Of a DNA stretch of 64,000 nt, positions 1 to 64,000 are shown one piece after another. The stretch is from Cafeteria roenbergensis (lineage: Eukaryota; Sar; Bigyra; Bicosoecida; Cafeteriaceae). The notes below the pieces were generated by a model. That model was not told where the DNA came from. It did not search any database and was given only the letters and a program-made list of their open reading frames with translations. Each line of letters begins with the position of its first letter. Positions within the stretch are counted from its first letter, which is position 1. Made by a program: the position numbers and the translations under genes. The stretch lies in NCBI GenBank assembly GCA_008330645.1, contig VLTN01000075.1, positions 86,268 to 150,267 of the forward strand. Reading direction: 5' to 3'.

Positions 1-1
1 C

Positions 2-490
2 GCGGCGTGCGCTCGCGCCGGCCGGTGCGCCGCGCTGCTGCTCGACTCCATCGCCGGCCCGTTCAGGGTGCCGGACCCGGACGAGGGCTCTGGGGGCGCA
101 GCGTCGAAAGCCGCTCCCGGAAGCGCGGGCGGCGGCGGGGGCGGCCGGCGCTGGTTTGCCGGGCGCGCAAAGGCGCTTCTCGGGGTGAGCTCCGTGCTCC
201 GCTGCTTGGCCCTTGAGCGGCGGCTGCCGGTGCTGGTGGCCAACCAGGCCACGGCGGTGCTCCGCCCCGACGACTCGACGGCCGCGCCGGATGACGTGGC
301 GCCCGCTCTGGGGATGGCGTGGGCGCACGCGGCCCACGTTCGCGCGATGCTGCTGCGGCGGCGCGGCTCTGCCAACCCCCAGGCGAGGGCGGTGCGGGTG
401 GTGTTCCACCCGGCGGCGGCGAGCTCGGCTTGTGTTTGCGTGCTGGGCGAGGCGGGGCTGGGCGAGGCGGTGCTGGGCGAGGCGCCATAG
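2..490 (+). CDS. XRCC3: XRCC3-like RAD51 paralog, C-terminal part (truncated by window edge)
   Basis: The frame is open from the left edge to a TAG at 488-490, so only the C-terminal ~162 residues are present. It follows the end of the RecA-fold of XRCC3: a Walker-B-like strand and following motif (LLLDSIAGPF), a helix, the strand LPVLVANQATAVL (the L2-side NQ strand of RAD51-family ATPases), then PALGMAWAHAAHVR, which matches the PALG-W-A-VR block typical of XRCC3, and a final RAVRVVFHP/SSACVCVL hairpin. XRCC3 pairs with RAD51C in homologous recombination; that role is family knowledge. Residues around the NQ strand are Gly/Ala-rich insertions. The Walker A motif lies outside the window. Another RAD51 paralog is possible but fits the PALG-W block less well. 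Confidence 0.75.
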   Translation, partial: AACARAGRCAALLLDSIAGPFRVPDPDEGSGGAASKAAPGSAGGGGGGRRWFAGRAKALLGVSSVLRCLALERRLPVLVANQATAVLRPDDSTAAPDDVAPALGMAWAHAAHVRAMLLRRRGSANPQARAVRVVFHPAAASSACVCVLGEAGLGEAVLGEAP

Positions 491-992
491 GCCCGTTACG
501 ACGGCGGGGCGGGGCCGGGCGGGGCGCTCCGTCACGCCCTGCATGCGTACCCATCAGCGCAACATCAACACCGGACCAAGCGCGGACGGAGTGGCGGAAC
601 GCCGGACGGGAGGGCATGCCTCCCCAGAGGCGCTGCCCGCCCAGAGGCGCTGCCCGCCCAGAGGCGCTGCCCGCCCAGAGGCGCTGCCCGCCCAGAGGCG
701 CTGCCCGCCCAGAGGCGCTGCCCGCCCAGAGGCGCTGCCCGCCCAGAGGCGCTGCCCGCCCAGAGGCGCTGCCCGCCCAGAGGCGCTGCCCGCCCAGAGG
801 CGCTGCCCGCCCAGAGGCGCTGCCCGCCCAGATGCGCTGCCCGCCCAGAGGCGCTGCCCGCCCAGAGGCGCTGCCCGCCCAGAGGCGCTGCCCGCCCAGA
901 GGCGCTGCCCGCCCAGAGGCGCTGCCCGCCCAGAGGCGCTGCCCGCCCAGAGGCGCTGCCCGCCCAGAGGCGCCATCCCCCCCCCCGCCCCG
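491..992. other. Intergenic region holding a minisatellite
   Basis: This lies between the convergent XRCC3-like gene and the hydrolase gene. 491-620 shows nothing recognisable; the rest is mainly the 17-bp tandem array listed separately. Confidence 0.6.
623..972. repeat. 17-bp GC-rich minisatellite, about 20 copies
   Basis: The unit CCAGAGGCGCTGCCCGC is repeated head to tail with almost no divergence; one copy near 830 carries GATGCG for GAGGCG. Because 17 is not a multiple of three and the unit contains no stop on either strand, it gives long spurious ORFs on both strands. It sits in the 3' flank shared by two convergent genes. Confidence 0.95.
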
Positions 993-2033
993 TCAGGCCG
1001 GCGCGGCGCTCCTGAGCCATGCAATCACGGCGTCGATATCAGCGGCCTGCTGGACCATGGCGTGGCCGTGGCCGTGCACGATTCTGGCGCGGCCCGCCGC
1101 CCGGAAGCGGCCCATGAGCTCTACCTGCAGCTCCTCCGGGATGGAACGGTCCTCCGGGCTTGTGATGTGCAGGCTGGGCAGGGGGAGCGGCGTGTCCGCC
1201 GGCCACGGCGTGAGGGCGCGCGAGGCGATGCCGCAGACCATGACCACGGCCGGCGGAAGGATCGCGGAGCACCGGGCGCCAAACTCTGCCGGAGGCAGCG
1301 TGGCCTCGCTGGCGGTGGCCTCGCTGGCGGCCGCGGCGGCGGAGGGTGGCATCGGGGCTGCGCCGCTGGCGGCGGCGGGCAGCCCTGCCCGGTGGGCCAA
1401 ACCGGCCTGAACCAGCTGGTGGGCGAGCATCGCGCCCTGCGAGAACCCCAGCCAGGCGTCGAACGGCGGGCGCCCCCTAGCCCCAGTGCCGGCGCCACCA
1501 GCAGCGTCGGCGTCGCTGCGAGCCGCAGCGTGCGTTGCCGCCTCCAGAGCCAGCAGCGAGTCGTCCAGCCCGTGGTACCGGATGCCCGACGCGCGAAGGG
1601 ACGACACCGGCTCGGCCCCCGGGGCGAGCTCTGGGAAGAACCAGCCCTTGGCGTCGGGAGGCGGTTCCCCGCCGAACGCGCTCGTGACCTGGTGCGGCGC
1701 CTCAGCCCAAACGAGCTCCACTCCGTTGCGCGCAGCCTTGCGCCTCCACGAGCTCAAGCGCTTCCGAAAGGCGTCCGCATTTTGGCACCACCCGTGGAGC
1801 ATCAGCACTCGCAGCGGCCGCGAGGCGGCGCCCGCACCCTTGCCCGACGCAGTTTTCCCGCCCTTGCCCCCTCGCCCCGCCCCCTTGGCCTTCCCGGCCG
1901 CCTTCGCGCCAGCAGCGGCGGGCGGGGAGGGTGCGCCCGCAGCTGCGGCGGCGGCCGCGCACCTCAAGAGGGCGCCCAGTTCGTCGGCGGCAGCGACGGC
2001 GAGCGGCTCGGCTGCTCTGGCAACGGAGGCCAT
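993..2033 (-). CDS. FSH1/OVCA2-family serine hydrolase
   Basis: 346 residues from the ATG at 2033. The alpha/beta-hydrolase core begins with LRVLMLHGWCQNADAF (about residues 74-89), the form FSH1/OVCA2 proteins use for the first strand and oxyanion loop. The nucleophile elbow is GFSQGA (Ser198), the acid is in TSPEDRSIPEE (Asp295), and the histidine is in HGHGHAM (His320-324). Substrates of this family are short-chain esters; the physiological substrate here is unknown. The first ~70 residues are an Ala/Gly/Lys-rich extension, and the segment between the nucleophile and Asp295 carries an Ala/Ser-rich insertion, so the protein is longer than the usual 220-250 residues. The frame stays open upstream to 2219, but 2033 starts the Ala-rich leader and leaves a normal 260-bp divergent spacer to the carrier gene. 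Confidence 0.8.
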   Translation of the reverse strand: MASVARAAEPLAVAAADELGALLRCAAAAAAAGAPSPPAAAGAKAAGKAKGAGRGGKGGKTASGKGAGAASRPLRVLMLHGWCQNADAFRKRLSSWRRKAARNGVELVWAEAPHQVTSAFGGEPPPDAKGWFFPELAPGAEPVSSLRASGIRYHGLDDSLLALEAATHAAARSDADAAGGAGTGARGRPPFDAWLGFSQGAMLAHQLVQAGLAHRAGLPAAASGAAPMPPSAAAAASEATASEATLPPAEFGARCSAILPPAVVMVCGIASRALTPWPADTPLPLPSLHITSPEDRSIPEELQVELMGRFRAAGRARIVHGHGHAMVQQAADIDAVIAWLRSAAPA

Positions 2034-2293
2034 GCTTCCCTCGCCGGCGCCGTGGCGGCCCCGGGGCACCCCCTGGCTGCAGTCGGCGCGATGTCTGGCG
2101 CGACGGCCAGAGGGGCTCCGCCTGCTGCCTGCTGTGGTTCGCGGGCGCGAGCCCCGAAGACGCGCGCTCTGCAATGCCTCGCTCTGACTCTGCCGTCCTG
2201 ACCCACTGCCATTCCGCATCTGCGAACGCTCCGCTCCCGGCTTGCCAAGGAGCCCGGCCCTGCCGCCGGGGCGCCCTCCATCCTCGCGGGGTC

Positions 2294-3700
2294 ATGGACC
2301 AGGCTCCCGGAGCCCCGCCCAGCACCGAGGCGATTCAATGGGGCGAGCTTGGTGAGCGTGCCCCTCGCCGCTGACGCGGGCGGCGAGCGCAGCATTCCCA
2401 GCGCAGGCCAGCGCCGCGCGGGGCACAGTTGGCGTGATCGAGTGCTGCTGCTCGCATCCTCCCCCTCCGTCCCTGGCTATGGTGCCGCGCAGACCCGTGG
2501 AAGTTTTACACCATTGGCCCGACGGTGTTTTTCGGCGTGCGCGCCATCAACCACCCGAGTGAGCTCCTCGCGCAGGCGCCACTGACGCCACGCAAGGCCC
2601 TCGGCGCCCTTGGCGTGCGCCGCATTTGCTTTCGCTGTCTCGGCGATGCGCTGCAGGCGGGGCGGAGCGCAGCCAGAGCTGCCGGCGGCGCCGCCGCCAA
2701 TGAGGCCCCACCTTGCAGCGTTGCCTGCAGCGTCCACCGGCCCGGCGCGGCAGCACCCCGCCTGCCGTTGCGGGTGTTTGTTTTTATTGCCAGCGCGACC
2801 GCTCGTTTGTCGCTCGCTGCGCTCCGGTCTCTTGCGCGCGTGTGCGCTCGCGCAGTGAACGTGGTGAAGACGCGGCTGCAAGCGCAGCTGGCCGGGGCGC
2901 CGGCCTACAGCGGCACGGCCGACGCAGTGCGCAGCATCTGGCGGCAGGAGGGCGCCCGCGGGTTCTTCAAGGGCTTCGGCACCTCCATGCTCAACCTGGC
3001 GGTGGGCCAGATTTACATCAGCGTCTTTGAGCGAATGCGCTCCGGCGACGTGGCTCTGCTCAACGGGCTCTCGGAGGCGCAGCGCACGGCTGTGGGCGCC
3101 TGCACGGCGGTGCTCGTGTCGCAGACGGTGTCCAACCCCATCGACGTGGTCTCGCAGCGCCTCATGGTGGACAGGTCGGGGCCAGCGCCCAGGGGCGCCG
3201 CGTGGCAGCCCGCGGCTCTGCGCGTCGCTCGCGAAGTGGTCGCCGGCAGCGGGGCGCGGGGCCTGTTCCGCGGGTACTGGGCCAGCATCCTGCAGATGGC
3301 GCCCGGGTCCTCGCTGTGGTGGACGTCGTACGGGATTTACCGGAACGCGCTGCTGGGGTGTCTCGGGCCCGCCCCGGCCCCGTGGCACCCCCGCGCCGTG
3401 GAGGTGGTGTCCGGTGCGATGGCCGGGAGCACGGTGGCGATCATCGCAAACCCGCTCGACGTGCTGCGCACGCGGGTGCAGGTTCACGGGCTGCCGCTGC
3501 TGGCCACGCTGCGGTCCATCCTGTTTCAGGAGGGCCTTCGTGGCATCTCGGCCGGAATGGCGGCGCGCGTGGCCACCATGGCGCCCAACGGCGCGCTGGT
3601 CATGTCGGCGTACGAGCTGATTAAGCGGCTGTCCCTCACTGACGAGGCGCGCCTCGCGAGGAGCCAGGCCGCCGCAGCCGCCGCTGCGGAGCGGGCGTAA
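2294..3700 (+). CDS. SLC25A44: SLC25A44-like mitochondrial carrier, three exons
   Basis: Exons 2294-2351, 2493-2558 and 2856-3700 join in frame to 322 residues. Introns are 141 and 297 bp, each GTGAG...CGCAG. The spliced N-terminus reads IQWGELDPWKFYTIGP, close to the SLC25A44 opening (I-x-W-x-x-L-D-x-x-K-F-Y). Three carrier repeats follow with signature positions PMNVVKTRL, PIDVVSQRL and PLDVLRTRV; PIDVVSQ is characteristic of SLC25A44, a branched-chain amino acid importer of the inner mitochondrial membrane in animals. Odd points: the first signature has Asn where Asp is usual, and intron 2 is a multiple of three without a stop, so its retention would keep the frame. A run of 15 G starts 10 bases after the stop. 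Confidence 0.85.
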
Positions 3701-3992
3701 AAGGTAGCCGGGGGGGGGGGGGGGCGAAGCGGGTGGAGCGGGCGGGCGGGCGGAGCGGCAGCTGCGACCCCAGCGGCCTGTTTGGCGCTCCGCACGCGCG
3801 CCCGCTCCGCCGCTGCTGCGACTGCACGCGTGCTTGCTATGCGCACGCTTGTGCGGGGCGGCTCGGCGCGCTGAGTGTGTGTTGTCGTGCCGGGCGGGGG
3901 AGGGCCAAGTCGCGTGAGCAAAAAAAAAAAACTTGGCAAACGGACGCAGGCAAGCCACGACCGAGCGGCCAGACGCACAGTCACGCCCCCAG
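3701..3992. other. Convergent spacer with poly-G and poly-A tracts
   Basis: This lies between the carrier gene and phosphoglycerate mutase. It contains G15 at 3710-3724 and A12 at 3920-3931. No gene is seen. Confidence 0.7.
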
Positions 3993-5072
3993 TCAGGCAC
4001 GGATGGACGCCTGGGCGGCTACCCTGGCGGCCTCCGCCTCGATGGCGGCCTGGTCGCCGAGGTAGTACCCGGAGAGCGGCGCCGCGGCGGTGCGGCCGGC
4101 CGGGCAGGGCAGCGGCTTGAGGTCGTCTCCGAGGGTATACACGAGGGGCACGCCGGTGGGGATGTTCACGCCGATGATGTCCTCGTTGCCGATGCCGTCC
4201 AGGTGCTTCACGAGGGCGCGAAGGCTGTTGCCGTGCGCTACGATGAGAACCCGCTTTCCGGCGGCAAGTGCCGGCGCAATGTCCGACTCCCAAAACGGCA
4301 CCACGCGGTCGCACGTGATGGCGAGCGACTCGGCCAGCGGCAGTACATCCGGGCTGAGAGCGGCGTAGCGGCGGTCGTGGCCCGGCCAGTGCTCGTCGGA
4401 GCGGTCGAGGGAGGGAGGGGGCACGTCGAACGAGCGCCTCCAAATCTTCACCTGGTCCTCGCCGTGCTTGGCCGAGGTTTCGGCCTTGTTCAGCCCGCTC
4501 AAGGCGCCGTAGTGGCGCTCGTTGAGGCGGTAGTCCTTCACGGTGGGGAGCCAGGACTGGCCGGCAGCCTCCAGAGCGAGGTTGCACGTGGTCACGGCGC
4601 GGGTCAGCACGGACGTGAACACCATGTCGAACTCAAAGCCCTCCTCCTTGAGCGACTCGCCTCCCGCGGTGGCCTCAGCGCGGCCCTTGTCTGTCAGAGG
4701 CACGTCCACCCACCCGGTGAACCGGTTCTCAAGGTTCCAGGTCGACTGACTGCGAGGGCAAGGCGCGGGCAACCACGAGCGGTGAGCGGAGGAACGCCCA
4801 AGGCTGGCCCGTGGGACTCCCGCAGGCCACGGCCCAGGCAGCCGCGCGCACTCGCACGCAGAGGAGGCGGCTTTTGTTCGAAGCGGGGCAGGCCAGCAAG
4901 GCCGGCCCGTCCAAGGCTCGGCCAGATCCGCCGCCCGGCTCCGGGCCGATGGCGGCAGCGCGTGTGACCCTCGGCCGCCTCACCCGTGGCGCATCATCAC
5001 GAGGCTGTGGGCGCTGCGCCTGCCCGCCGCAGTCCCCACGATGGATGCCGAGCGCTTCACGGCGGCGTTCAT
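3993..5072 (-). CDS. PGAM: Cofactor-dependent phosphoglycerate mutase, two exons
   Basis: Exon 1 (5072-4984) and exon 2 (4749-3993) join across a 234-bp GTGAG...CGCAG intron to 281 residues. The splice falls inside the catalytic motif: exon 1 ends LVMMRH plus two bases of Gly and exon 2 continues [13 protein letters not shown], rebuilding RHGQSTWN with the phosphorylated His29. Further family landmarks are [17 protein letters not shown] (proton donor Glu and substrate contacts), RRSFDVPPP, and [15 protein letters not shown] with the second catalytic His. The enzyme interconverts 3- and 2-phosphoglycerate in glycolysis. The ~20 residues before LVMMRHG are longer than in cytosolic forms and could be a weak targeting peptide. 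A Gln replaces the usual Glu in RHGES, which is tolerated in the family. Confidence 0.93.
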
Positions 5073-5278
5073 GGCTCCCGGGTGCAGACCTGGTGTGCGA
5101 CGGCGCCCTTGGTGGCCAGTGTTTGAAGCAATCGCGAAGCCAACTGTGGAGCAGTCTGGTCCCAACTCTGGGGCCCAAGTCGCTTGCAGAACGGCACGCT
5201 TGCCACACTAGCGGGCCGCGGCTGGGCGGAATGCGCGGGGCGCAACCGCAGCGCCGCCGAAAGGCGCCATTACTGGCC

Positions 5279-6796
5279 ATGGCAGCCGATGCGGCCGCGC
5301 CGCAAGCCTGGGAGGTCCGCCAACCGCCCGCGCGCGCGCAACGATCAGCAGAGCGGCCAGCGCTGTCGCCGGCCCGCTCGCCGAGCCCCATCGACATGAG
5401 CGCCGCCTCTCCCGGAAGGCGGCACGGATTCGTTCCCCGCGGCCGCTCGGGGGCGGGCGGGAGCCCGGGCGTGCCCGTAGCGCGAGGCTTGCAGCCCTCC
5501 GCCCCTGCACCAACACCAGCGGCGGTGCTGGACCGCGGCGACAGCCCGCCCCGCGTGCCCGACGGAGCGTTTGGCGACGCGGACGACGACGAAGACTGGC
5601 CTTCCGCCGAAGACGACGAGGAGGCCGAGGACTGGGGCCCGGTTCCAACGCGGCCGCTCGACCTTAGCCCGGGTCGCACGCAGGCCGCGCCCGGCCGCGG
5701 TGCTGGCAGAGCCGGCCCAGCCCCTGGCCCGGAGGACGAGGGGTTTGAGGACGGCATCGGGTACGGCGACGACGAGGACTATGGCTTCGCCAGCCCGGCG
5801 GAAGGATTCGCCGACGACCGGTCGGCGCCAGGGCGCGGGGAGATCGACGGACCGGGCGGCAGGCGCAGCGGGGCGGGGACGGGTGCCGCTCCCGGGGCCG
5901 CTGACGCGAGGGGCGCTCCGGGGAGGGCGGGGGCGGATTCGGGCGCCTTGGGGCGGGCTGGCAGCAGAGGCGCCGGGTCCAGCCGGGGTGCCGGGCAGAG
6001 CCGCCCACAGCAGCGGCAGTTGAGTCGGCAGAGCCAGCCTCGACAGCAGAGCCGACAGAGGCAGCAGAACCATCGCCGCACGGCAGGGAGCGCGTCCGGG
6101 GTCAGACGCGCCCCCCCCTCCTCCGCGTCAGCCGACCCGGGCGCGGCAGCAGCCGCCGTGGCGTCGCGAGGCAGCGCCGCCCCCGGCCCCCCGCCCTCCT
6201 CCGCGGGCGCCGGCGCCGCCGCCTCGGGCCGGCGTGGCCACAGCCAGCCCTCGCTCGAGTTCTCCCGCCGGGCTAGGGCCGTCGACTACACGCCAAAGAC
6301 GCTGGAGCAGTACAGAGCGGCGCAGCCGGCCGACGGGCGGTACGTCGAGCTTGGAACGCTGGGCCCGGACCTGTCGACGGAGGAACTTTCCCGGAAACAC
6401 GCGCAGCGGCGACGAGTGCGGGAGTACTCGAAGCGGGTGGCGAGAGCGGTGAAGGCACCCGTGGCGCCGCGGCCGGCGCCGCAGGCGGAGGAACGGCACC
6501 GCGCTGCTGAGCGACGCGCAGAGCCGTCGGCGAGGGAGCGAGCAATGCAGTTTGCGCGGAGCAGAGTGCCGCAGCCCAAGACGAGGTCGCCAGCGGCCGC
6601 GGCGGGGCCAGGGCACACCAGCGGCGGCGGAGGCGGCAGCGGCAATGGTGGTGGTGGGAGTGGCGGTGGGATTGGCGGTGGCAGGAGTGGAGGCGGGGGA
6701 GGCGGCGGGGCCGCCGGCCCGTCGCCCCTGGAGGCGCTAGAGGCGGAGCACGATCGCCTGGCCGCTCGCGTGGCCGGAATTCGGCGTTTGGTGTGA
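5279..6796 (+). CDS. JHY-like protein (putative cilium-associated), mostly low complexity
   Basis: 505 residues from the ATG at 5279 (in-frame alternatives at 5231 and 5396). Residues ~90-180 are acidic and the middle is Gln/Arg/Ser-rich (repeated RQQSR-like blocks). The only conserved-looking block is at about residues 335-385: DYTPKTLEQY, then YVELGTLGPDLS, then a basic helix with RRRVREYSKRV. This order (a YTLxDYK-like box, a LGxLGPD box, a basic KR-EYxKxV helix) resembles the C-terminal domain of JHY/C11orf63, known in animals for ependymal cilia. A poly-Gly tract and a short helix end the protein. Assignment rests on that one motif and is tentative. It lies 206 bp from the divergent phosphoglycerate mutase start. 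Confidence 0.6.
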   Translation: MAADAAAPQAWEVRQPPARAQRSAERPALSPARSPSPIDMSAASPGRRHGFVPRGRSGAGGSPGVPVARGLQPSAPAPTPAAVLDRGDSPPRVPDGAFGDADDDEDWPSAEDDEEAEDWGPVPTRPLDLSPGRTQAAPGRGAGRAGPAPGPEDEGFEDGIGYGDDEDYGFASPAEGFADDRSAPGRGEIDGPGGRRSGAGTGAAPGAADARGAPGRAGADSGALGRAGSRGAGSSRGAGQSRPQQRQLSRQSQPRQQSRQRQQNHRRTAGSASGVRRAPPSSASADPGAAAAAVASRGSAAPGPPPSSAGAGAAASGRRGHSQPSLEFSRRARAVDYTPKTLEQYRAAQPADGRYVELGTLGPDLSTEELSRKHAQRRRVREYSKRVARAVKAPVAPRPAPQAEERHRAAERRAEPSARERAMQFARSRVPQPKTRSPAAAAGPGHTSGGGGGSGNGGGGSGGGIGGGRSGGGGGGGAAGPSPLEALEAEHDRLAARVAGIRRLV

Positions 6797-7100
6797 ACGA
6801 GGCGGATCAAGCTTTCGGGCAGACTGCGTGTTGCCGGGCCGCCGTCGCAGGGGCGCTTGCCTCTGAAGCGAACACGTCGTCTGTCCGCGCAACAACAGCC
6901 GGTGGGTCGGGCGCGCTCGACGCCACGCGCAATCCCAGCACGACACTCAGAGCTGACTCGCTTGCTCAGAGCTGACTCTCTTGCTCAGAGCTGACTCTCT
7001 TGCTCAGAGCTGACTCTCTTGCTCAGAGCTGACTCTCTTGCTCAGAGCCTGCCGATGCCCACAACTACGGCCATAGTCCTGCCTTGAGTCTGGCGCAGGG
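6797..7100. other. Convergent spacer
   Basis: This separates the JHY-like gene from the next minus-strand gene and contains the 19-bp repeat listed separately. Nothing else is recognised. Confidence 0.6.
6945..7049. repeat. 19-bp tandem repeat, about 5 copies
   Basis: The unit AGAGCTGACTCTCTTGCTC is repeated head to tail; the first copy has CTCGCTTGCTC. It lies in the common 3' flank of two convergent genes. Confidence 0.9.
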
Positions 7101-9047
7101 TCACGCCCGCAGGCCGTGCGCCCGCATCACGCTCGCCGGCGCCCCCAGCAAGTGGCCCTCCCCCTGCCCGAGGCGTCGCAGGTTCGTCGCCAGGTCGGCG
7201 GCCGTCCTGGCGGCGGTTTCGTCGCCGTCGTCGCCCTGCCCAGTCATGGCCATGGCGGCGGCGCGGGCGGCTGACTGCTTGCCCAGGCCCGCCGATGCGC
7301 GCTCAGCTCTGCCCAGCGCGAGCGACCCCGCTCTCAGCAGCCAGTCCAGCCGAGTCTGCACCTCGTCCCGGTCCGGGAACCGGCGCCCCAGCCCCGCGAA
7401 GTCAACTCGGGGCGCTGTGATCCACACTCTTCCCCTCATTGGCGCGAGGCTCTTTCCGAGAAACGCCGCAACCTGACCGGCCGCGGCGCGGCCCAGCGGG
7501 CGGCCCACGCGAATCACGTGCAGCCACGGTCGATCGACTGTCCGGCAGAGCTCGCCAAGCGACCGGACCGCTGACACGCCGCCCGGCTGCGACCAGAGCA
7601 CGACTGGCCCAGCCGAGGCGGGCACCAGCAGAGCCGCCCTCTCGCCCCAGTCGCGCCCGCACGCCACGGCCGCGTGCAGAGCCAGCAGGTCCGGCGAGTC
7701 GCGCGGCAGAGCCACAATCGACGTCGTGACAGTCGCCAGAGTGTCGTGGATGACGACCGTGACGGACGGAAACGCCTCCCGACTGCGCACGATGCGGCGG
7801 CGATCCAGCAGCTGCGGTTTCGCGTCGAGGGACGAGGCTTCGGTCTGAGTCGCTGTGCGCGCCCCGGCAGAGCCGCCGCCGCCAGCGCGCCCGGTATCGC
7901 CCCCGACCACGCCAGCGCCAGCGCCAGCGCCAGAGCTTGCACCAGCGCCAGAGCTTGCACCAGCGCCAGCGCCAGCGCTTGCACCAGCGCTTGCACCAGC
8001 GCTTGCACCAGCGCCTGTGGCGACTGGCGTGGCTGCACGGCCGGGTCTGGGTCGGGCGGCGACTGCAAACAGCTCGTCCGCGCTCATCGATGGCTGGACC
8101 GCCGGCGCGGACGGGCCAAGAGCGCCGAAACCGCTGCCCGCCGAGTCGCTGGCCGGGCCGCGGCTGTCGGCTCTGCTGCTGGCCGGGCCGCGGCTGTCGG
8201 CTCTGCTGCTGGCCGGGCCGCGGCTGTCGCAGTCGTCGGCGCCGAAAAACTCCGGCTGGCGTCGCGCCGGCGCCGTGGCTGCGCCCGAGACAGGGCCCGC
8301 TGCGGCCGCTGCGGCGCTGGGACTGCCGGGTGTGGGGGAGGCAGCGAACGCCCCGGCAGGCGTGCCCACGGCGGCCCCGCCGGCAGCCTCCGCCTGCAAG
8401 TCGGCCTCCTCGACGAACGCACCGGCCTCGCCATGCGTGGTGCGCTTGCGGCCGGTGCGGCTGAACGCGGCGGAGGCGCCGTGTCGCGACCACCCGAGCA
8501 CGACGCCGCCTGCCCGGTAACAGGCAGGGCACCCCACCGCGGCCCCCCCGCACAGCTGGCACACGCCCCACGCATCCCACGTGCGGGGGGACCACACGCG
8601 GCCAGGGGCGGCGCTGTCGGCGCCCGGCTGCGCGCTGGCGGTCTCGGGCGTTGCCCCGCGCGCGTCGGCCCTCCCGCCGCTGCCCGCCGCCCGCTGCTGG
8701 GCTGCTGGCTCGCGCGGCTGCGGGCCAGCGCCTCCGGCCGGCCCAGGCGACGGAATAGTGGGCTGGCTAGCTGCCTCTTCGTCCGTTCGCGCACCGGGGC
8801 CGTCTTTGGCCTCGGCGGCACCGCCGTGCGGTTGCAGCAGCGGCGGCTGCACCCCTCGACGGGTTGGGAAGCCAATTCGCACCTCGGTGCCCTCCTCCGC
8901 GTGGACCCTTGCTGCCCCGCGAATCAGGGCCATCTCCCTGGCGCGCCTGCGCTGCCTCTGGAGCTCCATGAGCGCCTTGTCGCGCGCGCGCCGGCGCTCC
9001 TGGCGCGAGGCGCTGCGCCCAACCGAGGCGCGCGGCCCCGAGTCCAT
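7101..9047 (-). CDS. Unknown protein with N-terminal basic helix and CxxC pairs
   Basis: 648 residues; I do not recognise a family. Residues ~12-60 form an Arg-rich amphipathic helix (RQERRRARDKAL, RRRAREMALIRGAA) followed by EVRIGFPTRRG. Near residue 155-170 the pairs CQLCGG and CPACYRAG form a plausible zinc ribbon (C-x2-C-x6-C-x2-C). Residues ~270-300 contain three exact copies of a RADSRGPASS decapeptide encoded by 30-bp direct repeats (8150-8233), and residues ~345-380 are an Ala/Gly/Ser repeat from CAGCGC/CTTGCA-type DNA repeats. The C-terminal ~230 residues are non-repetitive with alternating hydrophobic strands (FPSVTVVIHDTLATVTTSIV; RVWITAPRVDF) and look like a folded domain. The unusual mix of a conserved-looking N-terminus and expanded repeats suggests rapid evolution in the middle. 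Confidence 0.65.
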   Translation of the reverse strand: MDSGPRASVGRSASRQERRRARDKALMELQRQRRRAREMALIRGAARVHAEEGTEVRIGFPTRRGVQPPLLQPHGGAAEAKDGPGARTDEEAASQPTIPSPGPAGGAGPQPREPAAQQRAAGSGGRADARGATPETASAQPGADSAAPGRVWSPRTWDAWGVCQLCGGAAVGCPACYRAGGVVLGWSRHGASAAFSRTGRKRTTHGEAGAFVEEADLQAEAAGGAAVGTPAGAFAASPTPGSPSAAAAAAGPVSGAATAPARRQPEFFGADDCDSRGPASSRADSRGPASSRADSRGPASDSAGSGFGALGPSAPAVQPSMSADELFAVAARPRPGRAATPVATGAGASAGASAGASAGAGAGASSGAGASSGAGAGAGVVGGDTGRAGGGGSAGARTATQTEASSLDAKPQLLDRRRIVRSREAFPSVTVVIHDTLATVTTSIVALPRDSPDLLALHAAVACGRDWGERAALLVPASAGPVVLWSQPGGVSAVRSLGELCRTVDRPWLHVIRVGRPLGRAAAGQVAAFLGKSLAPMRGRVWITAPRVDFAGLGRRFPDRDEVQTRLDWLLRAGSLALGRAERASAGLGKQSAARAAAMAMTGQGDDGDETAARTAADLATNLRRLGQGEGHLLGAPASVMRAHGLRA

Positions 9048-9389
9048 GCCGGGCCGCGCGGCCGCACTTGGGCCACCTCGCTGCTGGTCGCCCTGTGCTC
9101 AAGCCGCCGCGAGAGCCCGCCCGCGCGCGGTGCCGTTCTGAAGGCGGGCCCGTGTGTGTGTGCGAGCGGGCGGCGAGCCGTGCATGCTTGTCGCGATCAA
9201 ATACTCTACTTGGACGCGGCCCTTGAGCCAATGCGAGTGGGCGCCCCAGGCAGCGCAAGCGGGCCAACAAGCGAGCCTGGCCGATCCGCAACAACAGCTT
9301 CAGACGCCCTCCCTGGCCTCCCGTGCCAGAGGGTGGCCGCGTGCCGGCAGCGGCGCGGCGCACGCAGCGGGGGGTTGCGGGCTGGCGCC
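9048..9389. other. Spacer between two minus-strand genes
   Basis: 342 bp upstream of the Zn-ribbon-like gene and downstream of the GDPD-like gene. A slightly AT-richer patch is near 9195-9215. No gene or clear signal is seen. Confidence 0.5.
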
Positions 9390-10490
9390 TCACGCCTGAT
9401 TCAGCGCGCACATCGGGCCCGGCGCAGCAGCGGCGCTGGCGATCGACAAGGGGTCGTTTGACACCGCCAGAAGCTCCACCGGGGAGGCCGGCCTGTCGAA
9501 GGTGCCTGGGGGCGCCATTCGCGTTATGCCGCATGCGTCGGCCGGGGAGTCCACCACCCACGGCATGAGGCGGCGCACGGGCCCGCCTGGCCGCGCCAGC
9601 CTCCAGAACCCGTCGCCGGTCGGGAGCGCGCGCCTGGCAAGCGCGGCGGCGTTGGGGTGCAGCGACGGCTCCCCGCCACCGGCTGCGCCGCCGGTGTCCG
9701 CAGCGGGCTCGCCGCGGCCGGCCGCACGGGAGCCCGGGGAACAGGCGCCGAGCCAGTGCAGCGAGGGCATGAACGCCCAGACCGACGACAGCCCGGAGAC
9801 GGCTTCCCCCCGGCAGAGAGCCACTGCGTCGTCGTCGACGTCGTCGGGCCGGTCGCGCAGCGCGAGTGTGAGGAGGGGCTGCGGCGGCCGGCGGCGGCCT
9901 TGGCGCTCGCGGGAGGCGTCGGCTTCAGCGGCTGCGGCCAGCAGGCGGCCCGCGCCCTTGAGCGTCCTGACAACCACGGATACGACGAGCGACCCGCCGC
10001 TTTGCTGCGTGGCCGCCGCGGCAGCGTTGGCCAGCGCCAGCTCGTCGGAAGGGCTGAGCCGCTTTGGCTCCAGGGTCACCACGCCCGGGGACGAGGGCGT
10101 GCCGCCGAGGCCCAGCACGGCGCGCTCCAGCACGGCCCCCAGCGACGGCGCCCGCTGCCTGCCCAGCTCGGTTGTTGCGTGCGACGGGTGCGCGACCGCC
10201 AGGCAAGCGGCGCCAGGGCACCTGTCCGACGCGTTGCGGCGCAGGACGTCCAAGTCGAGGCACCGGATTCCTTGGGCGGCCAGCTCCGGGATGCTGCGAA
10301 GCGGGTCCGGCGCGGAGCCCGGCCGCGTGCCGTCGACCCAGCCCTGGTGCGAGCAAGCGGCCACGGGCTGCCACGCGCCCCCACCGCCCCGGGCCCGCCG
10401 CCCGCGCGCGGGAGCTGAAGTCAGCCTCCAGAGGACGGCGATGGCGCAGATGGAGACCCCGAGGGCCGCCGCAAGCCGGCAAGCGCGCAT
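9390..10490 (-). CDS. Membrane-anchored GDPD/PLC-like phosphodiesterase-fold protein (putative)
   Basis: 366 residues from the ATG at 10490. Residues 5-23 (RLAAALGVSICAIAVLWRL) are a clear signal anchor with a short basic start. After a Gly/Arg linker the fold opens with VAACSHQGWVDG (about 44-54), then a helix ending GIRCLDLDVLRR (75-85), then LAVAHPSH (98-104). This H-x-G / D-x-D-V / AHP arrangement mimics the HRG / ExDV / HD active-site order of glycerophosphodiester phosphodiesterases and PLC-like TIM barrels, with Asp in place of Glu. Later strands include GVVTLEPKRLSP and LLTLALRD. The topology implies a secreted or lumenal domain. It is divergent enough that catalysis is uncertain. Confidence 0.6.
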   Translation of the reverse strand: MRACRLAAALGVSICAIAVLWRLTSAPARGRRARGGGGAWQPVAACSHQGWVDGTRPGSAPDPLRSIPELAAQGIRCLDLDVLRRNASDRCPGAACLAVAHPSHATTELGRQRAPSLGAVLERAVLGLGGTPSSPGVVTLEPKRLSPSDELALANAAAAATQQSGGSLVVSVVVRTLKGAGRLLAAAAEADASRERQGRRRPPQPLLTLALRDRPDDVDDDAVALCRGEAVSGLSSVWAFMPSLHWLGACSPGSRAAGRGEPAADTGGAAGGGEPSLHPNAAALARRALPTGDGFWRLARPGGPVRRLMPWVVDSPADACGITRMAPPGTFDRPASPVELLAVSNDPLSIASAAAAPGPMCALNQA

Positions 10491-10853
10491 CCCAGCCGTC
10501 GATGCCCCGGGACGGCGGTCCTCGCCAGGCCCTCGGACGCCGTGCAGCGCGCCACAATGGCCGAGCCCTAGCGGCGGTCCGGGGTGCGCCGCCGGGAGCC
10601 GCCTGTGCGCCCGCGCGCCGCCCCGCGAGCGCGGGTGGCGATCAGCTCGACGGCCGTCCGGCCCCCGCTCTGCAGGAATTGCCACCCTGCTGCCGCCGGC
10701 CCCGGCCGCGCCCCCCGGAAAGAAGCCATCCCCACTTGCCCCGCCGTGGGGGCGGTAGCAAACGCCGCGCTGCCAGGAGCGCACCGCGCGAGGGAAGACC
10801 GCGACGCACTCTTGCCGCGCAGACTTGCGACTTGGTGGCAGCAGCAAGCGCAA
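10491..10853. promoter_or_regulatory. Divergent intergenic region, presumed bidirectional promoter
   Basis: 363 bp between the divergent starts of the GDPD-like gene (10490, -) and LRRC51 (10854, +). No TATA-like element is seen; function is inferred from geometry only. Confidence 0.4.
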
Positions 10854-11585
10854 ATGGCTGACGCGTCTCGAGGCAGCCCGGGGGCCCGCCGCATCGGGGG
10901 CACGCTGGAGCTGAGCTTCAAGGAGATCGCGTCGGTTCAGGGCATCGTCAAGGCCGTGGCGGAGCTCCAGCTCGCGTCCGGCGAGGTCGAGCCGCCCACG
11001 GACGACCAGGTGGCTCTCGCCCGCAGCGCGGGCGCCCACGAAGGCACTCCTGCGGCCAGCGCCCCGCCTGCAGGCGGCGCCTCGGTCGACACGGCTGCGG
11101 GGCCGAGTATGCATGCGCTCGGCCTGCCGGAGCCGAAGCGGCGCCGCTTTCAGGCGGTCAAGCTGGACAACAACGCCATCGAGTCTCTCGCGGGCCTCGG
11201 CCCCGTGCTTGCCCGGGTGGTGTCGGACCCCGCTGGCGTGAAGCTCCTGGACCTGTCCTTCAACCGCCTGAGCGTGGGAATGGCGAGCGACATCGCCGCT
11301 GCCGGCTGCGAGGGCCTGCTGAAGCTCTACCTGCACGGCAACGCCGTGGAGTCGCTCGGCGAGGTGGTCGCCCTGGCAGAGACGTGCCCGTCGCTCCGCG
11401 CACTCTCCCTCCACGGCTGCCCTGTGCGGGAGCACCCCGCCTACCGGCCCTTCCTGGTGGCCACGTTCCCCAACCTCGTCACCCTTGACTTCACGCCCGT
11501 CACGCCGGCGGAGCGCGACGCGGCCGTCAGCTGGCGCAAGATGACCAAGGTCAAGGTGCCGCCCGTCGCCCCGCCGCCCTCCTGA
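10854..11585 (+). CDS. LRRC51: LRRC51-like leucine-rich repeat protein
   Basis: 243 residues. The N-terminus has an amphipathic segment (TLELSFKEIASVQGIVKAV), then an Ala/Gly-rich linker. Leucine-rich repeats run from about residue 95 to 190: VKLDNNAIESL, LLDLSFNRLS, LLKLYLHGNAVESL, LRALSLHGCPV. The cap reads YRPFLVATFPNLVTLDFTPVTPAERDAA, which matches LRRC51 (LRTOMT1 in mammals) both in the LYLHGN/LGEV order and in the final LP-x-xTxDF-x-x-VT-x-x-(D/E)R motif. The molecular function is not established; the family is frequent in ciliated eukaryotes. Divergent to the GDPD-like gene. Confidence 0.85.
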   Translation: MADASRGSPGARRIGGTLELSFKEIASVQGIVKAVAELQLASGEVEPPTDDQVALARSAGAHEGTPAASAPPAGGASVDTAAGPSMHALGLPEPKRRRFQAVKLDNNAIESLAGLGPVLARVVSDPAGVKLLDLSFNRLSVGMASDIAAAGCEGLLKLYLHGNAVESLGEVVALAETCPSLRALSLHGCPVREHPAYRPFLVATFPNLVTLDFTPVTPAERDAAVSWRKMTKVKVPPVAPPPS

Positions 11586-12157
11586 GGCTTGCTAGGGTTG
11601 CGTGACCGATGCCTTTGCAAACGCTGCCTGGTTGCGTGACCGATGCCTTCGCAACCGCTGCCTGGTTGCGTGCAATCAGTCTGAGCTTGTGCTTCCCGCC
11701 GGCACGCGGCTGGGACAACGGCGGGGGAGTCTCATCATATCTCTCGAGTTGCAACTGGGCGCGGGCACACGCACACGGGACTCAGACTCCACGCTTGCTT
11801 TGCGCGAATGCCAAACCATACGCAAACCATCGCGCACGGGCGAAGCGCTCGGGCGCTGGGCCGGTCCAACTGGGCCGGGGGGGGGGGGGGGGCTACAGAG
11901 TCACGGGAATCGAATGACAACGGGTGAAGAATCAGAGTCTTTGGATGCTGGAACCATATGAAAGTCCACGGCGCGCCGGTGCCGCAGGGCCAGTGGTGCG
12001 GCGTACAAGAGCTCCGCCGAGGACAGGGGGAGCATTGGCGGGGCGATCGGAGGCGGAACGAGGGGGACGTTGTCGTTGTTGTTGTTGTTGTCGTTGTTGG
12101 TTGCCGGCGCGGGGGGGGCGTTGCCGGCAGATGCTGCCGTTGCTGGTCAGGCCAGCA
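11586..12157. other. Convergent spacer with a 34-bp duplication and poly-G tract
   Basis: This lies between LRRC51 and the RNA-binding protein gene. It holds a 34-bp direct repeat (11597-11630 and 11631-11664, plus 8 bases of a third copy), G16 at 11877-11892, and a GTT-rich patch near 12070-12105. No gene is seen. Confidence 0.7.
11597..11672. repeat. 34-bp direct repeat, 2.2 copies
   Basis: The unit starts GTTGCGTGACCGATGCCTT and ends GCTGCCTG. Two copies differ at two positions (TTTGCAAA versus TTCGCAAC), and the first 8 bases recur. It lies just after the LRRC51 stop codon. Confidence 0.85.
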
Positions 12158-14308
12158 TCAGCACGAGATGTCCGCGCGACGCTCCGCAAGGCTGGACAGC
12201 GCGTGCGGCTGGCCGGCCCGCTCTGCCGCGGCTGCCGTGAGCGCGGCCTGCGTCGGCGACATGAGCTCGAGGCGCGACCGCCCCACCTCTCTCGGGTGGG
12301 CGAAGCTGACGTCGACCTGCTGGCCGAGTACCGTGGCGCGGCGGGTGTGGGCTGCCGCTGCGGCGGCCGCGGAACTCGCAAAGGTGACGAATCCGAAACC
12401 GCGCGACCTGCCGTTGGCTCGGTCGCGCATCAGCTCGCAGCCGACCACCTCGCCGAAGCGGACGAAGTGGCGGCCGAGGTCATCCTCCGTGGCGGACTGG
12501 GGCAGTCCGCCCACGAAGATGCGGCGAATGCCCCCCGGGGGGTCGGCTGAGCGGCTGGGTGGCGCCAGGGGGGCGGCGGCGGCGTCGGCGGCGGTGCTGG
12601 GCCCGTCGGCCCGAGCAGGAAGCCGGAACTGAGGAGGCGCTGGCGGCAGCGCGGGCACGCCGTGGCCGTGGCCGTGCTGGAGGTGGTGCTGCTGGTGCTG
12701 CTGGAGGTGGTGCTGGGGGTGGTGCTGGGGGTGGGGGTGGGGAGCACCGCCGCGGGGGCCGGCGTACGCCTGCCCGGCGCCCGGGCGGGGACCGAAGCGA
12801 GGCCCGCAGTGGGGGGGCGCCATGGGCCCAGAGCGCGGCCCAGCATGGAGAACGCCGCCCCGGGGGGCATGCCCCGGGAGGTGGTGGAGGGGCTGGCGCG
12901 AAGCCTGAGCGGCCGGGCCGGCGCCCACCGGGGACCAGTCGGGAAGCCCGCCGTGACGATGCGGCCCCTGGGCGGGAAGCGCTGCCAGGGTGGTGGTCGG
13001 AGCGGGCGTGGGGGCAAAGTCAGAGGCCCAGCCGGCCCCCGAGTGGGGCGGCGTGAAGCTGCCCGCCGCGCCGCCGAGCGGCGAGGTGCGGGCGAGGCCG
13101 GCAGGGGACGGCGCCTTGGGCACGGCGGGCGAGATGTCCACGGGGCGGCCGCAAATCGCCTGCCGCGTGTTGAGGCATGCCGCCGCAGCGCGGTCCGAGG
13201 TGAAGACAACGAAGCCGAAGCCGCGCGGCGCGCCCGTGAGTTTGTTCCTCATCACAACGGCGCTTGCAACGTGCCCAAAGTGGGAGAAGTGCGCAAAGAG
13301 GTTCGCGTCCGTGGTGTCCATGCCCAGGCCGCCCACAAAGAGCTTGCAGGGGTTGGGGGTGCGGGCGTCCAGCGCAGGGGACGACGGCGCGGCGAGCGAG
13401 AAGGACGGAATTGTCCAGCAGCCGAGGCGCGCGTCGAAAACCATCCGCGGCGGGGCGCCGCCGCGCAGGTCGGCCGGGGCGGGCGGGCAGGACGTAGGCG
13501 GGAGTCGAGGGGGCGAAGCCGCGCACGCGGACGGCCCCTGGGGCGGCGAGAGGCCGGGCGGGGAGCCGTGCCGGCTTCCGGCTCGCTGACGGGCGGCCTT
13601 CGCGAAGGCGATGCCCGTGGCGGAGCCGGGGCGCTCCCCGGGCGCGGACCCCTCCGAGTCCGATCCGCCGGCATGGTCCTGGGGGAGGGGGTGGCGGGCG
13701 CCGGACGGGCTGGTCGACACAGGCCGGGTTGCGGCCTCGTCGTCCAAGGCCGCGAACGAGGGCGACTGCAGCGAGCCTTGGCTGATGTGGCTGAGCGCCG
13801 AGCCGGCGGGGCTCTCGAGCGGGTCGAAGCCCACAAGGCCGCCGCCGCCGAAGAAGAGCTTGTCCGGGATCGTCGATCCCGTCAGGCCGCTCTCGGGGGC
13901 GGGCTCGGGGGCGGGTGTCAGACCCACTGGCAGGCCCGAAACGACTGCGTCGGAGTCGGTCGCGCTGCCGTCCACCGCCACCGGCGCGGGGAGGGTCCCG
14001 GAGCGGCAGTTGCGCTCGAGGAGGCCGCGGCGGGGGGTGGGGCGGGGGGCGCGAAGGCCAGGGGCCGCACGGCCGCGGGGGAAGTCCGCGGTGTCGGGCG
14101 TTTCCGCCGACCCGGCGGGGAAACGCCGGCAAGCTGGCTCGCTGGCGATCGCGCCGGCGACCGGAGGGCCGTCAGGCACCGGGCCGGAATCGCCTTCGAG
14201 CTCGGCACGAAGGTCCGAGGGGATGGGCGCGGCCCAGGACAGGCGGTCGCACGCGGAGTCAGACCAGATGCCATCCTGGGCCGTCGAGCAGGCGTCGTGG
14301 AAGGCCAT
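12158..14308 (-). CDS. RNA-binding protein with two RRM domains (hnRNP A / Musashi / DAZAP type)
   Basis: 716 residues from the ATG at 14308 (MAFHDACSTAQ...); the frame is open to 14878 and a longer N-terminus cannot be excluded. RRM1 (about residues 320-395) has RNP2 KLFVGGLG and RNP1 RGFGFVVF; RRM2 (about 593-670) has RNP2 RIFVGGLP and RNP1 RGFGFVTF. Both carry the tandem-RRM style of Musashi/DAZAP1/hnRNP A proteins, but here the two RRMs are separated by ~200 residues rich in Pro, Gly and His (a run of HPQHH-type repeats at 12660-12745), unlike the short linker of those families. The first 300 residues are Pro/Ser/Ala-rich and probably disordered. Likely role: sequence-specific mRNA binding; targets unknown. 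Confidence 0.85.
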   Translation of the reverse strand: MAFHDACSTAQDGIWSDSACDRLSWAAPIPSDLRAELEGDSGPVPDGPPVAGAIASEPACRRFPAGSAETPDTADFPRGRAAPGLRAPRPTPRRGLLERNCRSGTLPAPVAVDGSATDSDAVVSGLPVGLTPAPEPAPESGLTGSTIPDKLFFGGGGLVGFDPLESPAGSALSHISQGSLQSPSFAALDDEAATRPVSTSPSGARHPLPQDHAGGSDSEGSAPGERPGSATGIAFAKAARQRAGSRHGSPPGLSPPQGPSACAASPPRLPPTSCPPAPADLRGGAPPRMVFDARLGCWTIPSFSLAAPSSPALDARTPNPCKLFVGGLGMDTTDANLFAHFSHFGHVASAVVMRNKLTGAPRGFGFVVFTSDRAAAACLNTRQAICGRPVDISPAVPKAPSPAGLARTSPLGGAAGSFTPPHSGAGWASDFAPTPAPTTTLAALPAQGPHRHGGLPDWSPVGAGPAAQASRQPLHHLPGHAPRGGVLHAGPRSGPMAPPHCGPRFGPRPGAGQAYAGPRGGAPHPHPQHHPQHHLQQHQQHHLQHGHGHGVPALPPAPPQFRLPARADGPSTAADAAAAPLAPPSRSADPPGGIRRIFVGGLPQSATEDDLGRHFVRFGEVVGCELMRDRANGRSRGFGFVTFASSAAAAAAAHTRRATVLGQQVDVSFAHPREVGRSRLELMSPTQAALTAAAAERAGQPHALSSLAERRADISC

Positions 14309-14986
14309 GGCGTTGACCGGGAACGGGGCCGGCGGGGGCGCGAAGGGCCGCGAGGGACGGCCTCGGGGGGTGGGTGGGGGCTTGGGCAGGCCGCAGGGGC
14401 GGCGCTGGAGTGGCCGAGTGACCTCCTGAGGGAGGGGTGCACGAGTGAACGCGCGGCTCCGGACGTCGGAAACATCGGGACTCTGCCTCGCGAGGCGACG
14501 CTGGAAGGAGAGCAAGGCCCGGCCGCAACGTTGCCCGGGCCGCAGCTCCGGACGCCAGCCGCGCCCTTGCTGCCGCGCGGGACACTGCCGCCGCGCGGCA
14601 GCGCCCCGGGCCGCGGGAGGCGGGCGCGCGCCGGACCGCTGCATGCGACGCAGGAGGCGCCCGTCGCTGCAGGAGTTGGCCGAGATTGCTTTCCACTGCT
14701 CGATGGCAAGCCGACAGAGCAGGAAAATTACAAGGGCGTCGCCGCAATGCTTCCGGCGCGCCGCTGCCTCCGGCAAGCATCCCGAGCCCGGCCTCAGCTC
14801 CGCAAGCGCCTCGGATGACCGTCGGGTAGCGCGCTGCTGCCGGACCGGCTGCAGGGCCGCGCGAGGGCTGCGCTGCAACGTTCAAGGCAGCGGCGTCGTC
14901 CGGCCGACACGCGGTCGGAACTCTGCGGTCAGCGACGCGCAAGCTCGGGAAATCGTTCCGGCACTCCCGCGGCACCCTTTGCCCGC
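14309..14986. promoter_or_regulatory. Divergent region between the RRM gene and the PTPS-like gene
   Basis: 678 bp. Part may be 5' UTR or N-terminal coding sequence of the RRM protein, because its frame stays open to 14878. Otherwise it is the shared upstream region of two divergent genes. No clear core-promoter motif is seen. Confidence 0.35.
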
Positions 14987-15895
14987 ATGGCGGCGGCCGC
15001 GGCAGAGTGGCCCCGGCCGGAGAGCGGCCACTTTGAGCTGTTCGTGGCCAAGGCGGCCTGCAAGTTTAACGCGGCGCATTTCATCGCCCACCCGGACGTG
15101 AGCGCCGGAACTGTCCCCGTCGCCAGACCTGTCCCGTCGCCGCGGCGCGGCCCTCGCAAGGCCGTAGGCTCCCCCGTCGCGCGCGCTCTCGCGCTCGCCC
15201 GCGCAGGGCTACCGCGAGCGGCTGCACGGACACAACTACCGGGCGGAGATCACGGTCAAGGGCCGGCAAGGCTGGGCGCTGGGGGAGGACGGGTACCTGC
15301 TCGACTTTGGCAGCGTCAAGAAGGCGCTCAAAGCCAGCTGCGCGGAGCTGGACGAGACCTTCCTGTGTCCGGCCAAGTGCGCCGCCACAGTGGTGACGCA
15401 GCTCGGTGCGGAGGGGGAGGTCGTCCCGCTCGCCCCCGGCAGGTGGGACGGCCGCGGCACGCTGCGCATCGTCGTCAAGCACGACGGCGCGGAGTTCACG
15501 TGAGCGTCCCCCCTCCTTTGCCGGCCCTCGCTCCCTGCCAACCCTCCCCCCGTTGCTCCCCGAGCGCGCGCGCGCGTGCATGCCAGGCCGCTTTGCTCGC
15601 GAGCGCGCCAGGAGTTGTGCCTGGGCCGACGCGCTCCGCCGCTTGCTCGCTCGACCGGGCCGAGCGCAGGATGCCCCGCTCGGACGCCATCGTGTTGCCC
15701 CTCGAGCAGGCCTCGGCCGAGCTTTTGGCGTGGTACATCTGCTGCCGCACGCTGGAGCGGCTGGGCGGTCCGGCGGCGCTGTGGGCACAAGGCGCGGAGT
15801 CCCTGCGGGTTGGCGTGGTCGAGACGGAGCACCAGGAGGCGTCCTTCACCCTCCCACTGCGCCCGGGTGGCGCTGTCGCTACTGCCGGCTCTTAG
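14987..15895 (+). CDS. 6-pyruvoyl-tetrahydropterin synthase-like enzyme, PTPS-III type, three exons
   Basis: Exons 14987-15097, 15207-15499 and 15670-15895 join to 209 residues; introns of 109 and 170 bp are GTGAG...CGCAG. The core has FELFVAKAACKFNAAHFIA (first zinc-ligand His) and YRERLHGHNYRAEITVKG (two more His ligands), then GYLLDFGSVKKAL and the C-terminal IVLPLEQASAELLAWYIC and LRVGVVETEHQEASF. In animal PTPS and bacterial QueD a catalytic Cys precedes the HGH motif; here there is no Cys and the local sequence is E-R-L-H-G-H. An E-x-x-H-G-H pattern is the hallmark of PTPS-III enzymes (Plasmodium and some bacteria), which make 6-hydroxymethyl-dihydropterin and replace dihydroneopterin aldolase in folate synthesis. 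The activity here is inferred from that motif. Confidence 0.85.
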   Translation: MAAAAAEWPRPESGHFELFVAKAACKFNAAHFIAHPDVSAGTVPVARPVPSPRRGPRKAVGSPVARALALARAGLPRAAARTQLPGGDHGQGPARLGAGGGRVPARLWQRQEGAQSQLRGAGRDLPVSGQVRRHSGDAARCGGGGRPARPRQVGRPRHAAHRRQARRRGVHVSVPPPLPALAPCQPSPRCSPSARARACQAALLASAPGVVPGPTRSAACSLDRAERRMPRSDAIVLPLEQASAELLAWYICCRTLERLGGPAALWAQGAESLRVGVVETEHQEASFTLPLRPGGAVATAGS

Positions 15896-16358
15896 GCCTC
15901 CGCTGCTGCTCAGGGTTGCTCCACTCACGCCGTCCGTCACCCGCGCTCCGTTCGCGGCTGCGCGAAGCCTCTCTCTACAGCCGGCGTCCTCGGCGTCGCT
16001 TCGCTGGGGCGGCCGAACCACACGCCCCGCCGCTCCGCTCGACGGCGCGTCGATGCGCTGTCGCGACACGGGGGCAGGGGGCGTCGGCCGGGGACGGGGC
16101 GAAGGAGGCCCTTGCCAAAACACACACAGAGCCGGCTGGTGTTGCGCGAGCGTGGCGACGGGGCTGCAGCAATTCGCGCGCAAGCCGTTGTCAAACGAAT
16201 GCCGCCCGCCGAGCGCGCGTGAGAGTGGATCGCAACATTGGCCCCTTCCCGACCGGCACGGGCGGGCAGACCGGGCCGGAACGATCCACATCGACAGCGG
16301 ACAAACGAACGCACACACCCTGCACGCGACTCGCCTCCCCGCCAGAGCCGCCGCCGCA
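15896..16358. other. Convergent spacer, no gene seen
   Basis: 463 bp between the PTPS-like gene and CMS1. Composition is slightly less GC-rich than the genes; no repeat, tRNA or conserved ORF is recognised. Confidence 0.5.
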
Positions 16359-17714
16359 TCAGAGCAGCAGGACGTGAGGGCGGGCCCAGGAGCCTGCGCC
16401 CGGGCCGCACAGCGCGGTGAGCAGTCGGGCGGTTTCGTCGCTGATGCCCGCCTGGCCTGGAGTGACGGGCGTGAAGCCCTTGCCATCGCCGCACATGTCA
16501 ACGACGACGAGGGCGGGCGGCGACCCGGCGGCGGAGGCAGCGGCGGCTGGCGCGGCGCCCATCCGCTCGGCCACGTCGGGCCCAAACGCTCCCACCATAG
16601 CCAGCGCTGTGAGGCGGCCGGGGGTGCCAACGCCGACAGCAGGGCGCGGACCGCCGCCGCCGCCGCCGCCGCCCCCGCTGCGGAAGTGGCCGCCCCGGCC
16701 GCCGCCCCGGCCGCCGCCCCGGCCTCCGCGGCCGCCGCCCCCAGCGCCCCGCAGCGCCGCCATCTGCTCGTCGACCTTCATATGCCGGGCCCACAGCTTC
16801 GCGCAGTTGCACTTGAGCGGCTGCAGAGCCTTGAGCACGTCGGTGCATCGGGTGGCAGAGCTGCACACCACGAGCGCGGTCAGGCCGGCAGAGCTGCCTC
16901 CGCGCCGGTCCCAGGCCGCGGGAAGCACCGCATCCAGGCCGACGTCGCCGCCGCCGCGCATCGCTGAGAGACGAAGCGCCCCCACCCCCGCCAGCAGAGC
17001 CGGCAGAGCCACGTTCGGGATGCGCTGCTCGCGCACATGGGCGGACCAGCCCTCCGGCACGAAGGGGCCGTCGTTCGCCGCGTCGCCTTCCAGGATGGCT
17101 GCAGCTGCGGCCGTGCCGGTGTCCCCGCGGCGCACGACCTCCATCGCCGCATCGCGCACCCAGGGGCCCCCCTCGGACCCACCGCCGAAGCCGCCGCCGA
17201 AGCCGCCGCCGCCACGCCCTCCGCGACCGCCGCGTCCACCGCGACCGCCGCGTCCGCCGCGACCGCCACGGCCCCAGGACCCGCCGCCGCCGCCGCCGCC
17301 GCCCGCGCCCGCTCCCGCCCGCGCGTCGAGCTGCGCGCAGAGCGCCGCCGTCGGCCACACCGCCTCGTGGACAAGCCACTGCCACTCCGCGGGAAGGGAT
17401 TCGTCGCGCGCCGTGAGCTCCGGGATTGGGCGGTGCAGCCCCTCCTCCAGTCCGCTCACGAGGATGGAGCGCACGCGGTTCGACAGCCACGCGGTCTGCG
17501 CCTCCTCGTCCACCACGCCGTCCAGCTCCTCACGCTCGCGGCTGGGCTGCGGGCCGACGCGAACAGCCGTGCTGGCGGCCTTTCCCTTCTTGCGGCCGCG
17601 CTTGGCGCTCGGGCCGGCCGCTTGCTCCTCGGGAAGTGCAGCCGAGTCGTCCCCCCAGCCTGCGCTCTCCTCCGCCAGTTCCTCGCGCGGCCGCTTGGGT
17701 GCGGCGGCAGCCAT
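16359..17714 (-). CDS. CMSS1: CMS1-family 90S pre-ribosome factor (CMSS1-like) with RGG tracts
   Basis: 451 residues from the ATG at 17714. The N-terminus is acidic then basic (KRGRKKGKAAS). Conserved CMS1 blocks appear in order: ALVVCSSATRCTDVLKALQPL, KLWARHMKVDEQMAAL, VGVGTPGRLTALA, and ALVVVDMCGDGKGFTPVT. These resemble degenerate DEAD-box helicase motifs (the GTPGR box is motif Ib-like), as is known for CMS1, which associates with the U3 small-subunit processome. Unusual insertions are two RGG/GGF-type tracts (around 17165-17310 and 16670-16750) that split the conserved blocks; such tracts bind RNA and fit a nucleolar role. Divergent from ATP11 with 195 bp between starts. Confidence 0.8.
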   Translation of the reverse strand: MAAAAPKRPREELAEESAGWGDDSAALPEEQAAGPSAKRGRKKGKAASTAVRVGPQPSREREELDGVVDEEAQTAWLSNRVRSILVSGLEEGLHRPIPELTARDESLPAEWQWLVHEAVWPTAALCAQLDARAGAGAGGGGGGGGSWGRGGRGGRGGRGGRGGRGGRGGGGFGGGFGGGSEGGPWVRDAAMEVVRRGDTGTAAAAAILEGDAANDGPFVPEGWSAHVREQRIPNVALPALLAGVGALRLSAMRGGGDVGLDAVLPAAWDRRGGSSAGLTALVVCSSATRCTDVLKALQPLKCNCAKLWARHMKVDEQMAALRGAGGGGRGGRGGGRGGGRGGHFRSGGGGGGGGGPRPAVGVGTPGRLTALAMVGAFGPDVAERMGAAPAAAASAAGSPPALVVVDMCGDGKGFTPVTPGQAGISDETARLLTALCGPGAGSWARPHVLLL

Positions 17715-17909
17715 TCTGTCGGCTTCCGTTGCGCCTCGCGAAGCCCGCTCGAGTGCGGCCCTGCGAGCGGGGGAGGCGAGGCACGAGCGTCGCTGCAACT
17801 CGCGGCATTGGCTCTGCTGCCGGCAGAGCCAGGTGCTTTGGTCGGCCTGCGCCAAGCGCCCCAGCCACGCCAGGCCTCGCCCGGACCGGGGAGGAAGGAC
17901 ACCCAGCGA

Positions 17910-19043
17910 ATGGCAGCGGCTGCAGCAGCGTCGGCGATGGCCCGGGCGGCCGCCGCGGTGGCCCCCGCGGCGACGGCGCGCGGCCTTGCGGGCTTTGCGG
18001 CGGCGAGGCGCTCCGGCGCGGTCGCGAGGGCTTGCGGCGTGGCCGCCCGCGCCTCGAGCAGCCTGTCCGGGGCTGGGGGCGGCTCCACCTCCGGGTCGGG
18101 CGCCTCCCTGAGCACCAACGAGGTCAAGAAGGTGACGGAGAACCGCGACCACCCCTACCTGACCAAGAACGCCCGCTACTTGCCAGGCTTCTCCTTCCCC
18201 GCGCCGCGCAAGCTGGAGCAGATCATCAAGTACGCCCTGCTTGAGCGGGAGTCGCCCTCTCGCATCCGCGAGATCTGGAGCAAGTTCCACGACAGCCGCA
18301 CGGACTGCGCCGCCACCGTGCTCACCCGCGCCGAGTACGAGGGCATCATGAGCAGAGCCGCCAAGTAGTGAGTGCGCGCCGCTTGCGGCGCTGGGCGACG
18401 CGAGCACCGCGAGGCGCGCCTGCGGGAGGCGGCTGCGGGCCGGGGGCTGGGCGAGGGCCGGTGGGCAGCGGGCGCTGCAGCGCCCCCACGGCCGGCCGAC
18501 TGGCTGGCCGCCACAGGCCCACCGGCGCTGCAGCGCGCGCCGCTCGTGCGATGTGGCCCACCGCCTTCCCCCCAGGGAGGATGAGGGCACCCCGTCGTGG
18601 AGGCCTGCTTCGCGTCCCCGCCCTGCGCCCCCGCGACCCCCTCCGCCACGACTCCCCCCGCCCCCCCCCCCCGCCCCGCCACTGCTCGCCCGGCCCGCAG
18701 CCCGTACTTCATCTACCCGGTTCACAGGGGCGAGGGCAAGTTCTTCACGCTCGTCTCGCAGTTCCAGCCCCCCTACTGCATCTTCACCTTCCTCGACGAC
18801 TACAAGAACGACCCAAACGCGGCAGAGCCGTACTTTGCGGTGACCTTCTTCCCCGACTTCCTCGAGCGCAAGGGCCTGGTGCTGGTGCGCGGGGACTTCT
18901 CCGGCCACATCAACAAGGCGGACGCCGAGCGGCTCCTGCGATTGACCAAGCACTACTACGGGGTGGACCCCAAGACTGTGCAGACGTTCAACGAGCGGCC
19001 GGACGAGTTCAGCATCGAGTCGTACTTCTCAAGCTGCCCCTGA
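17910..19043 (+). CDS. ATPAF1: ATP11 / ATPAF1, mitochondrial F1-ATPase assembly chaperone, two exons
   Basis: Exons 17910-18367 and 18701-19043 join to 266 residues across a 333-bp GTGAG...CGCAG intron; the split Tyr codon (TA|C) rebuilds the sequence at the join. The first ~50 residues are Ala/Arg/Ser-rich without acids, a typical mitochondrial presequence. The ATP11 domain follows: FPAPRKLEQIIKYALLE, IREIWSKFHDSR, then in exon 2 YFIYPVHRGEGKFFTLVSQF, LTFFPDF-type strand (VTFFPDFLERKGLVLVRGDF) and LLRLTKHYYG near the end. ATP11 binds free F1 beta subunits in the matrix and prevents their aggregation. The intron carries a C-rich tract just upstream of the acceptor. Confidence 0.92.
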
Positions 19044-19384
19044 GGCGCGGCCGGCCAGGCCCCGCTCCCCGGGGGAGTGGAGGCCGTGGCGCCGGGCCGC
19101 CGCTGCTCGGGCGGTCGGGCACCGCTTGAGCGCGCGCGCCGGCCTTGGGCGTGTGGCGGTGTGTGCGCGGGCGCGCGCGCGCAGGGGCTGTGTGCAAAAG
19201 CGGCCTGTGTTCGTAACCGCGCGGCGCTCTGCCGCCGCCTCGGCCCCCGCCCTAGCCCCTCCAGCCTCCGGAAGCAGAGCAGGGGCTGCCGCCGCAGCAT
19301 CGCAGGCCGCCGCCACACACCATGCAAGATCATTCACTCGCCAGCGAGCCGCCCTCCGTGGGGCCCTCGGCGCGGCGCGGCCCC
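19044..19384. other. Convergent spacer, no gene seen
   Basis: 341 bp between ATP11 and the proteasome beta5 gene. It has GTGTG/GCGCG alternating patches near 19145-19200. Nothing else is recognised. Confidence 0.5.
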
Positions 19385-20919
19385 TCACGCAGTGCTGGCG
19401 GCAGCGGCAGCGGCGCCGGACGAGGAGGACGAGGAGGAGCCCTCCGCGGCGGCGGCCGCCTCCTCCGCGTCGAAGGCGTCCCGCAGGTCCTTGACGTCCC
19501 CGGAGAAGACCTTGACCCAACCGTCCTCCTTGACGAGGTAGATGTTGTTGATGCCGCCGCTGTAGGCGTCGCGGTGGGTGGCGTGGTAGATGGCGCGCTT
19601 GCCGAGGGCGACGGCCTCCTCGTCGGTCATGTCGTGGCGGTAGGCAGAGTCGAGCACGCCGTACGCGAAGGTGGAGCCGGACCCGACGGAGAAGAAGGGG
19701 CTGGTGTCCTTGGCGTGCAGGCGCATGCCGTCGTTGTCCACGTAGTAGAGCTGCGGCCCCGTCTTGTCCCAGCCGGTGATCATGGTGCCGACCGAGAGCC
19801 CGTAGCCGCGGTACTGGGCGAGGGTGTTGGCGAGCAGCTTGGAGGCGGCTGCCACGCTGATGCGCTCGCGGTTGCGCAGCTCGTGGAGGCGGCACTGGAC
19901 GCCGAGGTTGCGCTCCCAGAAGGCGCAGTCGGCGGCGCCGCCGGCCATGGTGCCGAGGAGGTACGGGTTGATCTCGATCACCTTCTTCACCGACCCGGAC
20001 GCTGCGGGCCGCTCAGAGCGGAAGGGGGATCAGAGAGGGGGGGGAGGGAGGGGGTGGCGACGGCTCCAGAGCAAGCCGGAGCGACGGGGGAGCTGTCCTG
20101 CGCGAGGGGCGCTGGGAGCGGAGGGAGGGTCGTTGGGGCGCGCAGAGCGACTCACCGATGTACGGGCCCTGGGTGGAGCGGGAGTCGACCGCCACCAGAA
20201 CGCCGCCCTTGAACTTGAATGCCAGGGTGGTGGTGCCCTTGGCGAACTTCATGCGGTGCTCGCCATCGGCGTCGCCGGTGTACACGTTGAAGTGGTGCGA
20301 GGCGAACGCGGCCGGCTGCGGGGCGAGCGGGCGTGGGAAGGAGGGCAGTTGGGGACGCTGACTGTGGGGGGGACGGAAGGCGGCTGCCAAGACCGGGGCT
20401 GGGCAGGCGGTGCGCTGCTCGAGGCAGCAAAGCAACGACGCAAGGCCGAACTGCAGCGGATCGCCTCGCGCAGCCCGGGCGGCCGCCACTGCCCGCGAAG
20501 GGCACACCGGGTGTGCTCGGAGCACACGCGCCCCGTGCGACTGGCCTGCTTCCCGCAGGCGCCGCCCAAAACCGCCAAAGCGGCCATTCCCTGTGGAAAC
20601 TCCGTGCAGCCCGCAAGCGCCGCCAGCGACCTCTGCACTGCTTCCCAGCGCCGCCGCCGACGCCACCGCTTCGCAGCCGCAACAACGCGCATGCTTGCTG
20701 GGCGCCTGGATGGAGCTCGCGAGGCTTGGGCCCGCCAGGGCGCGCAAGCGGCAGGCAACACATGCGCCCCTCCGGCGCTGAGGCCGCGAGGGCGCCGCCG
20801 GGGGCGCTCACATCAGCCGTGGACGGCAGCGTGAACGTGCCCGTGGGCACTCCGGTCAGGCGGCCAGCGGTGCTGGCCTCGGCCGGGCCCGAGCCCGTCA
20901 GCGCGCGGCAGGCAAGCAT
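19385..20919 (-). CDS. PSMB5: 20S proteasome subunit beta type-5 (PSMB5/Pre2), three exons
   Basis: Exons 20919-20812, 20315-20156 and 20001-19385 join to 294 residues; introns of 496 and 154 bp are GTGAG...CGCAG. The propeptide ends MKFAKG and the mature N-terminal Thr is residue 64 (TTTLAF). Numbering from it, Asp17 (VAVDSRST), Lys33 (VKKVIEI) and Met45 (LLGTM) are all in place, so catalysis is intact and the S1 pocket is chymotrypsin-like as expected for beta5. The body contains [29 protein letters not shown] and [14 protein letters not shown], all diagnostic. The first exon (36 residues) is less conserved propeptide; its ATG at 20919 is chosen because the frame joins cleanly at phase 0. 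The C-terminus adds a short Glu/Ala/Ser tail. Confidence 0.95.
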
Positions 20920-21423
20920 TGCGGGATCCGCGAGTGAGCTCCTCCGCGAACGGCAAATGTTTGCCAAGCCGGGAACATGGGCGCTGACCTAACCCCCCGG
21001 ATCGACGTCATGACGGCAGCGTGCTGCTCCCAGCCGTCTCGCACGCTTGGCCCTCGCCAGCTGCTGGTGAGCCCGGCTGCGGCATGCGCAGCGAGCAGCA
21101 TGCGCATTGCGGGCTGTTGTGCCGGGGAGAAGCGGCGTGGTGCGGCCCGGGGTCAGGGGCCGCCCGGCGCCGCTGGTGTGCAGTCAAGGCGCGGGAGGCT
21201 GCGCCCTCGGCAGCGGGCCTGGGCGGGCGCCTGGCCAGACCGCCTCACCGGCGCCGGCGAGACGACGTGGATGCGCGCTGCCGTGGCGCGGGGGCCGCCC
21301 TGGAGGCGCGCCTCGGGACGCTGGGGCAGCGGCCTGCCAGGCCAGCGCCATTGAATGTGTTGCCACTGCCGTCGCCCGCCCCCCTCCCCGGCCCGCCCGA
21401 CCGCGTCTCCCTCCGCAGTGACC
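20920..21423. promoter_or_regulatory. Shared upstream region of PSMB5 and RPL28; probable 5' UTR intron of RPL28
   Basis: 504 bp between divergent starts. A GTGAG at 21067 and a CGCAG ending at 21420, four bases before the RPL28 ATG, match the splice signals of every other intron here and suggest a 354-bp leader intron. Confidence 0.45.
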
Positions 21424-21927
21424 ATGGCTGACTCCACCGTGTCCTCCAACATCGTGTGGGATGTCGTGCGCTCGCACAACGCCTTCCTGCGCAAGCGCCG
21501 CGGTGTCGCCTTCTCCGCCGAGAAGGGCAACCTGCGCAACCGCCACGGCTACAAGTGGTCCGGCCTCGCCCAGCGCAAGGTCGTGTCCGTGCACGACGAG
21601 GTGTCCATGAAGGACGACGAGCCCGTGCGCCGCATCGTGATGACCGTCAGCTCCGGCAACGCCAGCCACCCCTCCACCTCGGTCGAGACCACCGCCGTTG
21701 AGGGCCGCATGGACGCCGTCAAGGCCATCAAGGCCGTGAACGAGGCCACCTATGGCACCTACTTCCGCCCGGACATGCGCTCCATGGCCCTCGCCCGCCT
21801 CAGCGCCCTCCGCAACTCTCGCCGCACCGCCTTCCCCGAGCGCACCGTCTCCCGCGCCACCCGCTTCCGCAAGGAGCAGGCCTCTTACGACCACCTCAAC
21901 GCCGAGGAGGACGAGGCCGAGGAGTGA
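21424..21927 (+). CDS. RPL28: 60S ribosomal protein eL28
   Basis: 167 residues, uninterrupted. The start VSSNIVWDVVRSHNAFL and LRNRHGYKWSGLAQRKVV are the eL28 signature, followed by SSGNASHPSTSVETTAV and a basic helical C-terminus (RLSALRNSRRTAF). The length exceeds the ~137-145 residues usual for animals and plants because of an acidic tail ending AEEDEAEE. Codon choice is extremely biased to C-ending codons with CGC for Arg and AAG for Lys, as expected for a highly expressed gene. eL28 is a surface protein of the large ribosomal subunit found only in eukaryotes. A CGCAG acceptor-like site lies immediately upstream (21416-21420). Confidence 0.95.
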   Translation: MADSTVSSNIVWDVVRSHNAFLRKRRGVAFSAEKGNLRNRHGYKWSGLAQRKVVSVHDEVSMKDDEPVRRIVMTVSSGNASHPSTSVETTAVEGRMDAVKAIKAVNEATYGTYFRPDMRSMALARLSALRNSRRTAFPERTVSRATRFRKEQASYDHLNAEEDEAEE

Positions 21928-22414
21928 GTCCTGCGCAGCCGCTGGCATCCGCCCGCTCCCCCGACTCGGAGGGGCCGCGTGTGGCTGTGGCGCAGCCGCC
22001 TGCCACACGCCGCGAGCTCGGCATGCTCTCGCTTGCGAGGCCAGATCGGTTTGTGGGGCGTGATGCTGCGTCAGTACCGCGCGCCATGGTCACCCAACAG
22101 TCAGCATCGAGGACCAGAGATGCCTTGCGTGTGCCTGCGCCCGCCTCCCGACAGCACACCGCCTGTGAACACTCGGCCCCACGCACCAGCACCCAAGCAC
22201 AAGCCAAGCGAGCAGGCTTTCAGCAAGCCAGCAGCTGCCCCAGCAAGGGGTGCCCGTGACGGCCCTGGGCGCCACCCGCCCACGCAGGGCAGAGGCGCTG
22301 GCGAGGATGTTGCTGCCAGGCCGCGCGCGCCGCAGCCGGCGCCCACAGTTGTACAGCCGGCGCCCGAGCGACGTCGCGGTAGGCTTCTTCGCGCGCAGGC
22401 TTCTCGCTCCCGGG
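21928..22414. other. Spacer between RPL28 and the PSMG4-like gene
   Basis: 487 bp, slightly AT-richer in 22120-22240. CGCAG at about 22393-22397 could be a leader-intron acceptor of the next gene. No ORF of note. Confidence 0.4.
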
Positions 22415-22867
22415 ATGGCGGCGAGCTCGCGCTCTGGGCCCGTGCTTCCGCAAGCGTCGTCAATTGCCGGCGAGGCAAGCGGGCCCGCCGGGAAGGTCTC
22501 CTGGCAGGCAACGTGGCAGCCAATGGCCCGGGGCGCATATTTGTGGGTCGGTCACCCCGCGGGGCCGGCGGGGGGACAGCCGCCGCTGCTTGGGAGCGCC
22601 GCGATGGCCTCGCCTCCTGCGGCAGCATCCAGCGCCCGCGCTGCCAGCGCCACCGCGCTGGGTCTGAGGACAGGCCCCGCGGACGGCGAGGCCGGCCTGA
22701 CCGCCTCTGACCGCGCGCTCGCGCTGGCGGGGGCTGTGGCCCGTCGCACGGGCGCCCCCTGCATGTGCATGTACGCACTTGCGGAGGACCTCGACCCAGA
22801 GCAGCGCATGCAGGCCGAGAGCGACTGCGTGGCATGGGCCGTCGAGCAGGGCCTGCACAAGGCCTAG
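22415..22867 (+). CDS. PSMG4: PSMG4/PAC4-like proteasome assembly chaperone (tentative)
   Basis: 150 residues from the ATG at 22415. The order of features follows PSMG4: an opening strand (KVSWQATWQPM), a strand with an aromatic-V/I-G turn (GAYLWVGHP, compare FLWIG in human PSMG4), LLGSAAMASP (compare LAVAM), a Ser/Thr loop ending ALGL (compare TSLLG), a helix LALAGAVARRTGAPC followed by the strand MCMYALAE (compare LARKTNKQVFVSYNL), and a C-terminal helix with E-x-D-x-VAWAVEQGL. PSMG4 helps assemble the proteasome alpha ring. Similarity is weak at sequence level, but length and secondary-structure order agree. It lies 1.5 kb from the beta5 gene with only RPL28 between. Confidence 0.55.
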   Translation: MAASSRSGPVLPQASSIAGEASGPAGKVSWQATWQPMARGAYLWVGHPAGPAGGQPPLLGSAAMASPPAAASSARAASATALGLRTGPADGEAGLTASDRALALAGAVARRTGAPCMCMYALAEDLDPEQRMQAESDCVAWAVEQGLHKA

Positions 22868-23211
22868 GCCCTGGCGCGGCCGCTCTCCCGCCTCCACCAG
22901 CTTCCCCGGCCGAGCCTGGGGGGCGGCGGCACTGCCCGTGGCGGCATCGAGCGGCTGGCCACCGCCTTGCGATGCCGCGGCAGCCCTGGTGCGATGCGTG
23001 GCTCTGTGTGTGTGTGTACTCGCGTGTGCGCGCGACGGAGGCAGCGCTTCGCCGGTGGCGACAGCGCGCCACAGCAACCACGCGAGGCCAGCCGTCAGCA
23101 CCCAGCCCTGCGCAGCGCGCACTCGGCTCACTCTGTCCATGACACTGCAATCAGCACACGAAACGGGCTTGGGTCGCCTGGCGACGCATTGAACCAGCAT
23201 CGCAGAGTCGC
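22868..23211. other. Convergent spacer, no gene seen
   Basis: 344 bp between the PSMG4-like gene and NAD synthetase. A short GT repeat is near 23005-23020. Confidence 0.5.
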
Positions 23212-25800
23212 TCACCCGCTGCGCTCCGGGAGCTGGGCCGGGTGGACGGCAGAGCCGTCAGCGGCCGCGCCGGCGGAGTCGGCGGCGTTGGCGGCGCCAC
23301 AGCCCGCTGCGCCGGCCACCCCCTCCGACTCCAGCCGCGACACCCAGCCGTCGATGGCGTCGAACTGCGCCTGCAGCGAGCGGTACAGGAACGGCCGCAG
23401 GTCGAAGCGGTTGTCGTCCGGGCTGTAGGCCTCTGCGTGGTACGCGGGCGTCAGCACCGTCGCCTTGTGCCGGTTGATCGTGTGAAACCGCCAGAAGCGT
23501 TTCACCTTGTCGGCCACCTCCACCGCCGACAGGTGCGGCCACTCCGCCAGAAGGCGGCGGCACATTGACAGCGGGCCGCAGCGATCCAGCTTCCGGAGAG
23601 CGCCGAACCGGCGCAGCTCCGCGTACGTCATGCCCATGTCCTCCTCGTCAGTCTGAGTTGACTCGGCGGCGCCGTCGGGCAGCGGCTGCAGCTCCGCGGT
23701 GGGGGGCGCCCCCGCAATGCCCGCCAGCTGTTCCCACCCGTAGCCGGCAGAGCTGCTCGCCCACAGCAGGAACCGCTTCAGGTCCAGCTTCGCCACGCCG
23801 CCGATCGGGTTGACGTCGGCGGCAGAGCAGTCGTACTTGGTCATGTAACCGCGCAGAGCCTCGTCGACGTTGGCAGAGCCAAGCACGAGAAGGAAGCCGC
23901 CCCTGCCGCCGGCGAGCCCGCGGACCCACGGGAGCAGCTGCGCCAGCGCGTAAGACAGAACCATGCGCAGTCGCGCCTGGAGGTTCTGTAGGGCAAGGTC
24001 CTCGGCCCGCGTGCCGCCGTGGGCCTCGTAGCGGGGGGTGCGCCCGCCGGTGACAGCTGCCAGCACCGCCACCACCGCTGCAAGCACCGTGTCAATCGAC
24101 AGCGCCAGGTGATAGGCGCCCAGCTCGCCGGCCAGGCCCGCCGCCCGGGCCCGGGTGGCGGCGGAGGAGTTGCTCGACCCCATGTACGCCGTGTGGAGGA
24201 TCAAGCCGCACAGGTGCTTGCCGGAGGGGGGCACCCAGTGGGCGTCCGCGGGGTCGGTGCGGCCGACGAGACGGCGCACCTGGGCAGCCACGCCGGCGTC
24301 GCCCGCCGCAATGGCCTCCACCACCATCTCGCACATCACGCCGACGATTGCGGCCGTGGCGGCGCTGTCAGCCCCGCCTGACAGCGGCAGGAAGAAGCCC
24401 CTGGCGCCTGACACGCGGAGATAGTCCCAGAGCCAGCAAGCGGGGCCCCTGGCAATCTCCTCCTCAGGGCTCAGGTATCGCACGCCGCCCGGCCCCACGC
24501 GGCCGTACACCGGGGGGATTGACGTGGCTGCCGCTGCTGCCGCTGCGCCCGCGGCGGCGGTGGCGCCCGCGGCGGCGGGAGCTGCGGTCGGCGACGCAAT
24601 GCGCCTGGGCGGGCAGGCGGCGCCTTCGGGGCGCTCGTTGAGGGGGGGGGTGGGTGCCACTCGGGAGGCCTTGGAAGCCACCATGCGGAGGGCCCTGGCA
24701 GGGACTCGGGGGGCCCTCGGCTGCGTCCGTGCCTGCACCGACCGCGACGCAATCGCCATTCGGAAGGACCTGACCGCGTCGACGTCCACCACGGCCGTGA
24801 CGACCTCCACCTCGCTGACCCCGAACTGCGAGCCCTGCGCCACCACAGCCCCGTTGCAGGCCACCAGCGCGCAGCCGTCGTAGTAGAGGCGGCCGCCGTC
24901 GCAGCCCTGCTGGTTGGAGTACACGTACACGCCGCCGCCCTTGGAGGTGGCTGAGCGGATCAGGTCCACGCGCCGGTGCAGCTTGCGGAGCTCGTGGTGG
25001 CTGCCGCTGCCGTTGGCGATGATATCCACGCCGTCTAGCGAGAGGGCGATGTGCGGGCTGCGGGGCGTGAACAGCTCCTCGCACGTCTCCGTGGCCAGGC
25101 TCACGCCGTCCTCCGACACCAGCACGCCGCACCCGATGGGGGCGTGGCTCTGCCCGTTGACGTCCCGCACTGCCTCTGGCAGCGCGCAGTCCTCCAGCTC
25201 CAGGCGCTCTGCCGGCCAGGCCGTGAACCACCGTGGCTCGCGGTAGTTGCCGTCGTCAGCCAAGTGCAGCTGCGGGGCGGCGGGACGCGGCACGCGACAC
25301 AGGGAGCGGGGGAGGAATGCACAAGGCGCGTGCTTGGCTGGGAGGGGGCGGGGTCCCTGGCGCCCGCGGCAATCGTCGCGCAGCTGCACGACTGCGAGCG
25401 AACACTCCCCGCAGACCCCGCGAGCCGCCCGCCCGCCCGCGCCTCACGGGGCGAGTCTCACCTTTGGGCGGATCAGAAGGATCTGCCCGTCGAGGCAAAA
25501 CACGCGGCAGTTGTAGCGCACGCCGCGGTGCATCACGGGCATGCCGATGTCGCAGAGAATTCCGTGGGTGGTGTCGTCCGCCAGCAGGCTCGCCAGAACC
25601 GCCCACGAGTGATCGAACGTGTCCATCTCCAAAAAGTGGTCTTCGCAGCCGTACCCCGGGATCTCAAGCTCGGGCCCGAGGCGGTAGCTCGCCCCGGACT
25701 CGCGGGCCAGCCGAATCGACTCGCGAATGCGGCGCTCGTTGCCCACAAAGTCCAGAGCCCACTGGTTGAGGCTGCATGTTGCCAAGGTAACTAGCCGCAT
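23212..25800 (-). CDS. NADSYN1: Glutamine-dependent NAD+ synthetase, two exons
   Basis: Exons 25800-25462 and 25269-23212 join at phase 0 across a 192-bp GTGAG...CGCAG intron to 798 residues. The N-terminal nitrilase-fold glutaminase has all three catalytic residues: Glu in [15 protein letters not shown] (about 43-55), Lys113 in LLIRPK at the exon end, and Cys176 in ETCEELFTP. The synthetase domain has the ATP-pyrophosphatase loop [13 protein letters not shown], then [42 protein letters not shown], and the C-terminal [19 protein letters not shown] and [11 protein letters not shown]. It converts nicotinic acid adenine dinucleotide to NAD+ with ammonia channelled from glutamine. It is ~90 residues longer than human NADSYN1, mainly from an Ala/Gly/Pro-rich linker (around 24470-24700) between the two domains. 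Confidence 0.95.
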
Positions 25801-28800
25801 ACTTCAGCTGCCCCAGGCCAAGCGCACTCAAGCACCCCGTGACCAGTGCAGCTTCGCGAACAAACTCCGGCAAGCAATATCCGAGCGCCGCGCAAACATG
25901 TGTGAAGCCGACGCAACAAAGCAGCCGGAAACGGCTGCGAAGCGCCAGGGCCACCTCGAAGCCAAGGCCTCGCGTTGTAGGCGCGCACGCACTCGAAGGC
26001 AAGCGACGGGATCGCAGGGCTGGCCGGGCAGCGCGACGAGCACGAACGAAAAAGGCTCGATCAAACTGAGCTGACCAACATCCATTCCTCGGCGCTTGAC
26101 CGGCCCGAGCTGGATGCTTCCGTCTCTGCCTTGCAGCACACGCGGGCGAGGTGTGCGTAGAACAGCCCAAACCAGTCGAGTGGCCACGGCGCGTCGCAAG
26201 AGCTCCATCTGACCTCTGGCTCTGGACCATCCTTGGGGGCGTGTTGCTGCTGAGCCAGGCAACGAGAGCCGCAGATTGCGACATGAAGCCACAAACTCCA
26301 CGTGCCGTTCGCCCGGCGCGCTCGCCGTTCTTGGAACGGGCCCTTCGCACGAATGCCGCACCAGCTGGCCTTGGCAAGTCACGTCACACGCACTGCAACC
26401 TCCAAAATCCAGCTGCTCAAATGCACACCTGGGCGGCACTGAGGCAACACAGCTAGCCGCCATTGGCTAAGCGACCCTCGGCTTCTCTCCCAGCCGGAGG
26501 GAACCCCGCCAAACTCGCCGACTGTAGGTGCAGGCGCTCCAGAATCTGTGTTCAGTGATGCATGCAAGCGGCCAAACCAGGCAGACCTGCGCGAGTCGTG
26601 AATCAAACGAACCTCCTCTGAGATCCGACTGCTTTCAAGCTCATTGCTCAGTAATGACGAAAGATCTCGACAGGAGGTGGGCACACGGCGTGCTTGTGTG
26701 ACATGAGGAACGCTTTCAACCCTCGCCTTCGTGGTGCTGGCCCTCACCCGATGGCAATCCGGGCACCACGCAATGGCCCTCCTGGCGCAGCGTCAGGAGG
26801 GGAAAGCAGCAATGGCGTGACAGCCACTTGGAAAGGGAAATGATTTCCATCAAGTGTATACTTGACTCAGCACGGGCTTCCGAACGAGCGGGAAGCCTCG
26901 CTGGCTCAGGAAACACTCAAGCCTAAGCCAAGATGAGCTGCTATCTGACGAGCTTCATACCGATACTGTTTCAAGGTCTCTGGGGCTGCGTCAAGAGCAT
27001 GGATTCGACCTGCCTCGGAGAGTGGCATCTGCTTGCAACGCTGATGGGAGACCGGGGATCGCCTTAACACTTGCCAGGAACATGGCGTGGAGGGCACAAG
27101 TGTGCAGCATTTGGTTAACAGCTGCAATCGAAACACCTCAACGGGCCAATGTCATGACGGAGTTCGTTGCCCGTAGGACCAGGTTCCGGAAGGTTCAACG
27201 CATGCTTTTCTGCACGTCGGCTTGGGGAACGACCAAGAGCTCAAACGGGCAGAGTGTGTCCCATCAAGCCTAGTCAAGCCCCCCCCCCCCCCACCAACCA
27301 AGGCCAGCTGCGATAGCAGACAGAATATCTGCACCAACTGGATCACAGCTGTCACAACAGTTAATATCAATCCATCGTGCCCGCTGTGACGCAGCAATCC
27401 AGAATTGAATCCGAAACTGGGCCAAGCAACGCTGCTGCGCCTTTTTGGCCGCTTTCCAGGCAACCCGTCACGAGAATCGAACCAGTCTGATGCACGAGGC
27501 ATGGTCCGCTTGTCTACCGCTAAGACTCCCCCAGCCGGACTATGCGTCGACACTGTGTGAACAATCATCCGCACGTCCGACTCGGCTGTGTCTTGCCATC
27601 ACTAATGGAATGACCCGACTCGAGCTCTCGAGAGTGAAGCAATCACTCCGATTGTCAATGATGTCTAAATTTGCTGCCGCTACGGACAGGTACTTTCCAG
27701 AAAACGTTCTTTGCCGGTGTTCCCTTTGCTGTGGAAGCGGCTCGATTCGCTGCCGAACTTAGTCAGCGGACTAGAATAGGAACTTCACTCGCAACCATTG
27801 CTATGAGACATTCTGCTGGAGCATCGTTTCAACGTTGCAAGTAGGTCGAAATCATTCTCAATCTGCACGAGGTCATCAGTTTTAGTGCTGAAGAGGATTC
27901 GTAGCAACATTGCCCATGGCAATTTGTTCTGCGCCTGAAACGCTCTCGGCCACAGCGGCGATTCCTCTCGGACGGGCAAGATCGGGTGAATCAAGCGAGC
28001 CACCCTGGAATGCTCGTCATATATAACACAAGGTACAAAGTCCGGCTCAGGGCATCGCTTCTTTACATTGCTAAGCAGCTTGCACCGGGGCTCCATGGTG
28101 GCTGCGTGAAAACTGGTACCGGTGCCCTGGACATGAAATTGCCACGAGCGGACTTCGTCCTGACACAGCGCACAACGCGCTTCGGAAGAGCGGGATCTTC
28201 TGCCATATCTTTGCTATCGCTGCAATGGTCCAGGTGCATGGCAGACGATATCTCATGCATTTGCTTCTCGTTTGTCCTCTGTTTCAGCTCGGGCGCCTTC
28301 ACAATTCGCGGAGGGACGGAATCGGGCCCCCCTCCTATCCTGGCAACTGCTCCTGTCCGGCTCGTTGATGAAGGCCATTGAATCGTCGGGCCTGCATTGC
28401 TTGTTTTCGAGCTGAGCACTGGATGATCTGAGGCGCCGCTGACTTGAACGAGGAGTCCAGTGATCATCGTGCAGTTGCCCGCCACCGAAGCCCGGACCCA
28501 GTCATCGAGGTCTGGATGCTGCACGCCTTTGTCTGCGCCACGCTGTTGCTTACAGATGTGCTTCGGCATCCGGGTCGCCAGAAGGGCAGCAATGCCGGCC
28601 ATCTCTCTTGCTCGTCTCATACTGTCTGGCTGGGTGGTTCCAGCAGGCCTTCTTGAAACCTGGCCAATCCGGACCAGGCAAGGCATTGCGGCGTGGCGGC
28701 CCCAGCATACAGCAGTTCGGAGCGCGGGGGCTGTTTGCTGGCCGCATCGGCTCCTTCTGCGACCGTTGTGGCGAGCTGCCTGAGCGAAGGGCCCACCCCC

Positions 28801-30212
28801 GTGGAGAAATTCGCGCCAGTGATTTTGAACAAGCGTAGGCCCTCAGCCTCAGATTTGAGCCTGCTGCCGAACTCCAGGGCAAGCTCGTGGTGCCACTCCA
28901 GTACAAGCTACGCATGTTGAGTATGTCCCATCCGCTAGGGTCGAGCCACTCGGCTTTGCAAGCCCTCCAGACCTCGGCTCGCGTGTTGAGCGCTTTGCCG
29001 AAGTTTATGTTGAATTTTGGTTCGGGGACTTGGGCGATGCGCCCATCGATGTTCAACAGGCTGACGTCCGCCGCAGCCCAAGTCTATTCTCATCTGGTCA
29101 GTTCCCTGGTGGAAAGGGACCAACCAATTTGTTGCAGATTGAGTGCCCGATGTTGTGCCCAAGCTCACAAGTTGCACTTTGGGCTGCCCGAGCTCCTGAC
29201 GGGAAGGAAGATGTCCCTGCTGCCGCCGTCCTGGTCGCGACAGTGCGTTTTTATCCACACGTGAGCCTGTGGCGACATCATGAGCGAAATTTTTATCGAT
29301 GGCCGTCGTACCTGCAACGCCTTGTTGAACCACTCGTTGCCAACAAGAATCAACGTCTGGCCCCCATTTCTGCCCGCACTCCGCCAAGGGACAACAGTAC
29401 ATTAGCCAGGAAGGCCATTGTCGCGGAGGGGCTGAACCTGCGTGCGGTCAACGCACGCGCAAGCCGAAATGGATGCCGAACGCAAACAACTGATGATGCC
29501 GGCTGCAAACGCGCAACCGGGGCCTGAGCAGTGCCTTCTGCCCTGCAGGGCTGGGGGACGAATCTGGATTCGGCGATGTCGCCATACAAGGTACTGTCCG
29601 TGCCCGAGCGGGAAGCTGGCCTATGTGTCAATGGTTGTCCTCTCTGCTGTGGACTCAAATTCACCCGTGTGCCAACGCCGGGTCAATTGGCCCGGCGCTG
29701 GAGAAGCGGCTCGATTGAGTTCTGGTGCTCGGTTGCGCGTGTCTGTGCGCCTCCGATTGCCATTCTGGCCGTTCCATAAAAGCCTGCCTTGTGTCCCTTG
29801 TGGGCACGTTGCCTTAGCACCGGGAACGCAGCAAAATTACATCACGCTTCCAAGCCAACTCGGCCAAAGGCCATCCGGCACTCTTGCTTGCACCTCGAGC
29901 TTGGGCGCTGGCTGCACAAGCCGTCGTCACTGGCTTGCGTGACGACAGGCATCAACAATGAGGTGCGAGGCGATTGCCGGCTTCAGACCTTGGATTGCAG
30001 CGTGTGGGGGACCACTGAGCTTCGCCTGGTCAGGAACCAGCCTGTCGGCTGCAGGTGTGTGCGGTTGCTTGTGCTGAGAACGTGGCTCGGCCCGTGAAGG
30101 TGGCGTTTCGTTGGCCGACTGCGCGCGGCTGGCAGAGCTGCGCCGGCACCAGCTCAGTTTGAACTGCGCCGCGCCCGCACGGGCCGAGGCACTGCGGCCG
30201 AGCGGCTGGAGC
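25801..30212. other. 4.4-kb AT-richer gap without an intact gene
   Basis: GC content falls visibly from about 26 kb, most between 26.5 and 30 kb. ORFs are short (mostly under 200 codons), overlap on both strands and match nothing I recognise. Minus-strand fragments between about 29.4 and 27.8 kb (for example around 28.85-29.05 kb, with FNINFGKAL and AEVWRACKAEWLDPSGWDI) have protein-like composition but lie in different frames, as in a decayed gene. It also contains a tRNA-like segment (27464-27535), C14 at 27279-27292 and a TATATAA at about 28019-28025. No terminal repeats were found by eye. Confidence 0.6.
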
Positions 30213-33200
30213 ATGAGCTCCCGCATTAGGGTCGAGGGGACCGCCGTTGTCTTCCCTGACGCGCGCTCCGATGTGGTGTTCGTGAAGCACCGGGTGCTCG
30301 TCGCGGGCACGCGAGCCGACAAGGGATCGCTGTGCCTCCTGACCCAGACAGACAAAGGCGAGGAGGACATCTTCGCCGGGCCCGACAAGGAGACCGATGC
30401 TGTCGCGCGCGTGTGCGTAGTGGACTGCCCGGAGGGGGCTTCCGTCGTGGGTGTGGCCGGCGACGAGCTGCTCAAGTTCGCGCTGCCTGGTCTCGAGCGC
30501 AAGGCCGAGCTGTTCCGCGGGACGCTCAAGCTGCGCGCCGTCAGCGCGCGCCCTGGATCACGTTGGGTGTGAGTTTGGTTCATCCGGCTGCTGGCGGGTG
30601 GGGCTGCGACTTCAGGTCGTGCTCGCCCCTCCGGCGCCGGTGCGACGGCAAGGCCTCTGTTGGTTTGAAATTCAAGCCGCGCGACCGAACCGCAACTCGC
30701 GCGCTCGCCGCACCCGCTAGCTCCGGCTGGCTGCCCGGCCTGAATGCGCACGGACGCGCGCCTTGGATTCTTTGCCCACCCCCCCCATGCCCCGGTGCGC
30801 CCGTCCGTGTCTGCGAGCGTCTTCGCTCCTGTGCGCAGCGCCTGCGGAGGAGACGACGGCGAGGTTGCGGTGCTGGACGCGCTGTCCGGCGAGGGCGCCG
30901 TCTTCCGCCTCGCCGGCTTCGAGCGCAACATCAAGGACGTCGCATTCTCGCCCGACGGCCGCCTCCTAGCGGCGGTCAGCGCTGACGGTAGCGTCCGCGT
31001 GTGGGACGCAGCGCCCTTGGACGCTGCGTCCCCCGCAGCGCCTCGGCCGCTGGGCTCGGCGCACGGGGCTGCTGCGGTGGACACAGGCGACCCCGACCTC
31101 GCTCCCGGGGCGGAGCGGGCGGCCACGCCCTGCCGTATGGCCTGGGCTGCGGACAGCTCTGCCCTCCTCGTGCCGCACGGCGCGGCCGTCAAAGCGGTGG
31201 CCGTGGACCTCGCGCCGCCGCCGCCGCTGCCGGCCTCCTCCTCCTCCTCCTCGTCTTCCGCTGCGGCCGGCACCGCGGGCGGCGCCACGCTCACTGTCCG
31301 CGACATCGGCCTGCCCTGCGCTGACGTGGTGGTCGGCGTGGCCGTCTCGCCCTCGGGCAGGTACGCCGCCTGTGCGGAGCTCGGCTACCGCGTCGCTGTC
31401 TACGACCTGGGCGACCGGCCGCACTCGCTGGTGCGGGGCGTGGTCGGCGGCCGAGCGGGCTCTGCCGCTGCCGCGGGCGGCGCAGCTCCGAAGCGGGTCG
31501 CGGTGGTGGAGTCTGACTCAGAGGTGACCGCGATGGCATGGAGTCCCTCCTCGCCCGAGCTCGCCGTGGTGGACGAGGACGGCCGCTTGTCGCGCTGCCA
31601 CCCGGTTCAAGAGTCGCTGCCGCAGCCACACGAGGCGCCCAGCCCCGCCCAGCCGTCTTCGAGCAAGAGTTCAGCGGCTGCGGGGCGGGGGGCAGTCTCG
31701 ACTGCCGCGCAGTCAGGCAGCAGCAGCAGCAGCAGTAGTGGCAGTGGCAGGGCGGCCGCCGTCGAAGCAGGCCGCGACGCCGACGCAGCCACTGCCTCCG
31801 ATGCCCACAGCGGGAACGACGACAGCAACAACGACGACGACGACGATGACGACGCTGCGATGCTGGCGGCGCTGGAGGCCGTCGAATCCCCGGCGGCGAC
31901 CCGCGGCGAGGCTGCTGCTGCCGGGGTCGCCAGGCGTGCGGAGCCGTCCTCACGCATCGCTGGCCGCACCGCTCCAGATTCGCCCCCGGCGCCGGTGTCG
32001 GCGCTGGGGCAGCTGTTTGCCCAGGCGGGCGCCGACTCGGACGACGACGAGGGCGACGACGACGCTGGCGGGGCCAAGCCCTTTGTGGAGGGCGAGGCGG
32101 CGGAGGCGGACGGCAGGCACGCCGATGACGAGGAGGAGGAGGAGGAGGAGGATGACGACAGCCAAGGCGGCGAGGACGACGGCAGGGGCGAGGACCTGGA
32201 CGACGTCGGCGCGATCAAGGGGCGGCTGGGGTTCAACGAGGACGGCGAACCGCTGGACGAGGAGGAGCTTGAGGCGATGCGACGGGCGCGGCGAGACCCG
32301 CTGGCGGCGGCCGCCCGCGTGATCAAGGAGCAGCGGCAGCGCGAGCGGCAGCGCGAGGCGGCCAAGCAGGACGGCGGGGACAGCGCGCTGGGCGTGGCGG
32401 CTGCGGGCGCGGTCGGCGGGGCGGTGCAGGCGCAGCCCGTGCTGCAGCCGGGCGCGTCGCTGCCGACGCACCGCGACCCGCGGCGGCGGTTCCTGTGCTG
32501 GAACCGCGTCGGCGCCGTGACCAGTCGCGACGACGACTCCCACCGCACCGTGGAGATCGAGCTGGACGATTCGAGCCTCGCCTCTGGCAAGGGCCGCGGG
32601 ACGACGGTGCGGCTGACGGACACGGAGGGCTTCACCATGGCCGCGCTCTCAGAGGAGGGGGCGGTGCTGGCGGCCCCGGCGCCCGCCGCGGCCCCGGGCG
32701 ACGGCGGGGCGGGAGCCAGGCGGGGCGGCCGCGGCGCCGCCGAGGGGTCGCTGGTGACGTGGCAGCCGCTGCGCGGCTGGACCGAGGGCGGCAGAGCCCG
32801 CTGGGACATGCGCCTGCCGGCGGGGGAGGAGGCTCGGGTGGTGGCGGCGGGGCGCGAGTGGCTGGCCGTGGCCACGTCCCGGCGCCAGCTGCGAGTGTTC
32901 CGCACGTCGGGGGTGCAGGAGGCAGTGTTCCTGCTGCCCGGCGCGGTGGTCAGCATGGTGGGGCGCGGCGCCCTCCTCATGGTGGTGACGGCGTCGGGCC
33001 CGCCCACAGCGCAGGGCCAGACCCTGGAGTGGCAGCTGTGGGTGTGCGGCGACGCGCGCGCATCGGGCCTGGGAAGCGCCGCCGGCGTGGGGTCCGGGGC
33101 CCCCGGCGCCTGCGCGTCCGTGGGCCTCGGCGGGCTGGCCGGCCGGGGCGGCGTGGGCCCCGCCGGCATGCCTGGCGTGGCGCTTGGGATGGGCTCGGTG

Positions 33201-34907
33201 CCGCGAGTGGTGGCGGCGGGGGTGCTGCCCCAGCGGCCGGGGGAGCAGCTGACGTGGGCCGGCTTCACGGAGGAAGGTTTGGCCGTCGTGGCAGACTCGG
33301 GCGGCCTGCTGTCCGCGCTGTCCCCGGGCGCGGGGTGGGCTTGGACTGTGCTGGCCGACCTTCACGCCGACGGCGTGACCGACGAGGGCAAGGGGCAGCG
33401 CGCGTGGGTGGTGGACGTGTCCAGCGGCAGGGTGGTGTACGCGCTGGTGCGGTCCGCGTCCAAGGGGCCGGCAGTGCTGCCGCGGCCCGTACTGTCGACG
33501 CACTCTTTGCGGGCGCCGCTCTGCGGGCCGCGGCCCGACGCGGAGTCGGCGCGGCGCCGTGCCAAGGCTGCCAGCAGCGCCGCGACCGCGCAGTCCTCGG
33601 TGGCGGGACCCGACGCCGGCGGGCTGCCCGCCCCCGCGTGGGCGGCGGAGGCGGAGATGCTCGTGTCGCGGGTGCGCGCCGACGCCCTGAGGTGGAGCAC
33701 TTCCGCGGGCATCCCCGTCGACGTCACGCCCGGACCGGCGGGAAGCCGCGAGGACGGCAGCGTTGACGCGCCGGGCGGCGACGTGTCGCTCATCGGCGCG
33801 TCGGCGGTGGGGCTGGCCGCCGCGCGCGCCCGCGGCAAGCAGCTGCTCGCGGCGGAGCGCAGCCTCGACAAGGCGGTGCTGCGCCTGGTACACGCGGCCA
33901 TCACGAGGGGCGCGCAGGGCGGCGCGGGGCTGCGCTCCGCCGGCGCGGCCGACGCGCGCGCCCTTCACATGGCCTCCCGCATCGTGCTGCCCAAGTCGCT
34001 CGACGTGGCCGTGCAGCTGGCGCAGCAGGCAGGGCGGGCGGCCCTCGCCGAGCGGCTCCACTCCCTGCGCCGTGCCAGGGCGGCCGAGCGCGAGGCGGTC
34101 GTCGGCACGGCCGAGGCCCAGGAGCGGGTGACCCAGGCCACCAAGTCAGCTGACCGCGCGGTGGAGGAGGCAGCGGCGTCGGCCGCCACGGCAGAGGCGA
34201 GCAAGCGCGACATCGCCGCCCGCTCCCGGGCCATGGAGGAGCGCGTTGCTCGCGCCTGCGACGACGCCGTCAGGGCTGCCGAAGACGCTGCCGACCGCGC
34301 CGCCGCCGCCGCCAGAGGGGCCAGCAGACGGCTCATGGCCCACGCGCGCGCCGGCAGCGACTCGGCAACGCCGTCGCCTCCCGCCCGCAAGCAGGCGGCA
34401 AAGCGCGCGCGATCGGACTCCGTGTCGGACCAGGACGCCGCCCTCGGCGCCGCTGCCGGGGGCGGAGTGCCGCCCCGCCAGGCGGACGAGGCGGGCACCG
34501 CCGCCGACAGCGACGACGACGCCGATGACGACGTCGCCGCGGCAACCGGCGTGGCGGGGACGCCCCCCACCGTCGGCGTTCGCGGCAAGAGCAAGCACAG
34601 GGGCGCGGTGCCGGAGCGCAGCGCCAAGCGCGTCGCGTTCGCCCACCCGGCCTCCCCGCAGCGCCCCTCCACCCCGCCCCCGGCCGCGGCTGCCGCCAAG
34701 CGCCGCAACCCCTTTGCGCGCGCGGGGCCACAGTCGCCGGGCCGCAAGCCCCGTGACGCCTTTGCGTCGCTCGTGGCGCCCTCGCCCGACCGCTCGCGCC
34801 GCAGCGGCGCTGCCGCCCTCGCGAGCCCCGGCCGCCTGACCCGCGAGTCGACCGTGTCGCGCGAGGGGCGCGGCCAGCGCACCAAGGCGCTCGCCAACCT
34901 CAACTGA
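30213..34907 (+). CDS. WDHD1: Ctf4 / WDHD1 (AND-1) replisome adaptor, two exons
   Basis: Exons 30213-30568 and 30839-34907 join to 1,474 residues across a 270-bp GTGAG...CGCAG intron; the split Val codon gives SRWV-ACGGDDGEVAVLD, a normal WD blade. The N-terminal WD40 propeller spans about residues 1-360 (VAFSPDGRLLAAVSADGSVRVWD, CRMAWAADS, VAVSPSGRYAACAELG, AMAWSPSSPELAVVDEDG). A long Ser/Asp/Glu-rich acidic linker follows. The SepB domain starts near residue 669 with RRRFLCWNRVGAV and includes VQEAVFLLPGAVVSMVG, LTWAGFTEEGLAVVADSGG and LPRPVLSTHSL, all matching WDHD1. Next is a helical region, then a basic disordered tail with NPFARAG and KRAR segments; no HMG box is visible. Ctf4 links the CMG helicase to DNA polymerase alpha. 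The linkers make it longer than human WDHD1 (1,129). Confidence 0.93.
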
Positions 34908-35373
34908 GGCGGGCGTCCGGCTGCAGGCTGCCGGCCCCAGGCAGGCAGCAAGCTGCCGCGTGCTCTCCGGGTGCCCTCGTGGCATCGTGGCATCGTGCCC
35001 GCCCGAACCCCCCCCCCCCCCCCCCTGTGCTCGCGACTGTGTGTGATTGTCTGTGCGTGGCCCCCCGTGCGTGTGGCCTCGCTTTTCTCAACTTCGTCAT
35101 GTGCCCGAGCCGTTGCGTGGCGGCCAACCAACAAATTCAACAATCGTTGCGCCAATGCCGTCTCGGCGCTCGCTGGCCGCGGCCGTGCCAACCTCCGAGC
35201 TCTGGTCTGGGTCGCGGTTCGGCGCGCTCTTGGCTGGGCCTGAGCCCAGTTCGGCGTGGCGTGGTGAGCGGCTTGGGCAGGCGGCGGTTGGGTGGTGTTG
35301 CGGGCTGGCGCTGCGCACCCGAACTGGTTCACGTTGAAACACAAAGGCTCGGCGCCGGCAAATCGACGGGCGA
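34908..35373. other. Convergent spacer with C18 tract
   Basis: 466 bp between WDHD1 and the U-box gene. GTGGCATC is duplicated at 34979-34994 and a run of 18 C is at 35008-35025. Otherwise featureless. Confidence 0.6.
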
Positions 35374-35940
35374 CTAAAAGTCGTACAGTGCGTCGCCCTC
35401 GAGCTCCTCGGCGCCACCCACCATCACGGCCACCGCCTTGCGGGGAGCGGGGCCCGCTGCCCCCACCCCGGCCCGCCATGCCGAAATCCTGGAGCGCAAC
35501 TCAGGGCAGGGCGCGAGGTCCGCCTTGGTGAGCGGCTCGCCCGTGACGGGGCAGGTGGTCGAGCCTCGCTGCAACCACGCCTCGATGGCCGGCCGATCAA
35601 ACGCCGGACCGGACCCGGCATCGCCGCCCCTGCGAACGGGATCGCGCATAGGGTTGCCGTCCAGCCCGCAGGCGAAGTCTGCCGGAACGCCGGCGTCGCC
35701 GCCCGCGGCAAGCTTGGCCGCCGCGGTGGCGAGCACCGGGCTGCTTGGGGGGGCGGCCGCGGAAACGGCATCGGGCGCCCGCGCCGGGGGCGCGCCGCCG
35801 CCGCCTCCGAGCCGCGCCTTGGCCTCCCGCCCCTGCCGCTCGGACTGCATAGCCCTCCACTGCCGCTCCGCCCACTCGCGGGTGCGGTACGCCGGCGCGG
35901 CGGCCATATCCAGGTCCGAGTCGCTGTGCACCAGCGACCT

Positions 35941-35972
<32 letters not shown>

Positions 35973-37806
35973 TGCTGCGGCCAGGCCGCCTTAGGGCGGG
36001 CAGCTCGCCCAGCAGCGGCCCGGCGCTGGTCTGGTAGGGCGCTGGCGGGGCCCCGCCTCGCCGGTCCGACAGCGGACCAAGCGCCTCCCTGGCAGGCCCG
36101 GCAGCCGACGCTGGCGCCGGGGCGGCGCCATGCCCGGTGCCGGCGGGCACCGCTGTCGTCGTCCCAGAGGGCGCACCGGAGCCGCTCTCGGCAGCAGCAT
36201 CAGTGCCGGCGCCAGCAGCAGCGCCAGTGCCGGCGCCAGCAGCAGCGCCAGTGCCGGCGCCAGCAGCAGCGCCAGTGCCGGCGCCAGCAGCAGCGTCGGC
36301 AGCAGCGTCGGCAGCAGCTTCGGCGCTCTCGACAGCAGCGCCCTGCTGCGGCCGGTCGACTGCGCTCGCGGAGTCGCCAGCAGCAGCGGGGCCAGCCCCC
36401 GACGCCAGCGCCTCCATCGCAGCGCCAAAGGCGGCCGTCTCGCGGGCCAGCGGCAGCGAGCGGGACCCGCGCAGGAGGAGCTGGCCGACGTCAACCCGCC
36501 GCGCCGCGAGGGGTCCCTCGGCAGAGCTGCGAGCCACGGCCGCCCACGACGCCAGCGCGGCCTCCTGCGCGGCGCGACGGGCAGGCGACGGGGCCGTGGC
36601 GGCGTCGGAGGCCGCCGCGGCGGCGGCGCGCGGGGAGGCGATGGCGCCGCAGTTGACGAGCGCCGCCAGCAGAACCGCGAGGCCGAGGCGGTGTTGGCAG
36701 GCCGCTGGCCCGACTAGCAGGGCGGACGCAGCGGCCGACAGCGCGGGGACGGCGGCCAGCACTGCCGCGTCGTCGCTGGCCCGGTAGCCTAGCAGGGCGG
36801 CCAGGCGCAGCGACGCGAGCACGCATCTGCCTGCCCAGAGCGGTTTCATGGGGGCGTCGGCCTCCAGCCCGGGTGCATGGCCGGGGCCCCCCGCTTCGGA
36901 CGCGGCCGCCGCCGCCGCCACGGCCGCTGCGCCGGCGGCCACGCCCGGGAGCACCAGTCTGTCCATGAGCGCGGTGGCAACGCGGAAGTGACCGAGCAGA
37001 GCCGCGGCGTCCCTCGGCGACGCGTAGCCCCAGGCGTTCTCGAGAAACCGGCAGAGCCATACGACGGCCTCGAATAGCCGCGGCGCGTCGCGGGATGCGC
37101 GCTCCGCCTTGGCGAGTCTGGACCCGAGGCCGGCGGTGGCCGCGCGGAGGACCTCCTGGCCCGGCGGCGAGACCAGCATCGCGGCGGCCTCCCCGGCGCG
37201 AGCGGTCACCTCTTCGAGGGAGTGCTCCGTCATGCTGGCAGCGCCGGTCGGGCTGCGTCTGGTGGCGGCTGTGGCAGCTGCCGCCGTGGCAGGCAGCGTG
37301 AGCTCAAACAGCATGCGCGCAGCGGCGCACCCCATGTCCTCCTCGTAGGCGGCCACCGCCAGCAGGCGGGCGAGCAGCTCCGTGCACAGGCCCACATCCC
37401 CGCGCACGAGCTCCAGCACGTCCGTCGCGGCCAGGCGGTAGGACTGGCACCGCACAAGCAGCACCAGCACAGCCTCGTGCAGGTCGCGGCGCCACGCGCC
37501 CTGCCCTCGGCCCGCGCGCACGTCCTCACGCGCGCTGAGCAGCGCGTCGATGTCCTCCGCAAGCCCCGCGAGGGCCTCCAGCACGAGCGGCCGCGCCGGG
37601 GGCGCGACTGCGGCAGTGGCGAGCGCCACGAAGGCCAACACGCGGTCGGGCCCCGTCGACTCGTTGACCGTCGTGACGAGCCGCTCCAGCGCCCCGACGA
37701 GACCCGCGGGCACACCGCTCTCGGGAAGCGGCGTGCCGGCCAGCTCTCGCAGGCGACGCTTGCCGAACGGCGCGTCAGCGCCCGCTGCCTCCGTCCAAGC
37801 CGACAT
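35374..37806 (-). CDS. U-box protein, putative E3 ubiquitin ligase with helical N-terminal domain
   Basis: 810 residues from the ATG at 37806. The C-terminal U-box is at about residues 708-777: DFACGLDGNPMRDPV, then AFDRPAIEAWLQRGSTTCPVTGEPL, then LAPCPELRSRISAW. These carry the hydrophobic and charged positions of U-boxes (F-x-C-x2-D-x4-M-x-D-P-V, D-R-x2-I-x2-W, T-C-P-x-T). A U-box uses such residues, not zinc, to bind E2 enzymes. Residues 1-430 are a string of Leu/Ala-rich helices (ERLVTTVNES, AVLVLLVRCQSYRLA, LFEAVVWLCRFLENAW) that may form an ARM/HEAT-like solenoid for substrate binding. Residues ~490-540 contain four copies of an 8-residue GAGTGAAA motif from 24-bp DNA repeats, and a poly-Gly run is near 600. 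Exact orthology unknown. Confidence 0.8.
36208..36300. repeat. 24-bp in-frame tandem repeat within the U-box gene
   Basis: Four copies of GTGCCGGCGCCAGCAGCAGC plus GCCA (shown on the + strand); they encode Gly/Ala/Thr repeats in the disordered part of the U-box protein. Length is a multiple of three, so copy number can change without a frameshift. Confidence 0.85.
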
Positions 37807-38082
37807 TGTAGCTTCAGACTCGCGGAGGGGGGAAGCCGCGCGTGCGCCCGCGACGCTCACGAGGGGAGCGCTCGAGCCTGGCCCGATATATCGAGCGCTG
37901 GTAAGCCTCCTGGCGGCTTCCCGCGCGCCGTACGCTGTGTCCCAGCTGTGCAGCCTGCACCGATCGCGACAGTCCCCTGGCTCTGCGCTGGGATTTTCAT
38001 TTTTTGCGTGGCGTCGTGGCTCGCGGCGGCGCCCCCGTGCAGCGCACCCGCCGCAGCTTGCTCGCCCAGGCTCACCCTCTCG
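37807..38082. promoter_or_regulatory. Divergent spacer, presumed bidirectional promoter
   Basis: 276 bp between the U-box gene (-) and the basic protein gene (+). It contains an AT-rich patch TTTTCATTTTTTGCG near 37990-38007; no defined motif. Confidence 0.35.
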
Positions 38083-39475
38083 ATGGCCGACATCCTGCCG
38101 CTGCTGGAGTACCAGCCCATCTCGGCGGCCCGGCAGCCGCGGCCCAAGCCCGCGGGGGGTGCGTCGGGCAGGGCCGCCAAGGCTCCCAAGGCCGCCGCGC
38201 CCGCCAAGCCCGGCGCCCTGGACTCGGACCTGGGCGCCCTGGTGGCGAAGCGTGCGGCCAAGTCGGCCGGCGGCGCGAAGGCCGCGGCGGGCTCCGGGGG
38301 GCGAAAGCAGGGCGGCAAGCCGGCCCAGGCCGACGCAAAGGCTGGTGGCGCTGACAAGAGCAAGCCCAAGGCCAAGGCCGCTGCCGGGCCCGCAAAGGGC
38401 GCCAAGGCCTCCCCGGGTCCCGGCGCTGGCGGCAAGGGCAAGGCCCGCGCCAAGTCGCCCGCAGCGGCAGCAGCAGCGGCGGCGGGCGGCAAGTCGCAGC
38501 CTGCCGGCGGCAAGGGCAAGCGCGGGCCAGCCGTCGTTGCCAAGGCGCCCCGCGGCAAGGCGGGCGGCGCCGACCCGCAGGCGCGCAGGGGAGGCGTGAG
38601 TACCGGTGGCAGCGTGAACTTTCGCCTGTCCTAGGCGCTGGAGGCAGAAGCCCCGCGCTGCGTGCGGCGAGTTGCGCAATCTGGGTTTGGGTTTGAACGC
38701 TGTGCTGATTCGCCAAGGCGGCGCAGGGGATGCCGGCGCCGCAGCCACGGCGCGCTCCGGCACCCCCCGCCCCCCCCGCCCACGGCTCTCCCTGCCGCCA
38801 TAATCGTCTGGACCGTCAACGCGTGCCATCAGTCAATGTCGTCGCGCTCGCGGCCTTGCTCGGCTCCTGCGTCCGTACTGCTCGCAGGGAATGGTGTCTG
38901 CGCTCGAGGCCGCCAAAGCGCGCCGCGGCGCTCCAGGAGCGAAGGGCCAGCCAGCTCGCGGGGGCGCAGCAGCGCGCTCGCAGTCGGCGGGCCGTCAGCG
39001 TGGCAACCCCGGCGTGAAGGCAACGCCGCCTGCGGCCGGGGCGCGCGGCGCGGGAGGTCGCGCCCCCTCGGCCGGTCGCGGAGCCGCTCGGGCCCCCTCG
39101 GCCGGTCGCGGAGCCGCTCGGGCAGGGGCTGCGGCCGACGGCACCTTCTCGCTGCCCGCTGCCGAGCAGATTCGCGTGTCCTTCTCCACGGCCAAGTCGA
39201 AGAAGGCAACCGATGCCAAGGCCTCGGTTGGCGAGCGCGCCGGCGGCGGGCAGGCCGCTTCGGAGAAGAGCACCAAGGCTCGCGCCAAGCGCCGCAAGTC
39301 TGCTGACCAGGGCACGGCCCGCGCCGGGCGCCAGCAGGCTGCGCGCGCCAAGGGCGCCGGCGGCGCGGCGGCAGACGCCATTCTCAAGCCTGGCCAGGCC
39401 CGCCCCGGGGCGGTGGTGGAGGCCGCGGTGGCTATGCCCAAGCCCGCTCACACCCCGGGCGTGCGCAAGCTCTGA
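38083..39475 (+). CDS. Lys/Ala/Gly/Pro-rich basic protein, two exons
   Basis: Two separate-looking ORFs (38083-38634 and 38891-39475) join as exons 38083-38595 and 38888-39475 across a 292-bp intron. Both splice sites match the GTGAG...CGCAG rule of the window, both are phase 0, and the two halves have the same composition. The product is 366 residues. Residues 1-15 (MADILPLLEYQPISA) are the only acidic-hydrophobic stretch; then come AKAPKAAAPAKP-type basic repeats, a duplicated APSAGRGAARA block (39064-39125), a short ordered-looking segment TFSLPAAEQIRVSFSTAKSKK, and a tail ending HTPGVRKL. Composition resembles linker-histone tails or nucleolar and mRNP proteins, but no domain is recognisable. 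Function unknown; nucleic-acid binding is inferred from charge alone. Confidence 0.65.
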
Positions 39476-39880
39476 GCGCCTGGTCACACCGCCCGCCCTC
39501 CACCCCCGGCAGCGCCCCTGCGCTCCCGCTTCGGTTCGGCCGCGGGGCTGCCTCGCTGCCCGGAGTCTCTCGTCATTCCGCGACGCCGGCTCCACGGTCC
39601 CTCGCGCAATGCCCCCGCGCTCGGTTGCAGGCGCAGTCGCCAGTGAGCGGCTGCCACGCCGGTGTGTGATTCGCTGCGCCGCGCAATCGAGCGCCCTGCG
39701 TTGTCTGGCGGGCAGCCGGCCACGGCGGGCCCTGGTCACGCCGGCAGCGCTGCTGAGCCAATCGAACGCACCGCACTGCACCGCGCCCACCCGACGCGCA
39801 CGCCCCCCGTCCGGCCGCATACCTTCGGTATCCACGGCTGCCATCGGCGAGGGCGCCGCCGGAACGCCTCGCGGCACCGG
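39476..39880. other. Convergent spacer, no gene seen
   Basis: 405 bp between the basic-protein gene and PIG-A. Nothing recognised. Confidence 0.5.
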
Positions 39881-42874
39881 CTACCGAGGGCGCGACGCCG
39901 CAGGGCCGGCCGCCGCTGCGGCCGCCGCCGCTGCAGCCGCCGCCTTGCGGCGGGCCCTCGCTGCGGCGGCTGTGGCGGCGGCAGCAGCGGCTGCGGCCTC
40001 CGCGTCGGCCACCCCTGCAAGCTGCGCCGCCCCGGCACTTGCAGTGCGCGCCCTGCCCCGTCTCCGCGCCAGCCGGGCGTAGTCTGCTTGAAGCCCCTCA
40101 CGCACGTCCGCCGAAGCTGCGAGGAAGAAGGACGTCTCGCCGTCGTCGCCGCCCCCGCCCTGAGGCACCGCAGCCGCGCCTGGCCCCGCGCTCGAGCCAA
40201 CGGCCAGGGGGCTCCCCACCACCACGGGGCTCGTCGGCACAGCCGGCGCGTCGGCGCGAATTCGGAGGCTCAGCGGCTCCGCACGGGGCGACAGCGCTCT
40301 CCAGCCGGCCTCTGCCGGGTCGTCCGCAGCCGCGCCGACGGGGATTGCGGCCGCCACGGGCCCCGCGTCCTCCCAGGAGGGAGGCACGGAGACGGCCGCG
40401 CTGCCCCGGCCCAGCGCGCTGGGCGAGGCCGCGTCCAGGTCGAGCCCGACGCTGTCGTCGCCGGCGGCGCGCAGCCATGGCGGCTGGCCCTCCGCGGGGG
40501 CGGGCGGCGCCCGCCTCCAGGCGGCCTGCCCGCCGCCGGCGCCCCAGTCCAGCTCAGGGGAGACCGGCGAGCCGCTGCGGCCGGACCGGCAGCCGTCCGA
40601 GGCCAGCGCCCAGGCGAGCCCCTCAGCGCTCGGAGCGCCCTCGGCGTCGCTCCTGCCAGCGCCCCAGGGGTCCGCTTCGGTGTCGGTGCCCGTGGACGCG
40701 CCGCCGTCGCTGGCTGCCGCGCTGCCGGCAGCGAGCGGCGACGCCAGCCCAGCGCGGCCAGCGGCGCCTTCTGCTGCAGGGGCCGCGACGGCGCCCCACA
40801 GCCCAGCGCGGCCAGCGGCGCCGCCTGCCCAGGCGCCGGCAAGCTCGCCGCGTCCGGGCCTGCCGGCCCAGTCCTCCTCGCCGCCGAAGCGGCCCTCCGC
40901 GCCCGCCCGGCCGCTCGCCCCTGCGGCAGGCCGCTCGCCGTCGCCGCCCCTGCCGACGTCGCCCAGGTCGTCTGCCCCGGCTGCCGATGCGTCGCTCCTC
41001 CCAACAGGCCCGTCCGGCCGGCCGCTGGCTGCGGAGCGCGACCTGCGGCAGGCAGCGGGCTGCGCGCCGATCCGGCCACGCTCGCCTCGAGCCCGCCCGT
41101 CGGCGGCACCACCGCCCACGGCTGCGCCAAGCGGACGCAGCGCCGGCGCCAGCTCGCCGCTCCCGCGCCACGCGGCCTCGCCCTCGAGCTGCCTGTCCTG
41201 AGCACTGCCGCCGGCATGCAGCTCGCGGACGTTGCGGGCCCGGCCTCCCGCGCTGCTGCTGCTGCCGCCGCTGCTACAGATGCTGCCGTCGCCGCCGCCG
41301 CCGCCGCCGCCGTCGCCGCCGCCGCCACTGCTGCTCCCGGCGCCCCTGCCGCCCGCCTGTCCGCCATTGCCGGTGACCCGCTGCGGCCCGTTGTCGCCTT
41401 CCGCACCGGGAAGCCGCCCCGGCGTCATGTCCGGCGCGATTTCGATCCCTTCGCGGGGAACGGCCCACTCGGTCCAGCGCCACACGACGAAGACGAACGC
41501 AGCCATAATGAGGCCGATCACGCCCTGGGCCAGGCCGCAGCTGAACAGGCGGCGAAGGCGCTCCAGGAGAGGAGTGAGCGGGGCCGCCACGGCGGCGTCG
41601 TAGACCACGGAGGTGCGCCGCGCGACGTCGTGCCAGGAGTAGCGAGTGGCCACTTCGTCGTGGAAGCCAGCAGGGTCCACCTCCGAGAGGCGTGATATTG
41701 CGCGTCGCACCGCCTCGACGAGCGACTCCGGGTCCGGCTCTGCAAACGCGATCATCCGAGAGGGCAGGACCTCCGGCACGCCGCCCACGCGCGTGGACAC
41801 GACGAACAGGCCGCAGCAGGCCGCCTCCAGGATGGCGATGCAGAAGGACTCGGTGAGCGAGCAGTTGAGGAAGATGTGGCCCCTGCAGAGCACGTCGCGC
41901 ACTCCCGAGTGCTGCACCGCCCCAAGCAGCTCCACGCGGTCCTGCAGCTGGTGGCGCTCGCGCATCTCCTCCAGCAGGAGCCGCTTCGGCCCGTCGCCGC
42001 CGATGATGAAGCGCACGGCCGGGTACTCCCGGCAGATGCGCGGGATGACGTCAACCACAAGGTCGATCCCCTTGCGGTACACGAGCCGGCTCATCATCAC
42101 GATGTTGATCGTGCCCTGCGGCCACACCAGCCCGGGGTCAGGTGTGAAGCGCGTCGGGTCCACTGCGTTGGGGATCGCAGAGGTCCGACTCGGGGGCAGC
42201 GCCGCCCTGAGCACCAAGTTCTCCCGGCAGGTGTGGGACACGCAGATGCAGTGGTCCACGTCCGCCATGCTGTACTTGCACATTTTGTTGACGCACACGG
42301 ACGCGAGGTCCGCGAAGCCAAACAGGGAGTGGTCAGTGTACACGCACGGAAGGCCCATCGTGCGAGCGTACAGCAGGCACTCGTGGCCTGTCGTGGACGT
42401 CGCCTGGTGCGCATGCACCACGGTGATGCGCTCACGCAGCAGAATTTCGCGGAACAGCGGCAGGAAGGAGTAGAAGTTGGGCCAGGCCACGTTGGAGACC
42501 ATCACGCTCACGGGGCAGTAGTACACCTTGAGGCCGTTGGTCATGTACCGCACGCCAGCGCGGAACCGCCCCAACGCCGGCGCGGCCTGCTGCTGCAGCG
42601 CTTCCGCTCCCCGGCCAGCCAGCGGGCGGGCAGCGCGCCTCGCGCGGCGGTCGCGTTGCGCAGCGACAGTTCCAATCGCGGCGCCCAACGACGCAGGGGA
42701 GGGCGGCGCCTTGGTCTCGTAGGCATGCGTTACGACGACGCACTTATGGCCCATTGCCATGAGACACTGTGCAAGGCTCCACACGTGCATTTCCACGCCA
42801 CCGAGCTGGGGGTAAAAGAAGTCCCCGACGAGGCAGATGCGGTGGCGCCGCTCCCCGGTGCGAGCGAGGCTCAT
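39881..42874 (-). CDS. PIGA: PIG-A, catalytic subunit of GPI-GlcNAc transferase, with long C-terminal extension
   Basis: 997 residues from the ATG at 42874. The GT4 glycosyltransferase core is complete: ICLVGDFFYPQLGGVEMHVWSL, VVTHAYET, then a ~50-residue Ala/Arg insertion, GVRYMTNGLKVYYCP, VVHAHQATSTTGHECLLYA, TDHSLFGFADLASV, CVSHTCRENLVLRA, IPNAVDPTRF, VMMSRLVYRKGIDL, IIGGDGPKR, and SLTESFCIAILEAACCGL with the donor-binding glutamates. A membrane segment (GVIGLIMAAFVFVVWRW) follows, as in PIG-A. The enzyme makes GlcNAc-PI, the first step of GPI-anchor synthesis, on the cytosolic ER face. Human PIG-A ends ~45 residues after the membrane span; here the frame continues ~500 residues of Gly/Ser/Ala-rich, partly acidic sequence ending in an Ala/Arg-rich helix. 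I see no convincing splice that would remove it. Confidence 0.92.
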   Translation of the reverse strand: MSLARTGERRHRICLVGDFFYPQLGGVEMHVWSLAQCLMAMGHKCVVVTHAYETKAPPSPASLGAAIGTVAAQRDRRARRAARPLAGRGAEALQQQAAPALGRFRAGVRYMTNGLKVYYCPVSVMVSNVAWPNFYSFLPLFREILLRERITVVHAHQATSTTGHECLLYARTMGLPCVYTDHSLFGFADLASVCVNKMCKYSMADVDHCICVSHTCRENLVLRAALPPSRTSAIPNAVDPTRFTPDPGLVWPQGTINIVMMSRLVYRKGIDLVVDVIPRICREYPAVRFIIGGDGPKRLLLEEMRERHQLQDRVELLGAVQHSGVRDVLCRGHIFLNCSLTESFCIAILEAACCGLFVVSTRVGGVPEVLPSRMIAFAEPDPESLVEAVRRAISRLSEVDPAGFHDEVATRYSWHDVARRTSVVYDAAVAAPLTPLLERLRRLFSCGLAQGVIGLIMAAFVFVVWRWTEWAVPREGIEIAPDMTPGRLPGAEGDNGPQRVTGNGGQAGGRGAGSSSGGGGDGGGGGGGDGSICSSGGSSSSAGGRARNVRELHAGGSAQDRQLEGEAAWRGSGELAPALRPLGAAVGGGAADGRARGERGRIGAQPAACRRSRSAASGRPDGPVGRSDASAAGADDLGDVGRGGDGERPAAGASGRAGAEGRFGGEEDWAGRPGRGELAGAWAGGAAGRAGLWGAVAAPAAEGAAGRAGLASPLAAGSAAASDGGASTGTDTEADPWGAGRSDAEGAPSAEGLAWALASDGCRSGRSGSPVSPELDWGAGGGQAAWRRAPPAPAEGQPPWLRAAGDDSVGLDLDAASPSALGRGSAAVSVPPSWEDAGPVAAAIPVGAAADDPAEAGWRALSPRAEPLSLRIRADAPAVPTSPVVVGSPLAVGSSAGPGAAAVPQGGGGDDGETSFFLAASADVREGLQADYARLARRRGRARTASAGAAQLAGVADAEAAAAAAAATAAAARARRKAAAAAAAAAAAAGPAASRPR

Positions 42875-45101
42875 GGCCGGGTGCTGCAGCCGCGTCGCTG
42901 CGCCACAGCCAGCTGGGACAGGCTCAAGCACCGGCGTTTTCTGTCCAAGCGCTCTCCCAGTGCGCGTCAAGGAGCGCGGGAAGGCACTGCTACTGGCCAA
43001 CCACCCCAACACGCCCGCCCAAGGGCCAGGCCGACCCCCGAGCGATGTGGCACACTAAAGAGTACCCCGCGGGTCTCAATCTGCCCCTGGGCTGCGGTCA
43101 CGGTCGGGAAGAGTGCGTTGCCGCTCACCAGTGGCGGGCGGAAGCGTGTTGGCGCAATTCGGAGTTGCAGAGGCTCGACTTGTGCTTTCAGCTCTGTCGC
43201 GGACCGACCAAACGCAGGCTCGTCTCGGCCCCAGAGGACAAGACGCACCGAGAGTACCCGGGGTAGCGCAGCAATACGACATTGGTGCGCACCAATTCAT
43301 CCCAGGGGAGCCCCGCCCACGGTGAAGCCCTGAATATTCCAGTGCTGCACTGCTCCAAATTTGTCGCTGTGTGTACGTCGCGCTGCTCGGTTTGCGCGCG
43401 TTTCTGGCGCGCAGGCATCGCCTGCGAGCGGAGGCTGAGCGGCGACTCGCTGCAGGGTGGTGGCAGTGACCTGGGGTTGGGATTGGGATTGAGATTGGGA
43501 CCTGGGCTTGCGGGTTCGCGCGATCTGTGAGTCGCTGGGGATGATGTTGCTGGATGAATGAACATCGTTGGATTGGTTCGGGCGAGGCTGTGCATCGAGT
43601 GTGAGATTTGGTGACACGAGTTTTTCGGTCCCCCCTGCCAATGATGCTGGGCGTCTGCTCGGCCGCATGAGTTCTTGAGGTCGGGGAAAAGCGACTGGGC
43701 GCAGCAGGGCTTCCCGACGCTCCAAACTCTGCCGAGCCCATTCTCGTCGCTGCGCCCATGTTGCATCGCCAGCAACCTCCCTGGCGATGACCGCGGGTGC
43801 CAGCAAACACGGGAGGCCTAAGACAGCTATTGGGGGTCCACTTTGGAGCCTGGGCCTATTTTCCGGGCGCGGTGGGGCGCTGGAATAAATGTGCGTGTCG
43901 TCGCTGTTGGTTTGCGCAGCTCAGGCGCTGGGCTGCTGGGCGATCCAAGCCGCAATGATTCGCTCGCCCGTCCGCCGTAGGAGTTGAGACTCTCCGGTTG
44001 GTCGAGCTGGGCCGCCCGTCATTGGGACCGGAGTCTCGGCGGCTGCAGACTTGTCGCCATTCGGACCCATGGCGGGCAACGGGCCAGGCGACGCAGGACG
44101 GACGGCTGCCGTGTGATTGATCAAGGGGGTACTGGGTCGGAAACATGCGCGGTGCATGATCAGCGCGAAACGTCATGGAAGCGCTCAATCTCACGAAAGA
44201 GCCCCAGCCCGGTTTGCTGCAGTTGGGATTGTGAACCCCAGCACCAAAAAGCGCGCCAACGGCCACCAGCATACAAAACCGGGAAAGAGAATTGGTAGAA
44301 ACTCACTGGGGGTCGTACACGTCTGGCTGGGGCGGGCGGAGATGGCGCCTCTTTGCTTGGTCGGCTGCAGCAAGCGCGGCGCATCGCCGCGGAGTCTTCG
44401 TTTGTTGAGCGGGTTGTTCCGGGCAGGTTCGCAATCCAGGCTGGTCAGCATCCGTCCAAACGAGCGCAGCTCGGCCCGTTTGGCCCACTCGGTGGTTTGC
44501 CCTGTGCGCCTCGGGCCGTGTGGCGAAAATCGCTCAGCGCGCCGAAGTGCGGCAAAGGGTTTGTCATTGCAGAAAAGCGACCCATGCAAGGCACGCGCCA
44601 TGCATCTGGGATCACCTGGCCTGGCAGCTGACTCTCCTCACTTGAAGGAGAAACCGCCGAGCACCAGCTGAAAAGGACCTGACACCTCGCCGGCAAGACA
44701 AGAGCGGCACCATTTCCCCTGCTCCGAGCCCAGACGCGACCCTGAGGCTCAGGCCACCAGCGCTCGCAACGCTGCCATCGCAATTCGTGGCGGGAGGCGA
44801 GGCGCAAGCCCGCGCCTTTTGCGGCTCTGCCGGTTTCGCTGGCAATCAGTCAACAGCTGCCGCAGCTTGCTTGGGCGCCAGCAAGGGCACCCCTTGCGGC
44901 TGCTCCCTGGCGTCGGCCCAGTTCAGGAACCAGTTGGGTTCATATTTATCCTCGGGGCACTCGCTCCCGCCACCATCAGAGCACGGGCCGCGGTCTGGCA
45001 GCTGCCACGACCTCGGCTGCCACCTCGTCATCGAAGGGCTTGGGCAGATCGGGCGACAACCAGCCAAAGCCATTCCAGCCCGCGCCCCGCCGTCGGTCCG
45101 G
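42875..45101. other. 2.2-kb region without a recognisable gene
   Basis: Composition is intermediate. ORFs up to ~240 codons occur on the minus strand but resemble nothing and overlap other-strand ORFs. It includes a TTGGGA-type repeat near 43475-43505 and a TATA-like string near 44941. Presumably it carries the upstream regions of PIG-A (leftward) and the giant gene (rightward). Confidence 0.5.
44940..44951 (+). promoter_or_regulatory. TATA-like element upstream of the giant gene
   Basis: TCATATTTATCC stands out in GC-rich surroundings about 150 bp before the proposed start at 45102. A role as core promoter is only a suggestion. Confidence 0.2.
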
Positions 45102-48100
45102 ATGCCCATTCCCCGTCGACAGTGGGGCTCTGAGCGCGCTTTCCGAGGCTGCATTGGCTGGCTGGCTTTTGCTGCTGCGTTCCTTGGCACCCGCGCAATC
45201 GAATGCCCTGCTCTCGGCGGCTCGGTGACGATTGAGCGGTCTTGCTCGCTGGCCAGTGGGGACTACTCTGTGAGCAGCCTCAGGATCATGACCGGTGTTA
45301 CCGTGACAGCAACCTTGCCAGTCTCGCTCACGGCGGCGTCAGAAGTCCACGTGGACGGAGCAATCGTCGGGCAGTCCGCGGCTGGAGGGGCGGAAATGTC
45401 ACTGACTATTCGCGCAAGAACCCTGATTCGGGTGTCCGGACAGGTGAACGTTGACGGTTGCGGCTATTCGAATGGCGCTGCGGCTCCCGGTTGCTATGGC
45501 ACAGGCAGCTACTGGTATGGAGGCTACCACGCAGTTGCGCCCTCTGGCTATTCGGGATGTGGGGACTTCGAGTGGCCAACGCTGGCAGGGAGCTCCGCAG
45601 GCTACGCAGGCTTTCCAGCTTCGGACGGGGCTGGGGGGGGGGTCCTTGCGCTTCATTGCGATGCAACCCCATCCAGCAAAGTCGAGCTAGACGGAACCGT
45701 GACAGCCTCGGGCAATATTGGGTACAATCGCGGCGGAGGCGCCGGCGGCTCTCTGATCATCAGTGCCTCCGTTTTCACTGGCGTGGGCGCCGCAAGCGTC
45801 AATGGCGGGCGTGCGTACTACAGCTCTCGTCGAGCTGGCAGCGGAGGTCGGGTTGCAATTTACGCCGTGACCAACAACTTTGCAGGCACCGTTGATGCCA
45901 GATCCGGAACAGCCGCCACCCCTGCATACACCAACGGAGCTGGGACAAAGTACTGGTGTGTGGGAAAGGCAGCTGCAGCTCAACAGGACGCGGCAACAAA
46001 CCCTCGACAGTGCGCGCATCGAAAACTGGAGGTTGATAACCATGGGCTTGGGTTCAATTCGAATTCGTTCACGATGTTGGCAACCGGTGTGCAAGCGCGT
46101 CACGTAGTCCTGGACGAGCTGTACTTTGGCTCAAACAGCTTGTTTGAGGTCGCAGCGCGGACGACGTTTGACGCAGTCGAGTCTCCAACAGATAGGACGT
46201 CTGTCACACTTGGAAACGTAACTGGCCCTGGTGTGACTGGCACAACGATGCGTTTCGCATCAGGGACAACGCTGACTCTGGCCGGCATCAGCCACGGAAA
46301 GCAAAGTGTTGGACGTCGTGCAGTTCGAAGCTGGATGGAGCGCTCTGCAGCAGAGCCTGCATGGTTGAGAGATATTGTGTCTCAGGAGACGTTCATGAAT
46401 CCCACGGAAATTGTCGTTGGTCGCTTGGAAATGCTCGCTGACAGCCAACTCAACGTGGGCAGCATCACAATATTGCGAGCAGGCACCCAGCTCTGGCTAG
46501 GAGGCCGGCTCACTGGCTGCACTTCCCTGGTCCTGGACGAAGGCTCGACAATGAGCATGGCTGAGACATCAGGAACTTGGACGGATGATAGCTCTGCCGC
46601 GCCCAGTGCTTGGGAGACGTTTGCATGCGGCGGCCCAGAGCCTGCTTGCGTTTCGAGCGGCCGAGACGTCGAGTCGCGGTTCGGGCTGTCACAGGCCGCT
46701 TTTGCGTCACTCTACATCTTGGGTGACGCGACATTGTCTCTTGAAGGCGGCATGAGGAGATTAAGGGCTCTCACAATTGCATTGGAACATGAGGGCAGCA
46801 TTATCGTCGCCAACTCGAAAGACGTTCAAGTTGTGATCGAGTCGCGAGACTGGCTCCGCGTCGGGCCGGGGGCGAGCATCCGAGCGGACGGCTCGGGCTA
46901 CGTCAGCGACACGCGTGACGCGAGCTGCTTCGGCGGTGGGAGCGGCGAGGGCGGGCTGCACGGCGGCGGGCCGGCGGGGCAGGCGTGCGGCGACTACGAG
47001 TGGCCCGTCCTCGCCGGCGCGGGCGGAGACGGCGGGTCGGGCGGCGGGTCGGTGATGCTGGTGTGCAACGCCACGGAGTCGAGCGCGATGGAGCTGAACG
47101 GCACCGTGTCCGTGAGCGGAGCCTATGGCCGGGGAGGGGGAGCGGGCGGGTCGCTGCTGGTGGTGGCCTCGCGGCTGTCCGGGTCCGGCGCCCTCTCGGC
47201 CGACGGCGGAGCAGCCACTTCCAACTCCAATGGCGGCTCCGGCGGGCGCATCGCCATCCACGCCTACCAGCCCGCGCGGAACATCACCTTCACCGGCACC
47301 GTCCGCGCTCGCGCCGGGCCGCTCTCGGGGTCCTGGGGTACACAGGCCGCCGCGGGCACGGTCTACTGGTGCGACGGGCGGGTGTCCGACACCACCGCCG
47401 CGAGCGACGCCGGCGAGAACACTCACAGGTGCGGCGTCCGCAGACTCGAGGTCGACAACGGCGACCTGCGCCAGACCACCCACCAGACGCAGCTCGTCCT
47501 CCCGCCGTGGCGCCGCAACGTCGCCATCGACGACCTCCGGATGGGCAACAGCGTCCAGCTGTCCGTGTCCCCGCCCGCCGTCTTCGACCCCGTGGCCATG
47601 CCGCTCAACCGCACCACCGTGGTCGTGGGGCGGCTGGAGGGCCTGGGCTCCGACACCTCGGCCATCCACAGCCGCGCCGGCGTGACGGTGGTGCACACGG
47701 GGCTGCGGCCGGGCGCGCAGAGCCTGCGCGAGAACGGCGACTGGCGGCGCTCCTCCATGGAGCTCGCGGGCGCGTCGGCCACGGTGGAGGAGCACGGCTG
47801 GCTGGTGCTGCCGCCCAACGTGGCGGTGCGAGACGCCGTGCTCACGGTGCGGGGCGAGGTGCGGGGCGTGCGGTCGCTGACGCTGGAGGAGGGCTCGAGC
47901 GCCAGCCTCGCGGCGAGCGGGGCCACGTGGCTGGGCGACGCGGCGGGCGCGGAGCTGGCCGGGTGGGGCGGCAGCATCCCGGCGTCCAGCAGCGCGCTGG
48001 AGGGCTGGGAGGGCTGGGCCTGCTCGCAGCGGCTGTCGGCGTGCGCGTCCCGGGGCCGCGACGCGGCGTCGTCGTCGGACCAGGGCCGGTACGCGTTCGG

Positions 48101-51100
48101 GTCGCTGCGGCTGCTGGACGACGCGACGCTGACGCTTGTTGCGGGGGTGAGCACGCTGGGCGGCGTGGTGGCCCTTGAGGCGCTGCACGCATCGCGCGTG
48201 ACGGTGCAGGGCCCGCAGACAGAGCAGCTGCGCATCCAGTCGCGAGACTGGCTCCGCGTCGGGCCGGGGGCGAGCATCCGAGCGGACGGCTCGGGCTACG
48301 TCAGCGACACGCGTGACGCGAGCTGCTTCGGCGGCGGGAGCGGCGAGGGCGGGCTGCACGGCGGCGGGCCGGCGGGGCAGGCGTGCGGCGACTACGAGTG
48401 GCCCGTGCTCGCCGGCGCGGGCGGAGACGGCGGGTCGGGCGGCGGGTCGGTGATGCTGGTGTGCAACGCCACGGAGTCGAGCGCGATGGAGCTGAACGGC
48501 ACCGTGTCCGTGAGCGGAGCCTATGGCCGGGGAGGGGGAGCGGGCGGGTCGCTGCTGGTGGTGGCCTCGCGGCTGTCCGGGTCCGGCGCCCTCTCGGCCG
48601 ACGGCGGAGCAGCCACTTCCAACTCCAATGGCGGCTCCGGCGGGCGCATCGCCATCCACGCCTACCAGCCCGCGCGGAACATCACCTTCACCGGCACCGT
48701 CCGCGCTCGCGCCGGGCCGCTCTCGGGGTCCTGGGGTACACAGGCCGCCGCGGGCACGGTCTACTGGTGCGACGGGCGGGTGTCCGACACCACCGCCGCG
48801 AGCGACGCCGGCGACAACACTCACAGGTGCGGCGTCCGCAGACTCGAGGTGGACAACGGCGACCTGCGCCAGACCACCTACCAGACGCAGCTCGTCCTCC
48901 CGCCGTGGCGCCGGAACGTCGCCATCGACGACCTCCGGATGGGCAACAGCGTCCAGCTGTCCGTGCCCCCGCCCGCCGTCTTCGACCCCGTGGCCATGCC
49001 GCTCAACCGCACCACCGTGGTCGTGGGGCGGCTGGAGGGCCTGGGCTCCGACACCTCGGCCATCCACAGCCGCGCCGGCGTGACGGTGGTGCACACGGGG
49101 CTGCGGCCGGGCGCGCAGAGCCTGCGCGAGAACGGCGACTGGCGGCGCTCCTCCATGGAGCTCGCGGGCGCGTCGGCCACGGTGGAGGAGCACGGCTGGC
49201 TGGTGTTGCCGCCCAACGTGGCGGTGCGAGACGCCGTGCTCACGGTGCGGGGCGAGGTGCGGGGCGTGCGGTCGCTGACGCTGGAGGAGGGCTCGAGCGC
49301 CAGCCTCGCGGCGAGCGGGGCCACGTGGCTGGGCGACGCGGCGGGCGCGGAGCTGGCCGGGTGGGGCGGCAGCATCCCGGCGTCCAGCAGCGCGCTGGAG
49401 GGCTGGGAGGGCTGGGCCTGCTCGCAGCGGCTGTCGGCGTGCGCGTCCCGGGGCCGCGACGCGGCGTCGTCGTCGGACCAGGGCCGGTACGCGTTCGGGT
49501 CGCTGCGGCTGCTGGACGACGCGACGCTGACGCTTGTTGCGGGGGTGAGCACGCTGGGCGGCGTGGTGGCCCTTGAGGCGCTGCACGCATCGCGCGTGAC
49601 GGTGCAGGGCCCGCAGACAGAGCAGCTGCGCATCCAGTCGCGGGACCGGCTCCGCGTCGGGCCGGGGGCGAGCATCCGAGCGGACGGCTCGGGCTACGTC
49701 AGCGGCACGCGTGACGCGAGCTGCTTCGGCGGTGGGAGCGGCGAGGGCGGGCTGCACGGCGGCGGGCCGGCGGGGCAGGCGTGCGGCGACTACGAGTGGC
49801 CCGTCCTCGCCGGCGCGGGCGGAGACGGCGGGTCGGGCGGCGGGTCGGTGATGCTGGTGTGCAACGCCACGGAGTCGAGCGCGATGGAGCTGAACGGCAC
49901 CGTGTCCGTGAGCGGAGCCTATGGCCGGGGAGGGGGAGCGGGCGGGTCGCTGCTGGTGGTGGCCTCGCGGCTGTCCGGGTCCGGCGCCCTCTCGGCCGAC
50001 GGCGGAGCAGCCACTTCCAACTCCAATGGCGGCTCCGGCGGGCGCATCGCCATCCACGCCTACCAGCCCGCGCGGAACATCACCTTCACCGGCACCGTCC
50101 GCGCTCGCGCCGGGCCGCTCTCGGGGTCCTGGGGTACACAGGCCGCCGCGGGCACGGTCTACTGGTGCGACGGGCGGGTGTCCGACACCACCGCCGCGAG
50201 CGACGCCGGCGAGAACACGCACAGGTGCGGCGTCCGCAGACTCGAGGTCGACAACGGCGACCTGCGCCAGACCATTCACCAGACGCAGCTCGTCCTCCCG
50301 CCGTGGCGCCGCAACGTCGCCATCGACGACCTCCGGATGGGCAACAGCGTCCAGCTGTCCGTGCCCCCGCCCGCCGTCTTCGACCCCGTGGCCATGCCGC
50401 TCAACCGCACCACCGTGGTCGTGGGGCGGCTGGAGGGCCTGGGCTCCGACACCTCGGCCATCCACAGCCGCGCCGGCGTGACGGTGGTGCACACGGGGCT
50501 GCGGCCGGGCGCGCAGAGCCTGCGCGAGAACGGCGACTGGCGGCGCTCCTCCATGGAGCTCGCGGGCGCGTCGGCCACGGTGGAGGAGCACGGCTGGCTG
50601 GTGCTGCCGCCCAACGTGGCGGTGCGAGACGCCGTGCTCACGGTGCGGGGCGAGGTGCGGGGCGTGCGGTCGCTGACGCTGGAGGAGGGCTCGAGCGCCA
50701 GCCTCGCGGCGAGCGGGGCCACGTGGCTGGGCGACGCGGCGGGCGCGGAGCTGGCCGGGTGGGGCGGCAGCATCCCGGCGTCCAGCAGCGCGCTGGAGGG
50801 CTGGGAGGGCTGGGCCTGCTCGCAGCGGCTGTCGGCGTGCGCGTCCCGGGGCCGCGACGCGGCGTCGTCGTCGGACCAGGGCCGGTACGCGTTCGGGTCG
50901 CTGCGGCTGCTGGACGACGCGACGCTGACGCTTGTTGCGGGGGTGAGCACGCTGGGCGGCGTGGTGGCCCTTGAGGCGCTGCACGCATCGCGCGTGACGG
51001 TGCAGGGCCCGCAGACAGAGCAGCTGCGCATCCAGTCGCGAGACCGGCTGTGGCTCGGGCCGGGGGCGAGCATCCGAGCGGACGGCTCGGGCTACGTCAG

Positions 51101-54100
51101 CGACACACGTGACGCGAGCTGCTTCGGCGGCGGGAGCGGCGAGGGCGGGCTGCACGGCGGCGGGCCGGCGGGGCAGGCGTGCGGCGACTACGAGTGGCCC
51201 GTCCTCGCCGGCGCGGGCGGGTCGCCGGGCCAGCACGACGGCGGGTCGGGCGGCGGGTCGGTGATGCTGGTGTGCAACGCCACGGAGTCGAGCGCGATGG
51301 AGCTGAACGGCACCGTGTCCGTGGACGGGCAGAGCGGGCGCGCCTTCACCTCCGGCTACTCGTGGGCGAGTGGCGGGGGAGCGGGCGGGTCGCTGCTGGT
51401 GGTGGCCTCGCGGCTGTCGGGGTCCGGCACCCTCTCGGCCGACGGCGGCGCCGGGGCGAACGGTCATGGATCTCTTGACAGCAACGGCGGCTCCGGCGGG
51501 CGCATCGCCATCCACGCCTACCAGCCCGCGCGGAACATCACCTTCACCGGCACCGTCCGCGCTCGCGCCGGGCCGCTCTCGGGGTCCTGGGGTACACAGG
51601 CCGCCGCGGGCACGGTCTACTGGTGCGACAGGCGGGTGTCCGACACCACCGCCGCGAGCGACGCCGGCGAGAACACTCACAGGTGCGGCGTCCGCAGACT
51701 CGAGGTCGACAACGGCGACCTGCGCCAGACCACCTACCAGACGCAGCTCGTCCTCCCGCCGTGGCGCCGCAACGTCGCCATCGACGACCTCCGGATGGGC
51801 AACAGCGTCCAGCTGTCCGTGCCCCCGCCCGCCGTCTTCGACCCCGTGGCCATGCCGCTCAACCGCACCACCGTGGTCGTGGGGCGGCTGGAGGGCCTGG
51901 GCTCCGACACCTCGGCCATCCACAGCCGCGCCGGCGTGACGGTGGTGCACACGGGGCTGCGGCCGGGCGCGCAGAGCCTGCGCGAGAACGGCGACTGGCG
52001 GCGCTCCTCCATGGAGCTCGCGGGCGCGTCGGCCACGGTGGAGGAGCACGGCTGGCTGGTGTTGCCGCCCAACGTGGCGGTGCGAGACGCCGTGCTCACG
52101 GTGCGGGGCGAGGTGCGGGGCGTGCGGTCGCTGACGCTGGAGGAGGGCTCGAGCGCCAGCCTCGCGGCGAGCGGGGCCACGTGGCTGGGCGACGCGGCGG
52201 GCGCGGAGCTGGCCGGGTGGGGCGGCAGCATCCCGGCGTCCAGCAGCGCGCTGGAGGGCTGGGAGGGCTGGGCCTGCTCGCAGCGGCTGTCGGCGTGCGC
52301 GTCCCGGGGCCGCGACGCGGCGTCGTCGTCGGACCAGGGCCGGTACGCGTTCGGGTCGCTGCGGCTGCTGGACGACGCGACGCTGACGCTTGTTGCGGGG
52401 GTGAGCACGCTGGGCGGCGTGGTGGCCCTTGAGGCGCTGCACGCATCGCGCGTGACGGTGCAGGGCCCGCAGACAGAGCAGCTGCGCATCCAGTCGCGGG
52501 ACCGGCTCCGCGTCGGGCCGGGGGCGAGCATCCGAGCGGACGGCTCGGGCTACGTCAGCGACACACGTGACGCGAGCTGCTTCGGCGGTGGGAGCGGCGA
52601 GGGCGGGCTGCACGGCGGCGGGCCGGCGGGGCAGGCGTGCGGCGACTACGAGTGGCCCGTCCTCGCCGGCGCGGGCGGAGACGGCGGGTCGGGCGGCGGG
52701 TCGGTGATGCTGGTGTGCAACGCCACGGAGTCGAGCGCGATGGAGCTGAACGGCACCGTGTCCGTGAGCGGAGCCTATGGCCGGGGAGGGGGAGCGGGCG
52801 GGTCGCTGCTGGTGGTGGCCTCGCGGCTGTCCGGGTCCGGCGCCCTCTCGGCCGACGGCGGAGCAGCCACTTCCAACTCCAATGGCGGCTCCGGCGGGCG
52901 CATCGCCATCCACGCCTACCAGCCCGCGCGGAACATCACCTTCACCGGCACCGTCCGCGCTCGCGCCGGGCCGCTCTCGGGGTCCTGGGGTACACAGGCC
53001 GCCGCGGGCACGGTCTACTGGTGCGACAGGCGGGTGTCCGACACCACCGCCGCGAGCGACGCCGGCGAGAACACTCACAGGTGCGGCGTCCGCAGACTCG
53101 AGGTCGACAACGGCGACCTGCGCCAGACCACCTACCAGACGCAGCTCGTCCTCCCGCCGTGGCGCCGCAACGTCGCCATCGACGACCTCCGGATGGGCAA
53201 CAGCGTCCAGCTGTCCGTGCCCCCGCCCGCCGTCTTCGACCCCGTGGCCATGCCGCTCAACCGCACCACCGTGGTCGTGGGGCGGCTGGAGGGCCTGGGC
53301 TCCGACACCTCGGCCATCCACAGCCGCGCCGGCGTGACGGTGGTGCACACGGGGCTGCGGCCGGGCGCGCAGAGCCTGCGCGAGAACGGCGACTGGCGGC
53401 GCTCCTCCATGGAGCTCGCGGGCGCGTCGGCCACGGTGGAGGAGCACGGCTGGCTGGTGCTGCCGCCCAACGTGGCGGTGCGAGACGCCGTGCTCACGGT
53501 GCGGGGCGAGGTGCGGGGCGTGCGGTCGCTGACGCTGGAGGAGGGCTCGAGCGCCAGCCTCGCGGCGAGCGGGGCCACGTGGCTGGGCGACGCGGCGGGC
53601 GCGGAGCTGGCCGGGTGGGGCGGCAGCATCCCGGCGTCCAGCAGCGCGCTGGAGGGCTGGGAGGGCTGGGCCTGCTCGCAGCGGCTGTCGGCGTGCGCGT
53701 CCCGGGGCCGCGACGCGGCGTCGTCGTCGGACCAGGGCCGGTACGCGTTCGGGTCGCTGCGGCTGCTGGACGACGCGACGCTGACGCTTGTTGCGGGGGT
53801 GAGCACGCTGGGCGGCGTGGTGGCCCTTGAGGCGCTGCACGCATCGCGCGTGACGGTGCAGGGCCCGCAGACAGAGCAGCTGCGCATCCAGTCGCGAGAC
53901 TGGCTCCGCGTCGGGCCGGGGGCGAGCATCCGAGCGGACGGCTCGGGCTACGTCAGCGGCACGCGTGACGCGAGCTGCTTCGGCGGTGGGAGCGGCGAGG
54001 GCGGGCTGCACGGCGGCGGGCCGGCGGGGCAGGCGTGCGGCGACTACGAGTGGCCCGTCCTCGCCGGCGCGGGCGGGTCGCCGGGCCAGCACGACGGCGG

Positions 54101-57100
54101 GTCGGGCGGCGGGTCGGTGATGCTGGTGTGCAACGCCACGGAGTCGAGTGCGATGGAGCTGAACGGCACCGTGTCCGTGGACGGCCTGGATGGCCGAGCG
54201 TCCGTGTCGAGCTACTCGTGGAGCAGCGGTGGGGGAGCGGGCGGGTCGCTGGTGGTGGTGGCCTCGCGGCTGTCGGGGTCCGGCACCCTCTCGGCCGACG
54301 GCGGCGCCGGGGCGGACGGCTGGAGCACCTACGACAGCAACGGCGGCTCCGGCGGGCGCATCGCCATCCACGCCTACCAGCCCTCCCGAACAAACTTCAC
54401 CGGCACCGTCCGCGCTCGCGCCGGGCCGCTCTCGGGGTCCTGGGGTACACAGGCCGCCGCGGGCACGGTCTACTGGTGCGACAGGCGGGTGTCCGACACC
54501 ACCGCCGCGAGCGACGCCGGCGAGAACACTCACAGGTGCGGCGTCCGCAGACTCGAGGTCGACAACGGCGACCTGCGCCAGACCACCTACCAGACGCAGC
54601 TCGTCCTCCCGCCGTGGCGCCGCAACGTCGCCATCGACGACCTCCGGATGGGCAACAGCGTCCAGCTGTCCGTGCCCCCGCCCGCCGTCTTCGACCCCGT
54701 GGCCATGCCGCTCAACCGCACCACCGTGGTCGTGGGGCGGCTGGAGGGCCTGGGCTCCGACACCTCGGCCATCCACAGCCGCGCCGGCGTGACGGTGGTG
54801 CACACGGGGCTGCGGCCGGGCGCGCAGAGCCTGCGCGAGAACGGCGACTGGCGGCGCTCCTCCATGGAGCTCGCGGGCGCGTCGGCCACGGTGGAGGAGC
54901 ACGGCTGGCTGGTGCTGCCGCCCAACGTGGCGGTGCGAGACGCCGTGCTCACGGTGCGGGGCGAGGTGCGGGGCGTGCGGTCGCTGACGCTGGAGGAGGG
55001 CTCGAGCGCCAGCCTCGCGGCGAGCGGGGCCACGTGGCTGGGCGACGCGGCGGGCGCGGAGCTGGCCGGGTGGGGCGGCAGCATCCCGGCGTCCAGCAGC
55101 GCGCTGGAGGGCTGGGAGGGCTGGGCCTGCTCGCAGCGGCTGTCGGCGTGCGCGTCCCGGGGCCGCGACGCGGCGTCGTCGTCGGACCAGGGCCGGTACG
55201 CGTTCGGGTCGCTGCGGCTGCTGGACGACGCGACGCTGACGCTGGGTGTGGGGGTGAGCACGCTGGGCGGCGTGGTGGCCCTTGAGGCGCTGCACGCATC
55301 GCGCGTGACGGTGCAGGGCCCGCAGACAGAGCAGCTGCGCATCCAGTCGCGAGACCGGCTGTGGCTCGGGTCCGGGGCGAGCATCCGAGCGGACGGCTCG
55401 GGCTACGTCAGCGGCACGCGTGACGCGAGCTGCTTCGGCGGCGGGAGCGGCGAGGGCGGGCTGCACGGCGGCGGGCCGGCGGGGCAGGCGTGCGGCGACT
55501 ACGAGTGGCCCGTCCTCGCCGGCGCGGGCGGGTCGCCGGGCCAGCACGACGGCGGGTCGGGCGGCGGGTCGGTGATGCTGGTGTGCAACGCCACGGAGTC
55601 GAGCGCGATGGAGCTGAACGGCACCGTGTCCGTGGACGGGCAGAGCGGGCGCGCCTTCACCTCCGGCTACTCGTGGAGCAGCGGTGGGGGAGCGGGCGGG
55701 TCGCTGCTGGTGGTGGCCTCGCGGCTGTCGGGGTCCGGCACCCTCTCGGCCGACGGCGGCGCCGGGGCGGACGGCTACAGTACGCTGGACAGCAACGGCG
55801 GCTCCGGCGGGCGCATCGCCATCCACGCCTACCAGCCCTCGCGCGCCGTCGCCTTCACCGGCACCGTTCGCGCTCGTGCCGGGCCGGCGTACGGGTCGTG
55901 GAGTCCGCAGGCGGCGGCGGGCACGGTCTACTGGTGCGACGGGCGGGTGAGCGAGTCCGAGGCGGCGCTGGAGGGCGAGGCGAACTCGTATCACTGCGGC
56001 GTGCGCCGCCTTGAAGCCGACAACGGTGGTCTGCCAAAGGCCGACGTTGTGACACAGGTTCTTCTCTCTGATAGCCGAAGGCATTTTTGGTTCGACGAGC
56101 TCCTGGTCGCCGGAAACGCTGCACTGAATGTTCCAGCCCCGAAGACCTTTTCGCACAGTGCATTCGGCCAAGACCAGACTGTTGTTTACGTAGGGAAGCA
56201 GATTGGGTCCCAGATTGCGACTGGGACTGTCACTGTGGTCGCAGGCACGACGTGGACTTTTGCTGGCGTGACTCCAGGAAAAATTGCCATGAGCGCAAAG
56301 ACGACGGCAGTGCAAGTCGATGACACCTCAAGTCAAACTCCTTGGGCAACAGAGGTGAGCACGACAAAAACCATGATGAATCCGCTGGAGCTTCGAGGCT
56401 GGAATCTTGCTGTTGATTACCAAGGGACTGTCATCCTCCCACCAAGTGTGGTCATTCGAGCAGGAAGCTCATTTAGGTTGGACGGCCGTGTGGGGGGCAT
56501 TCGAGCACTTGCCTTGGACGCCGGGGCCACAATGGCAATCGGAGAGTTTGGCAGTTCTTGGCTGAACGACACCAGCCCATTGTCCGCGTCGTGGACCAAG
56601 TGGGCGTGCGCCGCTCAAAGTTCCACTTGCACTTCAACTCTACCGTCGCAACCTTCCCAAGGAAGGGTTGCTTTCGAGTCACTGCGGATGCTGGGCAACG
56701 CCACCCTCACAGTTGACCCCGGTGTCACCTCAATCGCAGCAGCGGAGATCGACCTCATGCACACCTCATCCATCAACATCCTCGGACCCCAGACAGCGCA
56801 GCTCCACGTCCAGGCCCGCGACTCGCTCAGGATCGGACCGGGTGCAGCAATCCGAGCCGATGGCGTCGGATACGGCTCCAACGCCCGACACTCCAGCTGC
56901 TCCGACGGCGGCGCCCGCAACGGCGGCATGCACGGCGGCGGGCCGGAGGGCAAGACATGCGGCGACTACGAGTGGCCCGTCCTCGCCGGCGCGGGCGGGT
57001 CGTCGGGCCAGCACGACGGCGGGTCGGGCGGCGGGTCGGTGGTGCTGGTGTGCAACGCCACGGAGTCGAGCGCGATGGAGCTGAACGGCACCGTGTCCGT

Positions 57101-60100
57101 GGACGGGCAGAGCGGGCGCGCCTTCACCTCCGGCTCGGGGTCGGCGAGCGGCGGGGGAGCGGGCGGGTCGCTGCTGGTGGTGGCCTCGCGGCTGTCGGGG
57201 TCCGGCACCCTCTCGGCCGACGGCGGCGCCGGGGCGGACGGCTACAGTACGCTGGACAGCAACGGCGGCTCCGGCGGGCGCATCGCCATCCACGCCTACC
57301 AGCCCTCGCGCGCCGTCGCCTTCACCGGCACTGTGCGTGCTCGTGCCGGGCCGGCATACGGGTCGTGGAGTCCGCAGGCGGCGGCGGGCACGGTCTACTG
57401 GTGCGACGGGCGGGTGAGCGAGTCCGAGGCGGCGCTGGAGGGCGAGGCGAACGCGCACCGCTGCGGCGTGCGGCGGCTGGAGCTGGACAACGGCGATCTG
57501 CCGGAGACGCCGTACTACCCGCAGCTGGCCCTGTCTTCAAACTTGAGTTCAGTTCGTCTCGACGTCGTTTTCTTTCGCTCCCCTACTTACTTTGCCCTTT
57601 CAGCGCAAGCAGGGTTTTTGATTACACACCCATTCAATCATCGACGGAATGTTCGCATCGGGTCTTTGCAAGGGCCAGCGGTCATTCGTTCGACGGTTTG
57701 TGTCCAGAGCGGAACAGATTGGCAGTTCTCAATTCAACATTCGTTGTCAGGAGCTGCTGCAGCAGTGATTGAGGTGCAGCACTTGGTTGTTGAGCAAGCT
57801 GGGACGATTCGAACTCCAAGCACCGTCAAGATCTTTAACGCTCTGGTCGAGTTGAAAGGGGCGTGGACAGGAGCGTCAGTCGTCGAACTCTCCGGGACAA
57901 GTCGGCTGGTCCTTGCCAAGGAAGGCAGCACACCCGTGGAGCCAGAGATTGGAGCACAAAGCCTTCGAGAATGGTCTCGCTGGGTTTGTCAGATTGGGCT
58001 AGCAAGTTGCTTGTCAAACCGAACACATCAGGGCGCGGACAGTGGCAAAGAGGACCTCGCAGGCCTCATAGCTTTCAAGTCTTTACAACTTTTGAATCAG
58101 GCCTCTCTCACAGTTGACCCCGGTGTCACCTCAATCGCAGCAGCGGAGATCGACCTCATGCACACCTCATCCATCAACGTCCTCGGACCCCAGACAGCGC
58201 AGCTCCACGTCCAGGCCCGCGACTCGCTCAGGATCGGACCGGGTGCAGCAATCCGAGCCGATGGCGTCGGATACGGCTCCAACGCCCGACACCCCAGCTG
58301 CTCCGACGGCGGCGCCCGCAACGGCGGCATGCACGGCGGCGGGCCGGAGGGCAAGACATGCGGCGACTACGAGTGGCCCGTCCTCGCCGGCGCGGGCGGG
58401 TCGTCGGGCCAGCACGACGGCGGGTCGGGCGGCGGGTCGGTGATGCTGGTGTGCAACGCCACGGAGTCGAGCGCGATGGAGCTGAACGGCACCGTGTCCG
58501 TGGACGGGCAGAGCGGGCGCGCCTTCACCTCCGGCTACTCGTGGGCGAGTGGCGGGGGAGCGGGCGGGTCGCTGCTGGTGGTGGCCTCGCGGCTGTCGGG
58601 GTCCGGCACCCTCTCGGCCGACGGCGGCGCCGGGGCGGACGGCTACAGTACGCTGGACAGCAACGGCGGCTCCGGCGGACGCATCGCCATCCACGCCTAC
58701 CAGCCCTTGCGAAACACCACCTTCACCGGCACTGTCCGCGCTCGTGCCGGGCCGGCGTACGGGTCGTGGAGTCCGCAGGCGGCGGCGGGCACGGTCTTCT
58801 GGTGCGACGGGCGGGTGAGCGAGTCCGAGGCGGCGCTGGAGGGCGAGGCGAACGCGCACCGCTGCGGCGTGCGGCGGCTGGAGCTGGACAACGGCGATCT
58901 GCCGGAGACGCCGTACTTTCCTCAGTTGGACTTTTCGCTTGCCCCTCTTCACGTTGCGATTGACGTTCTCTTTCTCGGGTCGTCAATTAAGTTTGCCGTG
59001 GTTCCTCAACTGCAGTCTGACCCGCTCATGCTGCACGTCGAGGTCGGTCGAGTGATCGGTCCAGGAGCTGCGCTCGTGTCGTTGCATGTCCGACCGCGGG
59101 TGCATTTGGTCTGGCAAGCTGACTCATCAACGGATGAAGAGCCCTTGACTTTCAGCTTCAGCAGCGTGGATATCGAATCAGGTGGGTGGTTGACACTTCC
59201 AGCGGTGGTTTCCTTGCAGGCCGCCACTCTCTCCGTTGCTGGCCTGCTGGAAGGGGCAAGCAGTTTGAGGGCGTTGTCAAGCACACGTATCATTCTCAGC
59301 GGAGGAGGAGGAAGTACGATTCGGGGTGGCAGCACTGCTTGTGGCATCGCCTCGTCTCAACCACTGCTAACGTGGGCTTGCCCTCAATCTCAAGGAACCT
59401 CGGCCATCGCAATCAGCAATGTCAGCGCTCCGGAGTATTCGCCAGGAAAGTTTGCATTCGGATCACTCAAGCTTGAGGACACATCCGAAACAAGCGTTTC
59501 TTCAGGTGTCTCTGTGCTGGTGGCGGCTGAGCTGGCATTCCTGGGGCAGTCCAGGCTTGTGGTGGTTGGACCGCATGCGGACTCTCTCCAAATTGAGGCA
59601 TTTCGCCAGTTCATTGTCGGCGCTGGCGCACGTATCACTTCGAGCGGTGCTGGGTTTGCCAGCGACACGCAAGAGCTGGAGTGCTTTGGCGCGCTTCCTG
59701 GGGATGGCGGCGTGCACGGCGGCGGGCCGGAGGGCAAGACATGCGGCGACTACGAGTGGCCCGTCCTCGCCGGCGCGGGCGGGTCGTCGGGCCAGTACGA
59801 CGGCGGGTCGGGCGGCGGGTCGGTGGTGCTGGTGTGCAACGCCACGGAGTCGAGCGCGATGGAGCTGAACGGCACCGTGTCCGTGGACGGGCAGAGCGGG
59901 CGCGCCTTCACCTCCGGCTCGGGGTCGGCGAGCGGCGGGGGAGCGGGCGGGTCGCTGCTGGTGGTGGCCTCGCGGCTGTCGGGGTCCGGCACCCTCTCGG
60001 CCGACGGCGGCGCCGGGGCGGACGGATACGAGACGGATGACAGCAACGGCGGCTCCGGCGGGCGCATCGCCATCCACGCCTACCAACCCTCGCGAAACAC

Positions 60101-63100
60101 CACCTTCACCGGCACTGTGCGTGCTCGTGCCGGGCCGGCGTACGGGTCGTGGAGTCCGCAGGCGGCGGCGGGCACGGTCTACTGGTGCGAAGGCCGCATA
60201 CCGGCGGAGTTTGCAAATCCTGAAACCAATCGGTTTCGGTGCTTTACAAGGCGGCTGGAGCTGGACAACGGCGATCTGCCGGAGACTTTGTACTACCCGC
60301 AGCTGACTGTCTCTGCAGAGCGTCGTCACTTTGTGATCAATGAGCTTTTCTTGGGTTCTGCGACCACCGTATCGCTGCACCCTCGGGCGGGAACAGAATT
60401 TCCTGTGAGCTCGTCAGCATATGCCTCATTGTCCCTTGGAACGATTCTCGGACCCGGCGCGGAAGCCTCGCGCTTTCCACTCGTTCCTGGAGCAAGTCTT
60501 GGATTTGGTGCGGAGCAGGAGGGAAGCTCAAATGTGTTGGCGCTTCGGTCAGCTCAGCTGGTGGTCGCGGCTTCCAGCACGCTCCGGCTGCCAAACCATG
60601 TCATTCTGTCTGGGTCAAGCTTGATTGTGCATGGCAAGCTGATCGGGGTGCGACAGTTAGAGCTGTGGAATGGCTCATCGCTCGTCCTGGGCCGTGGGGG
60701 CTTTGCAAGCCCGACTGATTGCACTCAGGCCAGCGATTGCTTAGAGCAACAGCGGAGCGGGCAATACACCCTACAGTCACTGCGGATGCTGGGCAATGCC
60801 ACCCTCACAGTTGACCCCGGTGTCACCTCAATCGCAGCAGCGGAGATCGACCTCATGCACACCTCATCCATCAACGTCCTTGGACCCCAGACAGCGCAGC
60901 TCCACGTCCAGGCCCGCGACTCGCTCAGGATCGGACCGGGTGCAGCAATCCGAGCCGATGGCGTCGGATACGGCTCCAACGCCCGACACCCCAGCTGCTC
61001 CGACGGCGGCGCCCGCAACGGCGGCATGCACGGCGGCGGGCCGGAGGGCAAGACATGCGGCGACTACGAGTGGCCCGTCCTCGCCGGCGCGGGCGGGTCG
61101 TCGGGCCAGCACGACGGCGGGTCGGGCGGCGGGTCGGTGATGCTGGTGTGCAACGCCACGGAGTCGAGCGCGATGGAGCTGAACGGCACCGTGTCCGTGG
61201 ACGGGCAGAGCGGGCGCGCCTTCACCTCCGGCTACTCGTGGGCGAGTGGCGGGGGAGCGGGCGGGTCGCTGCTGGTGGTGGCCTCGCGGCTGTCGGGGTC
61301 CGGCACCCTCTCGGCCGACGGCGGCGCCGGGGCGGACGGCTACAGTACGCTGGACAGCAACGGCGGCTCCGGCGGACGCATCGCCATCCACGCCTACCAG
61401 CCCTCGCGAAACACCACCTTCACCGGCACTGTCCGCGCTCGTGCCGGGCCGGCGTACGGGTCGTGGAGTCCGCAGGCGGCGGCGGGCACGGTCTACTGGT
61501 GCGACGGGCGGGTGAGCGAGTCCGAGGCGGCGCTGGAGGGCGAGGCGAACGCGCACCGCTGCGGCGTGCGGCGGCTGGAGCTGGACAACGGCGATCTGCC
61601 GGAGACGCCGTACTACCCGCAGCTGTCCATCGCGGGAGGTCGGCGCCGCTTCGTGATCGACGAGCTGCACCTCGAGACCGCGACGAATCTGTCGGTTCAG
61701 GCGCCCCTTGACTTCGACTCGGTTGCAGCACCAGGCGACGGAACCTCGCTGTCCGTGTCTCGCATGTCAGGGCCGGGGCTTTCTGAGTCGCCTCTCGTGG
61801 TGAAGGACGGCACCGACTGGGCCCTTGGCCCGGACCCTGCGCTTCCGGTCGATGAGCCCTTCTTGCTCGATCTCCACAGCGTGGGGGTAGAGCCACTCGG
61901 GAGGCTGAAGCTTGCGCCCGTCACCGTCACGCGACGAGGCATGTCGTTTACGGTGCGTGGCGAGCTGACGGGAGTGGAGTCGCTGACGCTGGATCGCGGG
62001 ACCAAGGCCCATCTCACGTCCTCGGGCGGCTCATGGGTCGCGAATGTCACCGACGACACAACGGGGTGGAAGGGCTGGGCCTGCGCTGCTGAGCGGGCAG
62101 CTTGTGCTGTGCAAACGAACGGGTCGATTGTCAGGGAGCGGGGCTGGTACGCATTCGCCAGGCTGCAGCTGTCCGGTGATGCATCGCTCGTGCTCGATGC
62201 CGGCGTGCAATCGCTGGCGGCCGCCGAGCTGAGCATGCAAGGCGCAGCGACGATGACCGCGTTGGGACCGCGGACGACACAGCTGCGGCTGATCGCTCGC
62301 GACCGCCTGCTCCTGGCTCCCGGCGCCTCCATCCGAGCCGATGGCGTCGGATACGGGCCCAACGCCCGACACCCCAGCTGCTCCGACGGCGGCGCCCGCA
62401 ACGGCGGCATGCACGGCGGCGGGCCGGAGGGCAAGACATGCGGCGACTACGAGTGGCCCGTCCTCGCCGGCGCGGGCGGGTCGTCGGGCCAGCACGACGG
62501 CGGGGCGGGCGGCGGGTCGGTGATGCTGGTGTGCAACGCCACGGAGTCGAGCGCGATGGAGCTGAACGGCACCGTGTCCGTGGACGGGCAGAGCGGGCGC
62601 GCCTTCACCTCCGGCTCGGGGTCGGCGAGCGGCGGGGGAGCGGGCGGGTCGCTGCTGGTGGTGGCCTCGCGGCTGTCGGGGTCTGGCACCCTCTCGGCCG
62701 ACGGCGGCGCCGGGGCGGACGGTCATGGATCTCTTGACAGCAACGGCGGCTCCGGCGGGCGCATCGCCATCCACGCCTACCAGCCCTCCCGGTCAGACTT
62801 CACCGGCACTGTCCGTGCTCGTGCCGGGCCGGCGTACGGGTCGTGGAGTCCGCAGGCGGCGGCGGGCACGGTCTACTGGTGCGACGGGCGGGTGAGCGAG
62901 TCCGAGGCGGCGCTGGAGGGCGAGGCGAACGCGCACCGCTGCGGCGTGCGGCGGCTGGAGCTGGACAACGGCGATCTGCCGGAGACGCCGTACTACCCGC
63001 AGCTGTCCATCGCGGGAGGTCGGCGCCGCTTCGTGATCGACGAGCTGCACCTCGAGACCGCGACGAATCTGTCGGTTCAGGCGCCCCTTGACTTCGACTC

Positions 63101-64000
63101 GGTTGCAGCACCAGGCGACGGAACCTCGCTGTCCGTGTCTCGCATGTCAGGGCCGGGGCTTTCTGAGTCGCCTCTCGTGGTGAAGGACGGCACCGACTGG
63201 GCCCTTGGCCCGGACCCTGCGCTTCCGGTCGATGAGCCCTTCTTGCTCGATCTCCAAAGCGTGGGGGTAGAGCCACTCGGGAAGCTGAAGCTTGCGCCCG
63301 TCACCGTCACGCGACGAGGCATGTCGTTTACGGTGCGTGGCGAGCTGACGGGAGTGGAGTCGCTGACGCTGGATCGCGGGACCAAGGCCCATCTCACGTC
63401 CTCGGGCGGCTCATGGGTCGCGAATGTCACCGACGACACAACGGGGTGGAAGGGATGGGCCTGCGCTGCTGAGCGGGCAGCTTGTGCTGTGCAAACGAAC
63501 GGGTCGATTGTCAGGGAGCGGGGCTGGTACGCATTCGCCAGGCTGCAGCTGTCCGGTGATGCATCGCTCGTGCTCGATGCCGGCGTGCAATCGCTGGCGG
63601 CCGCCGAGCTGAGCATGCAAGGTGCAGCGACGATGACGGCTTTGGGACCGCGGACGACACAGCTGCAGCTGATCGCTCGCGACCGCCTGCTCCTGGCTCC
63701 CGGCGCCTCCATCCGAGCCGATGGCGTCGGATACGGGCCCAACGCCCGACACCCCAGCTGCTCCGACGGCGGCGCCCGCAACGGCGGCATGCACGGCGGC
63801 GGGCCGGAGGGCAAGACATGCGGCGACTACGAGTGGCCCGTCCTCGCCGGCGCGGGCGGGTCGCCGGGCCAGCACGACGGCGGGTCGGGCGGCGGGTCGG
63901 TGGTGCTGGTGTGCAACGCCACGGAGTCGAGCGCGATGGAGCTGAACGGCACCGTGTCCGTGGACGGGCAGAGCGGGCGCGCCTTCACCTCCGGCTCGGG
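45102..64000 (+). CDS. Giant secreted repeat protein, at least 14 units, open at the right edge
   Basis: From the ATG at 45102 the frame is open to base 64000, about 6,300 codons, with no stop or need for an intron. The start was chosen because it gives a signal peptide (basic start, then CIGWLAFAAAFLG, then a small-residue cleavage zone near TRA); the frame is also open upstream. Each unit has (a) a glycine-rich module of about 200 residues: CGDYEWPVLAGAGG, GSVMLVCNATESS, GGGAGGSLLVVAS, GGSGGRIAIHAYQP, GTVYWCDGRVS, CGVRRLE; and (b) a linker of about 230-260 residues with beta-strand periodicity (SLTLEEGSSASL, FGSLRLLDDATLTL) ending GPGASIRADG. Seven cysteines and up to four N-glycosylation sequons recur per unit. 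Spacings between copies are all multiples of three. GGSGGRIAI-type modules occur in large surface proteins of protists; the function here is unknown, perhaps cell coat or adhesion. Confidence 0.85.
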   Translation, partial: MPIPRRQWGSERAFRGCIGWLAFAAAFLGTRAIECPALGGSVTIERSCSLASGDYSVSSLRIMTGVTVTATLPVSLTAASEVHVDGAIVGQSAAGGAEMSLTIRARTLIRVSGQVNVDGCGYSNGAAAPGCYGTGSYWYGGYHAVAPSGYSGCGDFEWPTLAGSSAGYAGFPASDGAGGGVLALHCDATPSSKVELDGTVTASGNIGYNRGGGAGGSLIISASVFTGVGAASVNGGRAYYSSRRAGSGGRVAIYAVTNNFAGTVDARSGTAATPAYTNGAGTKYWCVGKAAAAQQDAATNPRQCAHRKLEVDNHGLGFNSNSFTMLATGVQARHVVLDELYFGSNSLFEVAARTTFDAVESPTDRTSVTLGNVTGPGVTGTTMRFASGTTLTLAGISHGKQSVGRRAVRSWMERSAAEPAWLRDIVSQETFMNPTEIVVGRLEMLADSQLNVGSITILRAGTQLWLGGRLTGCTSLVLDEGSTMSMAETSGTWTDDSSAAPSAWETFACGGPEPACVSSGRDVESRFGLSQAAFASLYILGDATLSLEGGMRRLRALTIALEHEGSIIVANSKDVQVVIESRDWLRVGPGASIRADGSGYVSDTRDASCFGGGSGEGGLHGGGPAGQACGDYEWPVLAGAGGDGGSGGGSVMLVCNATESSAMELNGTVSVSGAYGRGGGAGGSLLVVASRLSGSGALSADGGAATSNSNGGSGGRIAIHAYQPARNITFTGTVRARAGPLSGSWGTQAAAGTVYWCDGRVSDTTAASDAGENTHRCGVRRLEVDNGDLRQTTHQTQLVLPPWRRNVAIDDLRMGNSVQLSVSPPAVFDPVAMPLNRTTVVVGRLEGLGSDTSAIHSRAGVTVVHTGLRPGAQSLRENGDWRRSSMELAGASATVEEHGWLVLPPNVAVRDAVLTVRGEVRGVRSLTLEEGSSASLAASGATWLGDAAGAELAGWGGSIPASSSALEGWEGWACSQRLSACASRGRDAASSSDQGRYAFGSLRLLDDATLTLVAGVSTLGGVVALEALHASRVTVQGPQTEQLRIQSRDWLRVGPGASIRADGSGYVSDTRDASCFGGGSGEGGLHGGGPAGQACGDYEWPVLAGAGGDGGSGGGSVMLVCNATESSAMELNGTVSVSGAYGRGGGAGGSLLVVASRLSGSGALSADGGAATSNSNGGSGGRIAIHAYQPARNITFTGTVRARAGPLSGSWGTQAAAGTVYWCDGRVSDTTAASDAGDNTHRCGVRRLEVDNGDLRQTTYQTQLVLPPWRRNVAIDDLRMGNSVQLSVPPPAVFDPVAMPLNRTTVVVGRLEGLGSDTSAIHSRAGVTVVHTGLRPGAQSLRENGDWRRSSMELAGASATVEEHGWLVLPPNVAVRDAVLTVRGEVRGVRSLTLEEGSSASLAASGATWLGDAAGAELAGWGGSIPASSSALEGWEGWACSQRLSACASRGRDAASSSDQGRYAFGSLRLLDDATLTLVAGVSTLGGVVALEALHASRVTVQGPQTEQLRIQSRDRLRVGPGASIRADGSGYVSGTRDASCFGGGSGEGGLHGGGPAGQACGDYEWPVLAGAGGDGGSGGGSVMLVCNATESSAMELNGTVSVSGAYGRGGGAGGSLLVVASRLSGSGALSADGGAATSNSNGGSGGRIAIHAYQPARNITFTGTVRARAGPLSGSWGTQAAAGTVYWCDGRVSDTTAASDAGENTHRCGVRRLEVDNGDLRQTIHQTQLVLPPWRRNVAIDDLRMGNSVQLSVPPPAVFDPVAMPLNRTTVVVGRLEGLGSDTSAIHSRAGVTVVHTGLRPGAQSLRENGDWRRSSMELAGASATVEEHGWLVLPPNVAVRDAVLTVRGEVRGVRSLTLEEGSSASLAASGATWLGDAAGAELAGWGGSIPASSSALEGWEGWACSQRLSACASRGRDAASSSDQGRYAFGSLRLLDDATLTLVAGVSTLGGVVALEALHASRVTVQGPQTEQLRIQSRDRLWLGPGASIRADGSGYVSDTRDASCFGGGSGEGGLHGGGPAGQACGDYEWPVLAGAGGSPGQHDGGSGGGSVMLVCNATESSAMELNGTVSVDGQSGRAFTSGYSWASGGGAGGSLLVVASRLSGSGTLSADGGAGANGHGSLDSNGGSGGRIAIHAYQPARNITFTGTVRARAGPLSGSWGTQAAAGTVYWCDRRVSDTTAASDAGENTHRCGVRRLEVDNGDLRQTTYQTQLVLPPWRRNVAIDDLRMGNSVQLSVPPPAVFDPVAMPLNRTTVVVGRLEGLGSDTSAIHSRAGVTVVHTGLRPGAQSLRENGDWRRSSMELAGASATVEEHGWLVLPPNVAVRDAVLTVRGEVRGVRSLTLEEGSSASLAASGATWLGDAAGAELAGWGGSIPASSSALEGWEGWACSQRLSACASRGRDAASSSDQGRYAFGSLRLLDDATLTLVAGVSTLGGVVALEALHASRVTVQGPQTEQLRIQSRDRLRVGPGASIRADGSGYVSDTRDASCFGGGSGEGGLHGGGPAGQACGDYEWPVLAGAGGDGGSGGGSVMLVCNATESSAMELNGTVSVSGAYGRGGGAGGSLLVVASRLSGSGALSADGGAATSNSNGGSGGRIAIHAYQPARNITFTGTVRARAGPLSGSWGTQAAAGTVYWCDRRVSDTTAASDAGENTHRCGVRRLEVDNGDLRQTTYQTQLVLPPWRRNVAIDDLRMGNSVQLSVPPPAVFDPVAMPLNRTTVVVGRLEGLGSDTSAIHSRAGVTVVHTGLRPGAQSLRENGDWRRSSMELAGASATVEEHGWLVLPPNVAVRDAVLTVRGEVRGVRSLTLEEGSSASLAASGATWLGDAAGAELAGWGGSIPASSSALEGWEGWACSQRLSACASRGRDAASSSDQGRYAFGSLRLLDDATLTLVAGVSTLGGVVALEALHASRVTVQGPQTEQLRIQSRDWLRVGPGASIRADGSGYVSGTRDASCFGGGSGEGGLHGGGPAGQACGDYEWPVLAGAGGSPGQHDGGSGGGSVMLVCNATESSAMELNGTVSVDGLDGRASVSSYSWSSGGGAGGSLVVVASRLSGSGTLSADGGAGADGWSTYDSNGGSGGRIAIHAYQPSRTNFTGTVRARAGPLSGSWGTQAAAGTVYWCDRRVSDTTAASDAGENTHRCGVRRLEVDNGDLRQTTYQTQLVLPPWRRNVAIDDLRMGNSVQLSVPPPAVFDPVAMPLNRTTVVVGRLEGLGSDTSAIHSRAGVTVVHTGLRPGAQSLRENGDWRRSSMELAGASATVEEHGWLVLPPNVAVRDAVLTVRGEVRGVRSLTLEEGSSASLAASGATWLGDAAGAELAGWGGSIPASSSALEGWEGWACSQRLSACASRGRDAASSSDQGRYAFGSLRLLDDATLTLGVGVSTLGGVVALEALHASRVTVQGPQTEQLRIQSRDRLWLGSGASIRADGSGYVSGTRDASCFGGGSGEGGLHGGGPAGQACGDYEWPVLAGAGGSPGQHDGGSGGGSVMLVCNATESSAMELNGTVSVDGQSGRAFTSGYSWSSGGGAGGSLLVVASRLSGSGTLSADGGAGADGYSTLDSNGGSGGRIAIHAYQPSRAVAFTGTVRARAGPAYGSWSPQAAAGTVYWCDGRVSESEAALEGEANSYHCGVRRLEADNGGLPKADVVTQVLLSDSRRHFWFDELLVAGNAALNVPAPKTFSHSAFGQDQTVVYVGKQIGSQIATGTVTVVAGTTWTFAGVTPGKIAMSAKTTAVQVDDTSSQTPWATEVSTTKTMMNPLELRGWNLAVDYQGTVILPPSVVIRAGSSFRLDGRVGGIRALALDAGATMAIGEFGSSWLNDTSPLSASWTKWACAAQSSTCTSTLPSQPSQGRVAFESLRMLGNATLTVDPGVTSIAAAEIDLMHTSSINILGPQTAQLHVQARDSLRIGPGAAIRADGVGYGSNARHSSCSDGGARNGGMHGGGPEGKTCGDYEWPVLAGAGGSSGQHDGGSGGGSVVLVCNATESSAMELNGTVSVDGQSGRAFTSGSGSASGGGAGGSLLVVASRLSGSGTLSADGGAGADGYSTLDSNGGSGGRIAIHAYQPSRAVAFTGTVRARAGPAYGSWSPQAAAGTVYWCDGRVSESEAALEGEANAHRCGVRRLELDNGDLPETPYYPQLALSSNLSSVRLDVVFFRSPTYFALSAQAGFLITHPFNHRRNVRIGSLQGPAVIRSTVCVQSGTDWQFSIQHSLSGAAAAVIEVQHLVVEQAGTIRTPSTVKIFNALVELKGAWTGASVVELSGTSRLVLAKEGSTPVEPEIGAQSLREWSRWVCQIGLASCLSNRTHQGADSGKEDLAGLIAFKSLQLLNQASLTVDPGVTSIAAAEIDLMHTSSINVLGPQTAQLHVQARDSLRIGPGAAIRADGVGYGSNARHPSCSDGGARNGGMHGGGPEGKTCGDYEWPVLAGAGGSSGQHDGGSGGGSVMLVCNATESSAMELNGTVSVDGQSGRAFTSGYSWASGGGAGGSLLVVASRLSGSGTLSADGGAGADGYSTLDSNGGSGGRIAIHAYQPLRNTTFTGTVRARAGPAYGSWSPQAAAGTVFWCDGRVSESEAALEGEANAHRCGVRRLELDNGDLPETPYFPQLDFSLAPLHVAIDVLFLGSSIKFAVVPQLQSDPLMLHVEVGRVIGPGAALVSLHVRPRVHLVWQADSSTDEEPLTFSFSSVDIESGGWLTLPAVVSLQAATLSVAGLLEGASSLRALSSTRIILSGGGGSTIRGGSTACGIASSQPLLTWACPQSQGTSAIAISNVSAPEYSPGKFAFGSLKLEDTSETSVSSGVSVLVAAELAFLGQSRLVVVGPHADSLQIEAFRQFIVGAGARITSSGAGFASDTQELECFGALPGDGGVHGGGPEGKTCGDYEWPVLAGAGGSSGQYDGGSGGGSVVLVCNATESSAMELNGTVSVDGQSGRAFTSGSGSASGGGAGGSLLVVASRLSGSGTLSADGGAGADGYETDDSNGGSGGRIAIHAYQPSRNTTFTGTVRARAGPAYGSWSPQAAAGTVYWCEGRIPAEFANPETNRFRCFTRRLELDNGDLPETLYYPQLTVSAERRHFVINELFLGSATTVSLHPRAGTEFPVSSSAYASLSLGTILGPGAEASRFPLVPGASLGFGAEQEGSSNVLALRSAQLVVAASSTLRLPNHVILSGSSLIVHGKLIGVRQLELWNGSSLVLGRGGFASPTDCTQASDCLEQQRSGQYTLQSLRMLGNATLTVDPGVTSIAAAEIDLMHTSSINVLGPQTAQLHVQARDSLRIGPGAAIRADGVGYGSNARHPSCSDGGARNGGMHGGGPEGKTCGDYEWPVLAGAGGSSGQHDGGSGGGSVMLVCNATESSAMELNGTVSVDGQSGRAFTSGYSWASGGGAGGSLLVVASRLSGSGTLSADGGAGADGYSTLDSNGGSGGRIAIHAYQPSRNTTFTGTVRARAGPAYGSWSPQAAAGTVYWCDGRVSESEAALEGEANAHRCGVRRLELDNGDLPETPYYPQLSIAGGRRRFVIDELHLETATNLSVQAPLDFDSVAAPGDGTSLSVSRMSGPGLSESPLVVKDGTDWALGPDPALPVDEPFLLDLHSVGVEPLGRLKLAPVTVTRRGMSFTVRGELTGVESLTLDRGTKAHLTSSGGSWVANVTDDTTGWKGWACAAERAACAVQTNGSIVRERGWYAFARLQLSGDASLVLDAGVQSLAAAELSMQGAATMTALGPRTTQLRLIARDRLLLAPGASIRADGVGYGPNARHPSCSDGGARNGGMHGGGPEGKTCGDYEWPVLAGAGGSSGQHDGGAGGGSVMLVCNATESSAMELNGTVSVDGQSGRAFTSGSGSASGGGAGGSLLVVASRLSGSGTLSADGGAGADGHGSLDSNGGSGGRIAIHAYQPSRSDFTGTVRARAGPAYGSWSPQAAAGTVYWCDGRVSESEAALEGEANAHRCGVRRLELDNGDLPETPYYPQLSIAGGRRRFVIDELHLETATNLSVQAPLDFDSVAAPGDGTSLSVSRMSGPGLSESPLVVKDGTDWALGPDPALPVDEPFLLDLQSVGVEPLGKLKLAPVTVTRRGMSFTVRGELTGVESLTLDRGTKAHLTSSGGSWVANVTDDTTGWKGWACAAERAACAVQTNGSIVRERGWYAFARLQLSGDASLVLDAGVQSLAAAELSMQGAATMTALGPRTTQLQLIARDRLLLAPGASIRADGVGYGPNARHPSCSDGGARNGGMHGGGPEGKTCGDYEWPVLAGAGGSPGQHDGGSGGGSVVLVCNATESSAMELNGTVSVDGQSGRAFTSGS
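45558..46985 (+). repeat. Giant protein unit 1, diverged founder-like copy
   Basis: It starts at CGDFEWP and keeps GGGAGGSLIISAS, GSGGRVAIYA and KYWCVGK, but differs from all later copies at most other positions, and its DNA is less GC-rich. Its linker reads through to the first standard GPGASIRADG block. Confidence 0.8.
46986..55490 (+). repeat. Giant protein units 2-7, near-identical tandem block
   Basis: The CGDYEWP motif recurs at 46986, 48384, 49782, 51180, 52638 and 54036 (spacings 1398, 1398, 1398, 1458, 1398, then 1455 to unit 8). Linkers are almost identical in all six. Units 2, 3, 4 and 6 share the short loop set; units 5 and 7 carry longer loops (SPGQHD and SVDG...), which explains the longer spacing after them. 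Confidence 0.95.
55491..61055 (+). repeat. Giant protein units 8-11, identical modules joined by four different linkers
   Basis: CGDYEWP is at 55491, 56958, 58359 and 59742. The module part stays almost identical to units 2-7 and 12-14, while linkers at about 56040-56700, 57540-58105, 58915-59700 and 60290-60780 differ strongly from each other and from every other copy. I translated all four linkers in frame and found no stop. Confidence 0.9.
61056..63818 (+). repeat. Giant protein units 12 and 13, recent tandem duplicate with shared linker
   Basis: CGDYEWP is at 61056, 62439 and (unit 14) 63819. The linkers at about 61624-62338 and 63004-63718 differ at only a handful of bases (for example CACAGC versus CAAAGC near 61877/63257), so the unit was duplicated recently, independently of the units 2-7 block. 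Confidence 0.9.

Follow-up and report, generated by a model that had tools for sequence, protein, structure and literature searches.

The open reading frame that runs off the end of contig C75 of Cafeteria roenbergensis is proposed to be the 5′ part of a gene encoding a giant surface protein that is exported and anchored in the membrane, and whose long array of tandem units would serve as a contact or adhesion stalk. Judged from sequence comparison, we put the probability of this statement as a whole at about 0.7. The arrays of this family are probably very long surface stalks, because they carry an export signal at the start and a membrane domain at the ends that are known. The stretch of DNA analysed, here called the window, is 64,000 nucleotides long (C75:86268-150267; positions below are those of the window), and the genome searched comprises 36,303,456 bases in 167 contigs. 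The organism is named C. burkhardae in later work (PMC8547959, in the portion available).

Organisation of the giant reading frame

The + strand frame starting at the ATG at 45102 contains no stop before the end of the window. Its length of 6,299 codons agrees with the approximately 6,300 codons claimed in an earlier note on this DNA. The maximal open frame is 44787-63998 (+), with a GTG start and 6,404 codons. Within 45102-64000 the other two + strand frames have 130 and 65 stops, and the minus strand frames 110, 116 and 53. Calculated from base composition, the probability of 6,300 open codons by chance is about 1e-55; when the near-identical units 2-7 are counted once, about 3,800 codons remain, with a chance probability of about 1e-33. 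The GC content at the three codon positions is 67/60/84%, in a window of approximately 71.5% GC (mean of the GC table). Changes in length between the units are in frame, all 13 unit spacings being divisible by three, as the earlier note had stated of the distances it listed. The stops in the other five frames, the codon-position GC and the in-frame length changes together uphold its claim that the region is coding. In the 26 of 30 unit comparisons for which dN/dS could be computed (the other four involve unit 1 and were saturated) the values are 0.09-0.79, with no sign of positive selection. An antisense ORF of 3,184 codons, 46761-56315 (-), overlies the array, and is taken to be a shadow of the sense array at such a high GC content.

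The frame is open at the end of the window because contig C75 stops there, inside the repeat array: the last base of the contig is the last base of the window, and the 3′ end of the frame is absent from the assembly. The gene is thus cut by the end of its contig, rather than hidden by its own length as had been suggested. No Rfam family was found in 43000-64000. A bacterial promoter scan found no promoter, and the corresponding terminator scan gave 5 terminator-like sites against 1.5 expected; neither scan is meaningful in a eukaryote.

By its gene content the window is ordinary nuclear DNA, since nearby ORFs match Ctf4/Mcl1 (WDHD1; 30744-34907, +), U-box (35374-38829, -), PIG-A (39881-43012, -, the closest named gene on the upstream side of the giant frame) and NAD synthase (23212-25389, -). 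A further family match is to Jhy (4811-6796, +). The GC content dips to 57-58.5% at 26001-30000, compared with about 72% around it, and this section is possibly an inserted element. A 459-codon ORF at 29927-31306 (-) has no Pfam match. Two tandem repeats, both 98-99% matching, are located at 623-973 (17 bp, 20.6 copies) and 6946-7048 (19 bp, 5.4 copies).

The predicted protein begins with a likely signal peptide of 32 residues (45102-45197), basic and then hydrophobic, which was recognised by eye in the translation and whose start matches those of the paralogous arrays C8, C9 and C75L described below. The distance from the ATG to the first unit anchor is 152 codons, compared with 138 in C8, 150 in C9 and 151 in C75L. 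The signal peptide is followed by an N-terminal cap (45198-45377), which the alignment shows to be conserved among the paralogs.

The remainder of the frame consists of 14 units, each marked by the anchor CGD[YF]EWP, the last being incomplete; the earlier note had counted at least 14. The anchor spacings are 1428, 1398, 1398, 1398, 1458, 1398, 1455, 1467, 1401, 1383, 1314, 1383 and 1380 bp. Each unit comprises a core and a linker, which in unit 2 are 189 (from the unit start) and 277 residues long respectively. Unit 1 (45378-46805, core 45432-45959) is divergent. Units 2 to 7 all have a linker of type A: unit 2 (46806-48203, core 46866-47372), unit 3 (48204-49601, core 48264-48770), unit 4 (49602-50999, core 49662-50168), unit 5 (51000-52457, core 51060-51626), unit 6 (52458-53855, core 52518-53024) and unit 7 (53856-55310, core 53916-54479). 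The next four units have linkers that are unique to them, namely W in unit 8 (55311-56777, core 55371-55937), X in unit 9 (56778-58178, core 56838-57404), Y in unit 10 (58179-59561, core 58239-58805) and Z in unit 11 (59562-60875, core 59622-60188). Unit 12 (60876-62258, core 60936-61502) and unit 13 (62259-63638, core 62319-62882) have linkers of type C, in common with C75L and C116. Unit 14 (63639-63998, core from 63699) is cut by the contig end.

The frame contains 100 cysteines in 6,299 residues. Seven cysteines per unit had been claimed, and this holds for 11 of the 13 full units; unit 1 has nine and unit 9 has eight. The claim of repeated N-glycosylation sequons stands: there are 55, about twice the 27.5 ± 4.9 found in 500 shuffles (maximum 45). 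The excess persists with the repeats thinned to units 1, 2 and 8-12 (28, compared with 15.2 ± 3.5 and a shuffle maximum of 27). On the basis of the signal-like start, as read by eye, and the sequon excess, the giant protein is likely to be exported. A period-two alternation of hydropathy in units 8-13 (z 6.5) suggests that the unit contains strands; a check for a β-solenoid fold, as in right-handed β-helix proteins, gave no Pfam or PDB match to the unit.

Paralogous arrays and the recombination of cores and linkers

Searching the genome at the protein level returned at least 74 matches, on contigs C75, C9, C116, C8, C80, C26, C61 and C16. C75 carries two arrays, one at each end and both reading outward: the window array and the one here called C75L. 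C89 and C109 also start within such arrays. The total is approximately 11 arrays, which would correspond to 10 genes if C75L and C116 belong together. The eight arrays that were fully or partly laid out have 75 cores (21 in C75L, 17 in C116, 14 in the window, 12 in C9, 6 in C61, 2 each in C8 and C89, and 1 in C109), a count that leaves out C80, C26 and C16.

The complete organisation is seen in C8, which has start, units and membrane tail in one frame without interruption (3,364 codons between stops) on a contig of 749,805 bases. In order, there is a signal-like start, two cores (the second of which closes the array), three repeats of DG[ST]C type, a section of about 280 residues of coiled-coil type with a modest heptad tendency (z 2.7), a Cys-rich stretch with C.DG..NG.E...DCG-like repeats, a stretch that by eye resembles IPT/TIG, and a hydrophobic tail. 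C61 has the same order of parts, with one frameshift. C9 reaches as far as the DG[ST]C and Cys-rich parts, which lie in changing frames, and then the contig ends.

Many of the arrays lie at contig ends: both ends of C75, C9, C16, C89, C109 and C116. Frameshifts are present in C61 (L037, at about 7.1-7.4 kb), C9, C89, C109 and C116. Some of these paralogs may be pseudogenes or in decay, or the contig ends may be badly polished. The number of units in the array is itself uncertain, because in the three pairs compared among units 2-7 the linkers share 99.3-99.5% identity.

C116 was considered as a continuation of the window gene, since the last 3 kb of the window match part of its interior at 96.8%. 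This was rejected, and C116 is assigned to C75L, because the end of C75L dovetails with the start of C116 over 11,521 bp at 98.5% identity (83 mismatches, 73 gap openings). Both have their linkers in the order E E F F J K C C. If the two are one gene, it has about 29 cores over about 48 kb, with frameshifts in the present assembly; alternatively, C116 is possibly another allele of C75L. Nor could C89, C109 or C16 be assigned to the window gene.

Cores and linkers have different histories. The core of unit 10 is nearly the same as that of unit 9 (dS 0.04) and that of unit 12 (dS 0.01), but the linkers of these two pairs are very different (dS 1.18 and 1.30 respectively, with 47-50% DNA identity). 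In units 12 and 13 it is the linker that is nearly unchanged (dS 0.01), with a core dS of 0.20. Comparison of 67 units identified 181 pairs with cores at least 95% identical, 69 of which have linkers less than 70% identical. Linkers are at least 95% identical in 143 pairs, and in 66 of those the cores are less than 95% identical; these pairs are not independent, because C75L and C116 overlap. At 90% identity there are 14 core types and 26 linker types, and the two C75 genes have in common linker types A and C as well as core type A. By these sequence distances, cores and linkers have recombined separately, and the pattern is as expected from conversion or crossing-over whose breakpoints lie inside the cores and linkers or between them.

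Bacterial relatives of the unit, and the membrane tail of the paralogs

Searches of Pfam, NCBIfam and PDB with the unit gave nothing above cut-off. Weak matches of the unit or coil to Musclin, DUF6255, SMC (coiled coil) and AgmC were rejected, all being under cut-off; the AgmC gliding protein (NF047640) scored 8.9 bits against a cut-off of 275. In a first bacterial scan, with a two-unit alignment, 15 pattern matches came up and none could be confirmed. When bacterial and archaeal genomes were scanned with an alignment of cores instead, three relatives were confirmed among 35 pattern matches, in Candidatus Dojkabacteria (L047), Verrucomicrobia (L048) and Sulfidibacter corallicola (L049). The Dojkabacteria protein, the best of the three, is homologous over the whole unit and in the matching frame, with a BLASTP score of 88.2 bits, compared with at most 27.3 bits in 60 local-composition shuffles and 21.2 for the reversed query; hhalign of the unit against it gives 99.6% with an E value of 5e-24. 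For Sulfidibacter the score is 39.7 bits, whereas shuffles reach at most 26.2. The Dojkabacteria relative resembles the window array in having tandem copies in a large frame (five matches in 3,629 codons), and the frames of the relatives reach 7,002 codons. In the Dojkabacteria phylum, 6 of 145 genomes have matches at 1e-6, one of them in a frame of 6,205 codons. The phylum of Sulfidibacter gave 0 of 149 genomes, a result that is uninformative because the threshold was too strict, the score of Sulfidibacter itself (7e-6) missing it. The bacterial stretches read had no match to TRP or to any other family. Among viral contigs 0 of 19 pattern matches were confirmed, and plasmids gave no match.

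By these alignments, the unit has a homologue in an unnamed, glycine-rich unit that occurs in large proteins of bacteria. With the frame length, the 14 units and the recombination of cores and linkers, this justifies the description of the protein as giant, modular and mosaic. The bacterial units differ in being almost free of cysteine (2 in 1,228 and 1 in 1,506 residues), and because of this the cysteines of the Cafeteria unit are probably a eukaryotic addition, suited to an oxidising secretory route.

The 3′ flank is assembled for eight of the arrays (C8, C61, C26, C16, C80, C116, C89 and C109), and every one of them has a multi-helix membrane tail downstream, on the strand of the array. The window array and C75L both break off before any tail, and the tail of the window protein is assigned by homology only, because its contig ends inside the array. 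Hydropathy profiles of the C8 and C61 tails show by eye seven clear and about two weaker peaks, a count that excludes a Cys-rich hydrophobic peak ahead of the helices. Six tails were scanned against PF06011 (TRP), and five of these (C61, C8, C89, C109 and C16) exceed the Pfam cut-off of 28.5 bits, while C26 falls below it at 21.1 bits. The reversed C61 tail, used as a control, has no match. The match in the array tails spans only about positions 288-402 of the 426 in the profile, i.e. the C-terminal third, compared with 152-401 for a gene on C4 of the same genome.

The Pkd2 protein of fission yeast itself carries PF06011. According to the available parts of two papers, members of the FLC family carry it (PMC9600462), and Pkd2 homologs are placed in this family (PMC8618638). 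The array tails resemble such proteins in matching the C-terminal third of the profile and perhaps also in their hydrophobic stretches, which number about nine in C8 and C61 if the weaker peaks are counted. They differ in that the match is partial, and in that a giant repeat ectodomain stands where FLC/Pkd2 proteins have an ML-like domain. The text available of PMC9600462 describes this domain, ahead of the membrane domain, as usual but not universal in fungal FLC members. In pieces of the C61 tail no ML-like domain was found among families at E up to 10; solved structures gave no match to the tail, and the tails scanned had no match to polycystin families. Because the ML-like domain is absent and no solved structure matched, we describe the tail as TRP-like and do not call it a TRP channel.

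Genome-wide, PF06011 has 28 matches at E up to 10, of which 11 are above cut-off, two of these only with their neighbours in frame. Many belong to open frames that are thousands of codons long and lack the array unit (e.g. 4,203 on C7 and 3,752 on C1). Relatives of the C61 tail occur at C43:246000-247847 (-) and C10:682382-684325 (-), in open frames of 12,260 and 11,924 codons, which are longer than the window frame and had no match to the array unit in the genome protein search. A 3-kb piece of C43 has glycine-rich GGSGG stretches by eye. A match of the core profile to C43 was not significant (E 5 over the whole sequence; 8.7 bits and i-Evalue 0.0006 for the best stretch), so that C43 is not supported as a carrier of the array core. 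The distribution of these matches suggests that TRP-like tails may anchor several kinds of giant ectodomain in the Cafeteria genome.

A proposed surface stalk

We hypothesise that the complete protein would be arranged as follows. The part seen in the window has the likely signal peptide, the cap and at least 14 tandem units of glycine-rich core and linker. From the paralogs, the array would then close with a part-unit, followed by three short DG[ST]C repeats, a coiled coil, a Cys-rich stalk, the multi-helix membrane domain and a cytosolic tail. With a C8-like tail, which has about 2,590 codons after the closing core, the chain would be at least about 8,900 residues long. The Cys-containing, N-glycosylated and probably β-rich array would form a long stalk standing off the cell, and may contact prey, surfaces or other cells. 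The linkers would be its variable face and the cores its uniform building block, and recombination inside cores and linkers would allow arrays to lengthen, shorten and swap linkers. The coat, adhesion or prey-capture role put forward previously is plausible for such a putative protein.

The earlier note described the protein as secreted. In the sense of released, this is probably wrong: a membrane-anchored giant ectodomain is more likely, because all eight assembled paralog flanks carry a membrane tail. A released matrix protein would require that the window gene lacks the tail of its paralogs, and we regard this as very unlikely. It is true that there is no tail on contig C75, and that some large bacterial relatives may be simply secreted; however, at least four tails have no assembled head (C89, C109, C116 and C16), which is enough for the two tail-less heads of C75. 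The idea that the array is an assembly artefact or a non-coding repeat draws on the position of arrays at contig ends and the frameshifts in several of them. It is strongly disfavoured, and is the least probable reading of all, in view of the 6,299 open codons, the in-frame length changes, the protein-level homology to bacteria and the intact, complete paralog C8 inside its 749,805-base contig.

Two other readings accept an anchored array, and assign different roles to its parts. The arrays could be packed as a passive coat or as a flagellar hair, with the membrane domain as an anchor only. Uniform, repetitive and glycosylated units in some 11 arrays would suit a structural material, but a passive layer needs no strong divergence between linkers, and a tail of many helices is elaborate for an anchor; we consider this unlikely. 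The other is a stronger version of the stalk proposal, in which the tail would function as a Ca2+ channel of TRP/Pkd2 type, opened by the array as a lever when prey contact or flow pulls on the stalk. The PF06011 scores, with their reversed control, and the seven clear and roughly two weaker helices speak for such a sensor, as does the report that fission yeast Pkd2, with a nine-helix domain, passes Ca2+ under membrane stretch (PMC11277609, in the part available). Against it are the restricted extent of the PF06011 match, the C26 tail below cut-off, the absence of an ML-like domain or a match to a solved channel, and the description of some FLC-family proteins as flavin carriers in the sections available of PMC9600462 and PMC8618638. 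A force-gated sensor is, like the passive coat, an unlikely explanation at present. Its most elaborate form is a touch organ in a single chain, in which 14 to perhaps 29 bacterial-type units, a coiled coil, a Cys-rich stalk and a Pkd2/TRP-like domain would make a mega-dalton stalk pulling on its own Ca2+ channel, with linkers reshuffled through homogenised cores; this we offer as a speculation that is slightly less probable still.

The preferred reading, a membrane-anchored contact stalk, has partial parallels elsewhere. The PKD2-mastigoneme complex of Chlamydomonas, as described in the available portion of PMC10846610, is an extracellular filament on a polycystin channel, and by analogy shares the idea of a filament joined to a channel. 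In Chlamydomonas, however, filament and channel are separate proteins, and polycystin families are not matched by the array tails. The giant surface proteins of Apilactobacillus kunkeei are extracellular and 3,000-8,000 residues long (PMC12863079, in the text available); they are bacterial, unlike the Cafeteria arrays, and the likeness noted is one of size and location. A literature search that covered few subscription journals found no paper on the array family among the titles listed. Giant array genes of this kind are easily under-reported, because they are located where assemblies break.

Bacterivorous nanoflagellates are major grazers of marine bacteria. To our knowledge, the molecules by which they touch and hold their prey are poorly known. 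The array family, predicted to be exported, glycosylated and very large, provides candidate prey-contact molecules, with a tail of a kind that in yeast is tied to force-gated Ca2+ entry. It would join an unnamed unit of giant bacterial proteins to a eukaryotic membrane domain, and it offers a clear case of cores and linkers that appear to evolve through separate recombination.
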